Below, one piece after another: positions 1 through 64,000 of a stretch of 64,000 nucleotides of DNA (positions within the stretch are counted from its first letter, which is position 1; every line of letters begins with the position of its first letter). Origin of the DNA: Dialister micraerophilus DSM 19965. Lineage in GTDB: Bacteria > Bacillota > Negativicutes > Veillonellales > Dialisteraceae. A program made the position numbers and the translations under genes. The notes under the pieces are model-generated. The model saw nothing but the letters and a program-made list of their open reading frames with translations, did not search any database and was not told the origin of the DNA. The DNA lies in the NCBI RefSeq assembly GCF_000194985.1, contig NZ_GL878519.1, forward strand, positions 303,226-367,225, written 5' to 3'.

Positions 1-13
1 CTCCTTTTGTTGA

Positions 14-1840
14 TTACTCTACAGTTACAGATTTTGCAAGATTTCTCGGTTTATCTACATCGTTACCTCTCTTGATACCTGTATAGTATGCCAAAAGCTG
101 CATGGGTATTACTGAAAGTATCGGTGCTATAAATTCATTTACACGCGGTATTTTTGCGTTTTCGGTTGTGTATTTTCCGAGATTTTCATCATTTTCATAT
201 CCTATACCGAATACATCGGCACCTCTTGCACGTACTTCTTGTATGTTGCTGTACATTTTAGATGCAATTTCATCTTGTGTTGCTACGGCAATTATAGGAG
301 TTTCTTTTGTTATAAGTGCCAATGTTCCGTGCTTAAGTTCCCCTCCGGCATATGCTTCCGCATGAATGTATGAAATTTCTTTTAATTTCAATGCACCTTC
401 CATCGCAATAGCATAGTCTATAGATCTTCCGAGATAGAATATATCCTTTGCTTTAATAAATCTTTCGGCAAGTTCTTCCATATGTTCTTTTTCTTTAAGC
501 ACTTTTTTTATTTTATCAGGAAGCTCAACTATCTGTTTTGTATAGTCACGAACTTCTTCTTTTGAAAGTGTTCCTTTTATTTGTCCCATGTACAATGCAA
601 AAAGAAGTAATGCCACAAGTTGTGTGGTATATGCTTTTGTAGATGCTACAGCGATTTCAGGACCTGCAATCGTATAAATTACGTTATCCGCCTCTCTTGC
701 TATTGACGAACCAATTGAATTGGTTATTGCGATACTTTGTGCACCAAGCCTTTTAGCTTCTTTAAGTGCTGCCAAAGTATCTATGGTTTCTCCGGATTGA
801 CTTACTACAATCGCCAATGTTCTTCCGTCAGTTAAAGGCTGTCTATATCTGTACTCTGATGCAATATCTACTTCTACCGGAATTTTTGCAAATCTTTCTA
901 TGTAATGTTTTGCAACAAGCCCTGCATGATATGCGGTACCGCAAGCGGTAATAAGTACATTATCTATTCTTTCAAGATTTGATTTTTTCCAATTTAAATT
1001 ATCGAAAACAACATCACCTTCTTTTGAAATATGTATTTTCGATGTATCATGAACCGCTTTCGGCTGTTCAAAAATTTCTTTAAGCATAAAGTGCGGGTAT
1101 CCGCCCTTTTCTGCGGCTTCTACACTCCATGTCACTTCTTGCACCTTTTTGGATATAGGAAGTCCGTCGGCACCATATACGGAAATGCTGTCTTTTTTCA
1201 CTACTCCGATTTCTCCGTCATTCAAAACATATATACGTCTTGTATGACTTATTATCGCAGGAATATCGGATGCTATGAAATTTTCATTTTCTCCCAGTCC
1301 GATAATAAGCGGATTGTCTTTTTTTGTGCATATCAACGTATCAGGATCTGCAGCATTTGCAAATACCAATGTATATGAACCTTCAATAACGGATATAACT
1401 TTTCTTATTGTCGATAAAAAATCCCCATCATCAAACTCTTCAGCCAAATGTGCCACTACTTCACTGTCTGTTTCGGATTTGAAAACATGTCCTTTTTCCA
1501 AAAGATCTTTTTTCAAATCCAAATAATTTTCTATTATTCCGTTATGTACAATAACGAATTTATTTTTAGAATCTCCATGAGGATGTGAATTTTTGTCTGA
1601 CGGCTGCCCATGCGTTGCCCAGCGTGTATGCCCTATACCTATGTGTCCATGAAGCGGATTATTTTGAAGTTCTTTTTCCAATACCGAAAGACGCCCTTTT
1701 TTCTTTGCAATTTCAAATTTTCCGTTTTGATATATTGCAATTCCTGATGAGTCATATCCTCTATATTCCAAGCGACGAAGTCCTTCAATTAAAAATTTTG
1801 TTGCATCTCCATCACCTACATAACCTAAAATACCGCACAT
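14..1840 (-). CDS. glmS: Glutamine--fructose-6-phosphate aminotransferase (isomerizing)
   Basis: Makes glucosamine-6-phosphate from fructose-6-phosphate and glutamine, the first committed step to UDP-GlcNAc for peptidoglycan and other amino-sugar polymers; cytosolic. The 608-aa protein starts MCGILGY, so Cys2 becomes the N-terminal nucleophile of the class II amidotransferase domain. That domain also shows HTRWATHG, HNGIIENY and TDSEV. Two SIS sugar-isomerase domains follow (ACGTAYHAG near residue 300, SQSGETIDT near 350), and the C-terminus is the typical DVDKPRNLAKSVTVE. GGAGG at 1851-1855 supports the start. Only about 100 bases separate it from the next gene upstream, with no room for a glmS ribozyme. 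Length and motifs are normal for the family. Confidence 0.97.
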   Translation of the reverse strand: MCGILGYVGDGDATKFLIEGLRRLEYRGYDSSGIAIYQNGKFEIAKKKGRLSVLEKELQNNPLHGHIGIGHTRWATHGQPSDKNSHPHGDSKNKFVIVHNGIIENYLDLKKDLLEKGHVFKSETDSEVVAHLAEEFDDGDFLSTIRKVISVIEGSYTLVFANAADPDTLICTKKDNPLIIGLGENENFIASDIPAIISHTRRIYVLNDGEIGVVKKDSISVYGADGLPISKKVQEVTWSVEAAEKGGYPHFMLKEIFEQPKAVHDTSKIHISKEGDVVFDNLNWKKSNLERIDNVLITACGTAYHAGLVAKHYIERFAKIPVEVDIASEYRYRQPLTDGRTLAIVVSQSGETIDTLAALKEAKRLGAQSIAITNSIGSSIAREADNVIYTIAGPEIAVASTKAYTTQLVALLLFALYMGQIKGTLSKEEVRDYTKQIVELPDKIKKVLKEKEHMEELAERFIKAKDIFYLGRSIDYAIAMEGALKLKEISYIHAEAYAGGELKHGTLALITKETPIIAVATQDEIASKMYSNIQEVRARGADVFGIGYENDENLGKYTTENAKIPRVNEFIAPILSVIPMQLLAYYTGIKRGNDVDKPRNLAKSVTVE

Positions 1841-1942
1841 AAACGATTTTCCTCCTATTACATATCGTCTTTAAATAACGATTTTCTGTCTAAAATAATA
1901 TCTTTATTATATCATATACACATAATAAACTTCACAATTTCA

Positions 1943-2521
1943 TTATATTTGACTTACCACAGACTCTAAATTTTGTAACTCCATAATTCCTGATATTGCG
2001 GAAAGTGTTGTGAGTACTACCAATAATAAAATTAATGCCAAAATAATAAGTTGCGGTATAAAATTTACTACAATTGATTTTCCTATTGTGAATTTATAAT
2101 TTTCCCGTATTGCAATTACGTCCAATACATATGACCAAATTGCGATTACAATAAATAATATTTTTGAAATATTTTCAAATCCCCATTGTGAAAAGAAAAC
2201 AGGAAATACACAAAACGCATATACAATCGTATTTGAAATAAATCCGGATGTAATTCCTTTTGCACTTCCACTTCCGTTCCATAATGAAGATATATAGTGT
2301 ACAGATGCAGCATGCATAATTAAATTAATCGCTATAAGTAATATTACAACGAAACCTGCGATAATACCGGAGTCTTTACCGAATGCAGCTATCATAAATA
2401 AAATGCATGAAATAATACATATAACAATCGATTCTTTAAGAAGATTTAATTCAGTTATTTCATTAAGTGCATTCTTCGGATGTACAACCATTTGGAATAT
2501 AAGATCTAAAAGTTTTGTCAT
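1943..2521 (-). CDS. Yip1-family membrane protein
   Basis: A 192-aa integral membrane protein with about five hydrophobic segments, roughly residues 30-50, 55-75, 90-115, 120-140 and 155-180. The N-terminal PKNALNEI and the overall layout match the bacterial Yip1 (PF04893-type) family, whose molecular role in bacteria is not established. A strong AAGGAGG lies just before the ATG. It begins 9 bases after the sppA stop, so the two are probably co-transcribed, which suggests but does not prove a membrane-related job. The family call rests on topology and general resemblance, not on a catalytic motif. Confidence 0.7.
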   Translation of the reverse strand: MTKLLDLIFQMVVHPKNALNEITELNLLKESIVICIISCILFMIAAFGKDSGIIAGFVVILLIAINLIMHAASVHYISSLWNGSGSAKGITSGFISNTIVYAFCVFPVFFSQWGFENISKILFIVIAIWSYVLDVIAIRENYKFTIGKSIVVNFIPQLIILALILLLVVLTTLSAISGIMELQNLESVVSQI

Positions 2522-2530
2522 TATGCCTCC

Positions 2531-3481
2531 TTAACGTACTACGGCAGTTTTTTCCGACATCGCATTTATCGCTTCGTCTACTATTCTACTTGCAAAATTT
2601 TGTGCCGTATTGTTCATTTCTGCAGATAACAATCCGCGAAGTGTCATTCCTTTACTATAAGAACGTGTTGGAATTACATCGGAATTTATACCGACACGAT
2701 TTCCGGCATATGTCAGTGCATCATAATAATTTCCCATTGCATCTACAAGTCCGTATGCTTGTGCTTGCTTTCCGGTAAGAATTCTTCCGTCGGCAATTTC
2801 TCTTACTTTCGCTTCTTCCAAATGCCTTCCGTCGGCAATTGTTTGAACAAATTGATTATATATATCATCTACCATTTTTTGTAAAATAGTTTTTTCTTCA
2901 TCGGTAATCGGACGATACATGGATAAAATATCTTTGTGAGTTCCGCTTTTTATTTTTTCATTTTTTACCCCTAATTTATCCATAAGTTCGGATACATTTG
3001 TATAGTCCATGTATACACCGATGCTTCCGGTTATCGTTGCAGGACTTGCAAATATATAGTCACCTTTGCTTGCAAGCCAATATCCTGCAGATGCACATGT
3101 ATCTCCCATAGATACAATTACCGGTTTACCTGAGTTTCTTACTTTATCTATTTCTTCCGCAATTTCCTGTGTTGCACCGGTTGTTCCTCCCGGACTGTTT
3201 ATTCTAAGTAATACGGCTTTTGCATTCGGATCTCTTGTGGCTTCTCTAAGTTCATACATAATATCTTCACTTGAACTTCCGGATACACCGCCCAACATAT
3301 TTTGATTTACGTCGCCTCCGTAAATAGGTCCGTCAATTCGTACAACTGCAACGTATTTATTATTATTTTTATTTGCAAATGATGAAACATCTTTCATTCC
3401 GACAAAATTTATTGCTATCGCTAAGATAAACAATACAATTATTACGGCTAAGGTTATTTTCCCTCTCTTGGATATATTCAT
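2531..3481 (-). CDS. sppA: Signal peptide peptidase SppA
   Basis: Membrane-anchored serine protease of the S49 (ClpP-like) family that degrades leftover signal peptides. One N-terminal transmembrane segment (about residues 8-28) is followed by the protease domain with NSPGGT, the Ser nucleophile in TCASAGYW (about residue 132) and the likely general-base Lys in SGTHKD (about 183). At about 316 aa it is the short form, with one catalytic domain. An ATG 18 bases upstream (3499) is also open, but GGAGG at 3487-3491 sits 5 bases before the ATG at 3481, so I chose the latter. It forms a likely operon with the Yip1-like gene downstream. Confidence 0.93.
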   Translation of the reverse strand: MNISKRGKITLAVIIVLFILAIAINFVGMKDVSSFANKNNNKYVAVVRIDGPIYGGDVNQNMLGGVSGSSSEDIMYELREATRDPNAKAVLLRINSPGGTTGATQEIAEEIDKVRNSGKPVIVSMGDTCASAGYWLASKGDYIFASPATITGSIGVYMDYTNVSELMDKLGVKNEKIKSGTHKDILSMYRPITDEEKTILQKMVDDIYNQFVQTIADGRHLEEAKVREIADGRILTGKQAQAYGLVDAMGNYYDALTYAGNRVGINSDVIPTRSYSKGMTLRGLLSAEMNNTAQNFASRIVDEAINAMSEKTAVVR

Positions 3482-3560
3482 AAAATCCTCCGATTTCATA
3501 CTTTAGATTATTATAAATTATAACATAAACATTTATATTTTTATTTAAATAAATTAAAAT

Positions 3561-3586
3561 GCACTTCAAGTACCTACTCAAAGTGC
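3561..3586 (-). terminator. Hairpin downstream of tRNA-Glu
   Basis: On the minus strand GCACTT and AAGTGC pair around a 14-base loop, followed by ATTTTAATTTATTT. The position just after the tRNA 3' end fits an intrinsic terminator, although the U-tract is interrupted. Confidence 0.5.
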
Positions 3587-3591
3587 ATCAT

Positions 3592-3667
3592 TGGCGACCG
3601 GTATGGGATTCGAACCCATAATCCCTGCGCTGAGAACGCAGTGTCTTAACCGTTTGACTAACCGGCC
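3592..3667 (-). tRNA. tRNA-Glu (anticodon CUC)
   Basis: A 76-nt cloverleaf on the minus strand starting GGCCGGT, with acceptor partner ACCGGTC and an encoded CCA. The anticodon stem CTGCG/CGCAG holds the loop TTCTCAG, giving anticodon CUC (genomic 3632-3634) that reads GAG. The T-arm has GGTTCGAATCC. It is a single-gene unit with its own promoter (3680-3708) and terminator (3561-3586). An A-rich, low-GC genome should also have a UUC isoacceptor elsewhere. Confidence 0.96.
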
Positions 3668-3679
3668 ATGAACATAATT

Positions 3680-3708
3680 ATTATAACTATGCATTAAAAA
3701 AAATTCAA
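3680..3708 (-). promoter_or_regulatory. Promoter of tRNA-Glu
   Basis: Minus strand TTGAAT, a 17-base spacer, then TATAAT, which ends about 13 bases before the tRNA 5' end. Confidence 0.65.
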
Positions 3709-3713
3709 GCAAT

Positions 3714-3751
3714 AAAAAAACTGAATATGCTTTGTATCAAATTCAGTTTTA
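3714..3751 (-). terminator. Terminator of the birA-coaX unit
   Basis: ACTGAAT and ATTCAGT arms around a 14-base loop, flanked by A and T runs on both sides so it could work in both directions. It lies just after the coaX stop. Confidence 0.7.
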
Positions 3752-3757
3752 AAAGTT

Positions 3758-4528
3758 TCATTTTTTATTTTTCTTATACAAGAGCAACAAGCCTTTAAGC
3801 GTAAGCATAGAATCTACTACATCTATAGTTTGCGTTTCTTCCGCAATAAGTGATGACAGACCCCCTGTTGCTACCACTTTCACTTTTTCTTCACCAAGTT
3901 CGGATTTTATTCTTTTTACAAGTTCATCTATTTGACCCACAAATCCGTAATATATTCCTGCTTGCATTGCCGATACAGTATTTCTGCAAATTACCGAGTC
4001 AGTTTTTACAAGTTCTATTCTAGGAAGTTTCGATGCACGTTGAAAAAGTGCTTCCATAGAGCTTATAGCCCCTAATGCAACTGCACCGCCCAAGTATCTT
4101 TTTTTACTGTCTACTACGCAAAAAGTTGTTGCAGTACCCATATCTATAATAATTAAAGGTGCGCCGTATTCATTAATTGCGGCAACTGCATTCACTATAC
4201 GATCCGCTCCTAATTCTCTGGGATTATCGTAAAGTATATTCAATCCTGTTTTTATTCCTGGTCCTACCAAAATCGGATCGCAATGAAAATATTTTTTTGA
4301 TAATTTTTCAAGTAACGGAATTATAGGTGGAACAACTGTGGCTATAATTACATCTGTAATATCTGAAAATTTAATTCCGCCCAAGTCAAATAAAGTTCCG
4401 AACATTCCCGCATATCCGTCTGCAGTTTGCAATGTGTCGGTTGCCAATCTCCAATGTTGTATTAAATTATCACCGTCATAAACTCCGCATACTATATTTG
4501 TATTCCCTACATCAAACGCAAGTAACAT
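3758..4528 (-). CDS. coaX: Type III pantothenate kinase
   Basis: Phosphorylates pantothenate, the first step of coenzyme A synthesis. The 256-aa protein has the ASKHA-fold P-loop equivalent DVGNTNIV at the N-terminus, the GADR motif near residue 104, DMGTATTF near 125 and GGAVALG near 145, all typical of CoaX rather than CoaA/PanK-II. CoaX enzymes usually need a monovalent cation and escape CoA feedback; that is family knowledge. It starts 17 bases after the birA stop and ends in a bidirectional terminator, giving a two-gene birA-coaX operon, a pairing common in Bacillota. Confidence 0.95.
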   Translation of the reverse strand: MLLAFDVGNTNIVCGVYDGDNLIQHWRLATDTLQTADGYAGMFGTLFDLGGIKFSDITDVIIATVVPPIIPLLEKLSKKYFHCDPILVGPGIKTGLNILYDNPRELGADRIVNAVAAINEYGAPLIIIDMGTATTFCVVDSKKRYLGGAVALGAISSMEALFQRASKLPRIELVKTDSVICRNTVSAMQAGIYYGFVGQIDELVKRIKSELGEEKVKVVATGGLSSLIAEETQTIDVVDSMLTLKGLLLLYKKNKK

Positions 4529-4545
4529 TTCGTTTCCCTTCCGAT

Positions 4546-5526
4546 TTACTTTAAATTTCCCGCAGGTCTTATAGAAACATCTCCTACAATGACCCTCTTT
4601 ATGCCTTTATCAGTTTTTACAAGAAGACAACCGTCTTGATCTATATCTTGAGCTTTTCCGGTGTATGTTTCTCCATATGAAATAATTTGCACGTTTTTAC
4701 CCAACGTTACCGTCAGTTTTCGCCATTCTTCAAGAATATTTGCAAATCCATATTTTTCAACTTCAATATAATTTTTTTCAAGCTCGAACAATACTGCTGC
4801 AAGCAATTCTTTTCTTGATATTTCTATACCTTCATTCAAAAATGATGTCGCACGTCCTCTTACTTCTTCCGGAAATTCGTTTTCTTTTATTCCCGTATTT
4901 ATCCCTATACCAACTACTATGTAATCTATTTTTTCCATTGAAGAAGACATCTCTGTAAGTATTCCTACAAGTTTTTTACCTTTATAGAGTACATCGTTAG
5001 GCCATTTTATTCCTGCTTCCGTAAGTCCGAATTGTCTTACCGCTTTACAAACTGCAACCGCTGCCATAAGTGTACATTTGGATGCTTCCATAGGTAGGAA
5101 TTTAGGCCTTAATATCAAAGACATCCATATACCTTTTGCAAAAGGAGAGTAGAAATTTCTTGTAAGTCTTCCTCTTCCGCCGGTTTGTTCTTCAGCTATT
5201 ACCAATGTACCGTTTTCGGCACCTTGTGCTGCTATCATTTTTGCTTCATTGTTGGAGGATTTTGTTATTTCCATATATACTATACGTTTCCCAAGTATAT
5301 CGGTTTTCAATTCATTTGAAACTTCAAGCGGCGTAAGTAAATCCGGTGCATAAATCAAACGATATCCTTTTTTCGTACTTGATTCAAATATATAGCCGCG
5401 ATCTTTCAATACTTTTATATGTTTCCATATAGCTGTACGTGAAACTTTCAAAGCATCTGAAATTTGTTGTCCGGATACATATTCGCCGTTTGCCTTGCGA
5501 AAATATTCCAATATCTCGTTTCTCAT
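4546..5526 (-). CDS. birA: Bifunctional biotin--[acetyl-CoA carboxylase] ligase / biotin operon repressor
   Basis: Activates biotin to biotinyl-5'-AMP and transfers it to the carboxyl carrier protein; the holo-repressor form binds biotin operators. The N-terminal winged helix-turn-helix (about residues 1-60, including SGQQISDALKVSRTAIWKHI) marks it as the regulatory type. The ligase core shows GGRGRLTR, KWPNDVLYKGKKLVGILTE and a C-terminal SH3-like domain. An upstream ATG at 5550 is open, but the repeated GGAGGAGGAG directly before the ATG at 5526 and a promoter at 5558-5586 favour the shorter 326-aa form. A candidate target is the bioY promoter region near 47.1 kb. Confidence 0.95.
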   Translation of the reverse strand: MRNEILEYFRKANGEYVSGQQISDALKVSRTAIWKHIKVLKDRGYIFESSTKKGYRLIYAPDLLTPLEVSNELKTDILGKRIVYMEITKSSNNEAKMIAAQGAENGTLVIAEEQTGGRGRLTRNFYSPFAKGIWMSLILRPKFLPMEASKCTLMAAVAVCKAVRQFGLTEAGIKWPNDVLYKGKKLVGILTEMSSSMEKIDYIVVGIGINTGIKENEFPEEVRGRATSFLNEGIEISRKELLAAVLFELEKNYIEVEKYGFANILEEWRKLTVTLGKNVQIISYGETYTGKAQDIDQDGCLLVKTDKGIKRVIVGDVSIRPAGNLK

Positions 5527-5557
5527 CTGCTCCTCCTCCGTGAAACTCATTTAAATA

Positions 5558-5586
5558 ATTATAATCATCCATATATTTTTTTGCAA
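5558..5586 (-). promoter_or_regulatory. Promoter of birA-coaX
   Basis: Minus strand TTGCAA, 17-base spacer, TATAAT. The predicted transcript would start near 5551, giving a leader of about 25 bases before the birA ATG at 5526. Confidence 0.6.
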
Positions 5587-5602
5587 ATATACGGGGTTTC
5601 GT

Positions 5603-5650
5603 AAAAAAACGTATCGATTTAATTTTATTTTAAATCAATACGTTTTTTTA
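5603..5650 (-). terminator. Terminator of the hslVU unit
   Basis: A long A/T-flanked hairpin (AAAACGTAT...ATACGTTTT with one G:T/A mismatch zone) immediately downstream of the hslU stop; it ends in a T run on the minus strand. Confidence 0.7.
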
Positions 5651-7015
5651 TTATAAAATATAATTTGAAATGTCTATGTTTTCTATTATTTTCCCTAATT
5701 TTTCACGAACATACACGTCATCTACAACAATATTTTTTTCTACCATGTCAGGTGCTTCAAACGAAATATCTTCGAGTACTTTTTCAAGTATCGTATACAA
5801 TCTTCTTGCACCGATATTTTCAGTTTCGGTGTTTACACGAAATGCAATTTCTGAAATTGCATCAAGTGCGGAGTCTGCAAAGTTTACTTTGAGTCCTTCC
5901 GTTTCAAGCAGCGCTGTATATTGAAGTATTAATGCTTGTCTGGGTTCTATTAAAATTTTCCGTAAATCTTCTTTTGTAAGGTTTTGAAGTTCTACACGTA
6001 TCGGAAATCTTCCTTGAAGTTCCGGTATAAGGTCTCCCGGTTTGGATACGTGAAATGCTCCTGCTGCAATAAATAAAATATGCTCGGTATTTACAGGTCC
6101 GTACTTTGTTTTTACCGTTGCACCTTCAACTATAGGAAGTATATCTCTTTGTACGCCTTCACGTGATACTCCCGGTCCCCCGTTTCTGCCTTTTTCGGCA
6201 ATTTTATCTATTTCATCTATAAATATTATTCCTCGTTCTTGTGCCACTTCTATTGCTTTTTCTTTTACAGTTTCCATATCAAGCATTTCATCGGCAGCTT
6301 CTTCCGCAAAAATCTTTTTTGCCGCTTTTACGGTAACTTTTTTCTTTTTAGTTTTTTTAGGCATCATTGATGAAATAACTTGCGTTATTTGTATTATATT
6401 TTCTCCGTCTTGAAAACCTTCGCTTCCACCTTTATCTACAACTTCAATTTCTATAACTCTTTCATCCATTTCACCGTTTCTTATCCGTTCGATAAAAGCT
6501 TCTCTCTTCTTCAATTTGTTTTCGTCAATGATTTCTTCTTTTTTTTCTTCTTTTTCACCGAATATTATATCCATCGGGCTTCTTGATTCTACTTTTTTTG
6601 TCGGCCACAAAATTTCGGCTATCTTTTTTATTGCTTCTTCTTGTGAATTTTTCCCTAATTTACCTATTTCTTTCTTTTTTACAAGTCTGATTGATTCTTC
6701 TACAAGGTCACGCACCATTGATTCCACATCTCTGCCCACATACCCTACTTCAGTATACTTTGTCGCTTCAACTTTACAGAAAGGTGCTTTTGTAAGTGAT
6801 GCCAATCGTCTTGCTATTTCTGTTTTTCCTACACCTGTCGGCCCTATAAGGAGAATATTTTTCGGACTTACTTCTTTTTTCATTTCTTGTGAAAGTCTGC
6901 TGCTTCTCCAACGATTTCTAAGTGCAATTGCAACAGATTTTTTTGCTTCTTTTTGTCCTATAATGTATTGGTCCAAGTATTCTACAATTTTTCGAGGTGT
7001 CAAGGTTTCTATCAT
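5651..7015 (-). CDS. hslU: ATP-dependent protease ATPase subunit HslU
   Basis: AAA+ unfoldase that feeds substrates to the HslV peptidase; cytosolic. The 454-aa protein has the Walker A motif GPTGVGKT near residue 60, the pore-loop sequence GYVGRD near 95, Walker B IIFIDEID near 247 and a C-terminal second domain. The tail ends SNYIL, matching the hydrophobic tail that docks into HslV. Its Shine-Dalgarno GGAGG is inside the last codons of hslV and the start follows the hslV stop directly, so translation is likely coupled. Length matches the family. Confidence 0.97.
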
Positions 7016-7546
7016 TTATATTTCCTCCACAATTACATTATGATTTGTATATACGCAAATATCTGCCGCTATATTTATTGATTTTTCTGCGATTTCACGT
7101 GCGGAAAGTTCAGTTTCTGCATTTAATGCTCGTGCCGCCGCAAGTGCATAATTTCCACCGCTGCCTATTGCAAGTATTCCGTCATCCGGTTCTATAACTT
7201 CTCCGCTGCCGGATACTAAAAACAGATGTGTACCGTCTGTCATAATAAGTAATGCTTCAAGTTTTTGAAGTACTCTGTCTCTTCTCCAATCTTTTGCAAA
7301 TTCTACTGCAGCTCTGAGTAAATTTCCGTTGCAGTCTGAAAGTTTCATCTCGAATTTATCAAAAAGTGCAAATGCATCTGCAACGGATCCTGCAAATCCT
7401 GCAATTACTTTCCCGTTATACAATCTTCTTACTTTTCTTGCCGTATTTTTCATTATTACCGCATTTCCCATAGTAACTTGCCCATCACCGGCCACAGCGG
7501 TATGTCCGTCTTTTTTTACTGCTATTATTGTAGTCGCGTTAAACAT
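7016..7546 (-). CDS. hslV: ATP-dependent protease proteolytic subunit HslV
   Basis: Threonine-type proteasome-like peptidase of the HslVU (ClpQY) complex. The 176-aa protein shows [31 protein letters not shown] and AREIAEKS, all family signatures. The reading frame starts MFNATTI, so the catalytic Thr is residue 5 and three further residues besides Met must be removed, unlike the MTTI start in enterobacteria. AAGGAGGTAAT precedes the ATG, so an internal start is not needed. Only about 40 bases separate it from the trmFO terminator upstream, leaving little room for its own promoter (a TATAAT lies at 7568-7573). Confidence 0.96.
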
Positions 7547-7587
7547 ATTACCTCCTTGTTTTATTTAATTATACATTTTTATTGTAA

Positions 7588-7613
7588 TAAAAACAGCCTT
7601 GACGGCTGTTTTT
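7588..7613 (-). terminator. Terminator after trmFO
   Basis: AAAACAGCC and GGCTGTTTT pair around a 5-base loop, with T runs at both ends. It lies directly after the trmFO stop and 41 bases before the hslV start. Confidence 0.8.
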
Positions 7614-7615
7614 GT

Positions 7616-8911
7616 TTAAATTAACTTTTCAATTGCTTGCAATGCTCTTTCAACTATTTTTTCATTCTTTATTTTTTTCGGATATCTCTTTTCCAATATA
7701 GGCATAAGTCCGAAGTTTATATTCATAGGTTGGAAATTTTTACCTTCAAAGTGTGAAATATAATTACATAATGAACCTATTGCCGTTTCACGAGGAAACG
7801 GTTTCGGTTCTTTTCCCAAGTACCTTGCCGTTGCAGAATATGCCGCAACTATTCCGGATGCTGCAGATTCTATGTAACCCTCTACTCCTGTCATCTGCCC
7901 GGCAAAGAAAAGACCTTCTCTCTTTTTTGTTTCCATTGTTTCGTTTAAAAGCTCGGGTGTGTTTATATATGTATTTCTGTGCATTACTCCATAGCGCACA
8001 AATTCTGCATTTTGAAGTCCCGGAATCATTCCGAATACTCTTTTCTGTTCTCCCCATTTCAAATGTGTTTGAAATCCTACAATGTTATACAAAGCATCTT
8101 CTTTGTTGTCTTGTCGTAATTGAACTACCGCATAAGGTTCTTTTCCGGTTTTTGGATTTATAAGTCCTACCGGTTTCATGGGACCGAAACGCATTGTATC
8201 TTTACCACGTAATGCCATTACCTCTATCGGCATACAACCTTCAAAGACTTTATTTTTTTCAAATCCGTGTACTTCTGCCGTTTCAGCTTGACACAATGCT
8301 TCATAAAAAGAATTATACTCTTCTTCATTCATCGGACAATTTAAGTATGCCGCTTCTCCTCTGTCGTATCTGGATGCTTTATAAATAACGTCCATATCCA
8401 ATGATTCTTTTGTTACTATGGGTGCTGCCGCATCAAAAAAGTAAAAACCTTTTCCGTCACAAAATTGCTCTATCGATTCCGCCATTTTACCTTCCGTTAA
8501 AGGTCCGGTTGCAATAATAACTGTTTCGTCATCCGGAATTTCGTTAATTTCTTCATATCGTATTTCTATAAACGGATTGCTCTTTATTTTTTCAGTTACG
8601 GCTTTTGCATATCCTATACGATCTACCGCCAAAGCTCCGCCTGCCGGAACTTGATGTTCATCTGCAGTTTTTATTATAAGCGAGTCCAGTCTTCGCATTT
8701 CTTCTTTCAAAAGTCCTGCGGCATTTTGCAAGCTTGCGGCACGTAATGAATTGCTGCATACCAGTTCTCCGAAGTACTCCGTATCATGTACGGGCGTATT
8801 TTTTTTCGGACGCATTTCTATTAATGTTACAGGTATTTTATTTTTTGCAATTTGCCATGCAGCTTCACTTCCTGCAAGACCTGCACCTATTACGATTATT
8901 TTCTTTGTCAC
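7616..8911 (-). CDS. trmFO: Methylenetetrahydrofolate--tRNA-(uracil-5-)-methyltransferase
   Basis: Folate- and FAD-dependent enzyme that makes m5U54 in the T-loop of tRNAs, the usual route in Bacillota. The 431-aa protein opens with the dinucleotide-binding motif [13 protein letters not shown], followed by ELVCSNSLR, a GidA-related signature, and later [17 protein letters not shown] and [16 protein letters not shown]. It lies directly downstream of topA, the usual Bacillota arrangement (dprA-topA-trmFO-hslVU). A terminator follows the stop codon. Nothing unusual in length or residues. Confidence 0.96.
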
Positions 8912-8935
8912 TTGTTTCTCCTTATATTTTAGAGA

Positions 8936-9877
8936 TTATTTTCCCTTTTCGGATGTATGCTTCTTCTTTTCATTCGTTATACATTCCGCATTTGAGCATA
9001 GTATTTTTTCGGTTCCGTTTTTATAGGTTTTCTTTGTCATTATTGAATGACATTCTTCGCAAAATTTATCTATAGGTTCATTCCACAGTGCCATATCACA
9101 ATTCGGATATTCATTGCATCCGTAAAATATACGTCCACGTTTTGAACGACGTTTTACCATATGTCCTTTTTTACATTTCGGACATATTATTCCTGTATCT
9201 TCTACAATTGCTTTATTTATTCCGCAGTCGACACATTTTAAATATCTTCCGTAAGGTCCTGTTCTGTATACCATATTTTTCCCGCATTTTTCACATGGTA
9301 TATCGGATAATTCATTTTTCTCTTCGGTTACGGAAAACGGTTTTATATTGCTGCATTTCGGATAATTCGGACACGCAAGATATTTTCCGTAGCGTCCCAA
9401 TTTTATAATCATGAACGCACCGCATTTTTCGCATTTAACTTCAGATATTTCTTGCTTTTTATCTTTTTCCGCATCAATTTTTGCAGATTCCAATTCTTTT
9501 TTGAAAACATCATAAAAATCTTGAAGTACTGCTTTATACGTTGCTTTACCTTCAGCAATTTTGTCTAACCAGCTTTCCAAATTTGCTGTAAAATCTATAT
9601 CTACAATTCCTGAAAAATATTTTTTCAAAAGATCGGTTACTACAAATCCGACTTCTGTAGGAATAAATTGCTTACCTTCTTTTGTTACGTATTTTCTTCT
9701 TTGGATTGTATCCAATATTGGTGCATATGTTGAAGGTCTTCCTATACCTTTTTCTTCCAAAGTTTTAATCAAGCTTGCTTCTGTATATCTTGCAGGCGGA
9801 GAAGTGAAGTGCTGTTCTCCTTCTGCACTTATATTCAACATTTCTTCGCCTTTTTGAATATTCGGCAACAATTTCAA
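8936..9877 (-). CDS. topA: DNA topoisomerase I, C-terminal part (downstream of a frameshift)
   Basis: This is the second half of topA, in the -1 frame relative to the first half. It encodes the conserved EQHFTSPPARYTEASL and EEKGIGRPSTYAP segment of the type IA core, then four CxxC-type zinc-ribbon repeats (CEKC...CPNYPKC, CEKC...CVDC, CPKC...CNEYPNC, CEEC...CSNAEC). If translated alone it would start at a TTG overlapping the TGA of the first half, with only a weak ribosome-binding sequence. Inserting one A in the A-rich stretch at 9888-9904 would fuse the parts into a normal TopA. A lone C-terminal piece lacks the Toprim domain and the active-site Tyr. Confidence 0.85.
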   Translation of the reverse strand: MKLLPNIQKGEEMLNISAEGEQHFTSPPARYTEASLIKTLEEKGIGRPSTYAPILDTIQRRKYVTKEGKQFIPTEVGFVVTDLLKKYFSGIVDIDFTANLESWLDKIAEGKATYKAVLQDFYDVFKKELESAKIDAEKDKKQEISEVKCEKCGAFMIIKLGRYGKYLACPNYPKCSNIKPFSVTEEKNELSDIPCEKCGKNMVYRTGPYGRYLKCVDCGINKAIVEDTGIICPKCKKGHMVKRRSKRGRIFYGCNEYPNCDMALWNEPIDKFCEECHSIMTKKTYKNGTEKILCSNAECITNEKKKHTSEKGK

Positions 9878-11253
9878 TTCTTCGGCATTTTTCTTTTTTC
9901 TTTTGCCGATTGCAATATTGTAAATCCGTCAAATAATACGTACATACCGTTTGCTTTTAATGTATAGTTTTCGGTTTTAAGCAGTACAACGGTATTTTGT
10001 TGTATTTGCGGTGTCATCTGACTTGCAATGAATCTGTTCCAAATCAATGTATATAAACGTAATTGATCTCTTGTAAGTACTTTTGTAAGTATTTCAGGTG
10101 CAAATTTCAAATTTGTAGGTCTTATTGCTTCATGTGCATCTTGAGCTTCTTTTGATTTGGAATATACATTATGTTTTTTAGGTAAATATTCTTCTCCGTA
10201 TACATTATTTATATATTCTCTGACCGATGTAATCATTTCATCCGATATACGTGTCGAGTCTGTACGCATATAAGTGATAAGTCCGACATGTCCATGCCCG
10301 GGAATTTCTACACCTTCATAAAGAATTTGTGCGAGCATCATTGTTTTCTTCGAGCCGAATCCGAGTTTGTTTACAGCATCTTGCTGCATGGTTGATGTTG
10401 TATACGGTGCTTTCGGTTTACGCTGTTTTTTCGATTTTGTAACGGATTCTGCAATTGCAGGTTTATTTAAAATTTCATTTACTGCATTTTGTGCTTCTTC
10501 TCCGTTTTTGAAAACTATATCTTTACCGTCTTTACGAATTACTTTTGCAGTAAATTTTTCATTATTTTTTGTTGAATAAACTCCGTTTACATACCAATAT
10601 TCTTCCGCTTTGAACGCTTTTATTTCTTCTTCACGCTCGCAAATCAAACGAGTGGCAACAGATTGTACTCGTCCTGCAGACAGTCCTCTGTAAACTTGTT
10701 TCCATAACCACGGAGAAATTTTATAACCTACCAATCTGTCAAGTACTCGACGTGCCTGCTGTGCATCTACACGATTCATATCCAAAGGTTTCGGATGCTT
10801 AATCGCTTCTTTTATGGCTGTAGGTGTTATTTCATGAAATGCTATTCTGACATTATCTTTAATATTTACATCAAGTAAATTTGATAAGTGCCATGAAATG
10901 GCTTCACCTTCACGATCCGGGTCGGTTGCCAAATAAACATCTTTAGATCTATTTGCTTCTTTACGCAATTCTTTTATTACGTTTTCACGTTCAGTGGAAT
11001 TTACGTATTCAGGTGTAAATCCGTTTTCTATATCTACCCCTAATGTACGTTGCGGCAAATCACGCAAATGTCCCATTGATGCCAACACTTTGTAATCTTT
11101 ACCTAAAATTTTTTCAATTGTTTTTGCTTTCGCCGGTGATTCCACTACAACAAGATGTTTCCCGTTTGCCTTAGGTTTTCTTTTAAATACCGGCTCTTTT
11201 TTCTTTCTTCCCTTACTCTTCGTTCCGATAGTAATAGTTCTGATAATCGGCAA
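9874..11253 (-). CDS. topA: DNA topoisomerase I, N-terminal part (upstream of a frameshift)
   Basis: Type IA topoisomerase that relaxes negative supercoils; normally essential or nearly so. This part holds the Toprim domain (VVVESPAKAKTIEKIL, ATDPDREGEAISWHL) and the catalytic Tyr in LITYMRTDST, about residue 328. It begins at TTG 11253, chosen because GGAGG (11261-11265) lies 7 bases upstream; the N-terminus carries an unusual basic extension of about 30 residues before the Toprim domain. The frame ends at TGA 9874-9876 right after the A-rich codons for KEKRK, and the protein resumes in the -1 frame (8936-9877). No other topA copy is in the window. Confidence 0.88.
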   Translation of the reverse strand: MPIIRTITIGTKSKGRKKKEPVFKRKPKANGKHLVVVESPAKAKTIEKILGKDYKVLASMGHLRDLPQRTLGVDIENGFTPEYVNSTERENVIKELRKEANRSKDVYLATDPDREGEAISWHLSNLLDVNIKDNVRIAFHEITPTAIKEAIKHPKPLDMNRVDAQQARRVLDRLVGYKISPWLWKQVYRGLSAGRVQSVATRLICEREEEIKAFKAEEYWYVNGVYSTKNNEKFTAKVIRKDGKDIVFKNGEEAQNAVNEILNKPAIAESVTKSKKQRKPKAPYTTSTMQQDAVNKLGFGSKKTMMLAQILYEGVEIPGHGHVGLITYMRTDSTRISDEMITSVREYINNVYGEEYLPKKHNVYSKSKEAQDAHEAIRPTNLKFAPEILTKVLTRDQLRLYTLIWNRFIASQMTPQIQQNTVVLLKTENYTLKANGMYVLFDGFTILQSAKEKRKMPKN

Positions 11254-11286
11254 CTTTATTCCTCCGTATCTGTTATGAAAATTCAA

Positions 11287-12378
11287 TTAACCGGAAATGA
11301 CAAATCCTCCTGACGGTGTTTGCATTACAACACCCTTCAGTTGCAATTGCAGCAACAAGCTTTTTAATGTTTTCAATGACATTCCGGTTTTTATCAACAG
11401 TTCATCTTCCGTTATTTCTACACTTTCACTGCAAAAACGATACAACACTTCCTCTTCCAATGTCAACTGCTTATTGAAAGTTTTATCTTTTTTGCATTTT
11501 ATTTCTTTTTTATTTTCCCATCCGTATTCAGATAATATATCTTCGTATGATGTGCAACAGAAAGCTCCGATTTTTAATAACTTATTTGTTCCTTTTGAAC
11601 TTTCCGCCCAAATATTTCCCGGTACTGCAAATATATCTCTTCCTTCTTCAAGTGCAAAATCTGCAGTAATAAGAGATCCGCTTTTTTCAGCCGCCTCAAT
11701 TACAATTACTCCGCGTGTCATTCCGGCAATAATTCTGTTTCTTGCCGGAAATTGTCTGCCTAAAGGCGGTGTACCCGGTGCATATTCGGATATTATACAA
11801 CCTCCATGTGCAATAATTTTTTCAAAAAGATTACGATTTTCTGCAGGATATGTTTTATCAAGTCCGCAAGCCGCTACTGTAACAGTTGCGGATTTTCCTT
11901 CCAATGCACCTTTATGCGCTGCACTGTCAATTCCTCTTGCACCTCCGGAAACGATAACTACGTTTCTTTCCGACAACTCTTTCGCTATTTCTTTTGCAGT
12001 TTTGACTCCGTAAACTGTTGCTTTTCTTATTCCTACTATACTTATAATTCTGTCCGTTACAGGCAATTCACCTCGATAATATAGTACCGGTGGAGGATTT
12101 ATCGTATTTGCCAAAAGCTTCGGATATACTTCATCATTCAGTGTGCAATATTTTATATTGAAATTTTGCATCAATTTATAAATTTTTTCCAAATCGGCTT
12201 CTTTTCGATATTTCAAAAAAGAGTTGAGCTGTTTGCTCGTCAATTTTCCTTTTTCACACAATTCTACAGATGTTGCATTCCATATTTTTTCTCCTGTTTT
12301 AAAAACGGAAAGCAAGTGTCTTATTGTTTTCGATCCCAGCCACGGACATCCCGGTATTGATGCGGTATATATGTCCAT
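11287..12378 (-). CDS. dprA: DNA-processing protein DprA
   Basis: Binds incoming single-stranded DNA and loads RecA during natural transformation; cytosolic. The 363-aa protein has an N-terminal SAM-like helical domain, then the extended Rossmann fold with SIVGIRKATVYG, SGGARGIDSAAH, FPARNRIIAGM and GSLITADFALEEGRDIFAVPG, then a C-terminal winged-helix domain (about residues 300-363). It sits between comM and topA with gaps of a base or two to its neighbours, as in many Bacillota. Its presence with comM suggests retained competence functions, but no com pilus genes are in view. Confidence 0.95.
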   Translation of the reverse strand: MDIYTASIPGCPWLGSKTIRHLLSVFKTGEKIWNATSVELCEKGKLTSKQLNSFLKYRKEADLEKIYKLMQNFNIKYCTLNDEVYPKLLANTINPPPVLYYRGELPVTDRIISIVGIRKATVYGVKTAKEIAKELSERNVVIVSGGARGIDSAAHKGALEGKSATVTVAACGLDKTYPAENRNLFEKIIAHGGCIISEYAPGTPPLGRQFPARNRIIAGMTRGVIVIEAAEKSGSLITADFALEEGRDIFAVPGNIWAESSKGTNKLLKIGAFCCTSYEDILSEYGWENKKEIKCKKDKTFNKQLTLEEEVLYRFCSESVEITEDELLIKTGMSLKTLKSLLLQLQLKGVVMQTPSGGFVISG

Positions 12379-12379
12379 A

Positions 12380-13897
12380 TTATCTACCTGCCATTCTTCT
12401 GTAGCTTATAGCTTCGGCAATATGTGAACTGTCGATATTTTCGGATTCGTCCAAATCCGCTATTGTCCTTGCTACTTTTATAATATGGTCATAACTTCGT
12501 GCAGAAAGTTGCATTTGTTCAAATACATATCTGAGCATTTCGGACCCTTCTTTATCAAGTGTGCAAGTTTCACGCAATTGTTTGTGTCTCATTTGCGAGT
12601 TGCATTGCATTCCCCATTTTTTCAGTCTCTCTTTTTGTATTTCTCTTGCCTTTTGTACACGAATTGCAACTTCTTTTGAACTTTCAGCTTTTATTGCGGA
12701 TGTCAATTCACTGTATTTAGGTCTTTGTACTGAAATGTGTAAATCTATTCTGTCAAGCAACGGTCCTGAAATTTTTCTGTTATATCTTCTTATTTCTCCA
12801 TCTGTGCAAGTACATTCTCTTTTTAAATCTCCGTAGTATCCGCACGGACAAGGATTCATTGCTGCAATCAAAATAAAATCTGTAGGATATACAAATGATG
12901 CATTAACTCTTGATATATGAACTTTTCTGTCTTCCAGCGGTTGTCTAAGTACTTCCAAAACGGATCTCGGAAATTCAGGAAGCTCATCTAAAAACAACAC
13001 TCCATGATGCGCAAGTGTCACTTCACCGGGACGCGGTACGGTTCCTCCGCCTATAAGTCCTGCAGTAGATATGGTATGATGCGGACTTCGAAACGGACGT
13101 TCATGCATAATTTGATTTTCATTAAATAAACCTGCCACACTATATATTTTCGTTACCTCCAATGCTTCTTCTTGCGTCATTAAAGGTAGGATTGTAGTAA
13201 TTCTTCTTGCAAGCATTGTCTTTCCCGATCCAGGAGTTCCCGACATCAATACGTTATGTGCTCCGGCAGCGGCAATTTCCAATGCACGCTTTGCCGTAAT
13301 TTGCCCTTGTACTTCGGAAAAATCCACGTCATATATCAATTTCTTATTTTGTTCCGTTTCATTTCTCAAAGCAGGTTTCAATATTTCATTTCCTAATATA
13401 TGTTCAACTACACATCTCAAAGATTTAACGGAAAAAACTTGTATATCTTCACAAAGTAAAGCTTCTGAAACAACTTTTTCAGGTACGAAAAATTTTTGTA
13501 TTCCATGTTCTTTGGCTGCAAGAACCATTGAAAGTACTCCGGGGACCGCTCTTATTTCACCTTTTAAGGAAAGTTCTCCGATAAATAACGAATCTTTTAA
13601 AATTTCCTGAGGTATTACGCCCGTTGCTGTAAGTAATCCGATTGCGATTGGAAGATCAAGACCGGACCCGTCTTTTTTTAAATCTGCCGGTGCCAAATTT
13701 ACAGTAACTTTATTTATAGGAAAATGGTATCCGGAATTTTTTATTGCTGAATACACACGTTCTTTTGATTCTTTAACCGATGTTGCAGGAAGTCCTACAA
13801 TATCAAAAGAAGGTGCTGCGCGATTTATATCGGTTTCAACAATAATAACGTGACCGTTCAATCCATAAGTTGTTGTGCCATATACTTGCGCAAACAT
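12380..13897 (-). CDS. comM: YifB/ComM family Mg-chelatase-like AAA ATPase
   Basis: AAA+ helicase-like protein; ComM promotes branch migration during integration of transforming DNA in characterised species. The 505-aa protein has the N-terminal ChlI-like domain (INRAAPSFDIVGLP, LNGHVIIVETD), Walker A GTPGSGKTML near residue 220, the RPFRSPHHT motif, Walker B GVLFLDELPEF, AAMNPCPCGYYG and the C-terminal Mg-chelatase domain. It lies between yraN and dprA, one base from dprA. The function in this organism is inferred from the family and the dprA linkage. Confidence 0.93.
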   Translation of the reverse strand: MFAQVYGTTTYGLNGHVIIVETDINRAAPSFDIVGLPATSVKESKERVYSAIKNSGYHFPINKVTVNLAPADLKKDGSGLDLPIAIGLLTATGVIPQEILKDSLFIGELSLKGEIRAVPGVLSMVLAAKEHGIQKFFVPEKVVSEALLCEDIQVFSVKSLRCVVEHILGNEILKPALRNETEQNKKLIYDVDFSEVQGQITAKRALEIAAAGAHNVLMSGTPGSGKTMLARRITTILPLMTQEEALEVTKIYSVAGLFNENQIMHERPFRSPHHTISTAGLIGGGTVPRPGEVTLAHHGVLFLDELPEFPRSVLEVLRQPLEDRKVHISRVNASFVYPTDFILIAAMNPCPCGYYGDLKRECTCTDGEIRRYNRKISGPLLDRIDLHISVQRPKYSELTSAIKAESSKEVAIRVQKAREIQKERLKKWGMQCNSQMRHKQLRETCTLDKEGSEMLRYVFEQMQLSARSYDHIIKVARTIADLDESENIDSSHIAEAISYRRMAGR

Positions 13898-13905
13898 AAA
13901 TCCTC

Positions 13906-14259
13906 CTAAAATGCATTAACTACATGTCTATAAACAGGTTCTTTACCCGGATAAATCATAATTTCAACTACATCAAATCTTACTTGCCTGTCTTCTTCTT
14001 GTTTCATATATAAGTACATATTCGCACAATAGCGTATATGTTCCCTTTTATAAGGAGTAACCGATTCTATAGGTTCACCGAAACGTTTATTTGTTCGTGC
14101 TTTTACTTCTACAAAAACCCACGTTTCTCCGTCTTGCATTATTAAATCAATTTCTCCATGTCGCCTTCTGAAATTTTTCGCTAAAAGTTTGAATCCTTTT
14201 TTCTCAAGATATTTTTCTGCAAGTTCTTCTCCATAACGTCCAAATTCGGATTTTTTCAT
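13906..14259 (-). CDS. yraN: UPF0102/YraN family endonuclease-like protein
   Basis: A 117-aa protein of the YraN family, which has the restriction-endonuclease-like fold; its role is uncharacterised. The fold's acidic/lysine signature is visible in GEIDLIMQDGETWVFVEVKAR. The open frame continues to a TTG at 14283, but GGAG about 7 bases before the ATG at 14259 supports the shorter form starting MKKSEFGRYGEELA, as in homologues. It lies next to rnhB and comM, the usual context of this family. Confidence 0.9.
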   Translation of the reverse strand: MKKSEFGRYGEELAEKYLEKKGFKLLAKNFRRRHGEIDLIMQDGETWVFVEVKARTNKRFGEPIESVTPYKREHIRYCANMYLYMKQEEDRQVRFDVVEIMIYPGKEPVYRHVVNAF

Positions 14260-14344
14260 ATACTTCTCCACAAACCAATTCAATCACTTTTAAATCAATA
14301 TTAATATATTGTAAATAAACAAGTCAAACGCATAAAAAATTTCA

Positions 14345-14384
14345 AAACAAAAGGATGCTTCTTGTAAGACACAAAAAAGCATCC
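14345..14384 (-). terminator. Terminator after rnhB
   Basis: GGATGCTT and AAGCATCC arms around a 16-base loop, then TTTTGTTTTG on the minus strand. It lies between rnhB and yraN, so yraN may be driven from a separate start or by read-through. Confidence 0.6.
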
Positions 14385-14526
14385 ACATGTTCAATTCGAT
14401 TGATAATAAATATGTCCATAATTTCCGATACATGTCGTAGTGTAAATTTTTTTATTATACTTATTCGTTTTTTATTTTATTTTTTGTACTCTTTTACAAT
14501 ATGCTTCTACGTATTAATAAAATATT

Positions 14527-15321
14527 TTAAATTTTTACTCCGTTATTCTTTTTATAATTTCCTTTTAAAACAATACTTTTTACAGGTTCATAACTTTTTC
14601 TGTGTATCGGTGTTATTCCAAGTTCATATATTGCTTCCATATGCTTTTTCGTTCCGTATCCTTTATTGTCCTCAAAATCATATCCAGGATATATTTTTGC
14701 ATATTCGTCCATTATATGATCTCTGTGTACTTTCGCCACTATAGATGCTGCAGCAACCGATGCACTTTTTGAATCTCCGTGTATTAATGATTTACATGGA
14801 ACTTGAAAATGCAGCGGCATCGCATCTACTATTACCGCTTGAGGTTTTATTTCAAGTTTTTTTACAGCTTGATACATTGCAAGCATAGTTGCCTGATATA
14901 TATTCAGTGTGTCTATCTCTTCAACCGATAAATCCGTTATTGATATAGCAAGTGCTTCTTCATGTACCTTTTTTGATATAATTTCTCTTTTTTCTTTTGA
15001 TACTTTTTTCGAATCGTTTAAATTTTCTATAAACCAGTGCGGTTTAAGTATTACTGCCGCTACCGTTACAGGTCCTGCAAGCGGTCCTCTTCCTACTTCA
15101 TCTATTCCGACTACATATTGTATGCCTTGTTTATAAAATTCACTTTCGACTGCATACATTTCTTCTACACGGAGTCGCTCTTTATTCTCAAAGTCTTTTT
15201 TCTTAAAATACGTATTCAGCGCTTGTTGTACACCTTTTCTTTTGTCTTGCATAAGTTTTTCAATAAGTGATATTTCTACATTATCTTTTTTCAGTAATTC
15301 TTTTACTTCAGCAATATTCAT
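14527..15321 (-). CDS. rnhB: Ribonuclease HII
   Basis: Removes ribonucleotides and RNA primers from DNA-RNA hybrids. The 264-aa protein has an N-terminal extension of about 70 residues, as in Bacillus RnhB, then the catalytic GIDEVGRGPLAGP (Asp74, Glu75), VDAMPL, HGDSKSASVAAASIVAKV and DFEDNKGYGTKKH. Its ATG overlaps the rbgA stop by 4 bases (ATGA), so the two are translationally coupled. The rbgA-rnhB pair is standard in Bacillota. All expected acidic residues appear present. Confidence 0.96.
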   Translation of the reverse strand: MNIAEVKELLKKDNVEISLIEKLMQDKRKGVQQALNTYFKKKDFENKERLRVEEMYAVESEFYKQGIQYVVGIDEVGRGPLAGPVTVAAVILKPHWFIENLNDSKKVSKEKREIISKKVHEEALAISITDLSVEEIDTLNIYQATMLAMYQAVKKLEIKPQAVIVDAMPLHFQVPCKSLIHGDSKSASVAAASIVAKVHRDHIMDEYAKIYPGYDFEDNKGYGTKKHMEAIYELGITPIHRKSYEPVKSIVLKGNYKKNNGVKI

Positions 15322-16178
15322 TTTTTATCCTCTGACGGCGGCATATCCAATGTTACTCTGCCGAGTTTCCCGCTTCTGAAATCTGTAAGTACCAATGCTT
15401 CGGCTCTTGTCGAGTCTATTTCTCCTCCAGGTAACAGGCATCCTCTACGTTTTCCTATTAATTCCAAAAGTATTTGCGTATCTTGATTTACATCTTCAAT
15501 GTCATATTTCTCTTTTAATATTTGCGGTGATATTTCTTTTAGTGCGGCAAGTAATGTTGTTACTACTTCATATGAATCAAATATTTCTCCTGCAATTGCA
15601 CCTGTTGCCGCTAATTTCAATGCTGCATTTTGATCTTCGAATTTCGGCCAAAGTACTCCCGGTGTATCAAGAAGGTCAAGTCCTGATGAAAGTCTTACCC
15701 ATTGCTTGCCTTTTGTGTGTCCCGGTGTGTTTGCCGTTCTCGTTGCTTTCGATCCTGAAAGAAAATTTATAAGTGTTGATTTACCTACATTCGGTATTCC
15801 TAAAATCATAATTCTTACGGATCTGTTTTTAAGTCCTCTTCTTTGCCATTTTTCAAGTACGGGTTTTGCTTTTTCTCGTATTAAATTTATTAATTTTTTC
15901 TTGTCTTTTCCGTTGTATGTGCTTACAGGTATAACGTCTATATTCTCTTTTTTGAAATATTCAATCCATTTTTCCGTAATTTTTACATCTGCAAGATCCG
16001 ATTTATTAAGTACAATTATTCTCGGCTTGTTTTGTACCAAATTTTCCACCATAGGATTTGCGCTTGACATCGGAATTCTCGCATCTAAAAGTTCTACCGC
16101 CACATCTACAGCTTTTAAATGTTCGGTTATAAGTCGTTTTGTTTTGGCCATATGCCCTGGGAACCATTGAATCAGCAT
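15318..16178 (-). CDS. rbgA: Ribosome biogenesis GTPase RbgA (YlqF)
   Basis: Circularly permuted GTPase needed for late 50S subunit assembly. In the 286-aa protein the G motifs appear in permuted order: NKSD (G4, near residue 58), then GIPNVGKST (G1, near 127), then DTPG (G3, near 175), followed by the C-terminal ANTAR-like helical domain. The N-terminal IQWFPGHMAKT is the family signature. It is first in a short operon with rnhB. Nothing unusual. Confidence 0.96.
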   Translation of the reverse strand: MLIQWFPGHMAKTKRLITEHLKAVDVAVELLDARIPMSSANPMVENLVQNKPRIIVLNKSDLADVKITEKWIEYFKKENIDVIPVSTYNGKDKKKLINLIREKAKPVLEKWQRRGLKNRSVRIMILGIPNVGKSTLINFLSGSKATRTANTPGHTKGKQWVRLSSGLDLLDTPGVLWPKFEDQNAALKLAATGAIAGEIFDSYEVVTTLLAALKEISPQILKEKYDIEDVNQDTQILLELIGKRRGCLLPGGEIDSTRAEALVLTDFRSGKLGRVTLDMPPSEDKK

Positions 16179-16240
16179 TTTTTTCTCCTGTTTTTACTTT
16201 TACTTTTATTTTTTATATTATCATAAATTCATATATTAAA

Positions 16241-16264
16241 AAAATACGGCATTAACCGTATTTT
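16241..16264 (-). terminator. Terminator after the phosphate transporter gene
   Basis: AAAATACGG and CCGTATTTT arms with a 6-base loop, directly downstream of the stop codon at 16270. Confidence 0.7.
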
Positions 16265-16269
16265 AGAAA

Positions 16270-17262
16270 TTATATTAAATGCAGCATTATTATGTATACC
16301 AATGCACCTACCGCTGCCGTGCACGGTATTGTCATTACCCATGCAGATACCATTGAGTATGCTACATTCCAATGTACCGCTTTAAATCTATGTGCCCAAC
16401 CTACACCCATAATAGAGCCTGTTACTACATGTGTTGTAGATACGGGAAGATGCAAAAATGTAGCTGTAAATACCGTTATGGCAGAGTTCAAGTCTGCAGC
16501 TACTCCGTTTATAGGTTGCATTCTGAATATTTTATTTCCTACGGTTTTTATTATTCTCCAACCGCCCATGCTTGTACCTAATCCCATTGCTATTGCACAT
16601 GCAATTTTTACTTCCCACGGAACTTCAAGTGCTCCTATGTATCCTCCCGAGAGTAATGCAAGTGTTATTACTCCCATAGATTTCTGAGCGTCATTTGACC
16701 CGTGTGAGAATGCCATTATTGCCGCTGACAGTATTTGCACATGCACCGCTATAAAGTTCAGTTTGGATTTTCTCATTTTTGCAAAAAGCAGGTAAAACAA
16801 CGTCATCAAAATATATCCTGACACAAGTGCCGCAAGAGGAGAAACTATAAGTCCTGCAACTATCGTAAGCACTCCGCTTACGTGTATCGCACCGATTCCG
16901 TATGAAATAATTACTGCACCGATCATGCCTCCTATGAGTGCATGAGATGAGCTTGACGGCATCCCTATCCACCACGTGAAAAGATTCCATATAATTGATG
17001 CTGTCAATGCCGCTATCAAAACTCTCGAGTCTACCATATCCGGTGAGTTTACTATTTCTCCGCCGATTGTTTTTGCAACACCGGTGGATACCATGGCTCC
17101 CAAAAAGTTTAAAATTGCGGACATTACTATTGCAACTTTCGGACTTATTGCTCTTGTAGCCACGCATGTTGCTATTGCATTGGCAGTGTCGTGAAATCCG
17201 TTTATAAAGTCAAATAACAGCGCCAATATAATAACAAACCCTATCAAGTAGATATCATGCAT
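16270..17262 (-). CDS. pit: Inorganic phosphate transporter, PiT family
   Basis: Low-affinity cation-coupled phosphate permease in the cytoplasmic membrane. The 330-aa protein has about ten hydrophobic segments and the two inverted PiT signatures, DFINGFHDTANAIA near residue 18 and AFSHGSNDAQKSMG near 192. It overlaps the upstream DUF47 gene by 8 bases, a pairing that usually marks a regulated or co-functional Pit system. The gene ends in a short terminator. The family call is secure; the coupling ion (H+ or Na+) cannot be read. Confidence 0.93.
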   Translation of the reverse strand: MHDIYLIGFVIILALLFDFINGFHDTANAIATCVATRAISPKVAIVMSAILNFLGAMVSTGVAKTIGGEIVNSPDMVDSRVLIAALTASIIWNLFTWWIGMPSSSSHALIGGMIGAVIISYGIGAIHVSGVLTIVAGLIVSPLAALVSGYILMTLFYLLFAKMRKSKLNFIAVHVQILSAAIMAFSHGSNDAQKSMGVITLALLSGGYIGALEVPWEVKIACAIAMGLGTSMGGWRIIKTVGNKIFRMQPINGVAADLNSAITVFTATFLHLPVSTTHVVTGSIMGVGWAHRFKAVHWNVAYSMVSAWVMTIPCTAAVGALVYIIMLHLI

Positions 17263-17881
17263 ATTTCACTACCACTTCTCGAATAATGTTTGCAACACGT
17301 TCACCTTGATCTGCAGTAATTTCCATTGTTTCCATTATTTCTTTCCAACGTATTATCTCCATAACTTCATGATCTCCGTCAAAAAGGTCCGATACTACAT
17401 CTCTATATATATTGTCGGCTTCACTTTCCAATATATTTATTTTTCTTACTATTTCATTTATTTCTTTTTCATTTTTATCAATATTTTTAAGAAGTCGGAA
17501 CAGCACGATAAGATTTTCGGACATTTCTACAAGTATATCCGCCATACGAAGCGGTAATTCCCAACCTATACCTGCATGATAAAGTCTCAACGACAAAATT
17601 ACGTCTTTTACGTCATCTACGCAATCATCTATATTGTTTGTAAGTAAACAAAAATCTTCTCTGTCTATAGGAGTGATAAATACTTCTCCCATTTTATTTA
17701 CAACTTCATGAGTAACATCATCTGCAGTATGTTCTATAGCTTTTATTTCTTTTGTGTATCTTTCAAGTTTTGACGGATCCGTCAATAATTCTTTTATCAT
17801 GACAGCGCCTTTGTGAAAGTGTTCTGCATTTGTTACCAAGTAGTCAAAAAACTCCTCATGCTTATTTACCAGACTGAACAT
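17255..17881 (-). CDS. DUF47 (PhoU-like) Pit accessory protein
   Basis: An all-helical PhoU-related protein of 208 aa, usually encoded upstream of PiT transporters and thought to regulate them or bind phosphate/metal. Acidic DxxxD-type helices are visible in EHTADDVTHEV, NNIDDCVDDVKD and ESEADNIYRD. The frame opens at 17923, but GGAGG at 17887-17891 five bases before the ATG at 17881 supports the shorter form beginning MFSLVNKHEEFFDYL, which resembles other family members. It overlaps pit by 8 bases. The regulatory role is family inference. Confidence 0.9.
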   Translation of the reverse strand: MFSLVNKHEEFFDYLVTNAEHFHKGAVMIKELLTDPSKLERYTKEIKAIEHTADDVTHEVVNKMGEVFITPIDREDFCLLTNNIDDCVDDVKDVILSLRLYHAGIGWELPLRMADILVEMSENLIVLFRLLKNIDKNEKEINEIVRKINILESEADNIYRDVVSDLFDGDHEVMEIIRWKEIMETMEITADQGERVANIIREVVVKYA

Positions 17882-17932
17882 TTGTCCCTCCATCTTAAAA
17901 TCATTTTGCATTCTCTTTATCATACTTTGGTT

Positions 17933-17957
17933 TTGTAAATTTTTTGTAAATTTACAA
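17933..17957. promoter_or_regulatory. Candidate operator upstream of DUF47-pit
   Basis: The 8-mer TTGTAAAT at 17933-17940 is followed after three bases by the perfect 14-bp palindrome TTGTAAATTTACAA (17944-17957). It lies about 65 bases before the DUF47 start, where a regulator could act. The cognate protein is unknown. Confidence 0.3.
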
Positions 17958-18020
17958 TGTTTTTTAATATAATTTTGAGATTCTTTTATTACTTTTAAGA
18001 ATAATTGAGTTGAATTATTA

Positions 18021-19322
18021 TTAGTCGCTTTCCCCGTTTATAAATTTCAATGCATCTCCTAGTATATATAGCGATCCGCAAACAATTATTACATTGTCTT
18101 TCCCGGATATTTTCAATGCTTTGTCCAGTGCTGTTTTTACATTCGGCATTTCAAAGTGCTTCGAATCCGTCATTTTTTTAAGTTCATCAAATGTTCTTGT
18201 ACGTTTTGTCGGTGCTTCAACAAAAAATACCGTATCATTTTCTCTTACTATAAGTTTCAGTATTTTTTGAGTTTCTTTATCTTTAAGCGAACTGAAAATT
18301 ACAAGTCTTTTTTTATTTTTATACTTTTGATTCAATGTTTCATTTAAAGTTTTTGCTCCGGCGAAATTATGTGCTCCGTCAAGGATAATTGTATTCCCGT
18401 CTATTTCAAATATTTCAAATCTTCCATGCCATATTACCGACAAAAATCCTTTGAGTATACTTTCATTTGTTATACGTTTTTCTTTATTTTCAAGTAATTT
18501 TACAGTTGTCCATGCAATCGCCGCATTTATTGATTGATATTTTCCGTTTAACGGTATTTCTATAGTTTGTTCTTTTTCGGAAATTTCTTTTATATCGGTC
18601 TTGAGTTTTATCATTTGACCTTTATTTTTTACTTCTACCGAATCAACTGCAAAATCTTTATTGTATACATATATTTTCGAATGTTTTTTCTCGGCTTCTT
18701 TGCTTATAATTGAAAGTGCTTCATTTGTTGCAGATGTTACTACAGGTTTTTTCTCTTTTATTATTCCGGCTTTTTGTTCTGCAATGGATTTTATATCTTT
18801 GCCTAATATTTTCATATGATCCATTGCTACATTTGTAATAACGGAAATTTCCGGTTCAACTACATTTGTGGAGTCCAAAAGTCCTCCCATTCCCACTTCT
18901 ACTACCGTATATTCTACGTTTTCTTCTTTAAAATATAAAAATGCCATTGCGGTAAGCATCTCAAATTCCGTAGGTTGTTCGTGTCCTTCTTCTTTCATTA
19001 TTTGAACTGCTTTTTGTACCTTTTCATACATTTCCGCAAATTTTTCTTTTGATATATACGCTCCGCATGAATAAAATCTTTCGGTATATTCAATCAAGTG
19101 CGGTGATGTAAATCTTCCTGTTTTTATACCCGATAATTCAAGTATTTTTGTAATCATCGCAACTACGCTGCCTTTACCATTTGTTCCTGTAACGTGAATT
19201 ACTTTATATGCTTTTTCAGGATTGTCGAGAAGTTCCAAAAGTTTTTTTATTCGTTGCATTCCGGGTTTTATTCCAAATACAAGTGATTTTTCCAAAGATT
19301 CTATTGCATTTTCGTAAGTCAT
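18021..19322 (-). CDS. folC: Bifunctional folylpolyglutamate synthase / dihydrofolate synthase
   Basis: Adds glutamate to dihydropteroate and extends the polyglutamate tail of folates; Mur-ligase fold. The 433-aa protein has the P-loop HVTGTNGKGSV near residue 46, TSPHL, the HMxxLG-type DHMKILG segment, and ILDGAHN in the C-terminal domain. GGAGG lies 6 bases before the ATG at 19322; the ATG at 19334 is part of that ribosome-binding region and unlikely. It follows valS, but a strong terminator hairpin lies directly against its ribosome-binding site, so expression depends on read-through or an unseen promoter. Confidence 0.94.
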   Translation of the reverse strand: MTYENAIESLEKSLVFGIKPGMQRIKKLLELLDNPEKAYKVIHVTGTNGKGSVVAMITKILELSGIKTGRFTSPHLIEYTERFYSCGAYISKEKFAEMYEKVQKAVQIMKEEGHEQPTEFEMLTAMAFLYFKEENVEYTVVEVGMGGLLDSTNVVEPEISVITNVAMDHMKILGKDIKSIAEQKAGIIKEKKPVVTSATNEALSIISKEAEKKHSKIYVYNKDFAVDSVEVKNKGQMIKLKTDIKEISEKEQTIEIPLNGKYQSINAAIAWTTVKLLENKEKRITNESILKGFLSVIWHGRFEIFEIDGNTIILDGAHNFAGAKTLNETLNQKYKNKKRLVIFSSLKDKETQKILKLIVRENDTVFFVEAPTKRTRTFDELKKMTDSKHFEMPNVKTALDKALKISGKDNVIIVCGSLYILGDALKFINGESD

Positions 19323-19334
19323 AAATACCTCCAT

Positions 19335-19366
19335 AAAAACAGCCTTGCTTTTACAAGGCTGTTTTT
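19335..19366 (-). terminator. Terminator between valS and folC
   Basis: AAAAACAGCCTTG and CAAGGCTGTTTTT form a 13-bp stem with a 6-base loop, directly after the valS stop. Its T run leads straight into the folC Shine-Dalgarno GGAGG (19328-19332). Confidence 0.85.
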
Positions 19367-19368
19367 AT

Positions 19369-22020
19369 TTATATTTTTGTTAAAAATTTCAGACGTTCTT
19401 CCAAAGATTTCATTTGTTCTTTGAATTCTTCAAGTTTTTCTTTTTCTTTATTTACTACCGCTGCCGGTGCTTTTGCTATAAATCCCTTGTTCTTGAGTTT
19501 ACCTTCGGCTCTTGCAATTTCTTTTTCAAGTACTTCTCTTGTTTTGTTTATACGTTCAGTTTCTTTTTTCGTATCTATAAGTCCTTTTAATTCCATGTAT
19601 ATATCGGAATTTGTCACTACCGCCGTAAGTGCATTTTCAGGCTTATCTTCATCACTGTTCAAGAATTCGATACTTTCCACATTTGCAAGTTTTTCAAAGT
19701 AGCTCTTATGATTTTCAATACAATTTTTGAGATTTTCTCTTGTTACATGTATCTTTATTCTACATGTCTTTGCAGGTATAACTCCGGCTTCGGCACGCAT
19801 ATTACGGATTGCTTTTATTATTTCCATAATACGTTCCATTTGTTCTTCTTCTTTTTCAAAGCGAAGTTTTTCAGATACCTTCGGCCATTCCGCTCTTGCC
19901 AATGTTTTCCCTTCATGAGGTAAATGTTGCCAAAGGTGTTCGGTAATAAAAGGCATAAACGGATGCAAGAGTGCCAACATACGTGTCAATGTATATACAA
20001 GTACATATTGTGTTACTTGTCGATCTCTACAATGTTCTGCATATAAACGTGATTTTGCAGTTTCAATGTACCAATCACAGAAACAATTCCATGCAAAATT
20101 ATATATACTGTCGGCAGCTTCTCCGAGTTCGTATTTATCAAGATTTCTGCTTACGAATTCTTCGGTTTTTGCCAATTTTTCCAATATCCATTTATCTGCA
20201 AGTGCATAATCTTTTTCTTCCGGTATGAAGTTCTTATCATAATTATCCAAATTCATAAGTGTGAACTTGGTTGCATTCCACAATTTATTTGCAAAGTTTC
20301 TGTTTCCTTCTACACGTTCATAGTAGAATCGCATATCATTTCCGGGTGTATTACCCGTTACCAATGTAAATCTCAATGCGTCTGCACCGTATTTTTCTAT
20401 GACTTCAAGCGGATCTATACCATTGCCTAAAGATTTCGACATCTTTCTTCCTTGTGAATCTCGCACAAGTCCATGTATGAATACGTATTTAAACGGTATT
20501 TCATGCATAAATTCCATCGACATGAACATCATACGTGCTACCCAGAAAAATATAATGTCATATCCGGTTACCATTGTGCTTGTAGGATACCATTGTTTTA
20601 ATGTTTCTGTTTTTTCAGGCCAGCCCATTGTCGAAAACGGCCAAAGTGCAGACGAAAACCATGTATCAAGTACATCTGGGTCTTGATTAATTTTTTTACT
20701 TCCGCAGTTTGTGCATTCAGTTATATCTGTGCGAGATGCAATCGTTTCTTTGCATTCTTCGCAATACCATACCGGTATACGATGTCCCCACCAAAGTTGG
20801 CGTGAAATACACCAGTCATGAATATTTTCAAGCCATTGTATGTATATATTTGTAAAACGTTCCGGTACAAATTTAGTTTTACCTGATGTAACTGCATCCA
20901 TTGCCGGTTTTGCCAACGGTTTCATTTTTACAAACCATTGTCTGGTTGTCAAAGGTTCGATTACAGTTTCACAACGTGAACAATGTCCGACTGCGTGTTC
21001 TTTTGTTTCCGTTTTTACAAGCAAACCTTGTTCTTCAAGATCTTTGATTATTTGTTTGCGCGCTTCATATCTGTCCATTCCGTTATATTTTCCGGAATTT
21101 TCATTAAGCGTGCCGTCTTTATTCATAATAATCAATGTTTCCAAATTATGACGACTTCCTACTTCAAAGTCATTAGGGTCATGTGCAGGTGTAATTTTAA
21201 CACAACCGGTACCATATTCTTTATCTACGTATTCATCGGAAATAACAGGAATTTCACGATTTGTTGTCGGCAATTTAAGCATTTTACCGATTAAATGTAC
21301 ATATCTTTCATCATCCGGATTTACCGCAACTGCCGTATCACCCGGCATTGTTTCAGGACGTGTTGTCGCAATTTGTATATATTCATCACTACCTACGATA
21401 GGATAGTTAACATAATACAATTTACCGTCTTCATTTTCGTGTTCAACTTCAATATCCGAAAGTGCGGTTTGACATCTGGGACACCAATTTGTAATTCTGA
21501 ATCCTCTATAAATCAAACCTTTTTCATACAATGTTATGAATACTTCTCTTACGGCTTTGGCACATACATCATCCATTGTAAAACGTTCTCTTGTCCAATC
21601 GCATGAAGAACCCAATTTACGTATTTGTTTTCCTATTGTATTTCCGTATTTTTCTTTCCATTGCCATACACGTTCAAGAAATTTTTCTCGACCTAAGTCG
21701 TACTTGGTCAAACCTTCTTTTGCAATTTGTTTTTCAACTTTTACTTGCGTTGCAATTCCTGCATGATCTTTTCCCGGAAGCCACATGACATTATATCCTT
21801 GCATACGTTTGTATCGTATCAATATATCTTGTAAAGTTCCGTCCAACGCATGTCCCATATGTAACTGTCCTGTTACATTCGGTGGAGGCAAAACTATACT
21901 GTACGGTTCTTTTGAAGAATCCGGCTCATCATGAAATACATTGTTCTTTTCCCAAAATTCATATAATTTGCCTTCAATTTCTCCGGGATTATATTTATCC
22001 AATCCTTTTACTTCTTGCAT
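19369..22020 (-). CDS. valS: Valine--tRNA ligase
   Basis: Class Ia aminoacyl-tRNA synthetase that charges tRNA-Val and edits threonine. The 883-aa protein has the HIGH-type motif [13 protein letters not shown] near residue 45, the CP1 editing domain, [10 protein letters not shown] (KMSKS) near 525, an anticodon-binding domain and a C-terminal coiled-coil arm (about 820-883). The open frame extends to 22089, but that passes through the T-box terminator; GGGGAGG before the ATG at 22020 fixes the start. It is controlled by a T-box leader (22038-22262). Confidence 0.96.
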
Positions 22021-22037
22021 ATGTTCCTCCCCTTTAA

Positions 22038-22262
22038 ATAAAAAAACTCTTTCATCCCATAGGACGAAAGAGACCTTCCGCGGTACCACCTATATAATTT
22101 ACAGACACTACTCCTTAATTATCTGTAAATCACTCGTAAACGCGTAACGAACGTAACGGACATTTCTGTCTGCTCAGGGGTGACTTACCGTTTCATGTAT
22201 TCCTGTACTTTCAGCAATTGTACAAGTCTCTGTAAAACAATTCACAGCTTCTTCCCTTCATA
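22038..22262 (-). promoter_or_regulatory. T-box leader of valS
   Basis: The minus-strand RNA carries the conserved T-box sequence AGGTGGTACCGCGGAAGG (22074-22091). It is followed by an 11-bp terminator (CTCTTTCGTCC/GGATGAAAGAG, 22047-22072) and a T run ending just before the valS ribosome-binding site. Upstream are paired regions consistent with Stem I and an antiterminator. A GTA triplet at 22186-22188, in the context GAAACGGTAAG, is my tentative valine specifier. Uncharged tRNA-Val would stabilise the antiterminator and allow valS transcription. The class is certain; the exact Stem I boundaries are approximate. Confidence 0.92.
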
Positions 22263-22280
22263 GCATTTTCTATTTATACC

Positions 22281-22308
22281 ATAATAACACAAAAACTGCT
22301 TTTTTCAA
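22281..22308 (-). promoter_or_regulatory. Promoter of the valS T-box transcript
   Basis: Minus strand TTGAAA, 16-base spacer, TATTAT, placed just upstream of the T-box leader. Confidence 0.5.
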
Positions 22309-22386
22309 GTAAATTTTTTAAAATATCTTTTTATTATATAAATTTATCATACACTCACAACCAAGTTATTTTAATGTATGTTCCTG

Positions 22387-22395
22387 TGATATAAT
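22387..22395 (+). promoter_or_regulatory. Extended -10 promoter of the DedA-like gene
   Basis: TGATATAAT is a consensus extended -10 element about 70 bases before the start codon; no good -35 hexamer is seen. Confidence 0.4.
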
Positions 22396-22464
22396 AATAG
22401 AGACAGTTTGTTTTCGCATTTGAAAATCAGAATGCATTTTACTATTTAGAAATCAAGGACCTTT

Positions 22465-23190
22465 ATGTCAAACACCTATAAAACAATTTCCGGAATTGTT
22501 ATGTTTATCATTGCCGGATTTCTTTGTTTTGTAATTACAAAAACATATTTTCCGGTTTTTTATCACACAACTGCAAAGTTGATTTTAGCGGGAGATATGA
22601 ACGGATTATCTTCTTATATTACGTCTTTCGGGTATTGGGCTTTCATAATAAGCATATTGATTATCGCAATTTTCAATGTACTCGGTATTCCTACAATTCC
22701 TTCCCTTACGGTAAACGGAGTTTTATTCGGAATAATACCAGGAATTATTATTTCATGGATTGGAGAAGTAATAGGTATTGAGTTAAGTTACCATATAGGA
22801 AGAATATTTCTAAGAAAAAGTTCAAGACAATTTATAGAAAAAAGAAATCTTTTGGAGAAACTTGATAAATACAGTACAATCAAGGCAATGATTATTGCAA
22901 GAGCAGTTCCATATTCACCGAACATATTAACTACTGCAGTAGCCGTAGTCAGTAAATTAAACAGCAGAGAGCATCTTCGGTGTACGCTGATAGGTAAAAT
23001 TCCTTCAGTAGCGGTTGAAGTTTTGCTCGGACACGATTTATTGCGTTTCGAAGAGCATAGTGTACGATTTTTTATACTTTTGTTTCTGGTACTCGCATTT
23101 ACTGTTGTACATCGTTACAGAAAAAGATTTTATCAATTACCGTTTTTGAAGAAGTTTTATAATAATGCGGAAATAAAAAACAGATTTTGA
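22465..23190 (+). CDS. TVP38/TMEM64 (DedA-like, SNARE-associated) membrane protein
   Basis: A 241-aa integral membrane protein. Hydrophobic segments lie at about residues 8-28, 55-75, 80-105, 155-175 and 200-220. The signature of the VTT/SNARE-associated domain is visible in the glycine-rich VNGVLFGIIPGIIISWIGEVIG segment and in ARAVPYSPN, the usual [FY]xRxxPxxP-type site of this superfamily. Members are implicated in lipid scrambling or flipping and envelope homeostasis; the role here is inference. It is one of few plus-strand genes and is monocistronic, ending in a terminator at 23226-23263. Confidence 0.8.
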   Translation: MSNTYKTISGIVMFIIAGFLCFVITKTYFPVFYHTTAKLILAGDMNGLSSYITSFGYWAFIISILIIAIFNVLGIPTIPSLTVNGVLFGIIPGIIISWIGEVIGIELSYHIGRIFLRKSSRQFIEKRNLLEKLDKYSTIKAMIIARAVPYSPNILTTAVAVVSKLNSREHLRCTLIGKIPSVAVEVLLGHDLLRFEEHSVRFFILLFLVLAFTVVHRYRKRFYQLPFLKKFYNNAEIKNRF

Positions 23191-23225
23191 TTTAATTATC
23201 AAATCAAATATAATTATTTGAACAG

Positions 23226-23263
23226 AAAACGGATGCAAAATTATATTTACGCATCCGTTTTTT
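23226..23263 (+). terminator. Terminator of the DedA-like gene
   Basis: AAAACGGATGC and GCATCCGTTTT form an 11-bp stem with a 14-base loop, followed by TTT. Confidence 0.85.
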
Positions 23264-23624
23264 ATATTGCCTTTTAAATATCAAAATAAATCAATTGAAC
23301 AAAATAAGAAATATACACAATAATACTTTTTGCCTCAATAATCTTTTATAGTGTCTGAAAATTTATTGCATAATTACATTTATTCAATTTAATATTAAAA
23401 TAATTTTTCAAAATTTCTATTAAAAATTCACGCACTTATCAGTTACTCCTTTGATTATTTTTCGAGATAATTGTGTGGTATCGATACGAATAATGTACAC
23501 TTTTTATTTTAATAAAAACGAAATAAATATATTTACTTATACTCATCCGACATTTATTATGAAACCGCATTTTATTATATAGTCGTATAAACATCGTATT
23601 TCAAAATTTCAAATTCACGCAATA
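23264..23624. other. Gene-poor AT-rich spacer
   Basis: About 360 bases with no convincing reading frame, RNA gene or repeat. The only notable element is the short perfect palindrome GTATCGATAC at 23478-23487. Confidence 0.6.
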
Positions 23625-23627
23625 AAA

Positions 23628-23662
23628 AATCAGACATCCGATTAATTCAATCGTGTCTGATT
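23628..23662 (-). terminator. Terminator of tRNA-Leu
   Basis: AATCAGACA and TGTCTGATT pair, with an inner CGATT/AATCG stem, followed by TTTTTTATT on the minus strand. Confidence 0.8.
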
Positions 23663-23669
23663 ATTTTTA

Positions 23670-23755
23670 TGGTGCCGGAGGTGGGACTTGAACCCACACG
23701 GTGTCGCCACCGCCAGATTTTGAGTCTGGTGCGTCTGCCATTCCGCCACTCCGGC
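23670..23755 (-). tRNA. tRNA-Leu (anticodon CAA)
   Basis: An 86-nt class II tRNA on the minus strand starting GCCGGAG, with a long variable arm and an encoded CCA. The anticodon stem CCAGA/TCTGG encloses CTCAAAA, giving anticodon CAA that reads TTG. T-arm GGTTCAAGTCC. It has its own promoter (23774-23802) and terminator (23628-23662). Confidence 0.96.
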
Positions 23756-23773
23756 ATTTCACTGACAGAAATA

Positions 23774-23802
23774 ATTTTAACATAACAAACTATTTACGTC
23801 AA
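23774..23802 (-). promoter_or_regulatory. Promoter of tRNA-Leu
   Basis: Minus strand TTGACG, 17-base spacer, TAAAAT, about 18 bases before the tRNA 5' end. Confidence 0.7.
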
Positions 23803-23817
23803 TCAAATTTCAGAAAA

Positions 23818-25080
23818 TTATTTTTTGTCAATTTCTTTTTTTCTTGTCAGCGATGTTTTTTCGAAATTCAAATTTCTTGTGTGAACTGTATGTACCCAGT
23901 CTTTTTTATGTCGATCCAACCATCCTAAAAATGTTACCGGTATCCATGAATACATAAATAACGGATAGAAGAACCAATAAAAATAAATTTTCAGCGGTAC
24001 TTCTATTTGCAGTAATACAATTAACGGTAAAACATATTGAATAATACCTAAGGTTGACCAAAATTGTTGCGGTATCAATACGTCGTTATATAAAATTACC
24101 GTAAAGCACGGATCGAACATATTTATATAAGTCATAATTGCATAAAATGTCGAAATCAACAGAAAATAGTTTTGCAAAAGTTGCATTATTCCGTCAAGCA
24201 TAACTATATTTCTACGACGTATACCTTCTTTAAACAATATCGGTATGTATCTTTCCGAACAATCGAATTGTCCTTGTGCCCAACGTTTTCTTTGTTTACA
24301 TGATGCCATCAATGATAACGGTTTTTCATCGTAAATAATTGCATCATGTACCCAACATGTACGTATACCGTGACTGAGACATTTCATTGAAAATTCCATG
24401 TCTTCAGTCAAACAGTCACATCCCCATCCGTATTTCTTTATAATATCGGATGCAATACACATACCGGTTCCTCCCAAACAGGAAGATAAGCCGATATTAT
24501 ACTTACCCAAGTGCCACAAATGGTTTACAACCCAAAAAGCTATTGCAAATGTGCCGGATACCCATGTGTCCACAGGATTTTTAGCGGAGAGATATCCTTG
24601 CATTACTTTTTCGCCTTTAAGAAGTCTTGTGTTCATAACTTTCAAAAAGTCCAAGTGCACAAGATTATCTGCGTCAAATACGCAAAAAGCGTCATAATTT
24701 CTGTTCAATTCGAATATTTTAGGAAAAGCCCAATCCATCGCATAACCTTTTCCTATTTCTTTTTTGTTTTCACGTTCAAGAACTTCTGCACCGTACTCTT
24801 TTGCTATTTCAGCCGTTTTGTCCGTACAGTTGTCCGCAATAACGAATATGTCGTACAGGTTTGACGGATATTTTAATTTTTTCAAATTATCCAACAATTC
24901 TCCTATTACTACGGATTCATTATGTGCCGGAATTACTATTGCAAATTTACTTTTCGGTTCTGCCAGATTTTTTTCTTTTCTATGCCACATTCCGAATATA
25001 GCTATAACCGTATAATAAATCGTAAAAAACGCTACAATCAGCTGTACCGGAATCATAATAATGTCAAGAATGTATGTCAT
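23818..25080 (-). CDS. Glycosyltransferase family 2, membrane-associated
   Basis: A 420-aa inverting GT-A glycosyltransferase. An N-terminal membrane segment (about residues 5-28) precedes the catalytic domain: VIPAHNES, the metal-binding motif FDADN near residue 132, the catalytic LTEDME near 215 and the QRKRW motif near 252. Two or three C-terminal membrane segments follow. The Q..RW signature is that of processive beta-glycosyltransferases (cellulose, hyaluronan or poly-GlcNAc type), but donor and product cannot be read. Its start overlaps the pssA stop by 4 bases, placing it at the end of the wecG/tagA-psd-pssA operon and suggesting an envelope polysaccharide or glycolipid role. Confidence 0.85.
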   Translation of the reverse strand: MTYILDIIMIPVQLIVAFFTIYYTVIAIFGMWHRKEKNLAEPKSKFAIVIPAHNESVVIGELLDNLKKLKYPSNLYDIFVIADNCTDKTAEIAKEYGAEVLERENKKEIGKGYAMDWAFPKIFELNRNYDAFCVFDADNLVHLDFLKVMNTRLLKGEKVMQGYLSAKNPVDTWVSGTFAIAFWVVNHLWHLGKYNIGLSSCLGGTGMCIASDIIKKYGWGCDCLTEDMEFSMKCLSHGIRTCWVHDAIIYDEKPLSLMASCKQRKRWAQGQFDCSERYIPILFKEGIRRRNIVMLDGIMQLLQNYFLLISTFYAIMTYINMFDPCFTVILYNDVLIPQQFWSTLGIIQYVLPLIVLLQIEVPLKIYFYWFFYPLFMYSWIPVTFLGWLDRHKKDWVHTVHTRNLNFEKTSLTRKKEIDKK

Positions 25081-25790
25081 AAATCCATGCCTTTTCTCAT
25101 TTTTCTTGCTCTGCGCATTTTCTTCTTTCTACGATTCAACCATGTATTTATCATACCGAATATAACGTATGCTACGCAGATTGCAGCTGCCCATGTGGAC
25201 GGTTGTAAAAATATACATATAATCACGAAAAGCAAACATCCGAGTAATGCAGGTAAGTGCAGTTGATCGGCGCTTGCACCTTTATTATCCGGGTAGTGAA
25301 CTTCACTTACCATCAGAATTCCCAATCCTAAAACACAAATAAGTGCAAGCCAATCCCAAATCTTCACTCCCGAAAGTACGTATGATGAAATCAAAACTCC
25401 TACCGTCGGACAGGGAAGTCCTTGAAAGTATCCATGTACATCCGAGACCATTACGTTGAAACGTGCTAATCTGAATGAACAAAATGCACCTAATAAAGCA
25501 CATGGAATCAGTCCATATGTTCCCAATGATTGCAATTGATATGAATAAATCAAAGCACCTGCGGCAATACCGAATGAAATATTATCACAGAGAGAATCCA
25601 GTTCAACTCCGAACGGACCTGCAGTTTTAAGTGCACGTGCTACACGACCGTCCAATGCGTCTGCAACTGTTGCGAGTAATATAAATGTCGCTGCCAAATA
25701 AAATTCTCCGTTTATGGAGCACATAATTGACAATCCTCCGAACAACGCATTTGCTGCCGTAACTCCGTTTGCTATCCATGATTTTTTCAC
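25077..25790 (-). CDS. pssA: CDP-diacylglycerol--serine O-phosphatidyltransferase
   Basis: Integral membrane enzyme making phosphatidylserine from CDP-diacylglycerol and serine. The 237-aa protein carries the CDP-alcohol phosphatidyltransferase motif as DALDGRVARA followed by GVELDSLCD (the DxxDGxxAR...GxxxDxxxD pattern, about residues 44-71). It has about seven hydrophobic segments and a basic C-terminal tail. Its immediate partner psd, one base upstream, decarboxylates the product, which supports the serine assignment over glycerol phosphate. Together they indicate phosphatidylethanolamine in the membrane. Confidence 0.9.
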   Translation of the reverse strand: MKKSWIANGVTAANALFGGLSIMCSINGEFYLAATFILLATVADALDGRVARALKTAGPFGVELDSLCDNISFGIAAGALIYSYQLQSLGTYGLIPCALLGAFCSFRLARFNVMVSDVHGYFQGLPCPTVGVLISSYVLSGVKIWDWLALICVLGLGILMVSEVHYPDNKGASADQLHLPALLGCLLFVIICIFLQPSTWAAAICVAYVIFGMINTWLNRRKKKMRRARKMRKGMDL

Positions 25791-25791
25791 G

Positions 25792-26439
25792 TTATTTCAA
25801 CCTCCCTATGATTGACAATCCACCTTTTACTTTACTACCTTTTTTTACACATATTTCAACATTTCCGGGAATATAAATTTCTGTACATGAACCGAATTTA
25901 ATCATTCCGTACAATTCACCCATTTTAAGGTTGTCTCCGAGTTTTTTCCATGAAACTACACGTCTTGCCAAAATTCCTGCAATCAATATTACAAGTATCG
26001 AGCGTTTTTCGCCTTTTATTCCTATTGCGCCTCTCTCGTTTTCAAATCCTACAGAATCTTTATATGCCGGTAAAAATTTACCTTGCGTATATGATTGATA
26101 TGTAATTTTACCTTCCATAGGTGAACGATTGCAATGAACGTTGAATACAGACAAAAAAATCGTTATTTTCCAACATTTTTCTCCAAGAAACATTTCTTCA
26201 TCTACATCTTTTACAACGGACATTACAGTTCCGTCTGCCGGAGATACGATAATATCTTTTTCTTCAGGTATTTTGGAATTTCTGCGCGGACAACGAAAAA
26301 AGTAACAAAAATATACCGCAAAAACTGCCGGCACTACCGCTGTATGCTTAAAGCCGAAATAAGCCAATAATATTGCCAATAAAACCGATACCCCTATAAA
26401 AGGATATCCTTCCGGTAATATAATAGGTTTCTTTAACAT
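25792..26439 (-). CDS. psd: Phosphatidylserine decarboxylase, short (archaeal/Bacillota-type) form
   Basis: Pyruvoyl-dependent enzyme that converts phosphatidylserine to phosphatidylethanolamine. The 215-aa precursor has two N-terminal membrane segments (about residues 12-45), the conserved SPADG near 66 and VHCNRSPMEG near 101. The autocleavage site is Gly183-Ser184 in KFGSCTEIYIP, where Ser becomes the pyruvoyl group. Length fits the short family that lacks the long N-terminal region of E. coli Psd. Gaps of one base to its neighbours on both sides indicate one operon with pssA and the GT26 gene. Confidence 0.92.
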   Translation of the reverse strand: MLKKPIILPEGYPFIGVSVLLAILLAYFGFKHTAVVPAVFAVYFCYFFRCPRRNSKIPEEKDIIVSPADGTVMSVVKDVDEEMFLGEKCWKITIFLSVFNVHCNRSPMEGKITYQSYTQGKFLPAYKDSVGFENERGAIGIKGEKRSILVILIAGILARRVVSWKKLGDNLKMGELYGMIKFGSCTEIYIPGNVEICVKKGSKVKGGLSIIGRLK

Positions 26440-26440
26440 T

Positions 26441-27190
26441 TTACTTCTTTTTCGATCCTTTCCAATTCTTGATTTTTATCATAAATTTCGGAATTGCCAT
26501 TACTCGATGTATACGCTGAGGTTGTTTGAACAACCTATATGCCCATTCCAATCTGTTTTTCTGCATCCATTTAGGTGCACGAGGTACAACCCCCGCCATT
26601 ACGTCAAAAACTCCGCCTATACCTATTGAGAATACATTCCCCAATTTATCTTTGTTGTGATAAATCCATTTTTCTTGCTTCGGGACTCCCATTCCCACAA
26701 GCAAAATTTCAGTATTTCTATTTTTTATTTCTTCAATAATTTTTATTTCTTCTTTTTCATCAAAATATCCGTCATGTATTCCGGCTAAAGGAAATTCTCC
26801 GTATTTCTCTCTAAATCTTTCAACGGCTTTCATTGCTACTTTAGGTGCTCCGCCCAAAAAATATACGGATATTTGTTTTTCTACCGCTTTTTTCAGTAAA
26901 TTTTCAACAAAATCTGCACCGGCAACACGTTCCGGAAAATGATATCCCAGTTGTTCTCCGGCCCATATAATCCCTGCTCCGTCTGCTATAAGCATATCGC
27001 AAGAGTTCAAAATTTTTGCAAATTCTTTATCTTTTTGTGCCAACATTATCATTTCCGCATTGGGTGTTGCAGTCATACATGGTTCTTTACGTTCAATTTT
27101 ATCCAAAGCAAACTCCAACGCCTGCTCCATGCTTATGGCATGAACATTAATTCCCATAATATTTCTGGCACTTTTTTTTATATCAAACAT
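26441..27190 (-). CDS. WecG/TagA/CpsF family glycosyltransferase (GT26)
   Basis: A 249-aa peripheral-membrane glycosyltransferase. Family motifs are ATPNAEMIMLA near residue 41, the catalytic Asp70 in LIADGAGI, GAPKVA near 117, LLVGMGVPKQEKWI near 164 and the basic C-terminal tail. Members transfer N-acetylmannosamine (TagA) or N-acetylmannosaminuronate (WecG) to an undecaprenyl-linked GlcNAc; which sugar applies here cannot be read. It is first in the operon with psd, pssA and the GT2 gene, behind a good promoter (27240-27268), so I infer a surface glycopolymer role. Confidence 0.88.
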   Translation of the reverse strand: MFDIKKSARNIMGINVHAISMEQALEFALDKIERKEPCMTATPNAEMIMLAQKDKEFAKILNSCDMLIADGAGIIWAGEQLGYHFPERVAGADFVENLLKKAVEKQISVYFLGGAPKVAMKAVERFREKYGEFPLAGIHDGYFDEKEEIKIIEEIKNRNTEILLVGMGVPKQEKWIYHNKDKLGNVFSIGIGGVFDVMAGVVPRAPKWMQKNRLEWAYRLFKQPQRIHRVMAIPKFMIKIKNWKGSKKK

Positions 27191-27239
27191 AGTTCTCCTA
27201 AGTAAAATATTTTTACTTTGTTGTCAGATTAACACTATT

Positions 27240-27268
27240 ATTGTAATTCAAATATATTTATATGACAA
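27240..27268 (-). promoter_or_regulatory. Promoter of the GT26-psd-pssA-GT2 operon
   Basis: Minus strand TTGTCA, 17-base spacer, TACAAT, about 50 bases before the first start codon. Confidence 0.6.
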
Positions 27269-27335
27269 TATTCATATTTACCATATGTAAAAAGTATAGC
27301 ATATAAACGGATTATGTTCACAAATACTTTTCACG

Positions 27336-29372
27336 TTAATGATATAAACGTTCTAAAAAAACTTTGCCGAAACGTTTTTTTACTTCACTTTTTATGTTTT
27401 TCTCCGAATGAATAAATTTTTGTGCGTAGTTTCTTGCTTTTTCAAGCAACGGCAAATCTTTTATTATATTTGCAACTTTCAAATCAGGCATCCCGTGTTG
27501 ATGATATCCGAAAAGTTCTCCCGAGCCTCTCAACATTAAATCTTTTTCCGAAAGTAAAAATCCGTTGTTTATTTTTGTCATTATGTTGAGTCTTAATGTT
27601 GTCGTTTCATTTGTATTTTTTGTGTACAAAATACAGTATGATTGTATTTTACCTCTACCTACTCTTCCTCTTAATTGGTGCAGTTGAGAAAGTCCGAATC
27701 GTTCGGCTCCATACACAAGCATTACAGTTGCATTCGGAACGTTTACTCCTACTTCTATTACCGATGTGGCAACAAGTATTTGCAGTTTGTTTTCACAAAA
27801 ATCATTCATTATTTGCTCTTTTTCGGAGTTTTTCATTTTTCCGTATATAAGTCCGCATTTATATTCGGAAAAAATATTTTTTCTGAGTTTATCATAAACG
27901 GATATAGCGGCTGCAAGATCTGTTTTTTCACTTTCTTCTACAAGCGGACATACTATGTATGCTTGATGACCTTTTTGTATTTCTTTCTTTATAAAAATCA
28001 ATACTCTTTGCAGCAATTTGTCATTTATTACATATGTTTTTACCGGTTTTCTGCCTATCGGCATTTGATTTATAACGGATGCATCCAAATCTCCGTATAC
28101 CGAAAGTGCCATCGTTCTCGGTATAGGTGTTGCAGTCATTACAAGCACGTGAGGATTTTCACCTTTAGTTTCAAGCAATTCTCTTTGTTTTACTCCGAAT
28201 CTGTGTTGTTCGTCGGTAATAACAAGTCCCAAATGTGCAAATTTCACATTATTTTCAATCAATGCATGCGTACCGATCAGTATATCTATTTCTCCGGATT
28301 TCAATTTATTTAACAGTACTTCTCTTTCCGAATTTTTTATATTTCCTGACAAGTATGCAATTTCTACCGATAAATTTTTGTATAAATTCAAAAAAGTTTT
28401 GTAATGTTGTGATGCCAAAACTTCAGTTGGTGCCATAAGGGTCGCTTGATATCCGTTTTCTACAATTTTAGCCGCTGTAAGTGCCGCTATTGCAGTTTTA
28501 CCGCTGCCTACATCTCCTTGCAATAATCTGTACATCGGTTCTATATCTTCCATATCATTTTCGATATCCGAAAATGCTTTTTTCTGATCTTTTGTAAGTT
28601 CAAACGGAAATTTATTTAAAACGGATTTTACAAGTTTACCTGAGGGACTGCATTTTATTCCGTAAGAATTTATTTTTCGTTTTTCTTTTAGCATCAATAT
28701 TCCCGCTTGCATAAAAAATAATTCTTCAAATGCAAGTCTTTTTCTTGCCGTCTCTTTTTCTTTATAATTTTTAGGATTATGCAACATTTTTACGGCAAGT
28801 AATTTATCCGGAAAATTTTCACGTGTCAAAATTTCTATGGGTAAATTTTCTTTTAAATTCGAAACATTTTTCAATGCAAATGCTATCATACTTCTCATTT
28901 GTGTCGCCGTTATTCCTTCCGTAAGCGGATATATCGGTACCAGTTTTTCAAAATTTTTCAAATTTTCTTTTGGAACCGCTTCAATTTCGGCATTCGATAT
29001 TTGATATTTACCGTACAAATATTCAACTTTCCCATATGCTAAAATTTCTTCATTTATATTAAATTGTTTTTTCTTCCAGCTTTGATTGAAATATGTCAGA
29101 GTCACACTGTTTATATTGTCGGTCAATATTACCGAAAGAAGTCTCATTCCGCGACGTAAAATCCGTTCATCTATTTTAACGATTTTACCGTATATGAGAC
29201 ATTCTTCTCCTATCACAATGTTTTCCATAGGTGTAATCTTTGACCAATCTTGATATTTTCTCGGAAAAAAATTAATTAAATCTTCCACCGTTTTTATATT
29301 CAATTTTCCAAGTTTTTCAAACATCTTCGGGCCCACACACTTTACTTTCATTACCGAGTCTTCCAGTTTCAT
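27336..29372 (-). CDS. recG: ATP-dependent DNA helicase RecG
   Basis: Branch-migration helicase that remodels Holliday junctions and stalled forks. The 678-aa protein has the N-terminal wedge/OB domain, then superfamily 2 motifs: LLQGDVGSGKTAIA (motif I), MAPTEVLASQH, the DEQH box VITDEQHRFG, VMTATPIPRT, and C-terminal ATSVIEVGVNVPNA and HQLRGRVGRG. An ATG at 29384 is open, but GAGG six bases before the ATG at 29372 supports the shorter start. It is divergent from rpmB, a common arrangement in Bacillota. Confidence 0.96.
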   Translation of the reverse strand: MKLEDSVMKVKCVGPKMFEKLGKLNIKTVEDLINFFPRKYQDWSKITPMENIVIGEECLIYGKIVKIDERILRRGMRLLSVILTDNINSVTLTYFNQSWKKKQFNINEEILAYGKVEYLYGKYQISNAEIEAVPKENLKNFEKLVPIYPLTEGITATQMRSMIAFALKNVSNLKENLPIEILTRENFPDKLLAVKMLHNPKNYKEKETARKRLAFEELFFMQAGILMLKEKRKINSYGIKCSPSGKLVKSVLNKFPFELTKDQKKAFSDIENDMEDIEPMYRLLQGDVGSGKTAIAALTAAKIVENGYQATLMAPTEVLASQHYKTFLNLYKNLSVEIAYLSGNIKNSEREVLLNKLKSGEIDILIGTHALIENNVKFAHLGLVITDEQHRFGVKQRELLETKGENPHVLVMTATPIPRTMALSVYGDLDASVINQMPIGRKPVKTYVINDKLLQRVLIFIKKEIQKGHQAYIVCPLVEESEKTDLAAAISVYDKLRKNIFSEYKCGLIYGKMKNSEKEQIMNDFCENKLQILVATSVIEVGVNVPNATVMLVYGAERFGLSQLHQLRGRVGRGKIQSYCILYTKNTNETTTLRLNIMTKINNGFLLSEKDLMLRGSGELFGYHQHGMPDLKVANIIKDLPLLEKARNYAQKFIHSEKNIKSEVKKRFGKVFLERLYH

Positions 29373-29517
29373 ATGTGTCCTCATTTTTACATTTTGTATT
29401 TATTATATTAAATAAATTTCCGAGTTTCAAAATAATTTGCAACTTATGCTTTGTAAATTCTTGATTAATTGAAATTCATATGGTATGATGAAAAACGGTT
29501 ATTTGAATATTGAAATA

Positions 29518-29546
29518 TAGACATCTAAAAAAAAATATGCTATATT
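29518..29546 (+). promoter_or_regulatory. Promoter of rpmB
   Basis: TAGACA, 17-base spacer, TATATT, about 40 bases before the rpmB start. Confidence 0.5.
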
Positions 29547-29586
29547 ATTAGTGTTGCAATCAGGGACATGCAAGGAGGTGTAGCAC

Positions 29587-29778
29587 ATGGCTAATTATTG
29601 TGAAATTTCAGGTAAAAAAGTATTGACCGGTTTTAAGATTTCCCATTCTCACAGAAAATCAAAGAGAACTTGGAAACCGAACGTTCAGAGAGTTCGTGTT
29701 CTTGTTAACGGGAAAGTCAAGAGAATGAATGTCTGCACTCGCGCCCTTCGTTCCAACAAAGTTAACAGAGATATTTAA
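29587..29778 (+). CDS. rpmB: 50S ribosomal protein L28
   Basis: Small basic 63-aa ribosomal protein. The conserved N-terminal segment is ANYCEISGKK, followed by SHSHRKSKRTWKPN, which matches the bL28 family, and the length is typical. The one zinc-type cysteine pattern is incomplete (only Cys at residues 5 and 50), so this looks like a C-minus or partly degenerate form. It has a strong AAGGAGGTG ribosome-binding site, its own promoter and terminator, and is divergent from recG. Confidence 0.96.
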   Translation: MANYCEISGKKVLTGFKISHSHRKSKRTWKPNVQRVRVLVNGKVKRMNVCTRALRSNKVNRDI

Positions 29779-29783
29779 TAAAG

Positions 29784-29811
29784 TTGCCGACTTATGTCGG
29801 CTTTTTTATTT
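29784..29811 (+). terminator. Terminator of rpmB
   Basis: GCCGAC and GTCGGC stem with TTAT loop, followed by TTTTTTATTTT. Confidence 0.88.
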
Positions 29812-29828
29812 TAAAAACATCGAGATTG

Positions 29829-29867
29829 AAAAACTCCTTTATCGTAAAAGTCATAAAGGAGTTTTTT
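29829..29867 (-). terminator. Terminator of the CofE-like gene
   Basis: AAAAACTCCTTTAT and ATAAAGGAGTTTTT form a 14-bp stem with a 10-base loop; A and T runs on both sides let it act in both directions. It lies just after the stop at 29886. Confidence 0.8.
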
Positions 29868-29885
29868 TGCAATTCGATGCTTTTT

Positions 29886-30530
29886 TTATACATAATCTGT
29901 AAAATTTTTAATTATAACTATCGGTGTTTTTTGATTGTCATTTCCAAAAGGATTGTCTATTAATATTTTTGCCACTTTGTATGGACTGATTTTTGCACTT
30001 TTCCCGAGTACGGCAGCTCTTTTCAAATCATTTACATCTGCTATTACAGCTCCGTATGCTCCTGTCGCTTTTTTTATTTCTTCACATACCTTACTTGCAT
30101 TTGCAGGTCCATATACAAGACATTTATCAAACGGCGGCATTGTTCCAGTTACATCGTCTATTAATGACGCTTGTCTGCATCTTTGATAGAAAACTCCATG
30201 TTTGCCCGCCAATTTTGCAATTGCACCCCAGATAAATGAAAACATCATATTCCATTTACCTTCTTCTTCCATTGCGGCTTGCATTCCGTAAATACTTGCC
30301 ATAGATCCTGCAGGCGGTACAAATCTGTTCATAAGTCTTGCTTGCCAGCATACTTTCAGTTCTTCAGGCCTTATATATCTGCTTTGTGTTATCGCAAGTA
30401 CGGATTCGGCAACACACACTATATCTTTATTCGTAATGATATCTTGTGCATATTCTTTGATTGCTTCTACTATATTGTCTTTATTTGTAAGTATTCTTGT
30501 ATGTACTGGTATAAGTTCCGGTGATTCCAT
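29886..30530 (-). CDS. Coenzyme F420-0:L-glutamate ligase (CofE)-like protein
   Basis: A 214-aa protein resembling the CofE/FbiB gamma-glutamyl ligase domain (PF01996-type). Visible features are VPVHTRILTNKDNIVEAI, the conserved AESVLAITQSRYI, FVPPAGSM and a C-terminal GAVIADVNDLKRAAVLG segment that resembles the metal/GTP-binding end of the family. No other F420 gene is in the window and these bacteria are not known F420 makers, so the substrate is probably something else. It starts directly after the stop of a small membrane protein gene, and the two probably form a functional pair. Confidence is good for the fold and low for the reaction. Confidence 0.75.
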   Translation of the reverse strand: MESPELIPVHTRILTNKDNIVEAIKEYAQDIITNKDIVCVAESVLAITQSRYIRPEELKVCWQARLMNRFVPPAGSMASIYGMQAAMEEEGKWNMMFSFIWGAIAKLAGKHGVFYQRCRQASLIDDVTGTMPPFDKCLVYGPANASKVCEEIKKATGAYGAVIADVNDLKRAAVLGKSAKISPYKVAKILIDNPFGNDNQKTPIVIIKNFTDYV

Positions 30531-31085
30531 TTATTTCACCTCCGATGTATATGAATATACTGCAGAGCGTATTTCTTCACTTTTTATATGTATCATTTCT
30601 TTTTCGTAATAGTAATCGCTTCGTCCTACAGCTTGATAAATTATTTCCAACGGTATATCAGGTATAGCTTCTAAGTCTCTCAATATGTTTCCCGATTTTC
30701 CTTGCATTATTATTTTGCAAACCAATGTCTTATGACTTCCTTTGGGAATTATACATGCCTGCCAATATCCGTCATTTCTCGGTAAATCTTTAACTGTCAA
30801 AAGTGTAGATAAAAATGCCTCGTTGTATTGTTCGAACGGAACGTATAATCTCATAAACGCATCCATAATCGTTCCGTTTTGTCTACCTTTGTTTACAATA
30901 GGTACCGTAAATGTAAATAACACATGGTTATCGCTCATGGAGTCCACTTTAAGTGAGCTCATTTTATTTTTCTCTATGTGAAACTTGCAATCACCTTGTA
31001 TAAAAGCCATTATCCAATATGCAATAAAACCTAAGCAAATCAGTCCTATAACGGCGGTAATAATCTTTATTACTGTCAAAGTCAT
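30531..31085 (-). CDS. Uncharacterised membrane-anchored protein, partner of the CofE-like ligase
   Basis: I do not recognise a family. The 184-aa product has one N-terminal transmembrane segment (about residues 5-30) and a soluble domain rich in beta-strand-like sequence, with no obvious catalytic motif. GGGGTG six bases before the ATG at 31085 supports this start; a GTG at 31094 is also open. It sits between murI (2-base gap) and the CofE-like gene (no gap), which suggests co-translation with the ligase. It may tether or regulate the ligase at the membrane; that is a guess from gene order. Confidence 0.75.
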   Translation of the reverse strand: MTLTVIKIITAVIGLICLGFIAYWIMAFIQGDCKFHIEKNKMSSLKVDSMSDNHVLFTFTVPIVNKGRQNGTIMDAFMRLYVPFEQYNEAFLSTLLTVKDLPRNDGYWQACIIPKGSHKTLVCKIIMQGKSGNILRDLEAIPDIPLEIIYQAVGRSDYYYEKEMIHIKSEEIRSAVYSYTSEVK

Positions 31086-31087
31086 AA

Positions 31088-31861
31088 TTAACACCCCAAT
31101 TTAATATTTTTTACGGAAACTTTATTTCCGAAAAATTTTTTTACCAAAATTTCCGCTCTTTCGGCATTTTCTGTAAAATAAAACAAATCTTCAGTGTAAG
31201 ATTCCGATTTTTTGTTTTCTTTTTTTAATTTTTTCATGGAATTTTCCACCGTACTTTCCGCCGGATCCCAAAATTCTGTTTTATTCCATATTTTCTTAAA
31301 TACGTCTTCAACAAGAGGATAGTGCGTACATGCAAATATTCCTATATCTGTGGGTGAAATTTTCCTTTTTTCTATTATTTTTTTCAAAATTTCGGTTATT
31401 TTTTCCCGTGAATTATTTTCTTCTATAGCATGTGCCAACCCTTCACATGGCATTTCTTCAATTTTTGAGTTAGGGAATTTTTCTTTTATTTTATTTTTAT
31501 GTATGTGCAAATTTATTGTTGCCGGTGTGGCAAATACGGTTATGCTTCCGGCGTTTTCAAAATGAGGTAAGTCCAAACTCATACCTTCAATCGGTATTTT
31601 TTCGTCATAAAAATTTTTTTGCACGTTGAATGTAATCGTATTGCATGCAATTATAATCATTTTTACATTCTTACTTATCAAAAATTTTTTCATTTTTCCC
31701 GCTAATACGTTTATTTCATGAGAGGTACGTTCTCCATAAGGATTATTTGCCGTATCTCCTATAAATATAATTGATTCTTCAGGATACTTTTGTCTCAAAA
31801 CACGTGCAACTGTAAGTCCACCTACTCCTGAGTCCATTATTCCTATGGGTCGGTTATCCAT
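31088..31861 (-). CDS. murI: Glutamate racemase
   Basis: Supplies D-glutamate for peptidoglycan. The 257-aa protein shows GIMDSGVGGLTV at the N-terminus, GDTANNPYGER near residue 35 and the two catalytic cysteines Cys73 (IIACNTIT) and Cys178 (IFACTHYPL), arranged as in cofactor-independent racemases. Its ATG overlaps the stop of the upstream thioesterase gene by one base. It leads into the uncharacterised membrane protein and CofE-like gene, probably as one transcript. Confidence 0.95.
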   Translation of the reverse strand: MDNRPIGIMDSGVGGLTVARVLRQKYPEESIIFIGDTANNPYGERTSHEINVLAGKMKKFLISKNVKMIIIACNTITFNVQKNFYDEKIPIEGMSLDLPHFENAGSITVFATPATINLHIHKNKIKEKFPNSKIEEMPCEGLAHAIEENNSREKITEILKKIIEKRKISPTDIGIFACTHYPLVEDVFKKIWNKTEFWDPAESTVENSMKKLKKENKKSESYTEDLFYFTENAERAEILVKKFFGNKVSVKNIKLGC

Positions 31862-32277
31862 TATTCTCTGTCCTCTTTTGAAATAGAAATCAACTTGGCT
31901 ATTTTTTCCTGAGGTATTCTTACAATCTTACCTGTATTTATATCCGTATATGTACCTTTTGTAGTAGCCGTTGTCAGTATTTCACCGGTTTCTTCTTTTA
32001 CAACTTCATAGTAGAATGTCAATTTTATTCTGTTTATTTCTTTCAAATATGTTTTTATGATAATTACATCATCATATTTTGCAGATTTCAAGTAACGTGC
32101 TTGCACTTCCACTATAGGAAATACTATTCCTTTTTTCATAAGTTCATTTAAACATATTCCTCCTGCACGAAGGTATTCCACTCTGGCTTCTTCAAACCAT
32201 TTAAAGTAATTTGCATGATGAACCACTTTCATACCGTCGGTTTCATAAAAATGAACTCTTCTTTTTATAATATTCAT
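31861..32277 (-). CDS. Acyl-CoA thioesterase, YbgC/4HBT hotdog family
   Basis: A 138-aa single hotdog-fold thioesterase. The family signature is VHFYETDGMKVVHHANYFKW with the catalytic Asp in YETD and the HHANY segment. A GGAGG seven bases before the ATG at 32277 supports this start over the ATG at 32292. Members hydrolyse short-chain or aromatic acyl-CoAs; the substrate cannot be read. It is first in a murI-containing unit, with no clear metabolic link to its neighbours. Confidence 0.88.
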   Translation of the reverse strand: MNIIKRRVHFYETDGMKVVHHANYFKWFEEARVEYLRAGGICLNELMKKGIVFPIVEVQARYLKSAKYDDVIIIKTYLKEINRIKLTFYYEVVKEETGEILTTATTKGTYTDINTGKIVRIPQEKIAKLISISKEDRE

Positions 32278-32352
32278 ATCGTTCCTCCGCATTTTTATTT
32301 TACAGCAAATCAGTTAAAAGTCAAAAACTTATATCGCTGTTTATTTAAATGA

Positions 32353-32406
32353 AAAATGAACACATAGGCTTTTGAAATGTACCCAAAAAACTTATGTGTT
32401 CATTTT
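32353..32406 (-). terminator. Long hairpin after the DUF697 gene
   Basis: AAAATGAACACATA and TATGTGTTCATTTT form a perfect 14-bp stem with a 26-base loop. The stem itself ends in a T run on the minus strand, so it probably terminates the gene upstream. Confidence 0.6.
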
Positions 32407-32433
32407 GTCAGGGTCTATTTATGTAATTATTTA

Positions 32434-33648
32434 TTATTTCTCGTTTTTCGCTTTTGCTTTCTTTTCCGCTGCACGTTCTTCGGCTTTTTCTTTAAATTCT
32501 TCTGCTGCAGTCAAAATTTTGCCTTTTGTCTGTTCGATGGCTTCATTTGCCGCCGTTTTATATGTCACTGCAGTTTCTTTCGCTTTTCCTTTTATTTCTT
32601 CTACCTTTACTTGAACTTGTCCTGCTTTTTCTTTCATATCTTCTTTAAGTTTGTCTGTTTTTTCTTTTACTTTTTCCATATGTATTTTTGCTTGCAGTTT
32701 AAGTTCTTCGGATTTTTGTTTTGCTTGCAATGATTTTATTTCTGATTTATGAAGAAGAATTTCTTTTTTCTTTTGCAGCTCTTCCATTTGTTTTTTTGCT
32801 TTTACTTTCATTTCTTCCGCACATTTTTTTGCTTCTTTGTGAAATTCTTTAGAACGTATTTCTACTTGTTCTCTGAATTCAATTATCGCTTTTTGTGCTG
32901 TTTCTTGTGCTACTTCACTTGCGCCGAGTACCGTATATTTTGCGTCTTCGATTTGTTCTTCTGTTACACCGGTCTTTTTAAGTACGTTGATTAATTTATC
33001 TCCCAATATTTCTACCGTTTCGGATAATTGGTCTGCCATTTTATTTACTGCTTCGTGTGCTTTTTCTTGGTATGCATCTTCCAATTTTTCCAATTCGTTT
33101 GTGAAGTCTTCTTTTTCATTTCCTAAAGGTTGATTTTTAGATTCATTGTTTTTCAATTCTTCCATCTTCTCATCTCCTTGAATTTTTTCGGTTTCAAAAA
33201 TTTCACGATAGGGTTTTGTGTCGTCAGGCATACCGTCTTTTATCCATTTTTGTGCCGCTCTTCCTATTCCGTATGTTACGGATATCGCTATCGGACCTTG
33301 TATTATACTTACGGGTATAAGTGTAGATGCCAAGTTTCCTATTACTGTTGCTCCAAGCGATCCTAAAAATGACAGTACGGCTTTTTTTGAAAGATTTATT
33401 CCGTATATATCACCTATGCGTGTAATCATATATACTTCATTTGCGATGAGTGCCGCCGTTCCCAAAAACGGTGTCAAAACTATAACTCCGGCTCTTGCCG
33501 CTCCCCACTGAATAAGTTTTGCAGCTTGTTCATCTCTATTGTCAATCACATTAACTTCGACTTCAGCTTCATTTTGTACCACTTCGTTCGTTGTTTCCGA
33601 ATTGCATTTATTTTCAAGTTCTTCATTTTTTATTTCTTCATTATTCAT
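32434..33648 (-). CDS. DUF697-type membrane domain protein with long C-terminal coiled coil
   Basis: A 404-aa protein of two parts. After an acidic N-terminus (about residues 1-40), residues 40-140 form a DUF697/YcjF-like membrane domain (AAKLIQWGAARAGVIVLTPFLG...TRIGDIYG) with two to three hydrophobic stretches. From about residue 165 to the end the sequence is almost entirely charged and helical (KEKTDKLKEDMKEKAGQ and similar), an apolipoprotein-like or coiled-coil region of about 240 residues. AGGAGG before the ATG at 33648 supports this start over 33666. The product is probably anchored to the membrane with a long cytosolic rod; the function is unknown. It is monocistronic. Confidence 0.8.
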   Translation of the reverse strand: MNNEEIKNEELENKCNSETTNEVVQNEAEVEVNVIDNRDEQAAKLIQWGAARAGVIVLTPFLGTAALIANEVYMITRIGDIYGINLSKKAVLSFLGSLGATVIGNLASTLIPVSIIQGPIAISVTYGIGRAAQKWIKDGMPDDTKPYREIFETEKIQGDEKMEELKNNESKNQPLGNEKEDFTNELEKLEDAYQEKAHEAVNKMADQLSETVEILGDKLINVLKKTGVTEEQIEDAKYTVLGASEVAQETAQKAIIEFREQVEIRSKEFHKEAKKCAEEMKVKAKKQMEELQKKKEILLHKSEIKSLQAKQKSEELKLQAKIHMEKVKEKTDKLKEDMKEKAGQVQVKVEEIKGKAKETAVTYKTAANEAIEQTKGKILTAAEEFKEKAEERAAEKKAKAKNEK

Positions 33649-33782
33649 GACGTACCTCCTGTTCAATTAAATAAAAAGTTTTCTTTATTTTCATTATACA
33701 CGAATTTGAATATAAGTATACTGATAATAAATTTTTATTTATAATTGATTTTTCAATTCACCGTTTATTATAATTCCGATTT

Positions 33783-34508
33783 TTACCAGTCTGTAAGTCC
33801 TCCGTCTACCGATAAAATTGTACCGGTAATGAATGATGCTTTTTCCGATAAGAGAAATGCCGCCGCATTTGCTACGTCTTCCGCTTTTCCTATACGCATG
33901 AGAGGATATTGCCTGCTCAGAATTTTTTTGTTTTCTCCGCTTTTTAAAAGCTGTTTCTCCAATAAGGGTGTATCTATGTCTGCCGGGCAAATTACATTTA
34001 CTCTGATTTTGTATACTGACAATTCAAGTGCAAGTGATTTCGAAAATGCCGTTACGGCTCCTTTTGTCGCACCGTATAAAGAACATTGAGTATTTCCTTG
34101 CAATGCCGCATCCGATGCAATCGTGACTATACTTCCTCCGTTTTTTTTCATATATGGAATTATTTCTCTCAGTATGTACATCGTTCCGAATACATTTGTT
34201 TCGAAAAAAATTTTTATTTGTTCGTCCGTTGTATTTTCAAGTAATGATTCACCGTAAATTCCGGCCGAGGTCACTACTGCTCTTATTTCTCCGAATTTTG
34301 CCGCCTTTTCAATAGCATTTTTGCATGATACAGGATTTCTTACGTCACAAGGAATAAATACGCTTCCGGATATTTCGAATTCCGCCGATTTTCCTTTTAC
34401 TTCATCTCTTGCAAGTAATATCGGCATATATCCCTCTTCTGCAAGCGTTTTAGCTGTTTGAAGACCTATTCCGGAGGTACCTCCGGTAATAATTGCTGTT
34501 TTTTTCAT
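33783..34508 (-). CDS. Short-chain dehydrogenase/reductase
   Basis: Classical SDR of 241 aa, NAD(P)-dependent. It has the cofactor motif TGGTSGIG at residues 8-15, a VVTSAG equivalent of NNAG near 88, the active-site YGATK near 150 and VDGGLTDW at the end. The substrate is not predictable. A second, closely typical FabG lies at 49.8-50.5 kb in the fatty acid operon, so this copy probably has another role. It follows the aminotransferase gene across a terminator hairpin only about 18 bases before its start. Confidence 0.88.
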   Translation of the reverse strand: MKKTAIITGGTSGIGLQTAKTLAEEGYMPILLARDEVKGKSAEFEISGSVFIPCDVRNPVSCKNAIEKAAKFGEIRAVVTSAGIYGESLLENTTDEQIKIFFETNVFGTMYILREIIPYMKKNGGSIVTIASDAALQGNTQCSLYGATKGAVTAFSKSLALELSVYKIRVNVICPADIDTPLLEKQLLKSGENKKILSRQYPLMRIGKAEDVANAAAFLLSEKASFITGTILSVDGGLTDW

Positions 34509-34525
34509 TAAATTCTCCTGTTCAT

Positions 34526-34562
34526 AAAAAAAGACGTCTTGTTAAACAATACGGCTTTTTTT
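34526..34562 (-). terminator. Terminator after the aminotransferase gene
   Basis: AAAAAAGACGT...ACGGCTTTTTT hairpin with one internal mismatch and T runs, downstream of the aminotransferase stop at 34569. Confidence 0.6.
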
Positions 34563-34568
34563 TACAAA

Positions 34569-35765
34569 TTATTTATATTCTTTCATTGCTTTTGCAATTC
34601 TTTTTATACCTTCAATTATAAGTTCATCGTCATTGTATGAAAAATTGAGGCGGAAAAAATTATTTTTTGCAGATGCAGGAAAGAATGCGTCGCCCGGTAC
34701 AAATGCAACTTCATTTTCAATGCAAACTTCAAATAACTTACGTGCATTCATGTGTTCGGGAAGTTCTACCCAAAGGAACAATCCTCCGTGAGGACATTGA
34801 CATTTCACGTCACTCGGGAAATATTTTTGTATTGCTTCCCACATTACATTTCTACGATGTTCATACAACTTGCAATTTTCACGTATATGTCCTTCGAAAT
34901 CATATTCGTTCATGTACATTGCCACTTCTCGTTGTCCTACGCAAGATGTACATAAATCTGTACTTTCTTTTATTTCGTCAAATTTTTTCATTATGGTTTC
35001 GCTTGCTAAAATCCAAGCTATACGCATTCCCGGTGCCAAAACTTTTGAGAATGTTCCCGAATAAATTACCAAGTCTTCAGTGTCGAAAGCTTTGAGCGGC
35101 GGTATTTCTTCTCCTTCAAATCTCAAATCTCCATACGGGTTGTCTTCAAATACCGGTATTTGATATTTATTTACAACTTCCATAAATGCTTTTCTACGTT
35201 CTAATGACCATGTAATTCCTGTAGGATTTTGATAGTTCGGAATTACATAGATAAATTTTGCATTTTCGGTTTTTGCAAGAATTTTATCCAATTCGGACGG
35301 TATCATACCTTCATGATCTGTCGGAACTTCTACAAATTTCGGTTGTTCAAACGCAAATGCTCCCAATGCTCCCAAGTATGAAGGACTTTCTACCAATACA
35401 ACATCGTCTTTATCGATAAATGCACGTCCTGTTATATCTAAGCCTTGTTGAGATCCGCTTGTAATCATAATACTCTTGGCATCCACAGTTTTCATTCCGT
35501 GATTTTTATACAAAGAATTCATTCTGTCGGCAATCGCCTGTCTGAGTCCCATATATCCACGTGCCGGTCCGTATTGCATAGCATTACTTCCGTCTTTTTC
35601 TCTGACTTTTATGGCAATTTCGGTTAATTCTTTTATTGGAAAAGTTGCCGGTGCAGGTAATCCGCCTGCGAAGGAAATAATATTAGGCTGTGCTGTCAAT
35701 GCCAACAAACATCCTAAATCCGATTGTTTTTTATTTTCTAAAACTTTTGAAAAACGTATAGCCAT
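34569..35765 (-). CDS. PLP-dependent aminotransferase (fold type I, LysN/KAT-II-like)
   Basis: A 398-aa class I/II aminotransferase, probably acting on 2-aminoadipate, aromatic or branched-chain substrates. Key features are ISFAGGLPAPATFP at the N-terminus, TSGSQQGLDI near residue 98, NYQNPTG near 180, and the PLP lysine in SGTFSKVLAPGMRIAWI near 230. The arginine in FFRLNFSY is expected to bind the carboxylate. AAGGAGG before the ATG at 35765 fixes the start. It has a textbook promoter at 35844-35872 and a leader with a hairpin (35793-35821). Confidence 0.88.
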   Translation of the reverse strand: MAIRFSKVLENKKQSDLGCLLALTAQPNIISFAGGLPAPATFPIKELTEIAIKVREKDGSNAMQYGPARGYMGLRQAIADRMNSLYKNHGMKTVDAKSIMITSGSQQGLDITGRAFIDKDDVVLVESPSYLGALGAFAFEQPKFVEVPTDHEGMIPSELDKILAKTENAKFIYVIPNYQNPTGITWSLERRKAFMEVVNKYQIPVFEDNPYGDLRFEGEEIPPLKAFDTEDLVIYSGTFSKVLAPGMRIAWILASETIMKKFDEIKESTDLCTSCVGQREVAMYMNEYDFEGHIRENCKLYEHRRNVMWEAIQKYFPSDVKCQCPHGGLFLWVELPEHMNARKLFEVCIENEVAFVPGDAFFPASAKNNFFRLNFSYNDDELIIEGIKRIAKAMKEYK

Positions 35766-35843
35766 AATATCCTCCTTGTACCTTCCTACCTTATGGCTTT
35801 TTAGTATAAATGCCAAGCCATATTATATTACTAAATTTTAAAA

Positions 35844-35872
35844 ATTATATGTCTAAAAAAAATATGTGTCAA
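35844..35872 (-). promoter_or_regulatory. Consensus promoter of the aminotransferase gene
   Basis: Minus strand TTGACA, exactly 17 bases, TATAAT: a perfect sigma-70 type promoter. The transcript would have a leader of about 70 bases containing the hairpin ATGGCTT/AAGCCAT. Confidence 0.8.
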
Positions 35873-35883
35873 TACCTTTATTG

Positions 35884-36837
35884 TTAAATTTTAAATATAT
35901 AATTATTCGACCTTTTTAAAATTTCTCCCGCTTTCTCTATATCTTTTTTAATTTGCAGTATTAAATCTTGATATTTTTCAAACTTTATTTCGTCACGAAC
36001 TTTTTCAATCCATTCCAATTTGACGATTTGTCCGTATATTTCTTCATCGAAATCTAAAATGAATGTTTCTATTGTACGTTCTTTGTCGTTGAATGTAGGA
36101 TTGGTTCCTATATTTGTGATTGAAGGATGTTTATTACCTTTTACTTCTATATAGGTTGCATAAACTCCATCGGAGGGCAACATACGCTCAAAGCCATATT
36201 CCAAATTTGCAGTGGGAATTCCAAGCAGTTCACTTCCCCTTTTAAATCCATGTACAATTTTATCTGTAATAAAGTACGGTCTTCCTAAAAATTTCATAGC
36301 TTCACGCATATTTCCGTCAGCTATAAATTTTCTTATATTTGTACTTGAAATCACTGTATTATCGGTCAGTGTATTTTTTATCAAATTTATTTTTTTTACT
36401 TCAACCTCATTTTTGAAAAATTTTTTCATGGTTTCGGCATTTCCCGAACCTTTATAGCCGAATGTAAAATTTTCTCCTACTATGATGCCTTTCAAGTTTG
36501 AAAATTTTTTCAGCTTATTTAAAAACTCTTCGTGACTTTGATGCAAAAATTCTATATCGGGTTTTATTTCTATAATTATATCCAAATTGTATTTCTTTAA
36601 AATTTCATATTTTTCAGTTTGCGTTAAAATTAATTTTACCGGATTTTCAGGAAATATAACTGACAAGGGATGAGGATAAAAAGTTATAATTCCTGATTTT
36701 GCGGATTTTTTTGCTGCAAGCTTTTTTGTCTGATTTAAAATTTCTTGATGTCCTTTATGTATTCCGTCAAAAAAACCTATTGCGAAAACAATCGGTTCTT
36801 TTATATTCATTTCTTCTAAAGAATGTATAATTTTCAT
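35884..36837 (-). CDS. ribF: Bifunctional riboflavin kinase / FAD synthetase
   Basis: Converts riboflavin to FMN and FAD. The 317-aa protein has an N-terminal nucleotidyltransferase domain with AIGFFDGIHKGH (HxGH type, near residue 19) and ISSTNIRKFI near 163, and a C-terminal flavokinase domain with GIPTANLE near 206, GVYATY near 224 and TNIGTNPTF near 240. It is last in the rimP-nusA-infB operon, one base after truB. All expected motifs are present. Confidence 0.96.
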   Translation of the reverse strand: MKIIHSLEEMNIKEPIVFAIGFFDGIHKGHQEILNQTKKLAAKKSAKSGIITFYPHPLSVIFPENPVKLILTQTEKYEILKKYNLDIIIEIKPDIEFLHQSHEEFLNKLKKFSNLKGIIVGENFTFGYKGSGNAETMKKFFKNEVEVKKINLIKNTLTDNTVISSTNIRKFIADGNMREAMKFLGRPYFITDKIVHGFKRGSELLGIPTANLEYGFERMLPSDGVYATYIEVKGNKHPSITNIGTNPTFNDKERTIETFILDFDEEIYGQIVKLEWIEKVRDEIKFEKYQDLILQIKKDIEKAGEILKRSNNYIFKI

Positions 36838-36838
36838 T

Positions 36839-37699
36839 TCATACCTCTTGCAAAACTTTTCTCGGATGAAGTACTCCTTTTTTCATTTCCGCTATTCCTA
36901 AAAGGGTTCCTTCTTCACCGTATACTGCAATAATTTCGCAATCATTCATTTTTTGTAAAATTCTTTTACCTTGCAAAAATCCTTTTCCATTGCTTTCGTC
37001 AAGTTTTATTCTCGGCAAATGTGAAACGAAATCGCCTAATTCTTTTTGAACGCAATCGTAAGGATTTTCATTTATTTCTTCCAATGTTACTGCATTTTCT
37101 ATATCAAAAGGTCCCATTTTTGTTCTTAAAAGAAATGACATCGTTAAAGGACATTTTACAGATTTACCCAAATCTCTTCCCAATGCACGTATGTATGTAC
37201 CTGCGGAACAGGTTACAGATATTCTTATGTATGGATATTCTATGGATCTTATTTCCAATTTTTCTATATTTACTTCTCTTGCCGGTATGTTTACTTTTTG
37301 TCCTTTTCTTGCTGTTTTGTATGCACGTTCTCCGTTGATTTGAATTGCAGAGTATTGTGACGGTACTTGCATTATTTTGCCTTTGAATCTGTTTAATGCC
37401 GAGTACCACGCTTCATCTGAAGGTTTTTCGTTTGAGGTGGAAATAACTTTTCCTGTCATATCTTCCGTATCTGTTTCTATATTCATTATAAATTCCGCTT
37501 CATATGTTTTTTTGTCAATTGAAGCGTATTCTATAATTCTTGTTGCCTTGCCTAAAAATACCGGAAGAACTCCTGCCGCCATAGGGTCCAGTGTTCCTCC
37601 GTGTCCTATTTTCTTTTGTCCGTATATTTTTCGCAATTTCGCTATTACATCAAACGATGTCATTCCGGAGGGTTTCAAAACATTTATTATTCCGTCCAT
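36839..37699 (-). CDS. truB: tRNA pseudouridine(55) synthase
   Basis: Makes pseudouridine 55 in the T-loop of tRNAs. The 286-aa protein has the family N-terminus GIINVLKPSGMTSFDV and the catalytic Asp in KIGHGGTLDPMAAGVLP (near residue 38), then YEAEF and CSAGTYIRALGRDLG near 166. The C-terminus is a short PUA-like domain. Its ATG overlaps the nrnA stop by one base. This order (rbfA-nrnA-truB-ribF) is typical of Bacillota. Confidence 0.96.
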   Translation of the reverse strand: MDGIINVLKPSGMTSFDVIAKLRKIYGQKKIGHGGTLDPMAAGVLPVFLGKATRIIEYASIDKKTYEAEFIMNIETDTEDMTGKVISTSNEKPSDEAWYSALNRFKGKIMQVPSQYSAIQINGERAYKTARKGQKVNIPAREVNIEKLEIRSIEYPYIRISVTCSAGTYIRALGRDLGKSVKCPLTMSFLLRTKMGPFDIENAVTLEEINENPYDCVQKELGDFVSHLPRIKLDESNGKGFLQGKRILQKMNDCEIIAVYGEEGTLLGIAEMKKGVLHPRKVLQEV

Positions 37700-38664
37700 T
37701 ACAAGTATTTCTCCGCAATTTTTATAATTTCTTTTTCCGCTTCATTCATAGATTTTGAAATTGTACATCCGGAAGCTCTTGCATGTCCTCCGCCTCCGAA
37801 TTTCGCCGCTATTTCGGATACGTCTGCATATTGAACCGAGCGTAGTGATATTCGTGTTGTATTTTCGTCTTGATATTTCAGAAGAATTGCAATTTCAGTA
37901 CCTTTTAAACATCTTGGTATGTCTACATATCTGTCTGAGTTTTCTCCATCAAGTTCCATAGCGTTTTTATCCATTTTTGCGGTAACAAGTTTACCGCCGC
38001 ATAATGTTCTTATGCTGTTTGCCACAAGTGTATAGCATTGCATATATTCTTTACTTTTTGAATCTAAATGTCTTGATATATATGCAGGTTCAGCTCCCAT
38101 TTCAACCAATTTGCTTGCCATAAGTAATGTGTGCGCAGATGTACAACTGAATTTAAAAAATCCGCTGTCTGTACAAAGTGCCATATACAACGCATTACAT
38201 GTGTCTTTATCCATTTTTATATTTTCATCAAAAAACATTTCCGCAAGCAATTGCGCCGCTGCCGCATAATCAGGTTCCAAGTATAAATAATCGGTGTATC
38301 CTTCATTCGTTTTATGATGATCTATACAAAGACTGGGTACATCCGGAAAATCGAAATCTCCGGCTCTTTTTAAATTTGCCAAATCGGTAAATACCATAGC
38401 ATCGTATTTTTTATTTTTCGGTATTTCATTTTTTATCAGTTTGGCTGTTTCTATACATAAAAATACTTCAGGAACCGGATCTCCCAGTAGCATGTCAGCA
38501 TCTTTCCCCATAGATTTAAGTACATTATGCAATGCGCACATTGATCCTACATCGTCTCCGTCGGGCCGTATATGTCCTACAAGCAGAAAACTGTTGTGCT
38601 TTTTCAAAAAATTCATTGCTTCTTTTTTATTTATTCTTTGTGCATGATTTATCGCCAAACTCAT
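37699..38664 (-). CDS. nrnA: Bifunctional oligoribonuclease / 3',5'-bisphosphate phosphatase NrnA
   Basis: DHH/DHHA1 phosphoesterase that degrades nanoRNAs and pAp. The 321-aa protein shows GHIRPDGDDVGS near residue 31, the metal-binding CIDHHKTNEG near 115 and the DHHA1 GGGGHARASGCTI near 291. Its ATG overlaps the rbfA stop by 4 bases. The rbfA-nrnA-truB order is common in Bacillota. Confidence 0.94.
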   Translation of the reverse strand: MSLAINHAQRINKKEAMNFLKKHNSFLLVGHIRPDGDDVGSMCALHNVLKSMGKDADMLLGDPVPEVFLCIETAKLIKNEIPKNKKYDAMVFTDLANLKRAGDFDFPDVPSLCIDHHKTNEGYTDYLYLEPDYAAAAQLLAEMFFDENIKMDKDTCNALYMALCTDSGFFKFSCTSAHTLLMASKLVEMGAEPAYISRHLDSKSKEYMQCYTLVANSIRTLCGGKLVTAKMDKNAMELDGENSDRYVDIPRCLKGTEIAILLKYQDENTTRISLRSVQYADVSEIAAKFGGGGHARASGCTISKSMNEAEKEIIKIAEKYL

Positions 38665-39014
38665 TTTTTGTCATCCTCATGAATTTTATTCAAAAGTTTT
38701 TCAATTTTCATTCCATATTCCAATGATTTATCTTCTTCAAATGAAATTTCGGGAGAATAAAAAATATTTAAACTTTTTCCGACTTCTTTTCTTATAAATC
38801 CTTTTGCTTTGTTCAATACGTTCAATGAATCTTTCTTTTCTTTTTCACTGCCGAACAAGCTTACATAAACTGTAGCTTCTCTTAAATCTCCGGTTACTTT
38901 AACGTCTGTAACCGTTGTAAATCCTAAACGAGGATCTTTAATTCCGTTCAGGAGCAGTTTTCCTACTTCTTGTTTTATGAATTCTTGTATCTTTCGTACT
39001 CTTAATTCTGCCAT
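38661..39014 (-). CDS. rbfA: 30S ribosome-binding factor RbfA
   Basis: Binds the 30S subunit during late assembly and cold adaptation. The 117-aa KH-like protein has RVRKIQEFIKQEVGKLL and DPRLGFTTVTDVKVTGDLREATVYVS, the family core. It follows infB across a 75-base gap containing a hairpin (39040-39077) and overlaps nrnA by 4 bases. Confidence 0.95.
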   Translation of the reverse strand: MAELRVRKIQEFIKQEVGKLLLNGIKDPRLGFTTVTDVKVTGDLREATVYVSLFGSEKEKKDSLNVLNKAKGFIRKEVGKSLNIFYSPEISFEEDKSLEYGMKIEKLLNKIHEDDKK

Positions 39015-39039
39015 TTTTTACCTCTCATCAATAAATAAA

Positions 39040-39077
39040 GCGTGATTGAAAGCATATGTCATGCATTCATATCACGC
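39040..39077 (-). terminator. Hairpin between infB and rbfA
   Basis: GCGTGAT and ATCACGC arms around a 24-base loop, followed by TTTATTTATT on the minus strand. It could be a weak internal terminator or an mRNA-stabilising structure between the infB and rbfA parts of the operon. Confidence 0.4.
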
Positions 39078-39089
39078 CTCACTTTCTTT

Positions 39090-41648
39090 TTATTCTTCAG
39101 ATTCCAATGTTCCTGCGGTTTCTTCTATTTCAAAGGCTTCCAATATATCTCCTTCTTTTACATCTCTATAGCTTTCTATCGCTACACCGCATTCCATTCC
39201 GAATTTTACTTCTTTTACATCGTCTTTGAATCTGCGAAGTGAACTTATTTTACCTTCATGTACAACAATTCCGTCACGTACTATACGTAATTGACAACGT
39301 GCTACAAGTTTTCCTGTTGAAACGTAGCATCCTGCAACTACTACTTTAGGTGTATGAATTACTTGACGAACTTCGGCTTCTCCCAATTCTATTTCTTTGA
39401 GTTTCGGTGAAAGCATACCTGTCATTGCCGCCTTGATGTCATCTATTGCATCATAGATTACTCTATACATTCTCATATCGACTTTTTCTCTTTCGGCAGC
39501 TATCTTTGCGTTTGCATCCGGACGAACGTTAAAGCCCAAGATAAGTGCATCAGATGCCGAAGCAAGTACTACGTCGGATTCATTGATTCCGCCTACTGCG
39601 GAGTGAACTATTACAACTCTTACTTCGTCACTCTTTATGGCTTCCAATGATTGTACAAGTGCTTCTACTGAGCCTTGTACGTCCGCCTTGATAATAATAT
39701 TCAAATCTTTCATTTCGCCTTCTTTGATTTTTTCGAATATATTATCCAATGTAATCTTCTGTTTTCTGCTTTGTTCTTCTTCTTTTGCATGTGCTGCACG
39801 TGCTTCCGCAATAAGTCTTGCTTGTCTTTCATCCATTACATAGAAGTGGTCTCCACCTTCAGGTACGCTGTCCATACCGAGAATTTCTACCGGCATTGAC
39901 GGTCCTGCAGATTTCATTTTTCTTCCATGTTCATTTGTCATCGCTCTTACACGGCCCCAACATTTACCTGCCAAAACACCGTTTCCTACATGAAGTGTTC
40001 CGTTTTGTACCAAAACGCTCATTACCGGACCTCTACCTTTATCCAGTTTGGCTTCTACAACGATACCGTATGCTTCTCTGTCGGGATTTGCTTTCAATTC
40101 TTGAATTTCCGCAACCAAAAGTATGTTTTCAAGTAAATCTTCCAACCCTATTTTTTTCTTTGCGGAAATAGGAACCATAATCACGTCACCGCCCCATTCT
40201 TCCGAAATAAGTCCGTGGTGTGATAATTCTTCTTTTATCTTGTCGATATTGGCTCCGGGTTTATCTATTTTATTTATTGCCACCATAATCGGTACTTTTG
40301 CATTTTTTGCGTGATTTATGGCTTCAATAGTTTGAGGCATTACTCCGTCATCTGCAGCTACGATTAAAACTGCAATATCCGTAAGTTGCGCACCTCTTGA
40401 TCTCATTGCGGTGAATGCTTCATGTCCCGGTGTATCCAAAAATGTAATTTTATTATTTTTGTACTTGATTTGGTAAGCACCTATAGCTTGAGTAATTCCG
40501 CCCGCTTCATGTGATGCCACATTGGTTGAACGAAGTGCGTCAAGTAATGTGGTTTTACCATGATCTACATGTCCCATTATTGTTACTACCGGCGGTCTTA
40601 CTACCAAGTCTCTGGGGTCATCTGCTTCCGGTTCGTACTTTGTCGGATCCGCTATAACGTCCGGTTCCAATAATTTTACGCCGAATTCATCTGCAAGAAT
40701 TTCTATTGTGTCCTGATCGAGATTTTGATTGATTGTCGCCATAACGCCAAGCATCATCAAACGCTTGATTACTTCACTTACTTCTCGACAGAATAATTCC
40801 GCCAATTCTTTAACCGTAACGCTCAAAGGCATTTTTACTTCCGTAGGATATACGACGGGCTTTTTCTCTTGTGCATGTTTTTTCTTTTTGCTTTGTTTCA
40901 AAGAACGTGCCATCAATGAACCGCCTTCACGTTCTCTTCTGCTGCGTTCGTAATCTTTACGAGTTTTTTTACGAGATGCGTTTCTTTCTCGTTTTTGCTG
41001 CGGTTGTACAAAATCTTCTGCAGGAATATCGGTAAATGAAAGTTCTTTTCTGGATTTTTTCACTTTATTGTTTCCTGATTTTCGATAGTCCGAAGAATTT
41101 TCATTTCTGTTCATTCGACTCTTTTCGTGACCTCCGTTTTTATAATTTGAGTTCTTATCAAAACGTGTATGTTTACGTTCATAGCCGGATTCTTTTTTAT
41201 CAATGATTTTGTTCACTTGTTTATGCTCGCCATATTCCTTCTTTTGAGATTTTACATTCTTTTCATGTAATTTTGTCGTTTTATTGCCTTTCGTACCGTC
41301 ATTTGATGTTTTCTTTACTTCATTTGTTTCTTTTTTTATTTCTTCTTTTTTTATTTCTTTTTCTTCTTTAACTTCTTCAGTAGAGTAGGAAGAGTATGCA
41401 TTAGGAGCATTATGTTTCTTTACTCTGTCTGTAGGTCTGCCTTTTTTATCAAATCTTACTGTACGAAAAACCGGTTTTTTAGACGGTTTTTTCTTGCTTG
41501 AAGCTTTTTCAACGATTTTCTTGGCATTTTCGTCTACGCTGCTCAAGTTTCCTTTTACTTCTATTTTATTTTTCTTCAGAATATTCATTACCTCTTCATT
41601 CGTTTTACCATACATCTTAGCCAATTCATAAATTCTGTATTTCTGCAT
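39090..41648 (-). CDS. infB: Translation initiation factor IF-2
   Basis: GTPase that places initiator tRNA on the 30S subunit. The 852-aa protein has the IF2 N-terminal domain ([14 protein letters not shown]), a long low-complexity lysine/arginine-rich linker (about residues 50-260), then the G domain: [14 protein letters not shown] near 357, [27 protein letters not shown], and NKIDKPGAN near 460. Domains II-IV follow, ending [14 protein letters not shown]. It is the fifth gene of the rimP operon, 21 bases after ylxQ. Confidence 0.97.
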
Positions 41649-41669
41649 AAAGAGCCTCCCATTTCACCA

Positions 41670-41975
41670 TTACAGGTCATTCAGTTTTTTTCGGAGTGCT
41701 TCTGCAAATCCTTTATCCATAATCAAGACCGCAGTTCGTATACTCTTTCCCAAAGCATTTCCCATTTGCTCTTTTTCACCGAAAATAATATAACTTACTC
41801 CGGCTTTATTTGCCGAATTGATATATTCGTTTTTCGTATTCATAGAACTGTCTTCAGTAATTATAAGCAATTCGCCTTTGCCTCTTTTTAATTTATCTGC
41901 AATCTGTTCATTACCGGACATCAAACATCCCGCTTTCATGCACAGTCCGATAAATTGATAAATTTTTTTATTCAT
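41670..41975 (-). CDS. ylxQ: L7Ae/L30e-family RNA-binding protein, YlxQ-like
   Basis: A 101-aa protein of the L7Ae/L30e/S12e fold, which binds kink-turn-type RNA in relatives; the YlxQ role is not settled. Visible features are IGLCMKAGCLMSGNEQIADKLKRGKGELLIITEDSS and the C-terminal amphipathic helix. It overlaps ylxR by 8 bases and precedes infB, the invariant Bacillota order nusA-ylxR-ylxQ-infB. Confidence 0.9.
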   Translation of the reverse strand: MNKKIYQFIGLCMKAGCLMSGNEQIADKLKRGKGELLIITEDSSMNTKNEYINSANKAGVSYIIFGEKEQMGNALGKSIRTAVLIMDKGFAEALRKKLNDL

Positions 41976-42234
41976 TACTTACTTGTTCCTTAAGTTTTTC
42001 ATATACTTCCGGAGATACCGGTCTTTTCAAAGAACGTTCCAAACCATGCGATTCGAACGCTTTTTCAAAACACTGTATATTTCCGCAAATATATACACCT
42101 CTACCTGACATTTTCCCTGTTTTATCCAAATCAATCAAACCTGTAGGAAGTGCTACTATACGTAACAATTCTTTTTTCATCTTAAGATTACCACAACCTA
42201 CACACATACGCATAGGGATTTTTTTTGTTTTCAT
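41968..42234 (-). CDS. ylxR: YlxR/RnpM family RNA-binding protein (DUF448)
   Basis: An 88-aa nucleic-acid-binding protein. Family features are PMRMCVGCGNLKMKKELLRIV, GRGVYIC and CFEKAF. RnpM of Bacillus is reported to bind the RNase P RNA; the same role here is inference. Its ATG overlaps the nusA stop by one base, and it overlaps ylxQ by 8 bases. Confidence 0.92.
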   Translation of the reverse strand: MKTKKIPMRMCVGCGNLKMKKELLRIVALPTGLIDLDKTGKMSGRGVYICGNIQCFEKAFESHGLERSLKRPVSPEVYEKLKEQVSNE

Positions 42235-43355
42235 TATTCTCCCTCCGGTTTTTCGTATGCTTCTTCAAAATCTTCCAACACACTTCCTTCTTCTTGTCCG
42301 AATCCGTCTTCTGCAGCTTGTGATTCACTCTTTATATCAATCTTCCAGTTTGTCAATTTAGCTGCCAATCTTGCATTTTGTCCCGCTTTACCTATTGCCA
42401 AAGACAATTGATAGTCCGGAACCACTACGTAGGACGAATTTTCTTCTTCCCATATAGATACCGAAATTACTTTTGAAGGAGACAGTGCATTTGCGATATA
42501 AACCGCCGGATCTTCATCCCAACGAACTATATCTATTTTTTCATCGTGCAATTCATTTACTATATTTCTTACACGTTGTCCTTCCGGACCTACACATGCA
42601 CCTATCGGGTCCAAAGTCGGATCCATTGTGTATACTGCGATTTTTGAGCGTGAACCCGCTTCACGTACTACCGCTTTTATTTCAATTACGCCGCTGTAAA
42701 TTTCAGGTACTTCGACTTCAAATAAACGTTTCAACAATTCCGGCGATTTTCTTGAAAGGAAAATTTCCGGACCTTTTGTAGTTTTTCTTACTTCTGAAAT
42801 ATAGCACTTAATTTTATCGTTCGGTGCAAAATGTTCGCCTTCGATTTGTTCGGAAAAAGGAAGAATACCTTCAACACGTCCCAAATCTACATATACCGTT
42901 CTGTCGTCACTCCATTTTACAGTTCCTGTTATAATATCTCCTTCACGTCCGGAGAATTCATCGTAAATGGAACCACGTTCGGCTTCACGCAATTTCTGTA
43001 TCATTACTTGCTTTGCAGTTTGTACAGCTACTCTTCCGAAGTTTTCCGGAGTAACTTCAATACGGAAAAGATCTCCGGCTTCCAAATTTTCATCATATTT
43101 CTTTGCTTCCGCAACGGTGACTTCATTTATAGCGTTCTCCGATAACGGATCGATTTCTTCAACAACCGTTTTTTCGGCATAAATATGATATTCACCGGTT
43201 TCACGATTGAAAGTTACCGAGCTTTTTGCGTTGCTTCCGGTTTCTTTTTTATAAGCTGTGAGCAATACCATTTCAAGTGCATTGAAAACAATTTCTTCAT
43301 CGACCTTTTTTACTTTAACTAAAGCCTTTACGGCATCCAACAAATTTGTATTCAC
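42234..43355 (-). CDS. nusA: Transcription termination/antitermination protein NusA
   Basis: Binds RNA polymerase and nascent RNA to modulate pausing, termination and antitermination. The 373-aa protein has the N-terminal RNAP-binding domain, S1 domain (GDIITGTVKWSDDRTVYVDLGRVEGILP near residue 135), KH1 (DPIGACVGPEGQRVRNIVNEL near 245) and KH2 (LAIGKAGQNARLAAKL near 325). It lacks the C-terminal acidic repeats of E. coli NusA, as is normal for Bacillota. The start is GTG with GGAGG upstream. A hairpin in the operon leader may allow NusA autoregulation. Confidence 0.96.
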   Translation of the reverse strand: MNTNLLDAVKALVKVKKVDEEIVFNALEMVLLTAYKKETGSNAKSSVTFNRETGEYHIYAEKTVVEEIDPLSENAINEVTVAEAKKYDENLEAGDLFRIEVTPENFGRVAVQTAKQVMIQKLREAERGSIYDEFSGREGDIITGTVKWSDDRTVYVDLGRVEGILPFSEQIEGEHFAPNDKIKCYISEVRKTTKGPEIFLSRKSPELLKRLFEVEVPEIYSGVIEIKAVVREAGSRSKIAVYTMDPTLDPIGACVGPEGQRVRNIVNELHDEKIDIVRWDEDPAVYIANALSPSKVISVSIWEEENSSYVVVPDYQLSLAIGKAGQNARLAAKLTNWKIDIKSESQAAEDGFGQEEGSVLEDFEEAYEKPEGE

Positions 43356-43372
43356 GATTCTTTACGCCTCCA

Positions 43373-43843
43373 TCAAAATTCAAAATATAATCTCATCTGA
43401 GAAATCTTTTTCTTTGATAAAAAAATTTCTCTTCCGTCATCTAATATCAAAGATATTTCATCATTTACCAAGCCGTTCAAAATTGCTGCAAATTCTTTGT
43501 CCAAATTTAATTCTTCAACAGGCGCAAACAATTTTACACTGACTTTGCTGTCTTTATAACGAATAAAATCTTTGTCTTTTTTCAAAACACGATCAATTCC
43601 GGGTGAGGAAACTTCCAACATGTAATTGTCCGAAATTAAATCGTTTTTATCAATTAATTCTCCTGCCGAAACGCTTATTTCTTGACAATCGTTCAAATCT
43701 ACTCCGCCGTCTTTGTCGATAAAAATGCGTAAAATCCAATTTCTTTCACGAACATATTCCACATCGACAACTTCAATGCCCTTTTTTTCCAATACCGGTT
43801 GTATAAGTGCTTCTACTGCAGATTCGATTTCCTTATGTGACAT
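43373..43843 (-). CDS. rimP: Ribosome maturation factor RimP
   Basis: Needed for 30S subunit maturation. The 156-aa protein has the two-domain RimP layout with EVVDVEYVRERNWILRIFIDKDGGVDLNDC and YMLEVSSPGIDRVL, and a C-terminal Sm-like domain. It is the first gene of the nusA-infB operon. A promoter lies at 43941-43970, and a terminator-like hairpin sits between that promoter and its start codon. Confidence 0.95.
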   Translation of the reverse strand: MSHKEIESAVEALIQPVLEKKGIEVVDVEYVRERNWILRIFIDKDGGVDLNDCQEISVSAGELIDKNDLISDNYMLEVSSPGIDRVLKKDKDFIRYKDSKVSVKLFAPVEELNLDKEFAAILNGLVNDEISLILDDGREIFLSKKKISQMRLYFEF

Positions 43844-43885
43844 AATTTACACCTCTTAAACTTCTCAGGTACATTCCCTCAATAC

Positions 43886-43911
43886 AAGAAAAAGTGAGCC
43901 GCAGCTCACTT
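43886..43911 (-). terminator. Terminator-like hairpin in the rimP-nusA leader
   Basis: AAGTGAGC and GCTCACTT with a 4-base loop, then TTTTTCTTG on the minus strand. It lies about 45 bases before rimP and downstream of the promoter at 43941-43970. It may end the upstream ligase transcript, attenuate the rimP operon, or both. Confidence 0.75.
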
Positions 43912-43940
43912 CCACCAGGAAATATATATTAACATCGTTA

Positions 43941-43970
43941 TTATAGCAGAAAAATTTAACTAAGTCCAAT
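43941..43970 (-). promoter_or_regulatory. Promoter of the rimP-nusA-infB operon
   Basis: Minus strand TTGGAC, 18-base spacer, TGCTATAAT (extended -10 element). Confidence 0.55.
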
Positions 43971-43974
43971 TTTT

Positions 43975-45329
43975 TTATTTATTAACGTCATTTGAATTTT
44001 CCAATAACTTGTATAATGCTTTTTTATTGATTTTTCCGGTTGAATTCAATGGAATTTCAGATAAAAAAATATAACGTGAAGGTCTTTCCCATGAATGAAA
44101 TTCGGCATTTACAACTTTTTTCATCAACGTATTATTGAATGTGTCCGACTTGACAATAAATGCTGCTATTTTATTTTTTCCGTTTTCGGTTTGAAACGGA
44201 ATTATACATACATTTTCCACGCCTTTTATATTTTTAAAAATTTGTTTTATGCGTTGTGCATGTACGGCATTTCCTTTAACCGAGAATACATCTTTCTTTC
44301 TTCCGCAAAAAAACAATTCTCCTTTTTCATTCATAAATCCTCTATCTCCGCAGCTGTACGGTTTTGTAAGTCCCAATGCCGTAAACGGACTTTCTATAAA
44401 AATTTCTCCGTTACAAACTGATACATTTACTTCCGGAAAAGGTTTACCTATGCAATTGAACGATTTTTTCACTTCCGGATTTCGCAAATAACTTACATAG
44501 CTCAATTCTGCCGAGCCGTAGTACAAAATAATTTCCGCATTCGGAAATTGTGTTTTAAGGCATTGCATTTCTTTTTCGGATATCAATTCCGATCCTGACA
44601 ATATGGACTTCACACAGGTGCAGACAATTTTGTTTTTTGTCAATATTGCCAATTTTGAAGGAATCATATAGATATGGTCACAGGAAAATTCCGAGATTTC
44701 TTTTTTCCACACGGATGGAGACATTTTTGATGTCCCTTTGACAAATGCCCCTTTGTATAAAAAAGCCAATATCATATTCAAATTACCGGAAAATGCCGAC
44801 GATCCGTGAAAATAAAGTGATGAGTCGGAATTGATTTTGAAAATGCGATTTTGTATGTCGAAAAAATCTGTCCAACTTGAGCATGTTCTATATATAAGTT
44901 TCGGATTGCCTTCACTTCCTGAGCTCAATACTGCAAATTTTCTTTCTGGAATATTTTCACATATTTTTTGTGTTTCAGATATTTCTTGTTTTGCAAAATG
45001 TGTTTTTATAATTTTACCGTTTGAAAACAAATAAGGAATTTTATATGTATTCAATAAATTATTTATTTCATTTTTGTTTAAGTAGTCATGAAGCAAAAGA
45101 GGAATTCCTTTTGCATTTTCCACCGCCAAAAATACAACGAGTTGCTCAATAACGGATGTTGTATAAATCGCAACTGTTTTGTCTTTTATATTACAATTGA
45201 ATATTTTTTCCGTTTTTTTATTTCATTTGCCAATTCCTCATATGTATAAAAATTTTCATCAATTGAAATTCCTTTTTTATTACTTTTTGTCTTTGCGTAT
45301 AAAAATATCTGCTCTGAAAATGTATTCAT
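43975..45329 (-). pseudogene. Acyl-CoA synthetase-like AMP-binding protein (YhfT-like), interrupted by a -1 frameshift
   Basis: ANL-superfamily enzyme that would activate a carboxylic acid. Core motifs are LSSGSEGNPK (A3 region), YYGSAELSYVS (A5), SCGDRGFM (A7), GRKKDVFSVKGN (A8) and a final Lys in STGKINKKALYKLL (A10), so all usual catalytic parts are present. The main frame is open only from a TTG at 45129. The first 47 codons run from ATG 45329, which overlaps the thiolase TGA by 4 bases, to a TAA at 45186-45188 in another frame. One extra A in the A7 run at 45213-45219 would join them. The frame is therefore either broken, mis-sequenced or recoded. It is the third gene after bioY and the thiolase. 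Confidence 0.8.
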
Positions 45330-46480
45330 TTTTTACCTTTATGATTAACGACAAGAATTGCTTGTCCTATTCCTCCTGCTGCAGGAATGGCGGCAATACC
45401 GTATTGTCCGTTTTCTTTTTTCAGTATTTCCTGCAAATGAAGCATTAAAATCGCTCCCGATGCTCCATATGGATGTCCGTATACCAATGCTCCACCCCAT
45501 TTATTGAATCGTTTTTTCTCTTCGTTGTGTTCTTTTTGGAAATGAACTCGAATTATGGAGAAAGATTCATTGTATTCGAAGGCAAATATATCTTTGTATT
45601 TTAAATTACATTCATTCAATATATTTAAAGTCGCAAAGTCTGCCGCCAATGGAGGATATTCCGGATTTGTACCTTTCATCATCGTGCTTAGCAGTTCTAT
45701 TTCACATTCTCTTTTATTTTGTTTCATCCAATTTTCCGATGCCAATATCACAAATGCGGCTCCGTCATTAATTGTACAACTGTTTGCCGAAGTCAATACA
45801 CTTCCGTTTTGATTGAATATCAATGGCGCTCTTTCAAGTAATTTTTCAGTGAATTTACGTCTCATAACTTCATCTCTTGTGCTGGAGAAGAGTGGACAAA
45901 TTATATTTCCAAGCAAATTTTTATCTCTTGCCTTGTATGCATTTTGATAACATTCCAATGCGGCCATGTCTGCTTCTTTTTTACTTATGTTCAACAATTT
46001 TGCTGTTTTTTCGGCACCTGAAAGCATTGCATCATCTTCATATTCCGACGGTGAGAATTGTGCTGCTGTAAATTTCGAATTTCTTAGTTTTGTACGCGGA
46101 TCGTTTTCATTATATTCTCGATACGGTTGAAGAGAGGTGCTTTCTATACCTCCTGCAAATACCAGTTCACATTGCCCCGATGCAATTTTACTGTACGCTA
46201 TATCAATCGCAGTCAGTCCGGATGCGCATTGCGTATCTACCGTAAAAGCAGGTACATTGTCTGATATACCTGCATTAAGCAATGTCAATCTTCCTATATT
46301 TCCGCCGGGTCCTATTGCATTTCCGCAAATCAACAAGTCCGGATTTTCTACAAAATATTTTCTTTTTATTTCTTTTATCAATGCGGCTCCCAATTTTTCA
46401 GGAAGAACGTTTTTAAATATACCGTTTCTTATTCCTATGTGAGTTCTCAATCCGCCTAATAAAAAAACTCGGTTTATCAT
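45326..46480 (-). CDS. Thiolase-family protein (YhfS-like) lacking the second catalytic cysteine
   Basis: A 384-aa protein of the thiolase fold. The nucleophile Cys85 is present in VDTQCASGLTA, the NEAFA-type site appears as YNESFS, and the histidine motif as GGALVYGHPYGASGA. The second catalytic Cys of thiolases, in the C-terminal LCIGGG block, is replaced by Pro in AAIPAAGGIGQA, so normal thiolase base chemistry is doubtful. It lies between bioY and the AMP-binding ligase-like gene, like the yhfS gene of Bacillus. Its reaction is unknown; a decarboxylating or other Claisen-type condensation is one possibility. Confidence 0.85.
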   Translation of the reverse strand: MINRVFLLGGLRTHIGIRNGIFKNVLPEKLGAALIKEIKRKYFVENPDLLICGNAIGPGGNIGRLTLLNAGISDNVPAFTVDTQCASGLTAIDIAYSKIASGQCELVFAGGIESTSLQPYREYNENDPRTKLRNSKFTAAQFSPSEYEDDAMLSGAEKTAKLLNISKKEADMAALECYQNAYKARDKNLLGNIICPLFSSTRDEVMRRKFTEKLLERAPLIFNQNGSVLTSANSCTINDGAAFVILASENWMKQNKRECEIELLSTMMKGTNPEYPPLAADFATLNILNECNLKYKDIFAFEYNESFSIIRVHFQKEHNEEKKRFNKWGGALVYGHPYGASGAILMLHLQEILKKENGQYGIAAIPAAGGIGQAILVVNHKGKK

Positions 46481-46512
46481 TTATATCACGCTGCTCATTT
46501 ACAATTAAAAGA

Positions 46513-46533
46513 ACAGATTCTATAAGAATCTGT
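46513..46533 (-). terminator. Hairpin between bioY and the thiolase gene
   Basis: ACAGATTC and GAATCTGT pair around TATAA, followed by TCTTTT. It is a weak intrinsic terminator that could lower expression of the genes downstream of bioY. Confidence 0.5.
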
Positions 46534-46540
46534 ATCTTTT

Positions 46541-47071
46541 TTATTTCAATACTATTTTTCGATATTTTTTTATCAAAAACGATGCTATCAATATCTTGGC
46601 TGCATCTCCGGGTAAAAAAGGAATTACGCATACTGCCAAAGCACTTTGAATTCCTTTACCGGTTAATATAACAAACCATATAATTCCAAGTAAGTAGCAA
46701 GCTGCCGTTCCTATAATACCGCCGATACACAATTTCCCATAATGTTCACCGAACAGTTCCGCCGTAAGTCCCATAATCAATGCCATAAATATAAATCCTA
46801 TAATAAATCCGCCGCTGGGTCCTACCAATGCTGCAAATCCTGAACGCATCATTGAAAATACGGGAATTCCTAAAACTCCAAGCAAAACGTATAGCAACAT
46901 GCTCAAAGTTCCGTATTTTTTACCTAAAAATCCTCCGGCAAGCAATACTGCCAACGTTCCGAGTGTAATGGGTACGGGATTTATCGGTATTGCAAGTTGC
47001 GCAAACACTGCAGTAAGTGCAGCAAAAAGTGCAGCCGACACTTGTTGTCTTAATTTGTTTTTACTTTCCAT
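46541..47071 (-). CDS. bioY: Biotin transporter BioY (ECF S component)
   Basis: Substrate-binding membrane subunit of an ECF-type biotin importer; the shared ATPase/T module would be encoded elsewhere. The 176-aa protein has six hydrophobic segments, PINPVPITLGTLAV near residue 27, GPSGGFIIGF near 77 and the C-terminal FLPGDAAKI signature. The open frame continues to 47167, but the ATG at 47071 with GAGGT upstream is correct because the promoter (47099-47127) lies inside the longer frame. It heads a unit with the thiolase and ligase-like genes. A candidate BirA operator overlaps its promoter. Confidence 0.93.
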   Translation of the reverse strand: MESKNKLRQQVSAALFAALTAVFAQLAIPINPVPITLGTLAVLLAGGFLGKKYGTLSMLLYVLLGVLGIPVFSMMRSGFAALVGPSGGFIIGFIFMALIMGLTAELFGEHYGKLCIGGIIGTAACYLLGIIWFVILTGKGIQSALAVCVIPFLPGDAAKILIASFLIKKYRKIVLK

Positions 47072-47098
47072 ATGGCACCTCGTTTTCAAGATGTTGTT

Positions 47099-47127
47099 AT
47101 TATATATGTCTATTGTCAATTTGTCAA
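47099..47127 (-). promoter_or_regulatory. Promoter of bioY
   Basis: Minus strand TTGACA, exactly 17 bases, TATAAT: a perfect consensus promoter. The RNA would begin about 20 bases before the bioY ATG. Confidence 0.8.
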
Positions 47128-47153
47128 CTAAACTATTTTGATTAAGTTGATAT
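47121..47153. promoter_or_regulatory. Candidate BirA operator at the bioY promoter
   Basis: The inverted repeat TTGTCAAC (47121-47128), 17 bases, GTTGATAT (47146-47153) covers the -35 element. BirA operators in Gram-positive bacteria have two halves related to TTGTTAAC and GTTAACAA with a spacer of similar size. A second copy of TTGTCAAC lies at 47257-47264. Match is partial, so this is a candidate only. Confidence 0.35.
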
Positions 47154-47337
47154 TTATATATGCACAAATATTTTTTTGATTTCTTCTTACATTTGCTGTT
47201 TTACGGGTTTTATCTTCAAATAAATTTTTTATTTTTTATTGTTTTATACAATTCAATTGTCAACTTGTATTTCAATTTCATTAATTGTATTTATTACGTT
47301 TTTATTTTCTTCATATTTTATATTTCAAATTCATTGT

Positions 47338-47368
47338 AAAAAGCGATCATTTGGAAATGACCGCTTTT
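47338..47368 (-). terminator. Terminator after rnc
   Basis: AAAAGCG and CGCTTTT arms with an inner TCATTT/AAATGA stem, directly downstream of rnc. Confidence 0.75.
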
Positions 47369-47379
47369 ACAAATTGCTT

Positions 47380-48099
47380 TTATTTATTTTTCGCTTCTTT
47401 TTCAATTCTTTCTATTGCTTCTTTTGCTGCACGTTGTGCCGCTTGTTTTTTGCTTTTGCCTATACCGCTTCCCAGGTATTTCCCGTCTGCGGTTACCGAC
47501 ATCCAAATTGTTTTATCATGATCCGGACCTTCATCATGTATTACGTTATAACAAATTTCTACATCACCGTTTTGTTGCAATATTTCTTGTAAATCGGTTT
47601 TGTAATCTTTGTCGTAGTCACCTTGCATTATCAAATCCAAGAATTTTTCAAGATGTTTTATTACAAAGTCAAATGTCACTTCGTATCCGATGTCTAAATA
47701 TATTGCACCTATCAATGATTCAAAAGCATCTCCGAGTATGGATACTCGTGTTCTTCCGCCTGATTTTTCTTCTCCTTTTCCCAAGAGAAGATATTTCCCT
47801 ACATTAAGCCTTGTGGAGATTTCCGCACATGCAGGTTTACATACCGCACTTGCTTTTGCTTTAGTAAGTTCACCTTCGCTCCACAAAGGATATTTACGAA
47901 ACAGGTATTCTCCTACTATCAGATCAAGTACGGCATCTCCTAAAAATTCCAATCTTTCATTATCATGTTCTTTGTTTTTTTTATGTTCGTTTGCATATGA
48001 TGTATGTGTCAATGCAATATTAAGCAATTCATGGTTTTCTATCGGAATTTCATTCTCTTTTATAAATTCTTCGAGTTCTTTTATTCTGTTTTTATGCAT
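47380..48099 (-). CDS. rnc: Ribonuclease III
   Basis: Double-strand-specific endonuclease that processes rRNA precursors and structured mRNAs. The 239-aa protein has the signature NERLEFLGDAVLDL near residue 46, SILGDAFESLIGAIYLD near 119, and a C-terminal dsRNA-binding domain ending GKSKKQAAQRAAKEAI. The ATG at 48099 is used here; a TTG at 48111 just after the fabF stop is also open and neither has a strong ribosome-binding site. It is last in the fapR-fabF operon, a frequent arrangement in Bacillota. Confidence 0.95.
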   Translation of the reverse strand: MHKNRIKELEEFIKENEIPIENHELLNIALTHTSYANEHKKNKEHDNERLEFLGDAVLDLIVGEYLFRKYPLWSEGELTKAKASAVCKPACAEISTRLNVGKYLLLGKGEEKSGGRTRVSILGDAFESLIGAIYLDIGYEVTFDFVIKHLEKFLDLIMQGDYDKDYKTDLQEILQQNGDVEICYNVIHDEGPDHDKTIWMSVTADGKYLGSGIGKSKKQAAQRAAKEAIERIEKEAKNK

Positions 48100-48111
48100 T
48101 TTTTCACACAA

Positions 48112-49356
48112 TCATTCTTTATAACGTTTCATTACTATAACGGCATTATGTCCGCCGAATCCGAATGAATTGGACATTGCAACATCAACTTTCGTATCTC
48201 TCGGACCTTCTTTTACATAATCAAGATCGCAATCTTCTCCGCCGTTTTCAAAGTTCAACGTTTGATGAACTTTTTGATTTTCAATTGATAATGCGCATAC
48301 AACGGCTTCTACCGCACCTGCAGCTCCCAATAAATGTCCAATCATGGATTTTGTTGAGTTTACCGGTATTTCATATGCGTGTTTACCTAAAAGTTTCTTT
48401 ATTGCAAGTGTTTCATTTTTGTCGTTAAGAGATGTGGATGTTCCATGTGCGTTTATATAATCTACGTCTTCAGGTTTCAAATTTGCATCCGTCAATGCTT
48501 TTTCCATACAAAGTTTTTGCAAATCTCCTCCCGGTCTCGGAGCTGTAATATGATATGCATCTCCGTTTGCTCCGTATCCGGCAAGTTCCGCGTATATATA
48601 TGCACCTCTTTTTTTTGCGTGTTCGAGTTCTTCCAATACCAGAACTCCGCTTCCTTCACCTAAAACAAACCCGTCTCTTCTTACGTCAAATGGACATGAT
48701 GCTTCTTTAGGATCGCATTCTCTAGATGAAAGTGCTTTCATTGCGGCAAATCCTGCCATCGGCGATGAACATACTGCAGCTTCCGTTCCGCCTGCAAACA
48801 TTACATCCGCATCACCCGATTGTATTATTCTCAATGCTGTTCCTATTGCATTTGTTCCCGATGCACATGCCGTTACATCTGTAAGTACCGGACCCTGCAA
48901 TCCTAAACTTATGGATACATGTCCGGATGCCATATTTCCTATCATCATAGGAACTGCGAACGGATTTACCTTGGTAGGTCCTCTTTTGTCTATTCTACGT
49001 ACCGTTTCTTCCAATGTGGCAATTCCGCCTATACCGGTTCCTATTACCACACCTGCACGATTAGAATTTTCTTTTTCCATGTCATATGATGCGTCTTTTG
49101 CTGCAAGTTTTGCCGCCGCTACTGCAAATTGTGCATAGCGATCCATATGTCTTGCTTGCTTTTTGTCCCCTATATATAAGGCAGCATCAAAATCTTTTAC
49201 TTCTCCTGCTATTTTTACCGGAAATTCCGTTGCATCAAATTCTGTAATTTCGGTTATTCCCGATTTGCCTTTCAATAATTCTTCCCAAAATTTTTCTTTT
49301 CCTATACCTACCGGAGATACTACTCCAAGTCCTGTTATGACTACACGTCTTTTCAT
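48112..49356 (-). CDS. fabF: 3-oxoacyl-[acyl-carrier-protein] synthase II
   Basis: Elongating condensing enzyme of type II fatty acid synthesis. The 414-aa protein has the active-site Cys164 in VTACASGTNA, the first His in NAHGTSTSLND near residue 305 and the second in SMIGHLLGAAGA near 342 (Cys-His-His class). It follows acpP across a 145-base gap holding a GC-rich hairpin, and precedes rnc. Length and motifs are standard. Confidence 0.96.
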   Translation of the reverse strand: MKRRVVITGLGVVSPVGIGKEKFWEELLKGKSGITEITEFDATEFPVKIAGEVKDFDAALYIGDKKQARHMDRYAQFAVAAAKLAAKDASYDMEKENSNRAGVVIGTGIGGIATLEETVRRIDKRGPTKVNPFAVPMMIGNMASGHVSISLGLQGPVLTDVTACASGTNAIGTALRIIQSGDADVMFAGGTEAAVCSSPMAGFAAMKALSSRECDPKEASCPFDVRRDGFVLGEGSGVLVLEELEHAKKRGAYIYAELAGYGANGDAYHITAPRPGGDLQKLCMEKALTDANLKPEDVDYINAHGTSTSLNDKNETLAIKKLLGKHAYEIPVNSTKSMIGHLLGAAGAVEAVVCALSIENQKVHQTLNFENGGEDCDLDYVKEGPRDTKVDVAMSNSFGFGGHNAVIVMKRYKE

Positions 49357-49458
49357 ATTTTTAACAACCCCTTTTAGTATTTTCGATTAGAGACAAATTC
49401 TCAAAAAAAACCAGAGATATCTTTACCTTTTTTGAAAATTTGTCCGTATACATAGTAA

Positions 49459-49482
49459 ACACCGGGAGGTTTCCCCCGGTGT
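49459..49482 (-). terminator. GC-rich hairpin between acpP and fabF
   Basis: ACACCGGG and CCCGGTGT arms with a short loop; the minus strand continues TTACTATG, so the U-tract is poor. It is more likely a partial terminator or a 3'-end stabiliser for the acpP message than a full stop. Confidence 0.5.
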
Positions 49483-49500
49483 CCCTATGATTTAAGACAA

Positions 49501-49734
49501 TTACTGAATTTGTTTTTCAATGTAGTCTACTGCATCACGAACTGTCTTAATTTTTTCAGCTGCGTCATCCGGAATTTCAATATCGAATTCTTCTTCAAAT
49601 GCCATAATCAATTCAACGATATCGAGAGAATCTGCTCCCAAATCATCAATGAAAGTAGCATCTATCTGCACGTCTGCTTCGTTTACACCGAGCTGTTCAA
49701 CTACGATTTTCTTCACTCTGTCAAATGCGCTCAT
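49501..49734 (-). CDS. acpP: Acyl carrier protein
   Basis: Carries growing acyl chains on a phosphopantetheine arm attached to Ser36 in [11 protein letters not shown]. The product is 77 aa and strongly acidic, both typical. The frame is open upstream to 49746, but the ATG at 49734 with AGGTGG before it gives the standard length and the usual [11 protein letters not shown] start. It sits between fabG and fabF. A GC-rich hairpin follows the gene. Confidence 0.96.
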
Positions 49735-49773
49735 CACTTTCACCACCTTTCATTGCATCATTTTTAAATTATA

Positions 49774-50517
49774 TTACATAACCATTCCGCCGTCTACCTG
49801 CAAAATTTGCCCTGTTATATAGGAAGCATCATCAGATGCAAGGAAACTTATTGCATTCGCAATTTCCTGTGCTTTTCCCATACGTCCGAGCGGAATGGAA
49901 TTTAACATATTTTCTTTTATTTTTTCAGGAAGAATTTCCGTCATATCCGTTTCTACAAATCCCGGTGCTACAGCATTTACCCTTACACCTCTTGATGCAA
50001 ATTCTTTCGCCATAGTCTTTGTCATACTGATTACTCCGCCTTTTGCCGCAGAATAATTTGCCTGACCTATATTCCCTACAATTCCGACTATGGATGCAAC
50101 GTTTATAATTACTCCGCTTCTTTGTTTAAGCATAATTGAAGCTGCAGCTTTTGCAGTTAAAAATACACCTTTAAGGTTCGTTGTAATTACTTCGTCCCAT
50201 TGTTTTTCTTTCATTCTTATAGTCAAACTGTCTCTTGTAATTCCTGCATTATTTACGAGTAAGTCAAGTCTGCCGAATTTTTCTTTTATTTCCGAAAAAA
50301 TTCTGTCGACATCTTCGGATGAACCTACATTCCCTTGAATTGTAACGGAATGTCCACCTTCTTTTTCTATTTCGTTTTGTACTTTGTCTGCAGCTTCTTT
50401 ATTGCCTGCATAGTTTATTACTACTGTATAACCTTTTTTTGCAAGTTCCAAGGCAGTTGCTCGTCCTATACCTCTGGATGCACCTGTTACCAATGCTACT
50501 TTTATTTGATTTTCCAT
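49774..50517 (-). CDS. fabG: 3-oxoacyl-[acyl-carrier-protein] reductase
   Basis: NADPH-dependent reduction of beta-ketoacyl-ACP. The 247-aa SDR has TGASRGIG at residues 11-18, NNAG near 89, the catalytic Ser142, Tyr155 and Lys159 (NVAS...YSAAKGG), and the C-terminal GQILQVDGGMVM typical of FabG. Its ATG overlaps the fabD stop by one base. It lies in the fab operon, unlike the SDR at 33.8-34.5 kb. Confidence 0.96.
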   Translation of the reverse strand: MENQIKVALVTGASRGIGRATALELAKKGYTVVINYAGNKEAADKVQNEIEKEGGHSVTIQGNVGSSEDVDRIFSEIKEKFGRLDLLVNNAGITRDSLTIRMKEKQWDEVITTNLKGVFLTAKAAASIMLKQRSGVIINVASIVGIVGNIGQANYSAAKGGVISMTKTMAKEFASRGVRVNAVAPGFVETDMTEILPEKIKENMLNSIPLGRMGKAQEIANAISFLASDDASYITGQILQVDGGMVM

Positions 50518-51467
50518 TATTCACCGTCTTTCATTTTGACAATTACTTCATTTACGGTTTCTATATTTTCCGCATGACAGTTAAATACCGTTTTATCTAT
50601 ACGTCTCATAAAACCGGACAATACCGTTCCGGGACCGCATTCAACAAATTTTGTCACTCCGTTTTCAAGCATAAATCTTATAGAGTCTTCCCAACGTACG
50701 GGGTTAAATGTTTGATTTATAAGATTTTCCCTTATTTCTTCCGCACTGTTTTCAACATTTGCATTTACGTTCGCTACAATCGGTATAAATGAATCTTTTA
50801 TTTCTATTTTATCCAAAACTTCTTTCAGTTTTAAGGCTGCAGGTTTCATTAATATCGAATGAAAAGGTCCGCTTACTTTGAGCATTAAAGCTCGTTTTGC
50901 GCCTTTTTCTTTAAATACTTTACAAGCTTTTTCCACAGATGATGTTACTCCTGCAATAACCACTTGTCCCGGACAATTATAGTTTACTGCTTGTAAAGGT
51001 TCTTCATCTGTAGATATAGTTTCACAAATTTCTTCTACAGTTTCAGCTTTCATACCTATGACGGCAGCCATAGCTCCTTGTCCCAAAGGTACTGCTTCTT
51101 GCATAAATTTACCTCTCAAATTTACCGTATGCACCGCATCGGCAAATGACATCGCATCGGCAGCTACCAATGCGGAATATTCACCCAAGCTATGTCCTGC
51201 AACTACACAGGGATCTACTCCGTTTTCAAAAAGAACTTTCCAACATGCCACACTTGCCGTCAAAATAGCCGGCTGAGTAAATTCCGTTTTCATCAAAGTT
51301 TCTTCAGGACCTTCAAACATAAGTTTTGAAATTGGAAATCCCAGTGTTTCATCCGCTTCTTTTACTATATTTTTTACCGAATCATATTTTTCATATAAAT
51401 CACGAATCATTCCGACTTTTTGTGATCCTTGTCCGGGAAATAAAAATGCCGTTGTCAATTTTTCCAT
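50517..51467 (-). CDS. fabD: Malonyl-CoA:ACP transacylase
   Basis: Loads malonyl groups onto ACP. The 316-aa protein has FLFPGQGSQKVGM at the N-terminus, the active-site Ser93 in AGHSLGEYSAL, the malonyl-binding Arg in NLRGKFMQEAV near residue 119 and the catalytic His in VSGPFHSILMKPA near 203. It is between fabH and fabG. Confidence 0.96.
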   Translation of the reverse strand: MEKLTTAFLFPGQGSQKVGMIRDLYEKYDSVKNIVKEADETLGFPISKLMFEGPEETLMKTEFTQPAILTASVACWKVLFENGVDPCVVAGHSLGEYSALVAADAMSFADAVHTVNLRGKFMQEAVPLGQGAMAAVIGMKAETVEEICETISTDEEPLQAVNYNCPGQVVIAGVTSSVEKACKVFKEKGAKRALMLKVSGPFHSILMKPAALKLKEVLDKIEIKDSFIPIVANVNANVENSAEEIRENLINQTFNPVRWEDSIRFMLENGVTKFVECGPGTVLSGFMRRIDKTVFNCHAENIETVNEVIVKMKDGE

Positions 51468-51486
51468 ACTTCTGCGCTCCTATGTA

Positions 51487-52479
51487 TCAGTTCCATTTAA
51501 ATATCGCACATCCCCAGGTCAATCCTGCACCGAATCCTGTAAGTACCACAATGTCACCTTTTTTTACTTTTCCGGCTTTTACCGCTTCATCCAAAGCTAT
51601 ACCTATGGAGGCTGCAGATGTGTTTCCGTATTTATCGACATTTACCAATACTTTTTCACTTTCAAGCCCAATTTTTTTTGCTACTGCTTGTATGATTCTG
51701 TTATTGGCTTGATGTGCTATAAACATATTTATATCTTCTTTTTTCAGCCCGGCTTTTTCTACAGCCTTCAAGGTTGTAAATTCCATATGCCTTACTGCGG
51801 CTTTAAACACTTCGGATCCGGACATATGAAGAAACATATCTCCGGAATCGATTGTTTCATGGCTTGCAGGTTTTGCGGTTCCTCCTGCCGGTATACACAA
51901 TATATTTCCCAAACTTCCGTCAGAACCCAATTCTGCCGAAAGAAGTCCGTAACCTTCACTAACTTCTCCTACAATTGCCGCACCGGCTCCGTCTCCGAAT
52001 AAAATACAGGTTGTACGATCATGCCAATTTACTATTCGTGAAAGAGTCTCGGCTCCTACTACCAAAATTTTTTTGTACATTCCTGTGCTTACCATATTTG
52101 ATGCTACCGTACATGCATAAACATATCCCGTGCATCCTACGGATATATCCATTGCACCTGCATTTTTGCATCCCAATTTATCTTGAACCAGACATGCCGT
52201 TGAAGGTGTAATGTAATCAGGTGTAATTGTCGCTACAATTATAAAATCTATATCGGAAGCAGTAATTTTTGCAGCTTCCATCGCTTTTTTTGCAGCTTTT
52301 ACACATAAATCGGATGTGTTTTCATTTTCTGAAGAAATATGTCTGCATTTTATTCCTGTACGTGTTCTTATCCATTCATCCGAAGTTTCTACCATTTTTT
52401 CCAAATCAAAATTGGTAATTATTTTTTCAGGTACATAATGACCTGTTCCAAGTATTCCGGACGGTGTCATCTCTTTCAT
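51487..52479 (-). CDS. fabH: 3-oxoacyl-[acyl-carrier-protein] synthase III
   Basis: Starts fatty acid synthesis by condensing acyl-CoA with malonyl-ACP, and so sets branched- or straight-chain starters. The 330-aa protein has Cys116 in SVGCTGYVYA, His in FIAHQANNRII near residue 249 and Asn in KYGNTSAAS near 279 (Cys-His-Asn class). GGAG seven bases before the ATG at 52479 was preferred over the ATGs at 52500 and 52497, which overlap plsX. It is one base after plsX. Confidence 0.95.
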   Translation of the reverse strand: MKEMTPSGILGTGHYVPEKIITNFDLEKMVETSDEWIRTRTGIKCRHISSENENTSDLCVKAAKKAMEAAKITASDIDFIIVATITPDYITPSTACLVQDKLGCKNAGAMDISVGCTGYVYACTVASNMVSTGMYKKILVVGAETLSRIVNWHDRTTCILFGDGAGAAIVGEVSEGYGLLSAELGSDGSLGNILCIPAGGTAKPASHETIDSGDMFLHMSGSEVFKAAVRHMEFTTLKAVEKAGLKKEDINMFIAHQANNRIIQAVAKKIGLESEKVLVNVDKYGNTSAASIGIALDEAVKAGKVKKGDIVVLTGFGAGLTWGCAIFKWN

Positions 52480-52480
52480 A

Positions 52481-53512
52481 TCAACACTCCGTTTCATCAT
52501 TTTTTTCTATTTTTTTCAGTGCTTCTGCAATTATTTCATGTAAATCTGTTTTGGCTACGTCTTTTGCCAATTTAATCGCATTGCGAATTGCCCATGATTT
52601 CGAAGAACCGTGACAAATAATCAAACCTCCGCGTATGCCTAAAAGTAAAGCGCCTCCATATTCGGAGTAATCCATCCTTTTAACCAAATGCTCTTTCAAT
52701 GCCGGTTTTAAAAGCCATCCTCCGATTTTTGCACGCAATCCGCCTTTTTTTACCGATTCTTTTATCAATGCCGAAAAAAGATGTCCTGCACCTTCTCCGA
52801 ATTTCAATACCACGTTGCCTGTAAATCCGTCCGTAACAACAACATCATATTCTCCGGTCATTACATATCTTCCTTCAACATTTCCCATAAAAGGAATCGT
52901 TTTTTGTTCGGAAAGCAACTTGTTTGCTGCAGTAACTTCAGGACTTCCTTTTACACTTTCTTCACCGATGTTAAGCAATCCTATTTTAGGATTTTCTATA
53001 TTCGCAACATATTTTGCATACACATAACCTAAAAGTGCATTTTGCAAATATGTTTCTTTTTTAGGTTGTGCACTTGCACCGGAGTCAATCAAAAAAGTCT
53101 GTTCTCCCTTTTCATTGGGAAGAGGTGTCAAAATTGCAGGTCTTTCTATTCCCGGAATACGTCCTATTCCCAAGAGTCCCGCAGTGACCGCAGCTCCTGT
53201 AGATCCGGGTGCTACCAAAACTTTACATTCTCCGGATCTTACCAATTTTGCACCGACGGAAATCGATGCATCTTTTTTCTTTCGAAATGCCAACCCCGGA
53301 TGTTCATCCATACCTATTACTTGTGATGCATGATGAATTTCAATCAATTCATTATTTTCTTCATTTTCATTTTTTAAAATTTTTTCGATTTGATCTTTAT
53401 CGCCGACCAAAACTACATGAACTCCGAAATCACGTACTGCACGTATTGCTCCGAGTACAATTTCCAAAGGTGCATAATCTCCACCCATAGCATCTACTGC
53501 AATTTTAATCAT
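52481..53512 (-). CDS. plsX: Phosphate acyltransferase PlsX
   Basis: Makes acyl-phosphate from acyl-ACP, linking fatty acid to phospholipid synthesis; peripheral membrane. The 343-aa protein starts with the family signature MIKIAVDAMGGDYAPLEIV and has PGSTGAAVTAGL near residue 108, GLLNIGEESVKG near 180 and DGFTGNVVLKFGEG near 236. It overlaps fapR by 4 bases and precedes fabH by one base, the standard fapR-plsX-fab order. Confidence 0.96.
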   Translation of the reverse strand: MIKIAVDAMGGDYAPLEIVLGAIRAVRDFGVHVVLVGDKDQIEKILKNENEENNELIEIHHASQVIGMDEHPGLAFRKKKDASISVGAKLVRSGECKVLVAPGSTGAAVTAGLLGIGRIPGIERPAILTPLPNEKGEQTFLIDSGASAQPKKETYLQNALLGYVYAKYVANIENPKIGLLNIGEESVKGSPEVTAANKLLSEQKTIPFMGNVEGRYVMTGEYDVVVTDGFTGNVVLKFGEGAGHLFSALIKESVKKGGLRAKIGGWLLKPALKEHLVKRMDYSEYGGALLLGIRGGLIICHGSSKSWAIRNAIKLAKDVAKTDLHEIIAEALKKIEKNDETEC

Positions 53513-54081
53513 ATTTTTCTCTTATCCTTATCAATTAATGTTTCCATAATAAATTTTGCACGGAAAACTTCTTGTGCATCATTGGAAAAACTTATATACA
53601 CATATTTTTTATTACCGCGCATCAATACTACTCTTCCCTTTACTATCAATTGTTTATCGGGTACAACAGGAATTTTATATTTTACATTTCCTACCTGCGT
53701 GGGTAAAAAAGAAATTCCTACAATGTATTGAGCCATTTGCGCTGCAGCTCCATAAAAGTATTCCGCAGAAACCATTCCTTCACTGCCTGCCATAGATTCA
53801 TCGGTATTAAACAGTGCTATACCTTTTTTCCCGATATCCAAATCTATAACTTTCAGTCCGTTTTTTCTTTGCGGAAAACCTTCGGAAACAACCTGTTCAA
53901 CTCGCTCTCTCATTTGAGGAATTCCTAAAATTTGTCGATCCAAGCGAACAGTTGCAACAGATACCGAGAATTGCTCAGCAAGGTCGGCATCCGTGAGACA
54001 AGGATTTTGTCGAAGTATTTCTGCAACGGCTTCTCGCCGTTCTTTTTTGCTAAAATGCTCTTTGCCGCTCACTTTTATCAC
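53509..54081 (-). CDS. fapR: Transcription factor FapR
   Basis: Malonyl-CoA-responsive repressor of fatty acid and phospholipid genes. The 190-aa protein has an N-terminal DeoR-like helix-turn-helix (about residues 10-55, with DLAEQFSVSVATVRLDRQILGIP) and a C-terminal hotdog ligand-binding domain (KGIALFNTDESMAGSEGMVSAEYFYGAAAQMA). It is first in the operon fapR-plsX-fabH-fabD-fabG-acpP-fabF-rnc, and a possible operator half lies before its start (54095-54111). Malonyl-CoA would release it; that is family knowledge. Confidence 0.95.
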   Translation of the reverse strand: MIKVSGKEHFSKKERREAVAEILRQNPCLTDADLAEQFSVSVATVRLDRQILGIPQMRERVEQVVSEGFPQRKNGLKVIDLDIGKKGIALFNTDESMAGSEGMVSAEYFYGAAAQMAQYIVGISFLPTQVGNVKYKIPVVPDKQLIVKGRVVLMRGNKKYVYISFSNDAQEVFRAKFIMETLIDKDKRKI

Positions 54082-54094
54082 CTACCGATAATAC

Positions 54095-54111
54095 TATATC
54101 ATACGTGCTAA
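54095..54111. promoter_or_regulatory. Candidate FapR site before fapR
   Basis: Minus strand TTAGCACGTATGATATA, whose first ten bases differ from my recollection of the FapR half-site TTAGTACCTA at two positions; the second half fits poorly. Low-confidence candidate. Confidence 0.2.
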
Positions 54112-54224
54112 AAATATTCACCATTAAGCAAAATTTTAACAAATAAATATTACATTATTAATTGAGAATAATTAACTGTTTCAATTATCATTTTTGTATT
54201 TTTTATTTGTTTTTTATTTTTAAT

Positions 54225-54253
54225 TTGACTTTTATTCCCTTAAATACTAGACT
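54225..54253 (+). promoter_or_regulatory. Promoter of the FabK-like gene with overlapping inverted repeat
   Basis: TTGACT, 17-base spacer, TAGACT. An imperfect inverted repeat TTAAATA-N6-TATTCAA (about 54240-54259) covers the -10 element and could be a regulator site. Confidence 0.4.
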
Positions 54254-54335
54254 ATTCAAAAATATATTTTTACTTTTTATATAAAACATATTTTTATATT
54301 TGTTTGAATATTATTTTTTTAACAAGGAGTTTTAT

Positions 54336-55391
54336 ATGTTGTTTTCTTCTCTTCGTATAGGAGATTTGATTGCAAAAGTACCTATAATACAAGGCGGTAT
54401 GGGTATAGGTGTAAGTCTTTCAAAATTGGCCGGAGCCGTAGCAAAAGCCGGAGGAATAGGAGTGGTTTCAGCAGCACAACCGGGCTTTAAAGATCCTGAT
54501 TTTAAAAGACATACTTATGATGCTAATATAAGAACTTTAAGTTATCATATCGAAAAAGCAAAAGAAATTTCCGATAACGGAATAATCGGCGTTAATATAA
54601 TGTGTGGAGGACAGCATTATGAAGATTATGTAAAATGTGCTGTACAAAGCGGTGCCGATATTATTTTCTCCGGAGCAGGTCTTCCGAAAAATTTACCTGA
54701 ATTTGTTAAAGGAACAAACACAAAAATCGCACCTATTATCGGTTCTTCCAAAGCTGCTACCGTATTGCTGAAGCTTTGGGAACGTCATCATAAGAGAACT
54801 GCCGATTTGGTGGTTATAGAAGGTCCTAAAGCCGGAGGACATTTAGGATACAGTCGTGAAGATATTGCTATATATGAACACAAAAGTTATTATGAAGAAA
54901 TCATAAAAATCTTGGAAATAGTAAAAACTTTTGAAAATAAATTCAATAAAAAAATACCTGTTGTTTTCGGCGGAGGTATTTTCGATAAAAGTGATATAAA
55001 TCATTGCATATCTTTAGGACTTTCCGGTGTACAGATGGCAACACGTTTTGTCGCTACCGAAGAATGTGATGCCTCGAGAGAATTTAAAGAGGCTTATATA
55101 AAAGCAAAAAAAGAAGACATAGGCTTGGTTCACAGTCCGGTCCACATGCCGGGACGTGCAATAATAAATCCCTATGTAAAAAAAATATTGAGAGGTAAAA
55201 AAATTGTTCGCAGTTGTTTCAGATGTTTGACAGGTTGTTCTCCGCAAACTACTCCATACTGTATTACAATGGCGCTTGTACGTGCAGTAACGGGTGATGT
55301 GGATAACGGACTTATTTTCTGCGGTGCGAATGCTTGGAAAATTAAAGAAATTACAACCGTTCCGAAATTGATTTCCGAATTAACTGAATAA
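54336..55391 (+). CDS. NAD(P)H-dependent flavin oxidoreductase (FabK / nitronate monooxygenase family)
   Basis: A 351-aa FMN-binding TIM-barrel protein. Visible features are IIQGGMGIGVSLSKLAGAVAKAGGIGVVS at the N-terminus (split here as QGGMGIG and AGGIGVVS), GAGLPK near residue 130, GPKAGGHLGYS near 170, and VVFGGGIFDK near 218 with GVQMATRF near 238. A cysteine-rich C-terminus (SCFRCLTGC near 300) is typical of a Bacillota branch annotated as nitronate monooxygenase. It is divergent from the FapR-fab operon, which contains no enoyl-ACP reductase, so it may supply that FabK step. AAGGAG before the ATG at 54336 sets the start. Confidence 0.82.
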   Translation: MLFSSLRIGDLIAKVPIIQGGMGIGVSLSKLAGAVAKAGGIGVVSAAQPGFKDPDFKRHTYDANIRTLSYHIEKAKEISDNGIIGVNIMCGGQHYEDYVKCAVQSGADIIFSGAGLPKNLPEFVKGTNTKIAPIIGSSKAATVLLKLWERHHKRTADLVVIEGPKAGGHLGYSREDIAIYEHKSYYEEIIKILEIVKTFENKFNKKIPVVFGGGIFDKSDINHCISLGLSGVQMATRFVATEECDASREFKEAYIKAKKEDIGLVHSPVHMPGRAIINPYVKKILRGKKIVRSCFRCLTGCSPQTTPYCITMALVRAVTGDVDNGLIFCGANAWKIKEITTVPKLISELTE

Positions 55392-55397
55392 TTCCAC

Positions 55398-55437
55398 AAA
55401 AAATCAGAATGTACTTTTTATACATTCTGATTTTTTA
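55398..55437 (+). terminator. Bidirectional terminator between the FabK-like gene and pyrE
   Basis: AAAAATCAGAATGTA and TACATTCTGATTTTT form a 15-bp stem with a 6-base loop; T runs on both strands serve the convergent genes. Confidence 0.85.
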
Positions 55438-55447
55438 TTTCAAATAT

Positions 55448-56035
55448 TTATTTTTTCAAATGATGACTTCCTCTTTCGGTCAAAGGAATTTTTTTCAAAC
55501 ATTTAGGACATTCTTCAGCTTTGAATGTAGGTACTTCCAAATGCAGCAGAGCATGCACTTTTTCTTGAGGTACTCCAAGTTCGGCTTTTCCTCCGGAACG
55601 GTCTACAAAAAGTCCTACACCTACAATATCGCCCTTTTCCTGATTTACGGCATCTACAACTTCTTTTATGGATCCTCCGGTTGTAACGATGTCTTCAACT
55701 ATCAACACTTTTTCGCCGGGCTTTATTTTAAATCCTCTTCTGAATTTCATTTTTCCGTTTTCACGCTCGGTGAATATTGCACGAACTCCCAATAAATCAG
55801 CAGTAACGTGAGATAAAATTATTCCTCCTGTTGCCGGTCCTATTACGGTTTCTATTCCTTTATCTTTAAAATATTTTGCAAATTCATTACATAATTCACG
55901 TGTATACTTCGGATGCTGCAATACATTGAATTTTTCTACATAAAGCGAACTGTGCAGTCCGGATGTTAAAAGAAAATGCCCTTCAAGAATTGCTTTTGTT
56001 TCTCTCAATAACGCTTCTACTTCCTTCTCGTTCAT
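55448..56035 (-). CDS. pyrE: Orotate phosphoribosyltransferase
   Basis: Converts orotate and PRPP to orotidine monophosphate in pyrimidine synthesis. The 195-aa protein has SGLHSSLYVEKF near residue 25, IGPATGGI near 65 and the PRPP loop VLIVEDIVTTGGS near 109. The C-terminus has CPKC, a short metal-binding-like tail (about residues 177-180). Its ATG overlaps the pyrF stop by one base. The operon is pyrF-pyrE. Confidence 0.95.
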   Translation of the reverse strand: MNEKEVEALLRETKAILEGHFLLTSGLHSSLYVEKFNVLQHPKYTRELCNEFAKYFKDKGIETVIGPATGGIILSHVTADLLGVRAIFTERENGKMKFRRGFKIKPGEKVLIVEDIVTTGGSIKEVVDAVNQEKGDIVGVGLFVDRSGGKAELGVPQEKVHALLHLEVPTFKAEECPKCLKKIPLTERGSHHLKK

Positions 56036-56577
56036 TATATTGCCTCCCTTATTTCTTCATTTATCAATTCTGCCGCATGTCTCGGATTTTCCGCTTGAGT
56101 AATCGGTCTTCCTATCACTAAAAGAGTTGCACCGTTATTTATTGCTTCTTTCGGTGTGGTAATACGTTTTTGATCGTTTGCATTTGCAAACTTCGGACGT
56201 ATTCCGGGTGTAACTATAAGAAATTCATCACCGGAAATTTCTCGTATCATTCGAGCTTCTTTAGGAGATGCTATTACACCGTCAAGTCCGGATTTTTTTG
56301 CGATTTTCGCAAAATTTATAACGCTGTCTTTTATAGATAATTTGCTGCCAATTTCTTTCCATGCTTCTTCATCAATTGCAGTTAAAACCGTTACACCTAA
56401 AATTTTCGGAACTTCTATTCCTTCTTCTTCAGCTGCAATTTTTGCATAATGAACTGCACTTTCAAGCATCCTACTTCCACCTGCCGCATGCACAGTTAAT
56501 AAATCTACTCCCAATTTTGTAAGATAATATACACTATGTCCTACCGTATTCGGTATGTCATGCAATTTCAAATCCAA
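56035..56577 (-). CDS. pyrF: Orotidine 5'-phosphate decarboxylase, C-terminal part (after a frameshift)
   Basis: This part begins with the active-site stretch DLKLHDIPNTV (the catalytic Lys and Asp), then LLTVHAAGG, VTVLTAI, ASPKEARMIRE, IVTPGIRPK and the substrate-binding GRPITQAENPRHAAE. It lacks the N-terminal barrel strand and DMNS loop, which lie in another frame at 56568-56765. The two frames overlap by 10 bases. If translated alone it would start at a TTG. One extra A near 56584-56594 would join the parts into a normal PyrF. Confidence 0.85.
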   Translation of the reverse strand: MDLKLHDIPNTVGHSVYYLTKLGVDLLTVHAAGGSRMLESAVHYAKIAAEEEGIEVPKILGVTVLTAIDEEAWKEIGSKLSIKDSVINFAKIAKKSGLDGVIASPKEARMIREISGDEFLIVTPGIRPKFANANDQKRITTPKEAINNGATLLVIGRPITQAENPRHAAELINEEIREAI

Positions 56578-56765
56578 AAAAACTTTTTTGTTTTACTTTT
56601 TAAAAATTCAACAGCTTTTTGTCCGACACTGTAGTACAATTCCATTCCTACTTTATAAAAAGAAACGGCATCTCCCAATTCATCTACCATTTCTTTCATT
56701 TTATCAAAGGAATTCATATCCAATGCCACAATTATTCTGTTGTTTACTTCACAGATTTTTTCCAC
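56568..56765 (-). CDS. pyrF: Orotidine 5'-phosphate decarboxylase, N-terminal part (before a frameshift)
   Basis: Final enzyme of UMP synthesis. This first part encodes RIIVALDMNSFDKM and FYKVGMELYYSVG, the usual PyrF N-terminus, then KSKTKKF before a TGA at 56568-56570. The homologous continuation (VFLDLKLHDI) is in the -1 frame. In phase at 56583-56589 lies A AAA AAG, the heptamer used for -1 frameshifting in dnaX of E. coli; slippage there would give KTKKVFLDLKLHD. The start is GTG 56765, with GGAG eight bases upstream. Either broken, mis-sequenced or recoded. Confidence 0.82.
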   Translation of the reverse strand: MEKICEVNNRIIVALDMNSFDKMKEMVDELGDAVSFYKVGMELYYSVGQKAVEFLKSKTKKFFWI

Positions 56766-56838
56766 TTTATGCACTCCTTTCCGACCACAATTCTTATCAT
56801 TCTAACTTATACAGATATATATATCAAGATTTCAGAGT

Positions 56839-56870
56839 AAAAAAATAAGAAGCCGAGCTTCTTATTTTTT
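56839..56870 (-). terminator. Terminator overlapping the end of the beta-propeller-like gene
   Basis: AAAAATAAGAAG and CTTCTTATTTTT stem with a 5-base loop; the stem includes the stop codon of the gene at 56862. T-rich on the minus strand. Confidence 0.75.
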
Positions 56871-57794
56871 TTGCTTTTCAGATTGTAATGCGGCTTCCGC
56901 TATCATGTGAACTGTAACGGAATTGAAATCTACCGGAGTTTCCAAAGATTTCACTTCTTCAAATCCTACTCCAAGCTTACCTACACAATAACTTACAGCT
57001 TCTTTTTTTGAATTTATTTTTACAGCATAAATAGTTTTATCTTTACCTACGCCGACCAATCTGTACATACCCGGAGGTGAAATAACTCTCCAAGAGCCGT
57101 CAGAACCGTCAAAAGTATACATTGTACCGCGTTCGGTATCATCATAAAACAATCTATCTTCATCATAAAATACTGCAATTTTACCTATATGGGAAGATTG
57201 CAAATATATTCTGCGTGTATCATAATTTGCATCCGTTCTGTAAATTCTATACAGACCGTCTCCTACTTCCATTTTCATATATACAACGTTTGTCGCTGTA
57301 GAATATGCGGCATCTACAATTTTACTATTTTTCGGTAAATCGTTAATAGGAGCATCCGACTCATGAACTGTACCTTCAGGATTATATCTTGCAAGAGTTA
57401 CATTCCACTGTCCGCCTTTCCAATTTTTAGGATATAACGCCATAAGCGCCAAATTTCTGTCGGGCATCCAATCGAAATAAGAAACACCTTGTCCTTTAAG
57501 TACAACATTTTGAGGATTTGATAAATCTCCGGCATTATATATGGCTACGGAATCTTCAGTTACATCTGCCATGTACTGATAATCATGAGAATAATATGCT
57601 TTACCTTTTATTTTTATTTTTGAAAAAATATTTTTTCTTGCTTCGTCAACTTTTTTATCGTTCAAGTCCGACACGTCATAATCATGACTTGCCAACGGTG
57701 CAAAAAGAACTTGATCAAGGTAAACATACGCTGCTGCTTGCAACCCTATACCTATTATGAAAAACGTTACAAGAGTTATTAATTTCTTTTTCAC
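56862..57794 (-). CDS. Membrane-anchored protein with WD/beta-propeller-like domain
   Basis: No specific family recognised. The 310-aa product has an N-terminal signal anchor (about residues 5-28) and an extracytoplasmic domain of repeated beta-strand blocks (residues 60-290: YQYMADVTEDSVAIYNAGD, VSYFDWMPDRNLALMAL, TNVVYMKMEVGDGLYRIYR, RLFYDDTERGTMYTFDGSDG), resembling a beta-propeller or WD40-like fold with a DW-type turn. It lies 11 bases after the phosphodiester glycosidase gene and probably shares its transcript. The role is unknown; a scaffold for the glycosidase or deacetylase is a guess. Confidence 0.75.
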   Translation of the reverse strand: MKKKLITLVTFFIIGIGLQAAAYVYLDQVLFAPLASHDYDVSDLNDKKVDEARKNIFSKIKIKGKAYYSHDYQYMADVTEDSVAIYNAGDLSNPQNVVLKGQGVSYFDWMPDRNLALMALYPKNWKGGQWNVTLARYNPEGTVHESDAPINDLPKNSKIVDAAYSTATNVVYMKMEVGDGLYRIYRTDANYDTRRIYLQSSHIGKIAVFYDEDRLFYDDTERGTMYTFDGSDGSWRVISPPGMYRLVGVGKDKTIYAVKINSKKEAVSYCVGKLGVGFEEVKSLETPVDFNSVTVHMIAEAALQSEKQKK

Positions 57795-57805
57795 ACTTAT
57801 ACCCC

Positions 57806-58753
57806 TTATTTAACGACAAAAGCTGTAGGAATCATACGTTCTCCCAACAAATCTGCCGGCTTATTAATTACATTACCGTTGTAATACAATGTGGTACTTG
57901 AACCTCCGTCCAAGTTTGCAGCGATATATGCACCTTGTTCATACATAATATTCTGCACATCTACCAAAGTAGCACCTATACTGTAACCGGGCTGTCTTCC
58001 GTCAATTACAAGGAACAATACCGTCCCGTCTTTCTTTTGTCCTATCGCTGAACGTGGACTTATTCCCCATCCTCCGTCACCGCTTTTAATTACTTTCTCT
58101 CCGTTTATTATAAGCGGGGGTCCGAATGAAAGACCTTCAATTGCTCCGAGTTCACTCAATTCTTTCTTATTATACATACCGGCAATTAAATTACCGCCTT
58201 TTGTCATACCTATAAAATCAACCTTTTCAGATTCATCAACTTGTTCACCCAAAAGATATTTTCCTTCGTGCAAAATAAATCCGTAAGGCAGTCTTCCCGT
58301 ACCGGTACCGTTCGGATCATAAAATCCTCCGCCGTTAATCGCCGCTACAGCTCCGGCATTACGTGCGATATTACTTGTAGTATCACCTTTTTCATTTATA
58401 TCTGCAGCTGTGCATACCTGAACTCTTTTAGGATTTGGAATTTCCAAAAGATATCCCACAAATCGCTGTGTTTCTATTTTATGTAAAGTCAAAGTGGAAT
58501 CAGTTTTTACTTTAAAATTAAATAATTTTTGCTGGTCGGTACTTTTAACCGTTCCAAGTATTTGATTAAGCTGTTCACTGTTGAAAAGCCATGTAATATA
58601 CTGCGGATGTCTTGAACGCATAATCGCTCCGACAACCGCACGTTTAAGGTTACCGAAAGGTCCGAAAAGCACAACAATCGGAGATGTAATAATAAAGAAT
58701 AATATTGTTATCAGTATAAATTTAAAAATTAAACTTTTAAATAATTTTTTCAT
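57806..58753 (-). CDS. Phosphodiester glycosidase family protein (NAGPA-like)
   Basis: A 315-aa membrane-anchored protein of the NAGPA/PF09992 family. An N-terminal anchor lies at about residues 8-30. The family core is visible in VAAINGGGFYDPNGTG near residue 150, GISPRSAIGQ near 238 and ANLDGGSSTTLYYNG near 282. Relatives cleave phosphodiester-linked sugars, including GlcNAc uncovering enzyme and bacterial wall-teichoic or exopolysaccharide-associated enzymes. AGGGG before the ATG at 58753 supports this start over 58798. It follows the deacetylase gene, suggesting work on an envelope glycan. Confidence 0.85.
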   Translation of the reverse strand: MKKLFKSLIFKFILITILFFIITSPIVVLFGPFGNLKRAVVGAIMRSRHPQYITWLFNSEQLNQILGTVKSTDQQKLFNFKVKTDSTLTLHKIETQRFVGYLLEIPNPKRVQVCTAADINEKGDTTSNIARNAGAVAAINGGGFYDPNGTGTGRLPYGFILHEGKYLLGEQVDESEKVDFIGMTKGGNLIAGMYNKKELSELGAIEGLSFGPPLIINGEKVIKSGDGGWGISPRSAIGQKKDGTVLFLVIDGRQPGYSIGATLVDVQNIMYEQGAYIAANLDGGSSTTLYYNGNVINKPADLLGERMIPTAFVVK

Positions 58754-58778
58754 CCTTACCCCTGTTAATACAAATTTT

Positions 58779-59651
58779 TTAAAGCGTGGAATAATCATCT
58801 TTCATCAATCGTTCCGCAAAATGATGCATATCTACATTATTTCCGATGTATACACGCTTCAATTCATATGGATAACTGCCCTCATGTACACGTCCTGCAT
58901 CCGTTGTCAATGCAAGTTTTATGCCGGCCTTGACACATATATCTATTACCTCTTCATCGTAATCACCATATGGATAAGCTATCCATGCGTTATCAATATT
59001 CAAATGATATTTCAATGCTTTTTGAGCACCTTCAATTTCATTTTCTTTTTCTTTACGTGATGATAAATTGTGCAACTTTGGATGTGAAAGAGTATGATTG
59101 GCAATGGTCACGGTATTGCTGTCGGCCATTTCTTTAAGTTCTTCCCATGTCATACGATTATAAGCTTTTCCGACATCATCGGTTATCAAAAACAACGTCC
59201 ACGGAAAATTGAATTCTTTCATCATTGGATAAACTATAGTATAACTGTCATGATACCCGTCATCAAATGTAATACAAACAGGTTTCTCCGGCAATGCCGC
59301 TCCTTTAGATACATAATCATAAAGTTCCTGCATCGTTATCGGATGATATCCGTTATCTTTTAAATATTGCATTTGCATTCTGAGATTTTTCTCTGTCATA
59401 ACGGCATCATTCCCCGGAATATCTCCAATCATATGATACATCAAAACGGATACTCCTTCAGGGACACTGTATTTTACATTTTTATCTCTTTTGGGAACGG
59501 CAACTCCGGGTTTCAAAACTTTCTGGTTGTTTTGAGCAACATTATCCTGTTCATTCGAATTGTTCATTGCACATCCGGAAAAACATAAAACACTTATTGC
59601 CAAAATTATAAATATTGCTTTTTTAAATATATCTTTTAAACAACACATCAT
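58779..59651 (-). CDS. Polysaccharide deacetylase family lipoprotein
   Basis: NodB-fold carbohydrate esterase (CE4) of 290 aa, exported as a lipoprotein: lipobox VLCFSGC with Cys27, followed by a linker rich in Asn/Gln. Metal-binding and catalytic motifs are TFDDGYHDS near residue 128, the HxxxH metal ligand in NHTLSHPKL near 186, and AYPYGDYDE near 223. It would deacetylate a GlcNAc-containing cell-surface polymer. It is first in a three-gene unit with the glycosidase and propeller-like genes, divergent from the amidase gene. Confidence 0.88.
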   Translation of the reverse strand: MMCCLKDIFKKAIFIILAISVLCFSGCAMNNSNEQDNVAQNNQKVLKPGVAVPKRDKNVKYSVPEGVSVLMYHMIGDIPGNDAVMTEKNLRMQMQYLKDNGYHPITMQELYDYVSKGAALPEKPVCITFDDGYHDSYTIVYPMMKEFNFPWTLFLITDDVGKAYNRMTWEELKEMADSNTVTIANHTLSHPKLHNLSSRKEKENEIEGAQKALKYHLNIDNAWIAYPYGDYDEEVIDICVKAGIKLALTTDAGRVHEGSYPYELKRVYIGNNVDMHHFAERLMKDDYSTL

Positions 59652-59822
59652 AAATTCCTTTTAATAAATATTATTTATTTTACTACATTATAGCGCCCAT
59701 GTCATATATTGCTGCATATTATAATATATTCTTTACAATGTATTCACTAAATATCTTTACCGCACACTTATTATAACTTATTTTTATCTCGAATAGTCAA
59801 AAAAATTAAAAACGGACATTAT

Positions 59823-59864
59823 TATAATTGCATAAATTTTGTGAATAAAATTTATGCAATTATA
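59823..59864. repeat. Perfect 18-bp inverted repeat in the divergent deacetylase/amidase intergenic region
   Basis: Arms TATAATTGCATAAATTTT and AAAATTTATGCAATTATA match perfectly around the loop GTGAAT. There is no U-tract placement that would make it a terminator for either gene, and the right arm reaches the likely -35 of the amidase promoter (TATAAT at 59874-59879). It may be an operator or a cruciform-forming element. Confidence 0.75.
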
Positions 59865-59873
59865 AATCAATGT

Positions 59874-59879
59874 TATAAT
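59874..59879 (+). promoter_or_regulatory. -10 element of the amidase-GerMN operon
   Basis: TATAAT about 55 bases before the amidase start; the expected -35 position falls in the right arm of the inverted repeat at 59823-59864 and is poor (TTTATG). Confidence 0.45.
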
Positions 59880-59934
59880 AAGTACAAAACAATTTTCGTA
59901 TAACAATTCATTATACATATTAAAGAGGTATAAA

Positions 59935-61029
59935 ATGAAATTAATCAATAAACTTTTGATAGTCTTTGCAATGATTATCTTAACTTTATTTTCTGTATCT
60001 TGTGTTTCCGCACAAAACTCGGTCGTGACAAATCTCAGATACAGTTCACGAAATGATAAAGATCCGCCTTTCATGCGTGTTGTAGTTGATTTGTCAAAAC
60101 CTGTTTATGCAGAAGCCGCAATGGATAATGAGGGTAAAAATCTTGAAATTATTTTAAGAAATACTTCCAAAGGTTCTATACCTCATCAATATGATGATAT
60201 GGATCATCGTATAATAGATTTTGCTACGGTTTCCGAAAAAGACGATGATACTTACTTGGATTTTGCATTGACGCAATCTCAAAAAATGAAAAATATTTCT
60301 ATTTTCGCACTTAAAGCGGATAAAAATGCAGGTAAACCTCATCGTCTTGTAATAGATATACCTATTCCCGGTGCGAAGCAGACAATTTTTGAAACTCCGA
60401 AAATAAATAAAACCGAAGTAAAAAAATCTGTTTTGAACGGTAAAATTATTTGTATAGATCCCGGTCATGGAGGTTCGGACACTGGCGCAATAGGAAAACT
60501 TGACGGAAATGACGTTTATGAAAAAACCATTACACTTGAAGTTGCGAAAAAACTGGAAACTCTTCTTACCTCATCCGGTGCAAAGGTACTCATGACTCGT
60601 ACAGGAGATAATGACGTATATGCACCTTTTGCAGACGGTACGACAGAGCTTCAGGCTCGTGCAGATGTGGCAAACAACAATAATGCAGATGTTTTCCTCT
60701 CTATTCATATAGATGCTTTTTCAAATCCTGAGGTTGACGGTACAACGTCTTACTATACGGAAAAAACAAAAAAGGATTTCATTCTCGCATCTTCACTCAA
60801 TCATGCAGTTTTAAGAAACACTTCCATTCCCGACAGAGGCGTCCGTGCAAGTAATTTATATGTAAATGTACATACAAAAATGCCGTCAACTTTAATCGAA
60901 TTGGGATATATATCAAATCCAGATCGTGTAAAAATGCTTACAAAAGCTTGGGCTTCCGACGCATTGGCGAAATCATTATATGAAGGTTTCGAAGATTATT
61001 TTAAACGAATTGAAGAGGAGAATTTATGA
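59935..61029 (+). CDS. N-acetylmuramoyl-L-alanine amidase with AMIN domain
   Basis: Zinc hydrolase that cleaves the lactyl-peptide bond of peptidoglycan; exported. The 364-aa protein has a signal peptide (residues 1-26; VSA-QN, although SVSC could be read as a lipobox), an AMIN domain for envelope targeting (about 30-150) and an Amidase_3 domain with the zinc ligands His in CIDPGHGGSDTGAIG near 178, Glu in YEKTITLEV near 197, His in LSIHIDAF near 255, and catalytic Glu in LIELGYISN near 322. It overlaps the next gene by 4 bases. Related to AmiC-type amidases of dividing cells. Confidence 0.93.
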   Translation: MKLINKLLIVFAMIILTLFSVSCVSAQNSVVTNLRYSSRNDKDPPFMRVVVDLSKPVYAEAAMDNEGKNLEIILRNTSKGSIPHQYDDMDHRIIDFATVSEKDDDTYLDFALTQSQKMKNISIFALKADKNAGKPHRLVIDIPIPGAKQTIFETPKINKTEVKKSVLNGKIICIDPGHGGSDTGAIGKLDGNDVYEKTITLEVAKKLETLLTSSGAKVLMTRTGDNDVYAPFADGTTELQARADVANNNNADVFLSIHIDAFSNPEVDGTTSYYTEKTKKDFILASSLNHAVLRNTSIPDRGVRASNLYVNVHTKMPSTLIELGYISNPDRVKMLTKAWASDALAKSLYEGFEDYFKRIEEENL

Positions 61030-61562
61030 AAAAAATATGGATAGCACCGGCAATTTCCCTTTTAGTGCTGACTCTTTGCGGATGTGGAACCGATATTTTG
61101 CAAAAACCTGAAAACGTTCCTCCTAAAGCTCAAGAAGAAATTCCTGCACAGAAAAATGCAAAATTGACTTATTATAAAGTTTCAAGTGATGCCTCACATA
61201 TTGTTCCGGTAACTAAATCGGTAATTGCATCCGATGCCACACCCAAGACGGCTGTCGAAGAAATGATACGTTTCGACAGAAATTCAAAATATCCTTTTTT
61301 ACCTGAAGGACTTTCGGTAAAATCCGTATATGTCGAAGACGGTACGGCAATAGTCAATTTTTCAAAAGAATTGAAAAATATCCAAAAAGGAAGTACTTCG
61401 GAAAATTTGCTTATTGCAATTACGGTAAATACTTTAACCGAATTTGCAAACATAAAAAAAGTGAAATTTTTCGTGGAAGGTTCTCCGATTAATTCACTTA
61501 CAGGACATAATGATATGAGTCAAGAGTTTGTACGTGATACTTCTCTTATTTCCGACAAATAA
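61026..61562 (+). CDS. GerMN-domain lipoprotein
   Basis: A 178-aa lipoprotein (lipobox LTLCGC, Cys20) with a GerMN domain over residues 45-165, seen in DATPKTAVEEMIR, LPEGLSVKSVYVEDGTAIVNFS and ITVNTLTEFANIKKVKFFVEG. GerMN domains occur in spore germination protein GerM and in non-sporulating lineages as envelope proteins. It overlaps the amidase gene by 4 bases, so a joint role in peptidoglycan turnover is likely. The unit ends in a terminator at 61563-61632. Confidence 0.9.
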   Translation: MKKIWIAPAISLLVLTLCGCGTDILQKPENVPPKAQEEIPAQKNAKLTYYKVSSDASHIVPVTKSVIASDATPKTAVEEMIRFDRNSKYPFLPEGLSVKSVYVEDGTAIVNFSKELKNIQKGSTSENLLIAITVNTLTEFANIKKVKFFVEGSPINSLTGHNDMSQEFVRDTSLISDK

Positions 61563-61632
61563 CAAAAACGTTTGAAAGAGTTGAATATTTCTTAATTGTT
61601 TTAAGAAACAACTTTACTCTTCAAACGTTTTT
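61563..61632 (+). terminator. Bidirectional terminator after the GerMN gene
   Basis: AAAAACGTTTGAA...TTCAAACGTTTTT stem with inner AGAGT/ACTCT pairs; T runs on both strands, shared with the convergent asparaginase gene. Confidence 0.8.
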
Positions 61633-61633
61633 T

Positions 61634-62608
61634 TCATTTAAAATATTTTCTTATTTCTTCTATATCATCAGTTTTTCCCAATGCCAACGCAAGTAAAATT
61701 CTCGCTTTTACGGATGACAGATTTCTAGAAAGTATTATTCCGATTTCTTTCATACTCATAGCACTTCCGTCATATCCGTATTCTTCTTTTATCAGTCCCG
61801 TATGTACTCTCGTCGCCAGTACTACAGGTATACCGGCTTTTCTAAGTTCTATAATTCCGTCTTTACATAAAGGAGGCACATTTCCGCATCCCAAGCCTTC
61901 TATGACAACTCCGGATGCATTGTTTTCTTTTGCCAATTTACATAATTTTCCGTCCATTCCGGAATAACATTTTATTATCCATATATCTTTTTTTATGGAA
62001 TCGGAATGTATCTTCATTCTTCTTTTATGAGTTCGGGAAAAATAAATTTCATCGGAATATACTACTCCAATCGGTCCCCATTCCGGAGATTTAAATGTAT
62101 CGTTACATGTTGTATGTGTCTTTGTCACATCTTCAGGATTATATATTTTCTCATTGAAACATACAAGTACGCCTTTTCCATATGTTTCGTCACATGCTGC
62201 CGTACGAATTGATGACAATATATTTCCGTAACCGTCATATCCGACTTCTGCCGCACCTTTCATGGCACCTGTTACACATACCGGTTTTTCTGTTTGCAAA
62301 GAAACACTCAGAAAAAATGCAGTTTCTTCCAAAGTATCCGTACCGTGAGTGATTAAAAATCCGTCTATATTTTTATTTAAAGCAAGTTCATCGATTTTCT
62401 TTGACAATTCAAACATATCTTCTATTGTCATGTACCCGCTCGGCTTGTTTGAAAATTCAATTATATCAAGTTTTGCATATTTTCCGATTTCAGGAATTGC
62501 ATCTATCAAATCTTTTCCGGATACTGCAGGAATCAATTTTTTCGTTACAGGATCTTCTTTCATTGCAATTGTTCCGCCGGTTGTAATTACGATTATATGT
62601 TTTTTCAT
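61634..62608 (-). CDS. Asparaginase (type I/II family)
   Basis: Hydrolyses asparagine to aspartate and ammonia. The 324-aa protein has the catalytic N-terminal TTGGTIAMKED near residue 9, ITHGTDTLEETAFFL near 86 and a C-terminal domain with EGLGCGNVPP near 238. No signal peptide is seen, so a cytosolic enzyme is likely. The related activities are asparaginase and, in some, glutaminase; which applies cannot be read. It is convergent with the GerMN gene and downstream of guaB, with a hairpin between them. Confidence 0.9.
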   Translation of the reverse strand: MKKHIIVITTGGTIAMKEDPVTKKLIPAVSGKDLIDAIPEIGKYAKLDIIEFSNKPSGYMTIEDMFELSKKIDELALNKNIDGFLITHGTDTLEETAFFLSVSLQTEKPVCVTGAMKGAAEVGYDGYGNILSSIRTAACDETYGKGVLVCFNEKIYNPEDVTKTHTTCNDTFKSPEWGPIGVVYSDEIYFSRTHKRRMKIHSDSIKKDIWIIKCYSGMDGKLCKLAKENNASGVVIEGLGCGNVPPLCKDGIIELRKAGIPVVLATRVHTGLIKEEYGYDGSAMSMKEIGIILSRNLSSVKARILLALALGKTDDIEEIRKYFK

Positions 62609-62633
62609 AAATCAACTCTTCCTTTTACAACAC

Positions 62634-62665
62634 AAATGCTCCGCTTTTAAACGGAGCATTTTTTA
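62634..62665 (-). terminator. Terminator between guaB and the asparaginase gene
   Basis: AATGCTCCG and CGGAGCATT form a 9-bp stem with an 8-base loop just after the guaB stop; on the minus strand the tail is TTTGTGTTG, so termination may be partial. Confidence 0.65.
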
Positions 62666-62673
62666 TTGAGCGA

Positions 62674-64000
62674 TTAATTTTCGCCGTCTTTTTCTTTTCT
62701 TATAACATCGTGTGCTCCGCCTTCGATTATCGAAGTTGAGGATACCAATGTCAATTTTGCTTTTTCCTGTAATTCCGGAATTGTCAATGCACCGCAGTTG
62801 CACATTGTTGCTTTTATTTTACTGCAAGTTTTTGCCAAGTTTTCTTTTAATGCACCTGCATATGGAACGTATGAGTCTACACCTTCTTCAAATTGAAGTT
62901 TCTTTTCTCCTACGCCTAAATCATAACGTCCCCAGTTTCTTGCTCTGTTGGAACCTTCTCCCCAATATTCTTTTACTACCGTTCCGCCGACAGTTCTCTT
63001 TTGTGAGGGTGATTCGTCAAAACGTGCAAAATATCTTCCGAGCATTACAAAGTCTGCGCCCATTGCCAATGCCAATGTGATGTGATGATCGTGTACTATA
63101 CCGCCGTCGGAACAAACCGGTACATATATTCCTGTACGTTCGAAATATTCATCTCTTGCTTTGCATACTTCAATTACCGCTGTCGCCTGTCCACGACCGA
63201 TTCCTTTGGTTTCACGAGTGATACAAATAGATCCCCCGCCTATACCTACTTTTACAAAGTCGGCTCCGGCTTCTGCAAGGAAAAGAAATCCTTCTCTGTC
63301 GACAACGTTACCGGCTCCAACTTTTACTTTATCGCCGTATTTTTCACGAATCCAATTGATTGTAATTCTCTGCCATTCGGAAAAACCTTCAGATGAATCT
63401 ATGCAAAGTACATCAGCACCTGCATCTACAAGAAGCGGTACTCTTTCCGCATAATCTCTCGAGTTTATGCCGGCTCCGACAATAAAACGCTTTTGTGCAT
63501 CCAACATTTCATGCGGATTTTCACGATGTGAATCATAGTCTTTTCTGAATACAAAACCGTAAAGTCTTCCGTCTTCATATAAAACAGGGAGTGAATTTAT
63601 TTTATTATCCCAAATAATATCATTCGCTTCGGATAATGTAATTCCGAATTTCGCAGTTACCAATTTATCCAAAGGTGTCATGAATGTGGAAACTTTATCT
63701 GTTTTTTTCATGCGACTTACACGATAATCACGACTTGAAACTATTCCTACAAGTTTACCGCTTGCAGTTCCGTCTTCGGTAATTGCTACTGTCGAATGTC
63801 CTGTTTTTTCTTTAAGTGCAAGTATATCTGCCAGTGTATTGTTCGGTGATAAATTTGAATCACTGGATACAAATCCCGCCTTTTGTGCTTTAACGCGTGC
63901 TACCATTGCGGCTTCATCTTCAGGTGTCTGAGATCCGTAAATAAATGATATACCACCGTTTCTAGCCAATTCGACAGCCAGCTTTTCACCGGATACTGCC
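62674..64000 (-). CDS. guaB: IMP dehydrogenase (partial, runs past the window end)
   Basis: Oxidises IMP to XMP, the first committed step to GMP. The visible 440 or so residues run from the window edge: the end of the catalytic N-terminal strand ([12 protein letters not shown]), a pair of CBS domains (about residues 50-190 of the visible part), the main barrel with [24 protein letters not shown] with the active-site Cys, DGGIVHD, and the C-terminal [12 protein letters not shown]. The start codon is beyond base 64000. The terminator at 62634-62665 follows. Confidence 0.94.

Follow-up and report, generated by a model that had tools for sequence, protein, structure and literature searches.

The frame break in topA of Dialister micraerophilus DSM 19965 is probably a one-base error of the assembly

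In the genome assembly of Dialister micraerophilus DSM 19965, the topA gene is divided between two reading frames. Is the gene broken in the organism, is it expressed across the break, or is the break a fault of the data? The window, which is the whole 64,000-nucleotide stretch of DNA analysed here, lies within a 1.27-Mb contig. The assembly is 1.28 Mb long in 6 contigs, with an estimated completeness of 99.6%. In the window, topA is on the minus strand, and its neighbours are a trmFO-like gene and a dprA-like gene. The N-terminal piece of topA (9874–11286, minus strand) is an open frame of 470 aa, containing the Toprim region and the active-site Tyr region with the motif TYMRTDS. It ends at TGA (9874–9876), as the original prediction described, and the remainder of the gene is one base out of register. 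This remainder, the C-terminal piece (8936–9877, minus strand), contains the rest of the transesterification core and the zinc-finger region. The two frames overlap without a stop codon for 55 bases (9874–9928, minus strand), and the frame change must fall here.

Together, the two pieces span positions 1–629 of the 632 positions of TIGR01051 (topA_bact), with the N-terminal piece corresponding to 1–435 and the C-terminal piece to 445–629. With Pfam PF01131, the N-terminal piece matches positions 2–294 and the C-terminal piece 254–411. The Toprim region, the active-site Tyr region, and the C-terminal core are all encoded. In the sequence as given, however, a single continuous TopA frame is interrupted within 9874–9928. 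Based on BLAST coordinates against relatives, the net frame step is one base short. The coding strand reads A4-G-A6-G-A5 at 9888–9904 (minus strand), just as had been reported from the sequence, and this is the probable site of a one-base under-call. The missing base had been placed in the A5 run. The loss of one base agrees with the net step, but the A5 run is not singled out: the frame is restored with few altered residues whichever A run is changed. The overlap encodes a hydrophilic loop whose length and residues differ between relatives, so the sequence alone leaves the short run unassigned.

The topoisomerase complement indicates whether the organism could live without this gene. No other type IA topoisomerase gene was found by a PF01131 search of the whole genome, which extends to the genome the absence of a second topA originally claimed for the window. 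The type II set consists of one GyrA/ParC-type gene and one GyrB/ParE-type gene. Each of the 12 family members searched (G000 and 11 others) has one GyrA/ParC-type gene, so the lineage seems to be without topoisomerase IV and to depend on gyrase and TopA. Apart from the genome itself, topA is intact in 59 of 59 relatives, in a search covering 13 genera. Among named relatives, Dialister sp. UBA7295 is the best match, and its inspected topA stretch is the same as that of G004 of the same genus (L003 and L086). With gyrase but no topoisomerase IV, and with intact topA in all relatives, the gene should be indispensable. The gene is essential in Mycobacterium tuberculosis, whose topoisomerase complement is the same (PMC6066988). 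Since topoisomerase IV appears to be missing from the family, a real loss of TopA is implausible.

If the break were an error of the data, similar breaks could be seen in other conserved genes of the same assembly. A coding-potential model was applied ab initio to find frame switches, but in a genome this compact its signal was too noisy to tell breaks from true gene borders. Breaks were therefore sought by homology: proteins from relatives were aligned to 564 kb of the genome and covered about 209 kb of it. A break was recorded when consecutive halves of a gene lay on one strand but in two different frames, and the broken genes were named by NCBIfam. Antisense shadow ORFs accounted for three apparent breaks, at L197 4150 and L202 19148 in this genome and at L183 5544 in the congener G001, and these were dropped.

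Seven conserved genes show a one-base frame change in the 209 kb: ruvC, ftsE, ispD, trxB, thiL, topA, and pyrF. The break of pyrF, encoding orotidine-5'-phosphate decarboxylase, is the second one in the window (56568–56592, minus strand), at adjoining runs of A6 and T7. The others are located at L119 18218–18290 (ruvC, plus strand), L120 17041–17140 (ftsE, plus strand), L121 10071–10104 (ispD, minus strand), L122 14142–14259 (trxB, minus strand), and L126 19796–19902 (thiL, minus strand). The ispD gene here corresponds to a part of an ispDF fusion in a relative. Whole-genome family searches revealed no intact second orthologue of the split ispD, pyrF, or ruvC. A weak match to the IspD family at C1:1180776 is probably another nucleotidyltransferase. 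Six of the seven frame steps are one base short and one is in the opposite direction, a bias of sign that is not significant by itself (p = 0.125). All seven overlap zones contain A/T runs of 5–8, and compared with random zones of equal length from the same genome, the enrichment of runs has a combined p of 0.009.

The congeners served as controls. No genuine break was found in 209 kb of G001 or in 44 kb of G002. The difference in rate, 7 breaks in 209 kb here versus 0 in 253 kb of the congeners, has a p of about 0.004. Like breaks are thus present in unrelated conserved genes of this assembly and absent in relatives. Since other conserved genes of the assembly are broken in the same way and those of relatives are not, the break of topA is best attributed to the data. 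We consider it likely, with a probability of roughly 0.87, that the organism has an intact topA and that the assembly is one base short at 9888–9904, through a homopolymer under-call that would be one of many. When a singleton frameshift is validated by protein matches, a sequencing error is to be expected and not an indel mutation (PMC3711429). An under-call like this one in the A-rich stretch would be typical of reads prone to homopolymer errors, such as flow-based ones. We infer both this type of read and the absence of the base from the data rather than from the DNA. Extrapolated from seven in about 209 kb, roughly a few dozen such errors may be present genome-wide. The original prediction had left the choice between a base lacking from the data, slippage, and a split that the organism tolerates; the first is strongly supported here, while no support was obtained for the other two.

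Other features of the assembly can be described alongside. One contig holds nothing but a 23S-5S rRNA copy, which is what an assembly with collapsed repeats would show. L125 (C1:240001–260000) contains 3,289 N, and the four small contigs C3–C6 read as N throughout, either as gaps or as withheld sequence. In the sampled stretches, A/T runs of 5–8 are commoner here than in G001 and G002, and the number of runs falls steeply beyond 8. No diagnostic truncation was seen in the spectra of homopolymer lengths, and a search of the literature gave no paper that names the assembly's sequencing method.

With so many A/T runs of 5–8 in this genome, genuine slippage deletions would fall at the same places. 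It could be supposed that a real and very recent one-base deletion by replication slippage made topA a pseudogene, which is tolerated, for example, via suppressor changes in gyrase. Both halves of topA are otherwise intact, as a recent event predicts. The ratio of C-half to N-half identity to relatives is 0.94–1.00, within the 0.94–1.11 seen among intact pairs, which indicates no relaxed selection on the C-terminal half. Such a deletion would, however, require six more conserved genes to have been lost at the same recent time. Topoisomerase IV cannot compensate where gyrase alone makes up the type II complement, and the essentiality of topA in M. tuberculosis is a further argument against the deletion. 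A mismatch-repair mutator as the cause is unsupported: mutS and mutL are both intact, so there is no obvious mutator. A recent deletion is therefore unlikely.

A gene truly out of frame could still yield full-length TopA, either by −1 ribosomal frameshifting or by slippage of RNA polymerase. The series A4-G-A6-G-A5 is prone to slip, and AAA codons in the P-site can slip. The presence of several breaks at A/T runs is also what a general habit of slippage would give. The details of the site do not fit this reading, though. The overlap contains no −1 slippery heptamer of the form X XXY YYZ in the zero frame; AAAAAAG is present but out of register. The downstream RNA fold is unremarkable as a stimulatory structure (z = −0.74, with 45 of 200 shuffles as good). 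Sites of transcriptional slippage are often homopolymers of at least 8, and combinations of two shorter runs are also allowed (PMC3711429). The longest A run in the overlap is six, shorter than these long homopolymers, and the break of ftsE is at runs of only five. A programmed −1 frameshift is expected to be conserved at its site, but the break of topA is shared with no relative. Recoding of topA is thus very improbable. In a broader version, all these breaks would be real, and this small-genome Dialister would make TopA, PyrF, IspD, FtsE, and further conserved proteins genome-wide through slippage of the polymerase or the ribosome at short A/T runs; we find this hardly credible.

The break is within a variable loop, a point in favour of two chains. 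The two halves might be made separately and then assemble into a two-chain topoisomerase I, with the C-terminal half started from TTG or from a downstream ATG. The first possible start of the C-terminal piece is a TTG overlapping the TGA of the N-terminal piece, and this TTGA overlap is compatible with translational coupling. No clear Shine-Dalgarno sequence or other ribosome-binding site was seen at the TTG, however. The split gene is found in none of the relatives, and the same type of break occurs in unrelated genes. A two-chain enzyme is exceedingly unlikely.

Data error, the preferred explanation, has a consequence for the use of this sequence. In conserved coding sequence, the assembly has a frame break about every 30 kb. 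Without reads, no biological conclusion should be drawn from apparent pseudogenes or split genes found in it.

Three known systems come close to this break. In Citrobacter rodentium, tssM1 likewise has a frame interrupted near an A-rich stretch, and slippage at poly-A during transcription rescues the broken gene (PMC4256274). The demonstrated slippage site there consists of 11 A, whereas the longest run in the topA overlap here is six. The −1 programmed frameshifting of dnaX uses A AAA AAG, and the string AAAAAAG is also seen in the topA overlap. Unlike in dnaX, the string does not lie in the register of the zero frame, and no notable stimulatory hairpin follows. The split of topA is almost certainly not a real biological feature. 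Between it and the homopolymer indel errors that fragment genes, no difference was observed: in draft assemblies, such errors are likewise one-base changes at short A/T runs, confined to a single assembly and hitting conserved genes.

Follow-up and report, generated by a model that had tools for sequence, protein, structure and literature searches.

Frameshifts at A and T runs in topA, pyrF, and other genes of the Dialister micraerophilus draft genome probably reflect miscounted homopolymers

Pyrosequencing (454) typically miscounts runs of identical bases. The 454 genome of Halomonas elongata DSM 2581 was later resequenced, and the parts of the report used here give an overall error rate of one per 56 kb (PMC5552945). 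Homopolymers accounted for 37 of the 48 indels, including T runs given one base too many (19) and C runs that were mostly undercounted (15), and false frameshifts were found in pyrC, murD, and zwf (PMC5552945). The other relevant precedent is that of the endosymbionts Blochmannia and Buchnera, in which, according to the sections of PMC3017870 considered, some poly-A/T frameshifts occur in more than one species and long tracts reach 11–12 bases. In Buchnera, more than half of the single-base transcript deletions described in the corresponding parts of PMC5574713 lie in homopolymers.

The stretch analysed here (64,000 nucleotides, hereafter the window) had been described in an initial annotation as carrying three core genes (topA, a ligase-like gene, and pyrF), each having lost one A in an A-rich stretch, among about 60 intact genes. 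Reading the sequence confirmed that all three frames are broken, each with a net change of -1 at an A-rich stretch, and profile matches support this for topA and for the downstream piece of pyrF. The lesion of pyrF is not uniquely one of A: the break covers A6-G-T7, and the short run may be an A run or the T run. topA is intact in 39 out of 39 relatives, and pyrF in all 10 relatives with a match. Judged by its distribution, the ligase is not a core gene: a clear homologue was found in 5 of the 11 relatives of the family, at 37–41% identity. As for the other genes of the window, a match in a single frame over at least 80% of the relative's ORF was verified for 45 of the 64 kept ORFs.

The lesion of topA is present in the sequence as given and separates two ORFs in different frames on the reverse strand. 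The upstream piece (9874..11286, -) encodes the Toprim domain and most of Topoisom_bac (PF01751; PF01131, positions 2-292), and the downstream one (8936..9877, -) encodes the end of Topoisom_bac and the zinc ribbons (PF01131, positions 297-411; PF01396). The two cover complementary parts of TIGR01051 topA_bact (1-435 and 445-629 of 632). The frame change was placed at 9889..9901 (-), the median position over 38 alignments with ORFs of relatives (some genomes being counted more than once), and the coding strand there reads A4-G-A6-G-A5. The longest run is therefore at most 6 and interrupted by G, and no in-frame A_AAA_AAR heptamer was read at the break. The protein is conserved on both flanks (72% and 70% identity).

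In pyrF, an upstream piece of 65 codons (56568..56765, -), to which the PyrF of a relative aligns over 56762-56577, is followed in another frame by a downstream piece (56035..56577, -) matching PF00215 (56-220) and NF001273 (60-231 of 233). The net -1 change was placed, by the median over 11 alignments with ORFs of relatives, at 56577..56601 (-), an interval that includes an in-frame A_AAA_AAG.

We take the ligase-like gene to be the AMP-binding acyl-CoA ligase at 43975-45129 (-), because it matches the wording of the initial annotation. The F420-ligase-like gene at 29886-30530 was considered and set aside; its frame is unbroken both here and in 10 of the 11 family relatives, the last having no match. 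The downstream piece of the AMP-binding gene (43975..45129, -; PF00501) lies in a frame that is open up to about 45222 (415 aa instead of 384). An N-terminal piece of 47 codons (45186..45329, -) starts at the ATG at 45329, at the end of the thiolase gene, and stops at 45186; this piece has no match of its own. In the ligase ORFs of five relatives, 26-75 residues come before the segment that aligns with the downstream frame. The net -1 change lies within 45186..45222 (-), which contains runs of A7 and A6 on the coding strand; this interval was set by the stop of the upstream frame and the start of the downstream open frame, and not by alignment.

We searched for similar lesions in stretches that together represent about 48% of the genome. 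Of their 599,718 readable bases, 357 kb (60%) are covered by proteins of relatives, and all the relatives' ORFs of at least 100 aa served as references. The strict census gave six frameshifts, four of which are each supported by just one or two reference ORFs. Two are in the window, topA and pyrF (both net -1); the others are trxB (L115) and rnr (L146), both net -1, asd (L116), net +1 at a T8 run, and thiL (L118), net +1 beside an A7. The ligase lesion went undetected under the strict criteria, and the six do not include it. For topA, trxB, asd, thiL, and rnr, each pair of pieces covers complementary regions of a single family. The census found no second lesion in the same genes (one lesion per gene), and both sides of the six breaks are conserved, with identities of 53-72%. 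These genes thus do not seem to carry the signature of decaying pseudogenes, i.e., extra lesions or lost conservation beside the break.

Three weaker cases, dropped because of a weak flank, are possibly real: a -1 at L135:13018-13066 with A5 runs (helicase-like reading), a +1 at L137:18752 with an A6 (methylase-like reading), and a -1 at L140:2154 with a downstream match of 24% and no long run, the latter being a point against an artefact. Other hits were judged spurious: L131, L132:1145, and L146:10323; L120, which is an rRNA contig (23S and 5S); L132:12380, where we read a fusion, in the reference, of two neighbouring genes; and, in the window, 8900, 13886, 25784, 49755, and 50517, which are antisense or weak. 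Two genes known for recoding, prfB and dnaX (with an open frame of 593 aa), were also inspected.

The census changes the picture drawn from the window in one respect and strengthens it in another. The three lesions of the window have the same sign, which is unremarkable because it happens by chance one time in four (our own arithmetic), and the -1 direction does not hold for all lesions outside the window, as asd and thiL show. The ratio of -1 to +1 is 4:2 in the strict set, 5:2 with the ligase, and 7:3 with the three weaker cases, all compatible with equal odds; the excess of -1, such as it is, counts against an artefact. On the other hand, the link between breaks and runs goes beyond chance: all six strict events touch an A/T run of at least six bases, when 0.61 were expected from random intervals. 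The longest run at these breaks is 8, and all are in the range 6-8. Both A and T runs are affected, and none of the six is at a G/C run, of which there are only 35 of at least five bases in the covered sequence. Frameshifts away from A runs, which the initial annotation had named as a refutation, occur once in the strict set (asd, at T8) if only A is counted and not at all if A and T are counted together.

Breaks of both signs at A/T runs are what is usually seen when a sequencing method misjudges the length of homopolymers. We therefore infer a wrong base count, not mutated genes, and a homopolymer-prone platform behind the assembly. Miscounted homopolymers in the draft very probably provide the best explanation of the lesions, which agrees with the earlier suggestion that basecalling error is the simplest reading. 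Under this explanation, A or T runs 6-8 bases long would have lost one base in the count or, at other places in the genome, gained one, and the cell would carry intact topA, pyrF, and ligase genes. Our literature search found no paper linking frameshifts in Dialister genomes with homopolymers.

The best-surviving alternative, which we regard as unlikely, is that these are true and recent one-base indels caused by replication slippage in A/T runs of the sequenced strain or culture, leaving the genes inactivated or switched off in a fraction of the population. Replication slippage would favour runs as well, since they are its expected hotspots, and the rate of lesions seems to rise with run length: 1 in 922 six-base runs, about 4 in 351 seven-base runs, and 1 in 57 eight-base runs of the covered sequence as now written, by our own assignment (there are also 2 nine-base runs). 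Yet slippage would have struck six housekeeping genes together, topA and asd among them, and left conserved protein on both sides of the breaks. The same screen found no convincing coding frameshift in three relatives (332, 240, and 187 kb covered). This contrast is only suggestive because the relatives have fewer long runs than this genome. Once runs are counted, the excess is modest: the chance that all six events fall here, weighted by A/T runs of at least six or at least seven bases, is 0.03-0.04 when all three relatives serve as the comparison and 0.06 when G006 alone does. The latter has the same base composition as this genome (64.7% and 64.58% A+T), and still shows no convincing case.

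Rescue of real lesions by slippage, which had been proposed for the A runs of the window, is taken as a whole very improbable. It is poorly supported because the lesions are of both signs and include a T8, the runs are only 6-8 bases long, hundreds of equal runs exist in the aligned stretches, and the changes in topA and pyrF are absent from the relatives compared. In its transcriptional form, for which we see very little chance, RNA polymerase would slip and produce a mixed mRNA pool from which sufficient full-length protein is made, a mechanism proposed for Buchnera and Blochmannia. The genome is small and AT-rich, its lesions are at A/T runs, and the mechanism is reported in the parts of PMC3017870 considered; even the +1 lesions are not wholly beyond its reach, given the homopolymer transcript deletions of Buchnera (PMC5574713, as far as used here). 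However, the long tracts of the sections consulted in PMC3017870 are of at least 9 bases, that of topA is interrupted by G, and runs of seven and eight bases are abundant in the covered sequence (counts above). Moreover, within the portions considered of PMC5574713, deletions are rarely at homopolymers overall and no frame-restoring transcription error is described. A mixed version, in which real lesions are tolerated because A runs of only 6-8 bases cause ribosomal or polymerase shifts (e.g., -1 at the in-frame A_AAA_AAR of the ligase, pyrF, trxB, and rnr), is just as improbable and would need a separate event for topA and another for the +1 of asd and thiL. Ribosomal -1 frameshifting is conceivable at pyrF, the ligase, trxB, and rnr because an in-frame A_AAA_AAG or A_AAA_AAA was read at each break, but as a rescue of the -1 lesions it is hardly credible, since the topA break lacks the heptamer, asd and thiL are +1, and in-frame A_AAA_AAR is common (245 sites in the covered coding sequence).

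The lesions are thus most likely not a real biological feature. This calls for caution, because housekeeping genes such as topA, pyrF, trxB, rnr, asd, and thiL appear broken in the draft, and metabolic reconstruction and counts of pseudogenes would be misled. If they were real, they would imply run-dependent recoding in essential genes outside the known endosymbionts, and little here favours that. The resemblance with Blochmannia and Buchnera, within the material used from those studies, lies in one-base changes at A/T runs, in housekeeping genes, and in a small AT-rich genome. The differences are the short runs (6-8) and the changes of topA and pyrF, unshared by relatives. Neither an uninterrupted tract of at least nine bases (our own yardstick, after the parts consulted of PMC3017870) nor, in the comparison of topA and pyrF with relatives, a conserved frameshift was found at the breaks. 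The 454 errors of H. elongata, as far as the account used describes them, differ in that T runs there were too long and C runs were mostly undercounted, whereas here A and T runs are mostly too short, a point against an artefact, and the technology is deduced. In the remaining traits the two are alike: the changes are of one base, mostly in homopolymers and in both directions, they shift the frames of housekeeping genes, falsely in H. elongata and probably also here, and their density is of a similar order.

The frameshifts in this genome are, in our view, very probably homopolymer miscounts in the draft, because the breaks are bound to homopolymers, carry both signs, involve both A and T, and lie across housekeeping genes with conserved protein sequence flanking each break. 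Three lie in the window, all on the minus strand. The gene topA is represented by two ORFs (9874-11286 and 8936-9877) that align with different, complementary portions of shared protein families. Alignments of 38 ORFs from relatives, some genomes being repeated, place the break at 9889-9901, in A runs of 4, 6 and 5 with G between them. The unbroken frame is present in all 39 relatives. In pyrF, 65 upstream codons and the ORF 56035-56577 differ in frame, and 11 alignments of relatives' ORFs locate the break at 56577-56601. This sequence reads A6-G-T7, so the short run may be an A run or a T run. The gene is in one frame in the 10 relatives having a match; the eleventh is a 75% complete genome. 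The third gene, identified by family match, encodes an AMP-binding acyl-CoA ligase (ORF 43975-45129), and 47 codons from the ATG at 45329 are in another frame. The interval of the frame change (45186-45222) contains A7 and A6 runs.

The initial annotation had given a net -1 to topA, pyrF and the ligase, and we find this sign at each of them. Its description of the ligase as a core gene must be abandoned: clear homologues (37-41%), with open frames of 460-538 aa, occur in 5 of 11 relatives of the family. The ligase and a thiolase lie together (42234-46480) just upstream of genes read as rimP and nusA, and an ORF matching the thiolase end also adjoins the ligase in each of the five relatives' loci. 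Across the window, 45 of 64 ORFs align in a single frame with at least 80% of an ORF from a relative.

We used a census of 611,306 bases (sampled stretches plus the window, 48% of the genome; 599,718 readable bases entered) to search for further frameshifts. The sample has 64.58% A+T (N left out), and the assembly has 1,280,035 bases in 6 contigs, one of 1,272,504 and five of 691-3,209. Published values, in the part of the source cited, are 64.69% A+T and 1,256,198 bp in 32 contigs for Dialister micraerophilus DSM 19965, and 64.35% and 1,395,825 bp for strain UPII 345-E (PMC3618517). The closest named relative among the 80 loci listed, where the genome's own records may be absent, is Dialister sp. 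UBA7295 (topA, 74%). The references were ORFs of at least 100 aa from stretches of four relatives and from smaller loci of others; they covered 357 kb, about 40% of the readable bases lying outside any reference. Candidates were tblastn pairs that were collinear on one strand and differed in frame, and the strict filter demanded the sense strand, at least 60 bits and at least 35% identity on each side. Fast-evolving genes can escape this census, as the ligase lesion did.

Six of the 17 groups were kept: topA, pyrF and four others. A trxB-like gene (L115:14160-14181; two reference alignments) and rnr (L146:18265-18277; one) show a net -1 at an A7 run. Aspartate-semialdehyde dehydrogenase, asd (L116:5592-5602, stretch 180001-200000 of contig C1), and thiamine-phosphate kinase, thiL (L118:16865-16899, stretch 283001-303000 of C1), have one alignment each and a net +1; the break is in a T8 run on the coding strand in asd and adjoins an A7 run in thiL. 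Both pieces match TIGR01296 in asd and TIGR01379 in thiL. Names come from NCBIfam, except that of rnr, which derives from two Pfam RNB halves (2-108 and 147-326). Among the 11 dropped groups, three (L135, L137, L140) may be real despite a weak flank. At L137:18752 (stretch 668001-688000 of C1), a gene read as DNA-methylase-like carries a net +1 lesion where an A6 run stands; should it belong to a restriction-modification system, genuine phase variation would be a candidate there. At L140:2154, a gene read as surface-protein-like shows a -1 frame change away from any long run, and its weak downstream match (24%) may indicate a mosaic instead of a frameshift.

All six strict breaks touch an A/T run of at least 6, against 0.61 expected for random same-width intervals in covered sequence, and five touch one of at least 7 (0.20 expected). 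The longest run as written is 6 in topA, 7 in trxB, thiL, rnr and pyrF (its T run), and 8 in asd (T). The covered sequence holds 922 A/T runs of 6, 351 of 7, 57 of 8 and 2 of 9.

The same screen kept none of 11 groups in G006, a relative under another genus label with 64.7% A+T and 1,274,073 bases (332 kb covered), one of 6 in G004 (240 kb) and one of 10 in G002 (187 kb). The G004 group was rejected as a coding frameshift, being located in 23S rRNA. That of G002 was set aside: its reference ORF comes from G002 as well (L006) and matches L237 too, and we tentatively read the stretch as a repeat, not a gene. By covered length only, the chance of all six falling in the genome under study is 0.001. 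A/T runs of at least 6 in covered sequence number 1332 there and 792, 141 and 173 in G006, G004 and G002; because the relatives have fewer, run-weighting raises this chance to 0.03-0.04 when all three relatives are compared and to 0.06 with G006 as the sole comparison. The contrast is thus suggestive, not strong.

RNA polymerase slippage at the runs, rescuing broken genes, is very unlikely. Passages on Blochmannia propose such rescue at A/T tracts, long ones being those from 9 bases, some frameshifts being common to several species (PMC3017870). Elsewhere, transcript insertions are described as increasing exponentially with run length; deletions are seldom at homopolymers overall, although in Buchnera homopolymers account for over half of those that remove a single base, and the portion cited reports that frame-restoring transcription errors were not detected (PMC5574713). 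The runs in this genome are short, those of topA are broken up, and at two lesions the sign is such that an inserted base would not restore the frame. Rescue of -1 lesions by ribosomal shifting at A_AAA_AAR is more improbable still: A_AAA_AAG or A_AAA_AAA, a -1 frameshifting motif of the dnaX type, can be read in frame at the breaks of pyrF, the ligase, trxB and rnr, but covered coding sequence contains 245 in-frame copies, and we therefore give it little weight.

Homopolymer miscounting has a precedent of the same kind in Halomonas elongata. Genomes such as those of D. micraerophilus were, we presume, sequenced with 454 within the Human Microbiome Project. According to the excerpted text, BLAST-validated singleton frameshifts are expected to be sequencing errors, not genuine indels (PMC3711429). 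Halomonas elongata was first sequenced with 454, and its resequencing is reported, in the sections cited, to have given 72 corrections in unique regions, including 48 indels (37 in homopolymers) and 23 genic frameshift corrections, among them pyrC, murD and zwf (PMC5552945). The mean error rate stated there is one per 56 kb; the strict census here gives roughly one frameshift for every 60 kb of covered sequence.
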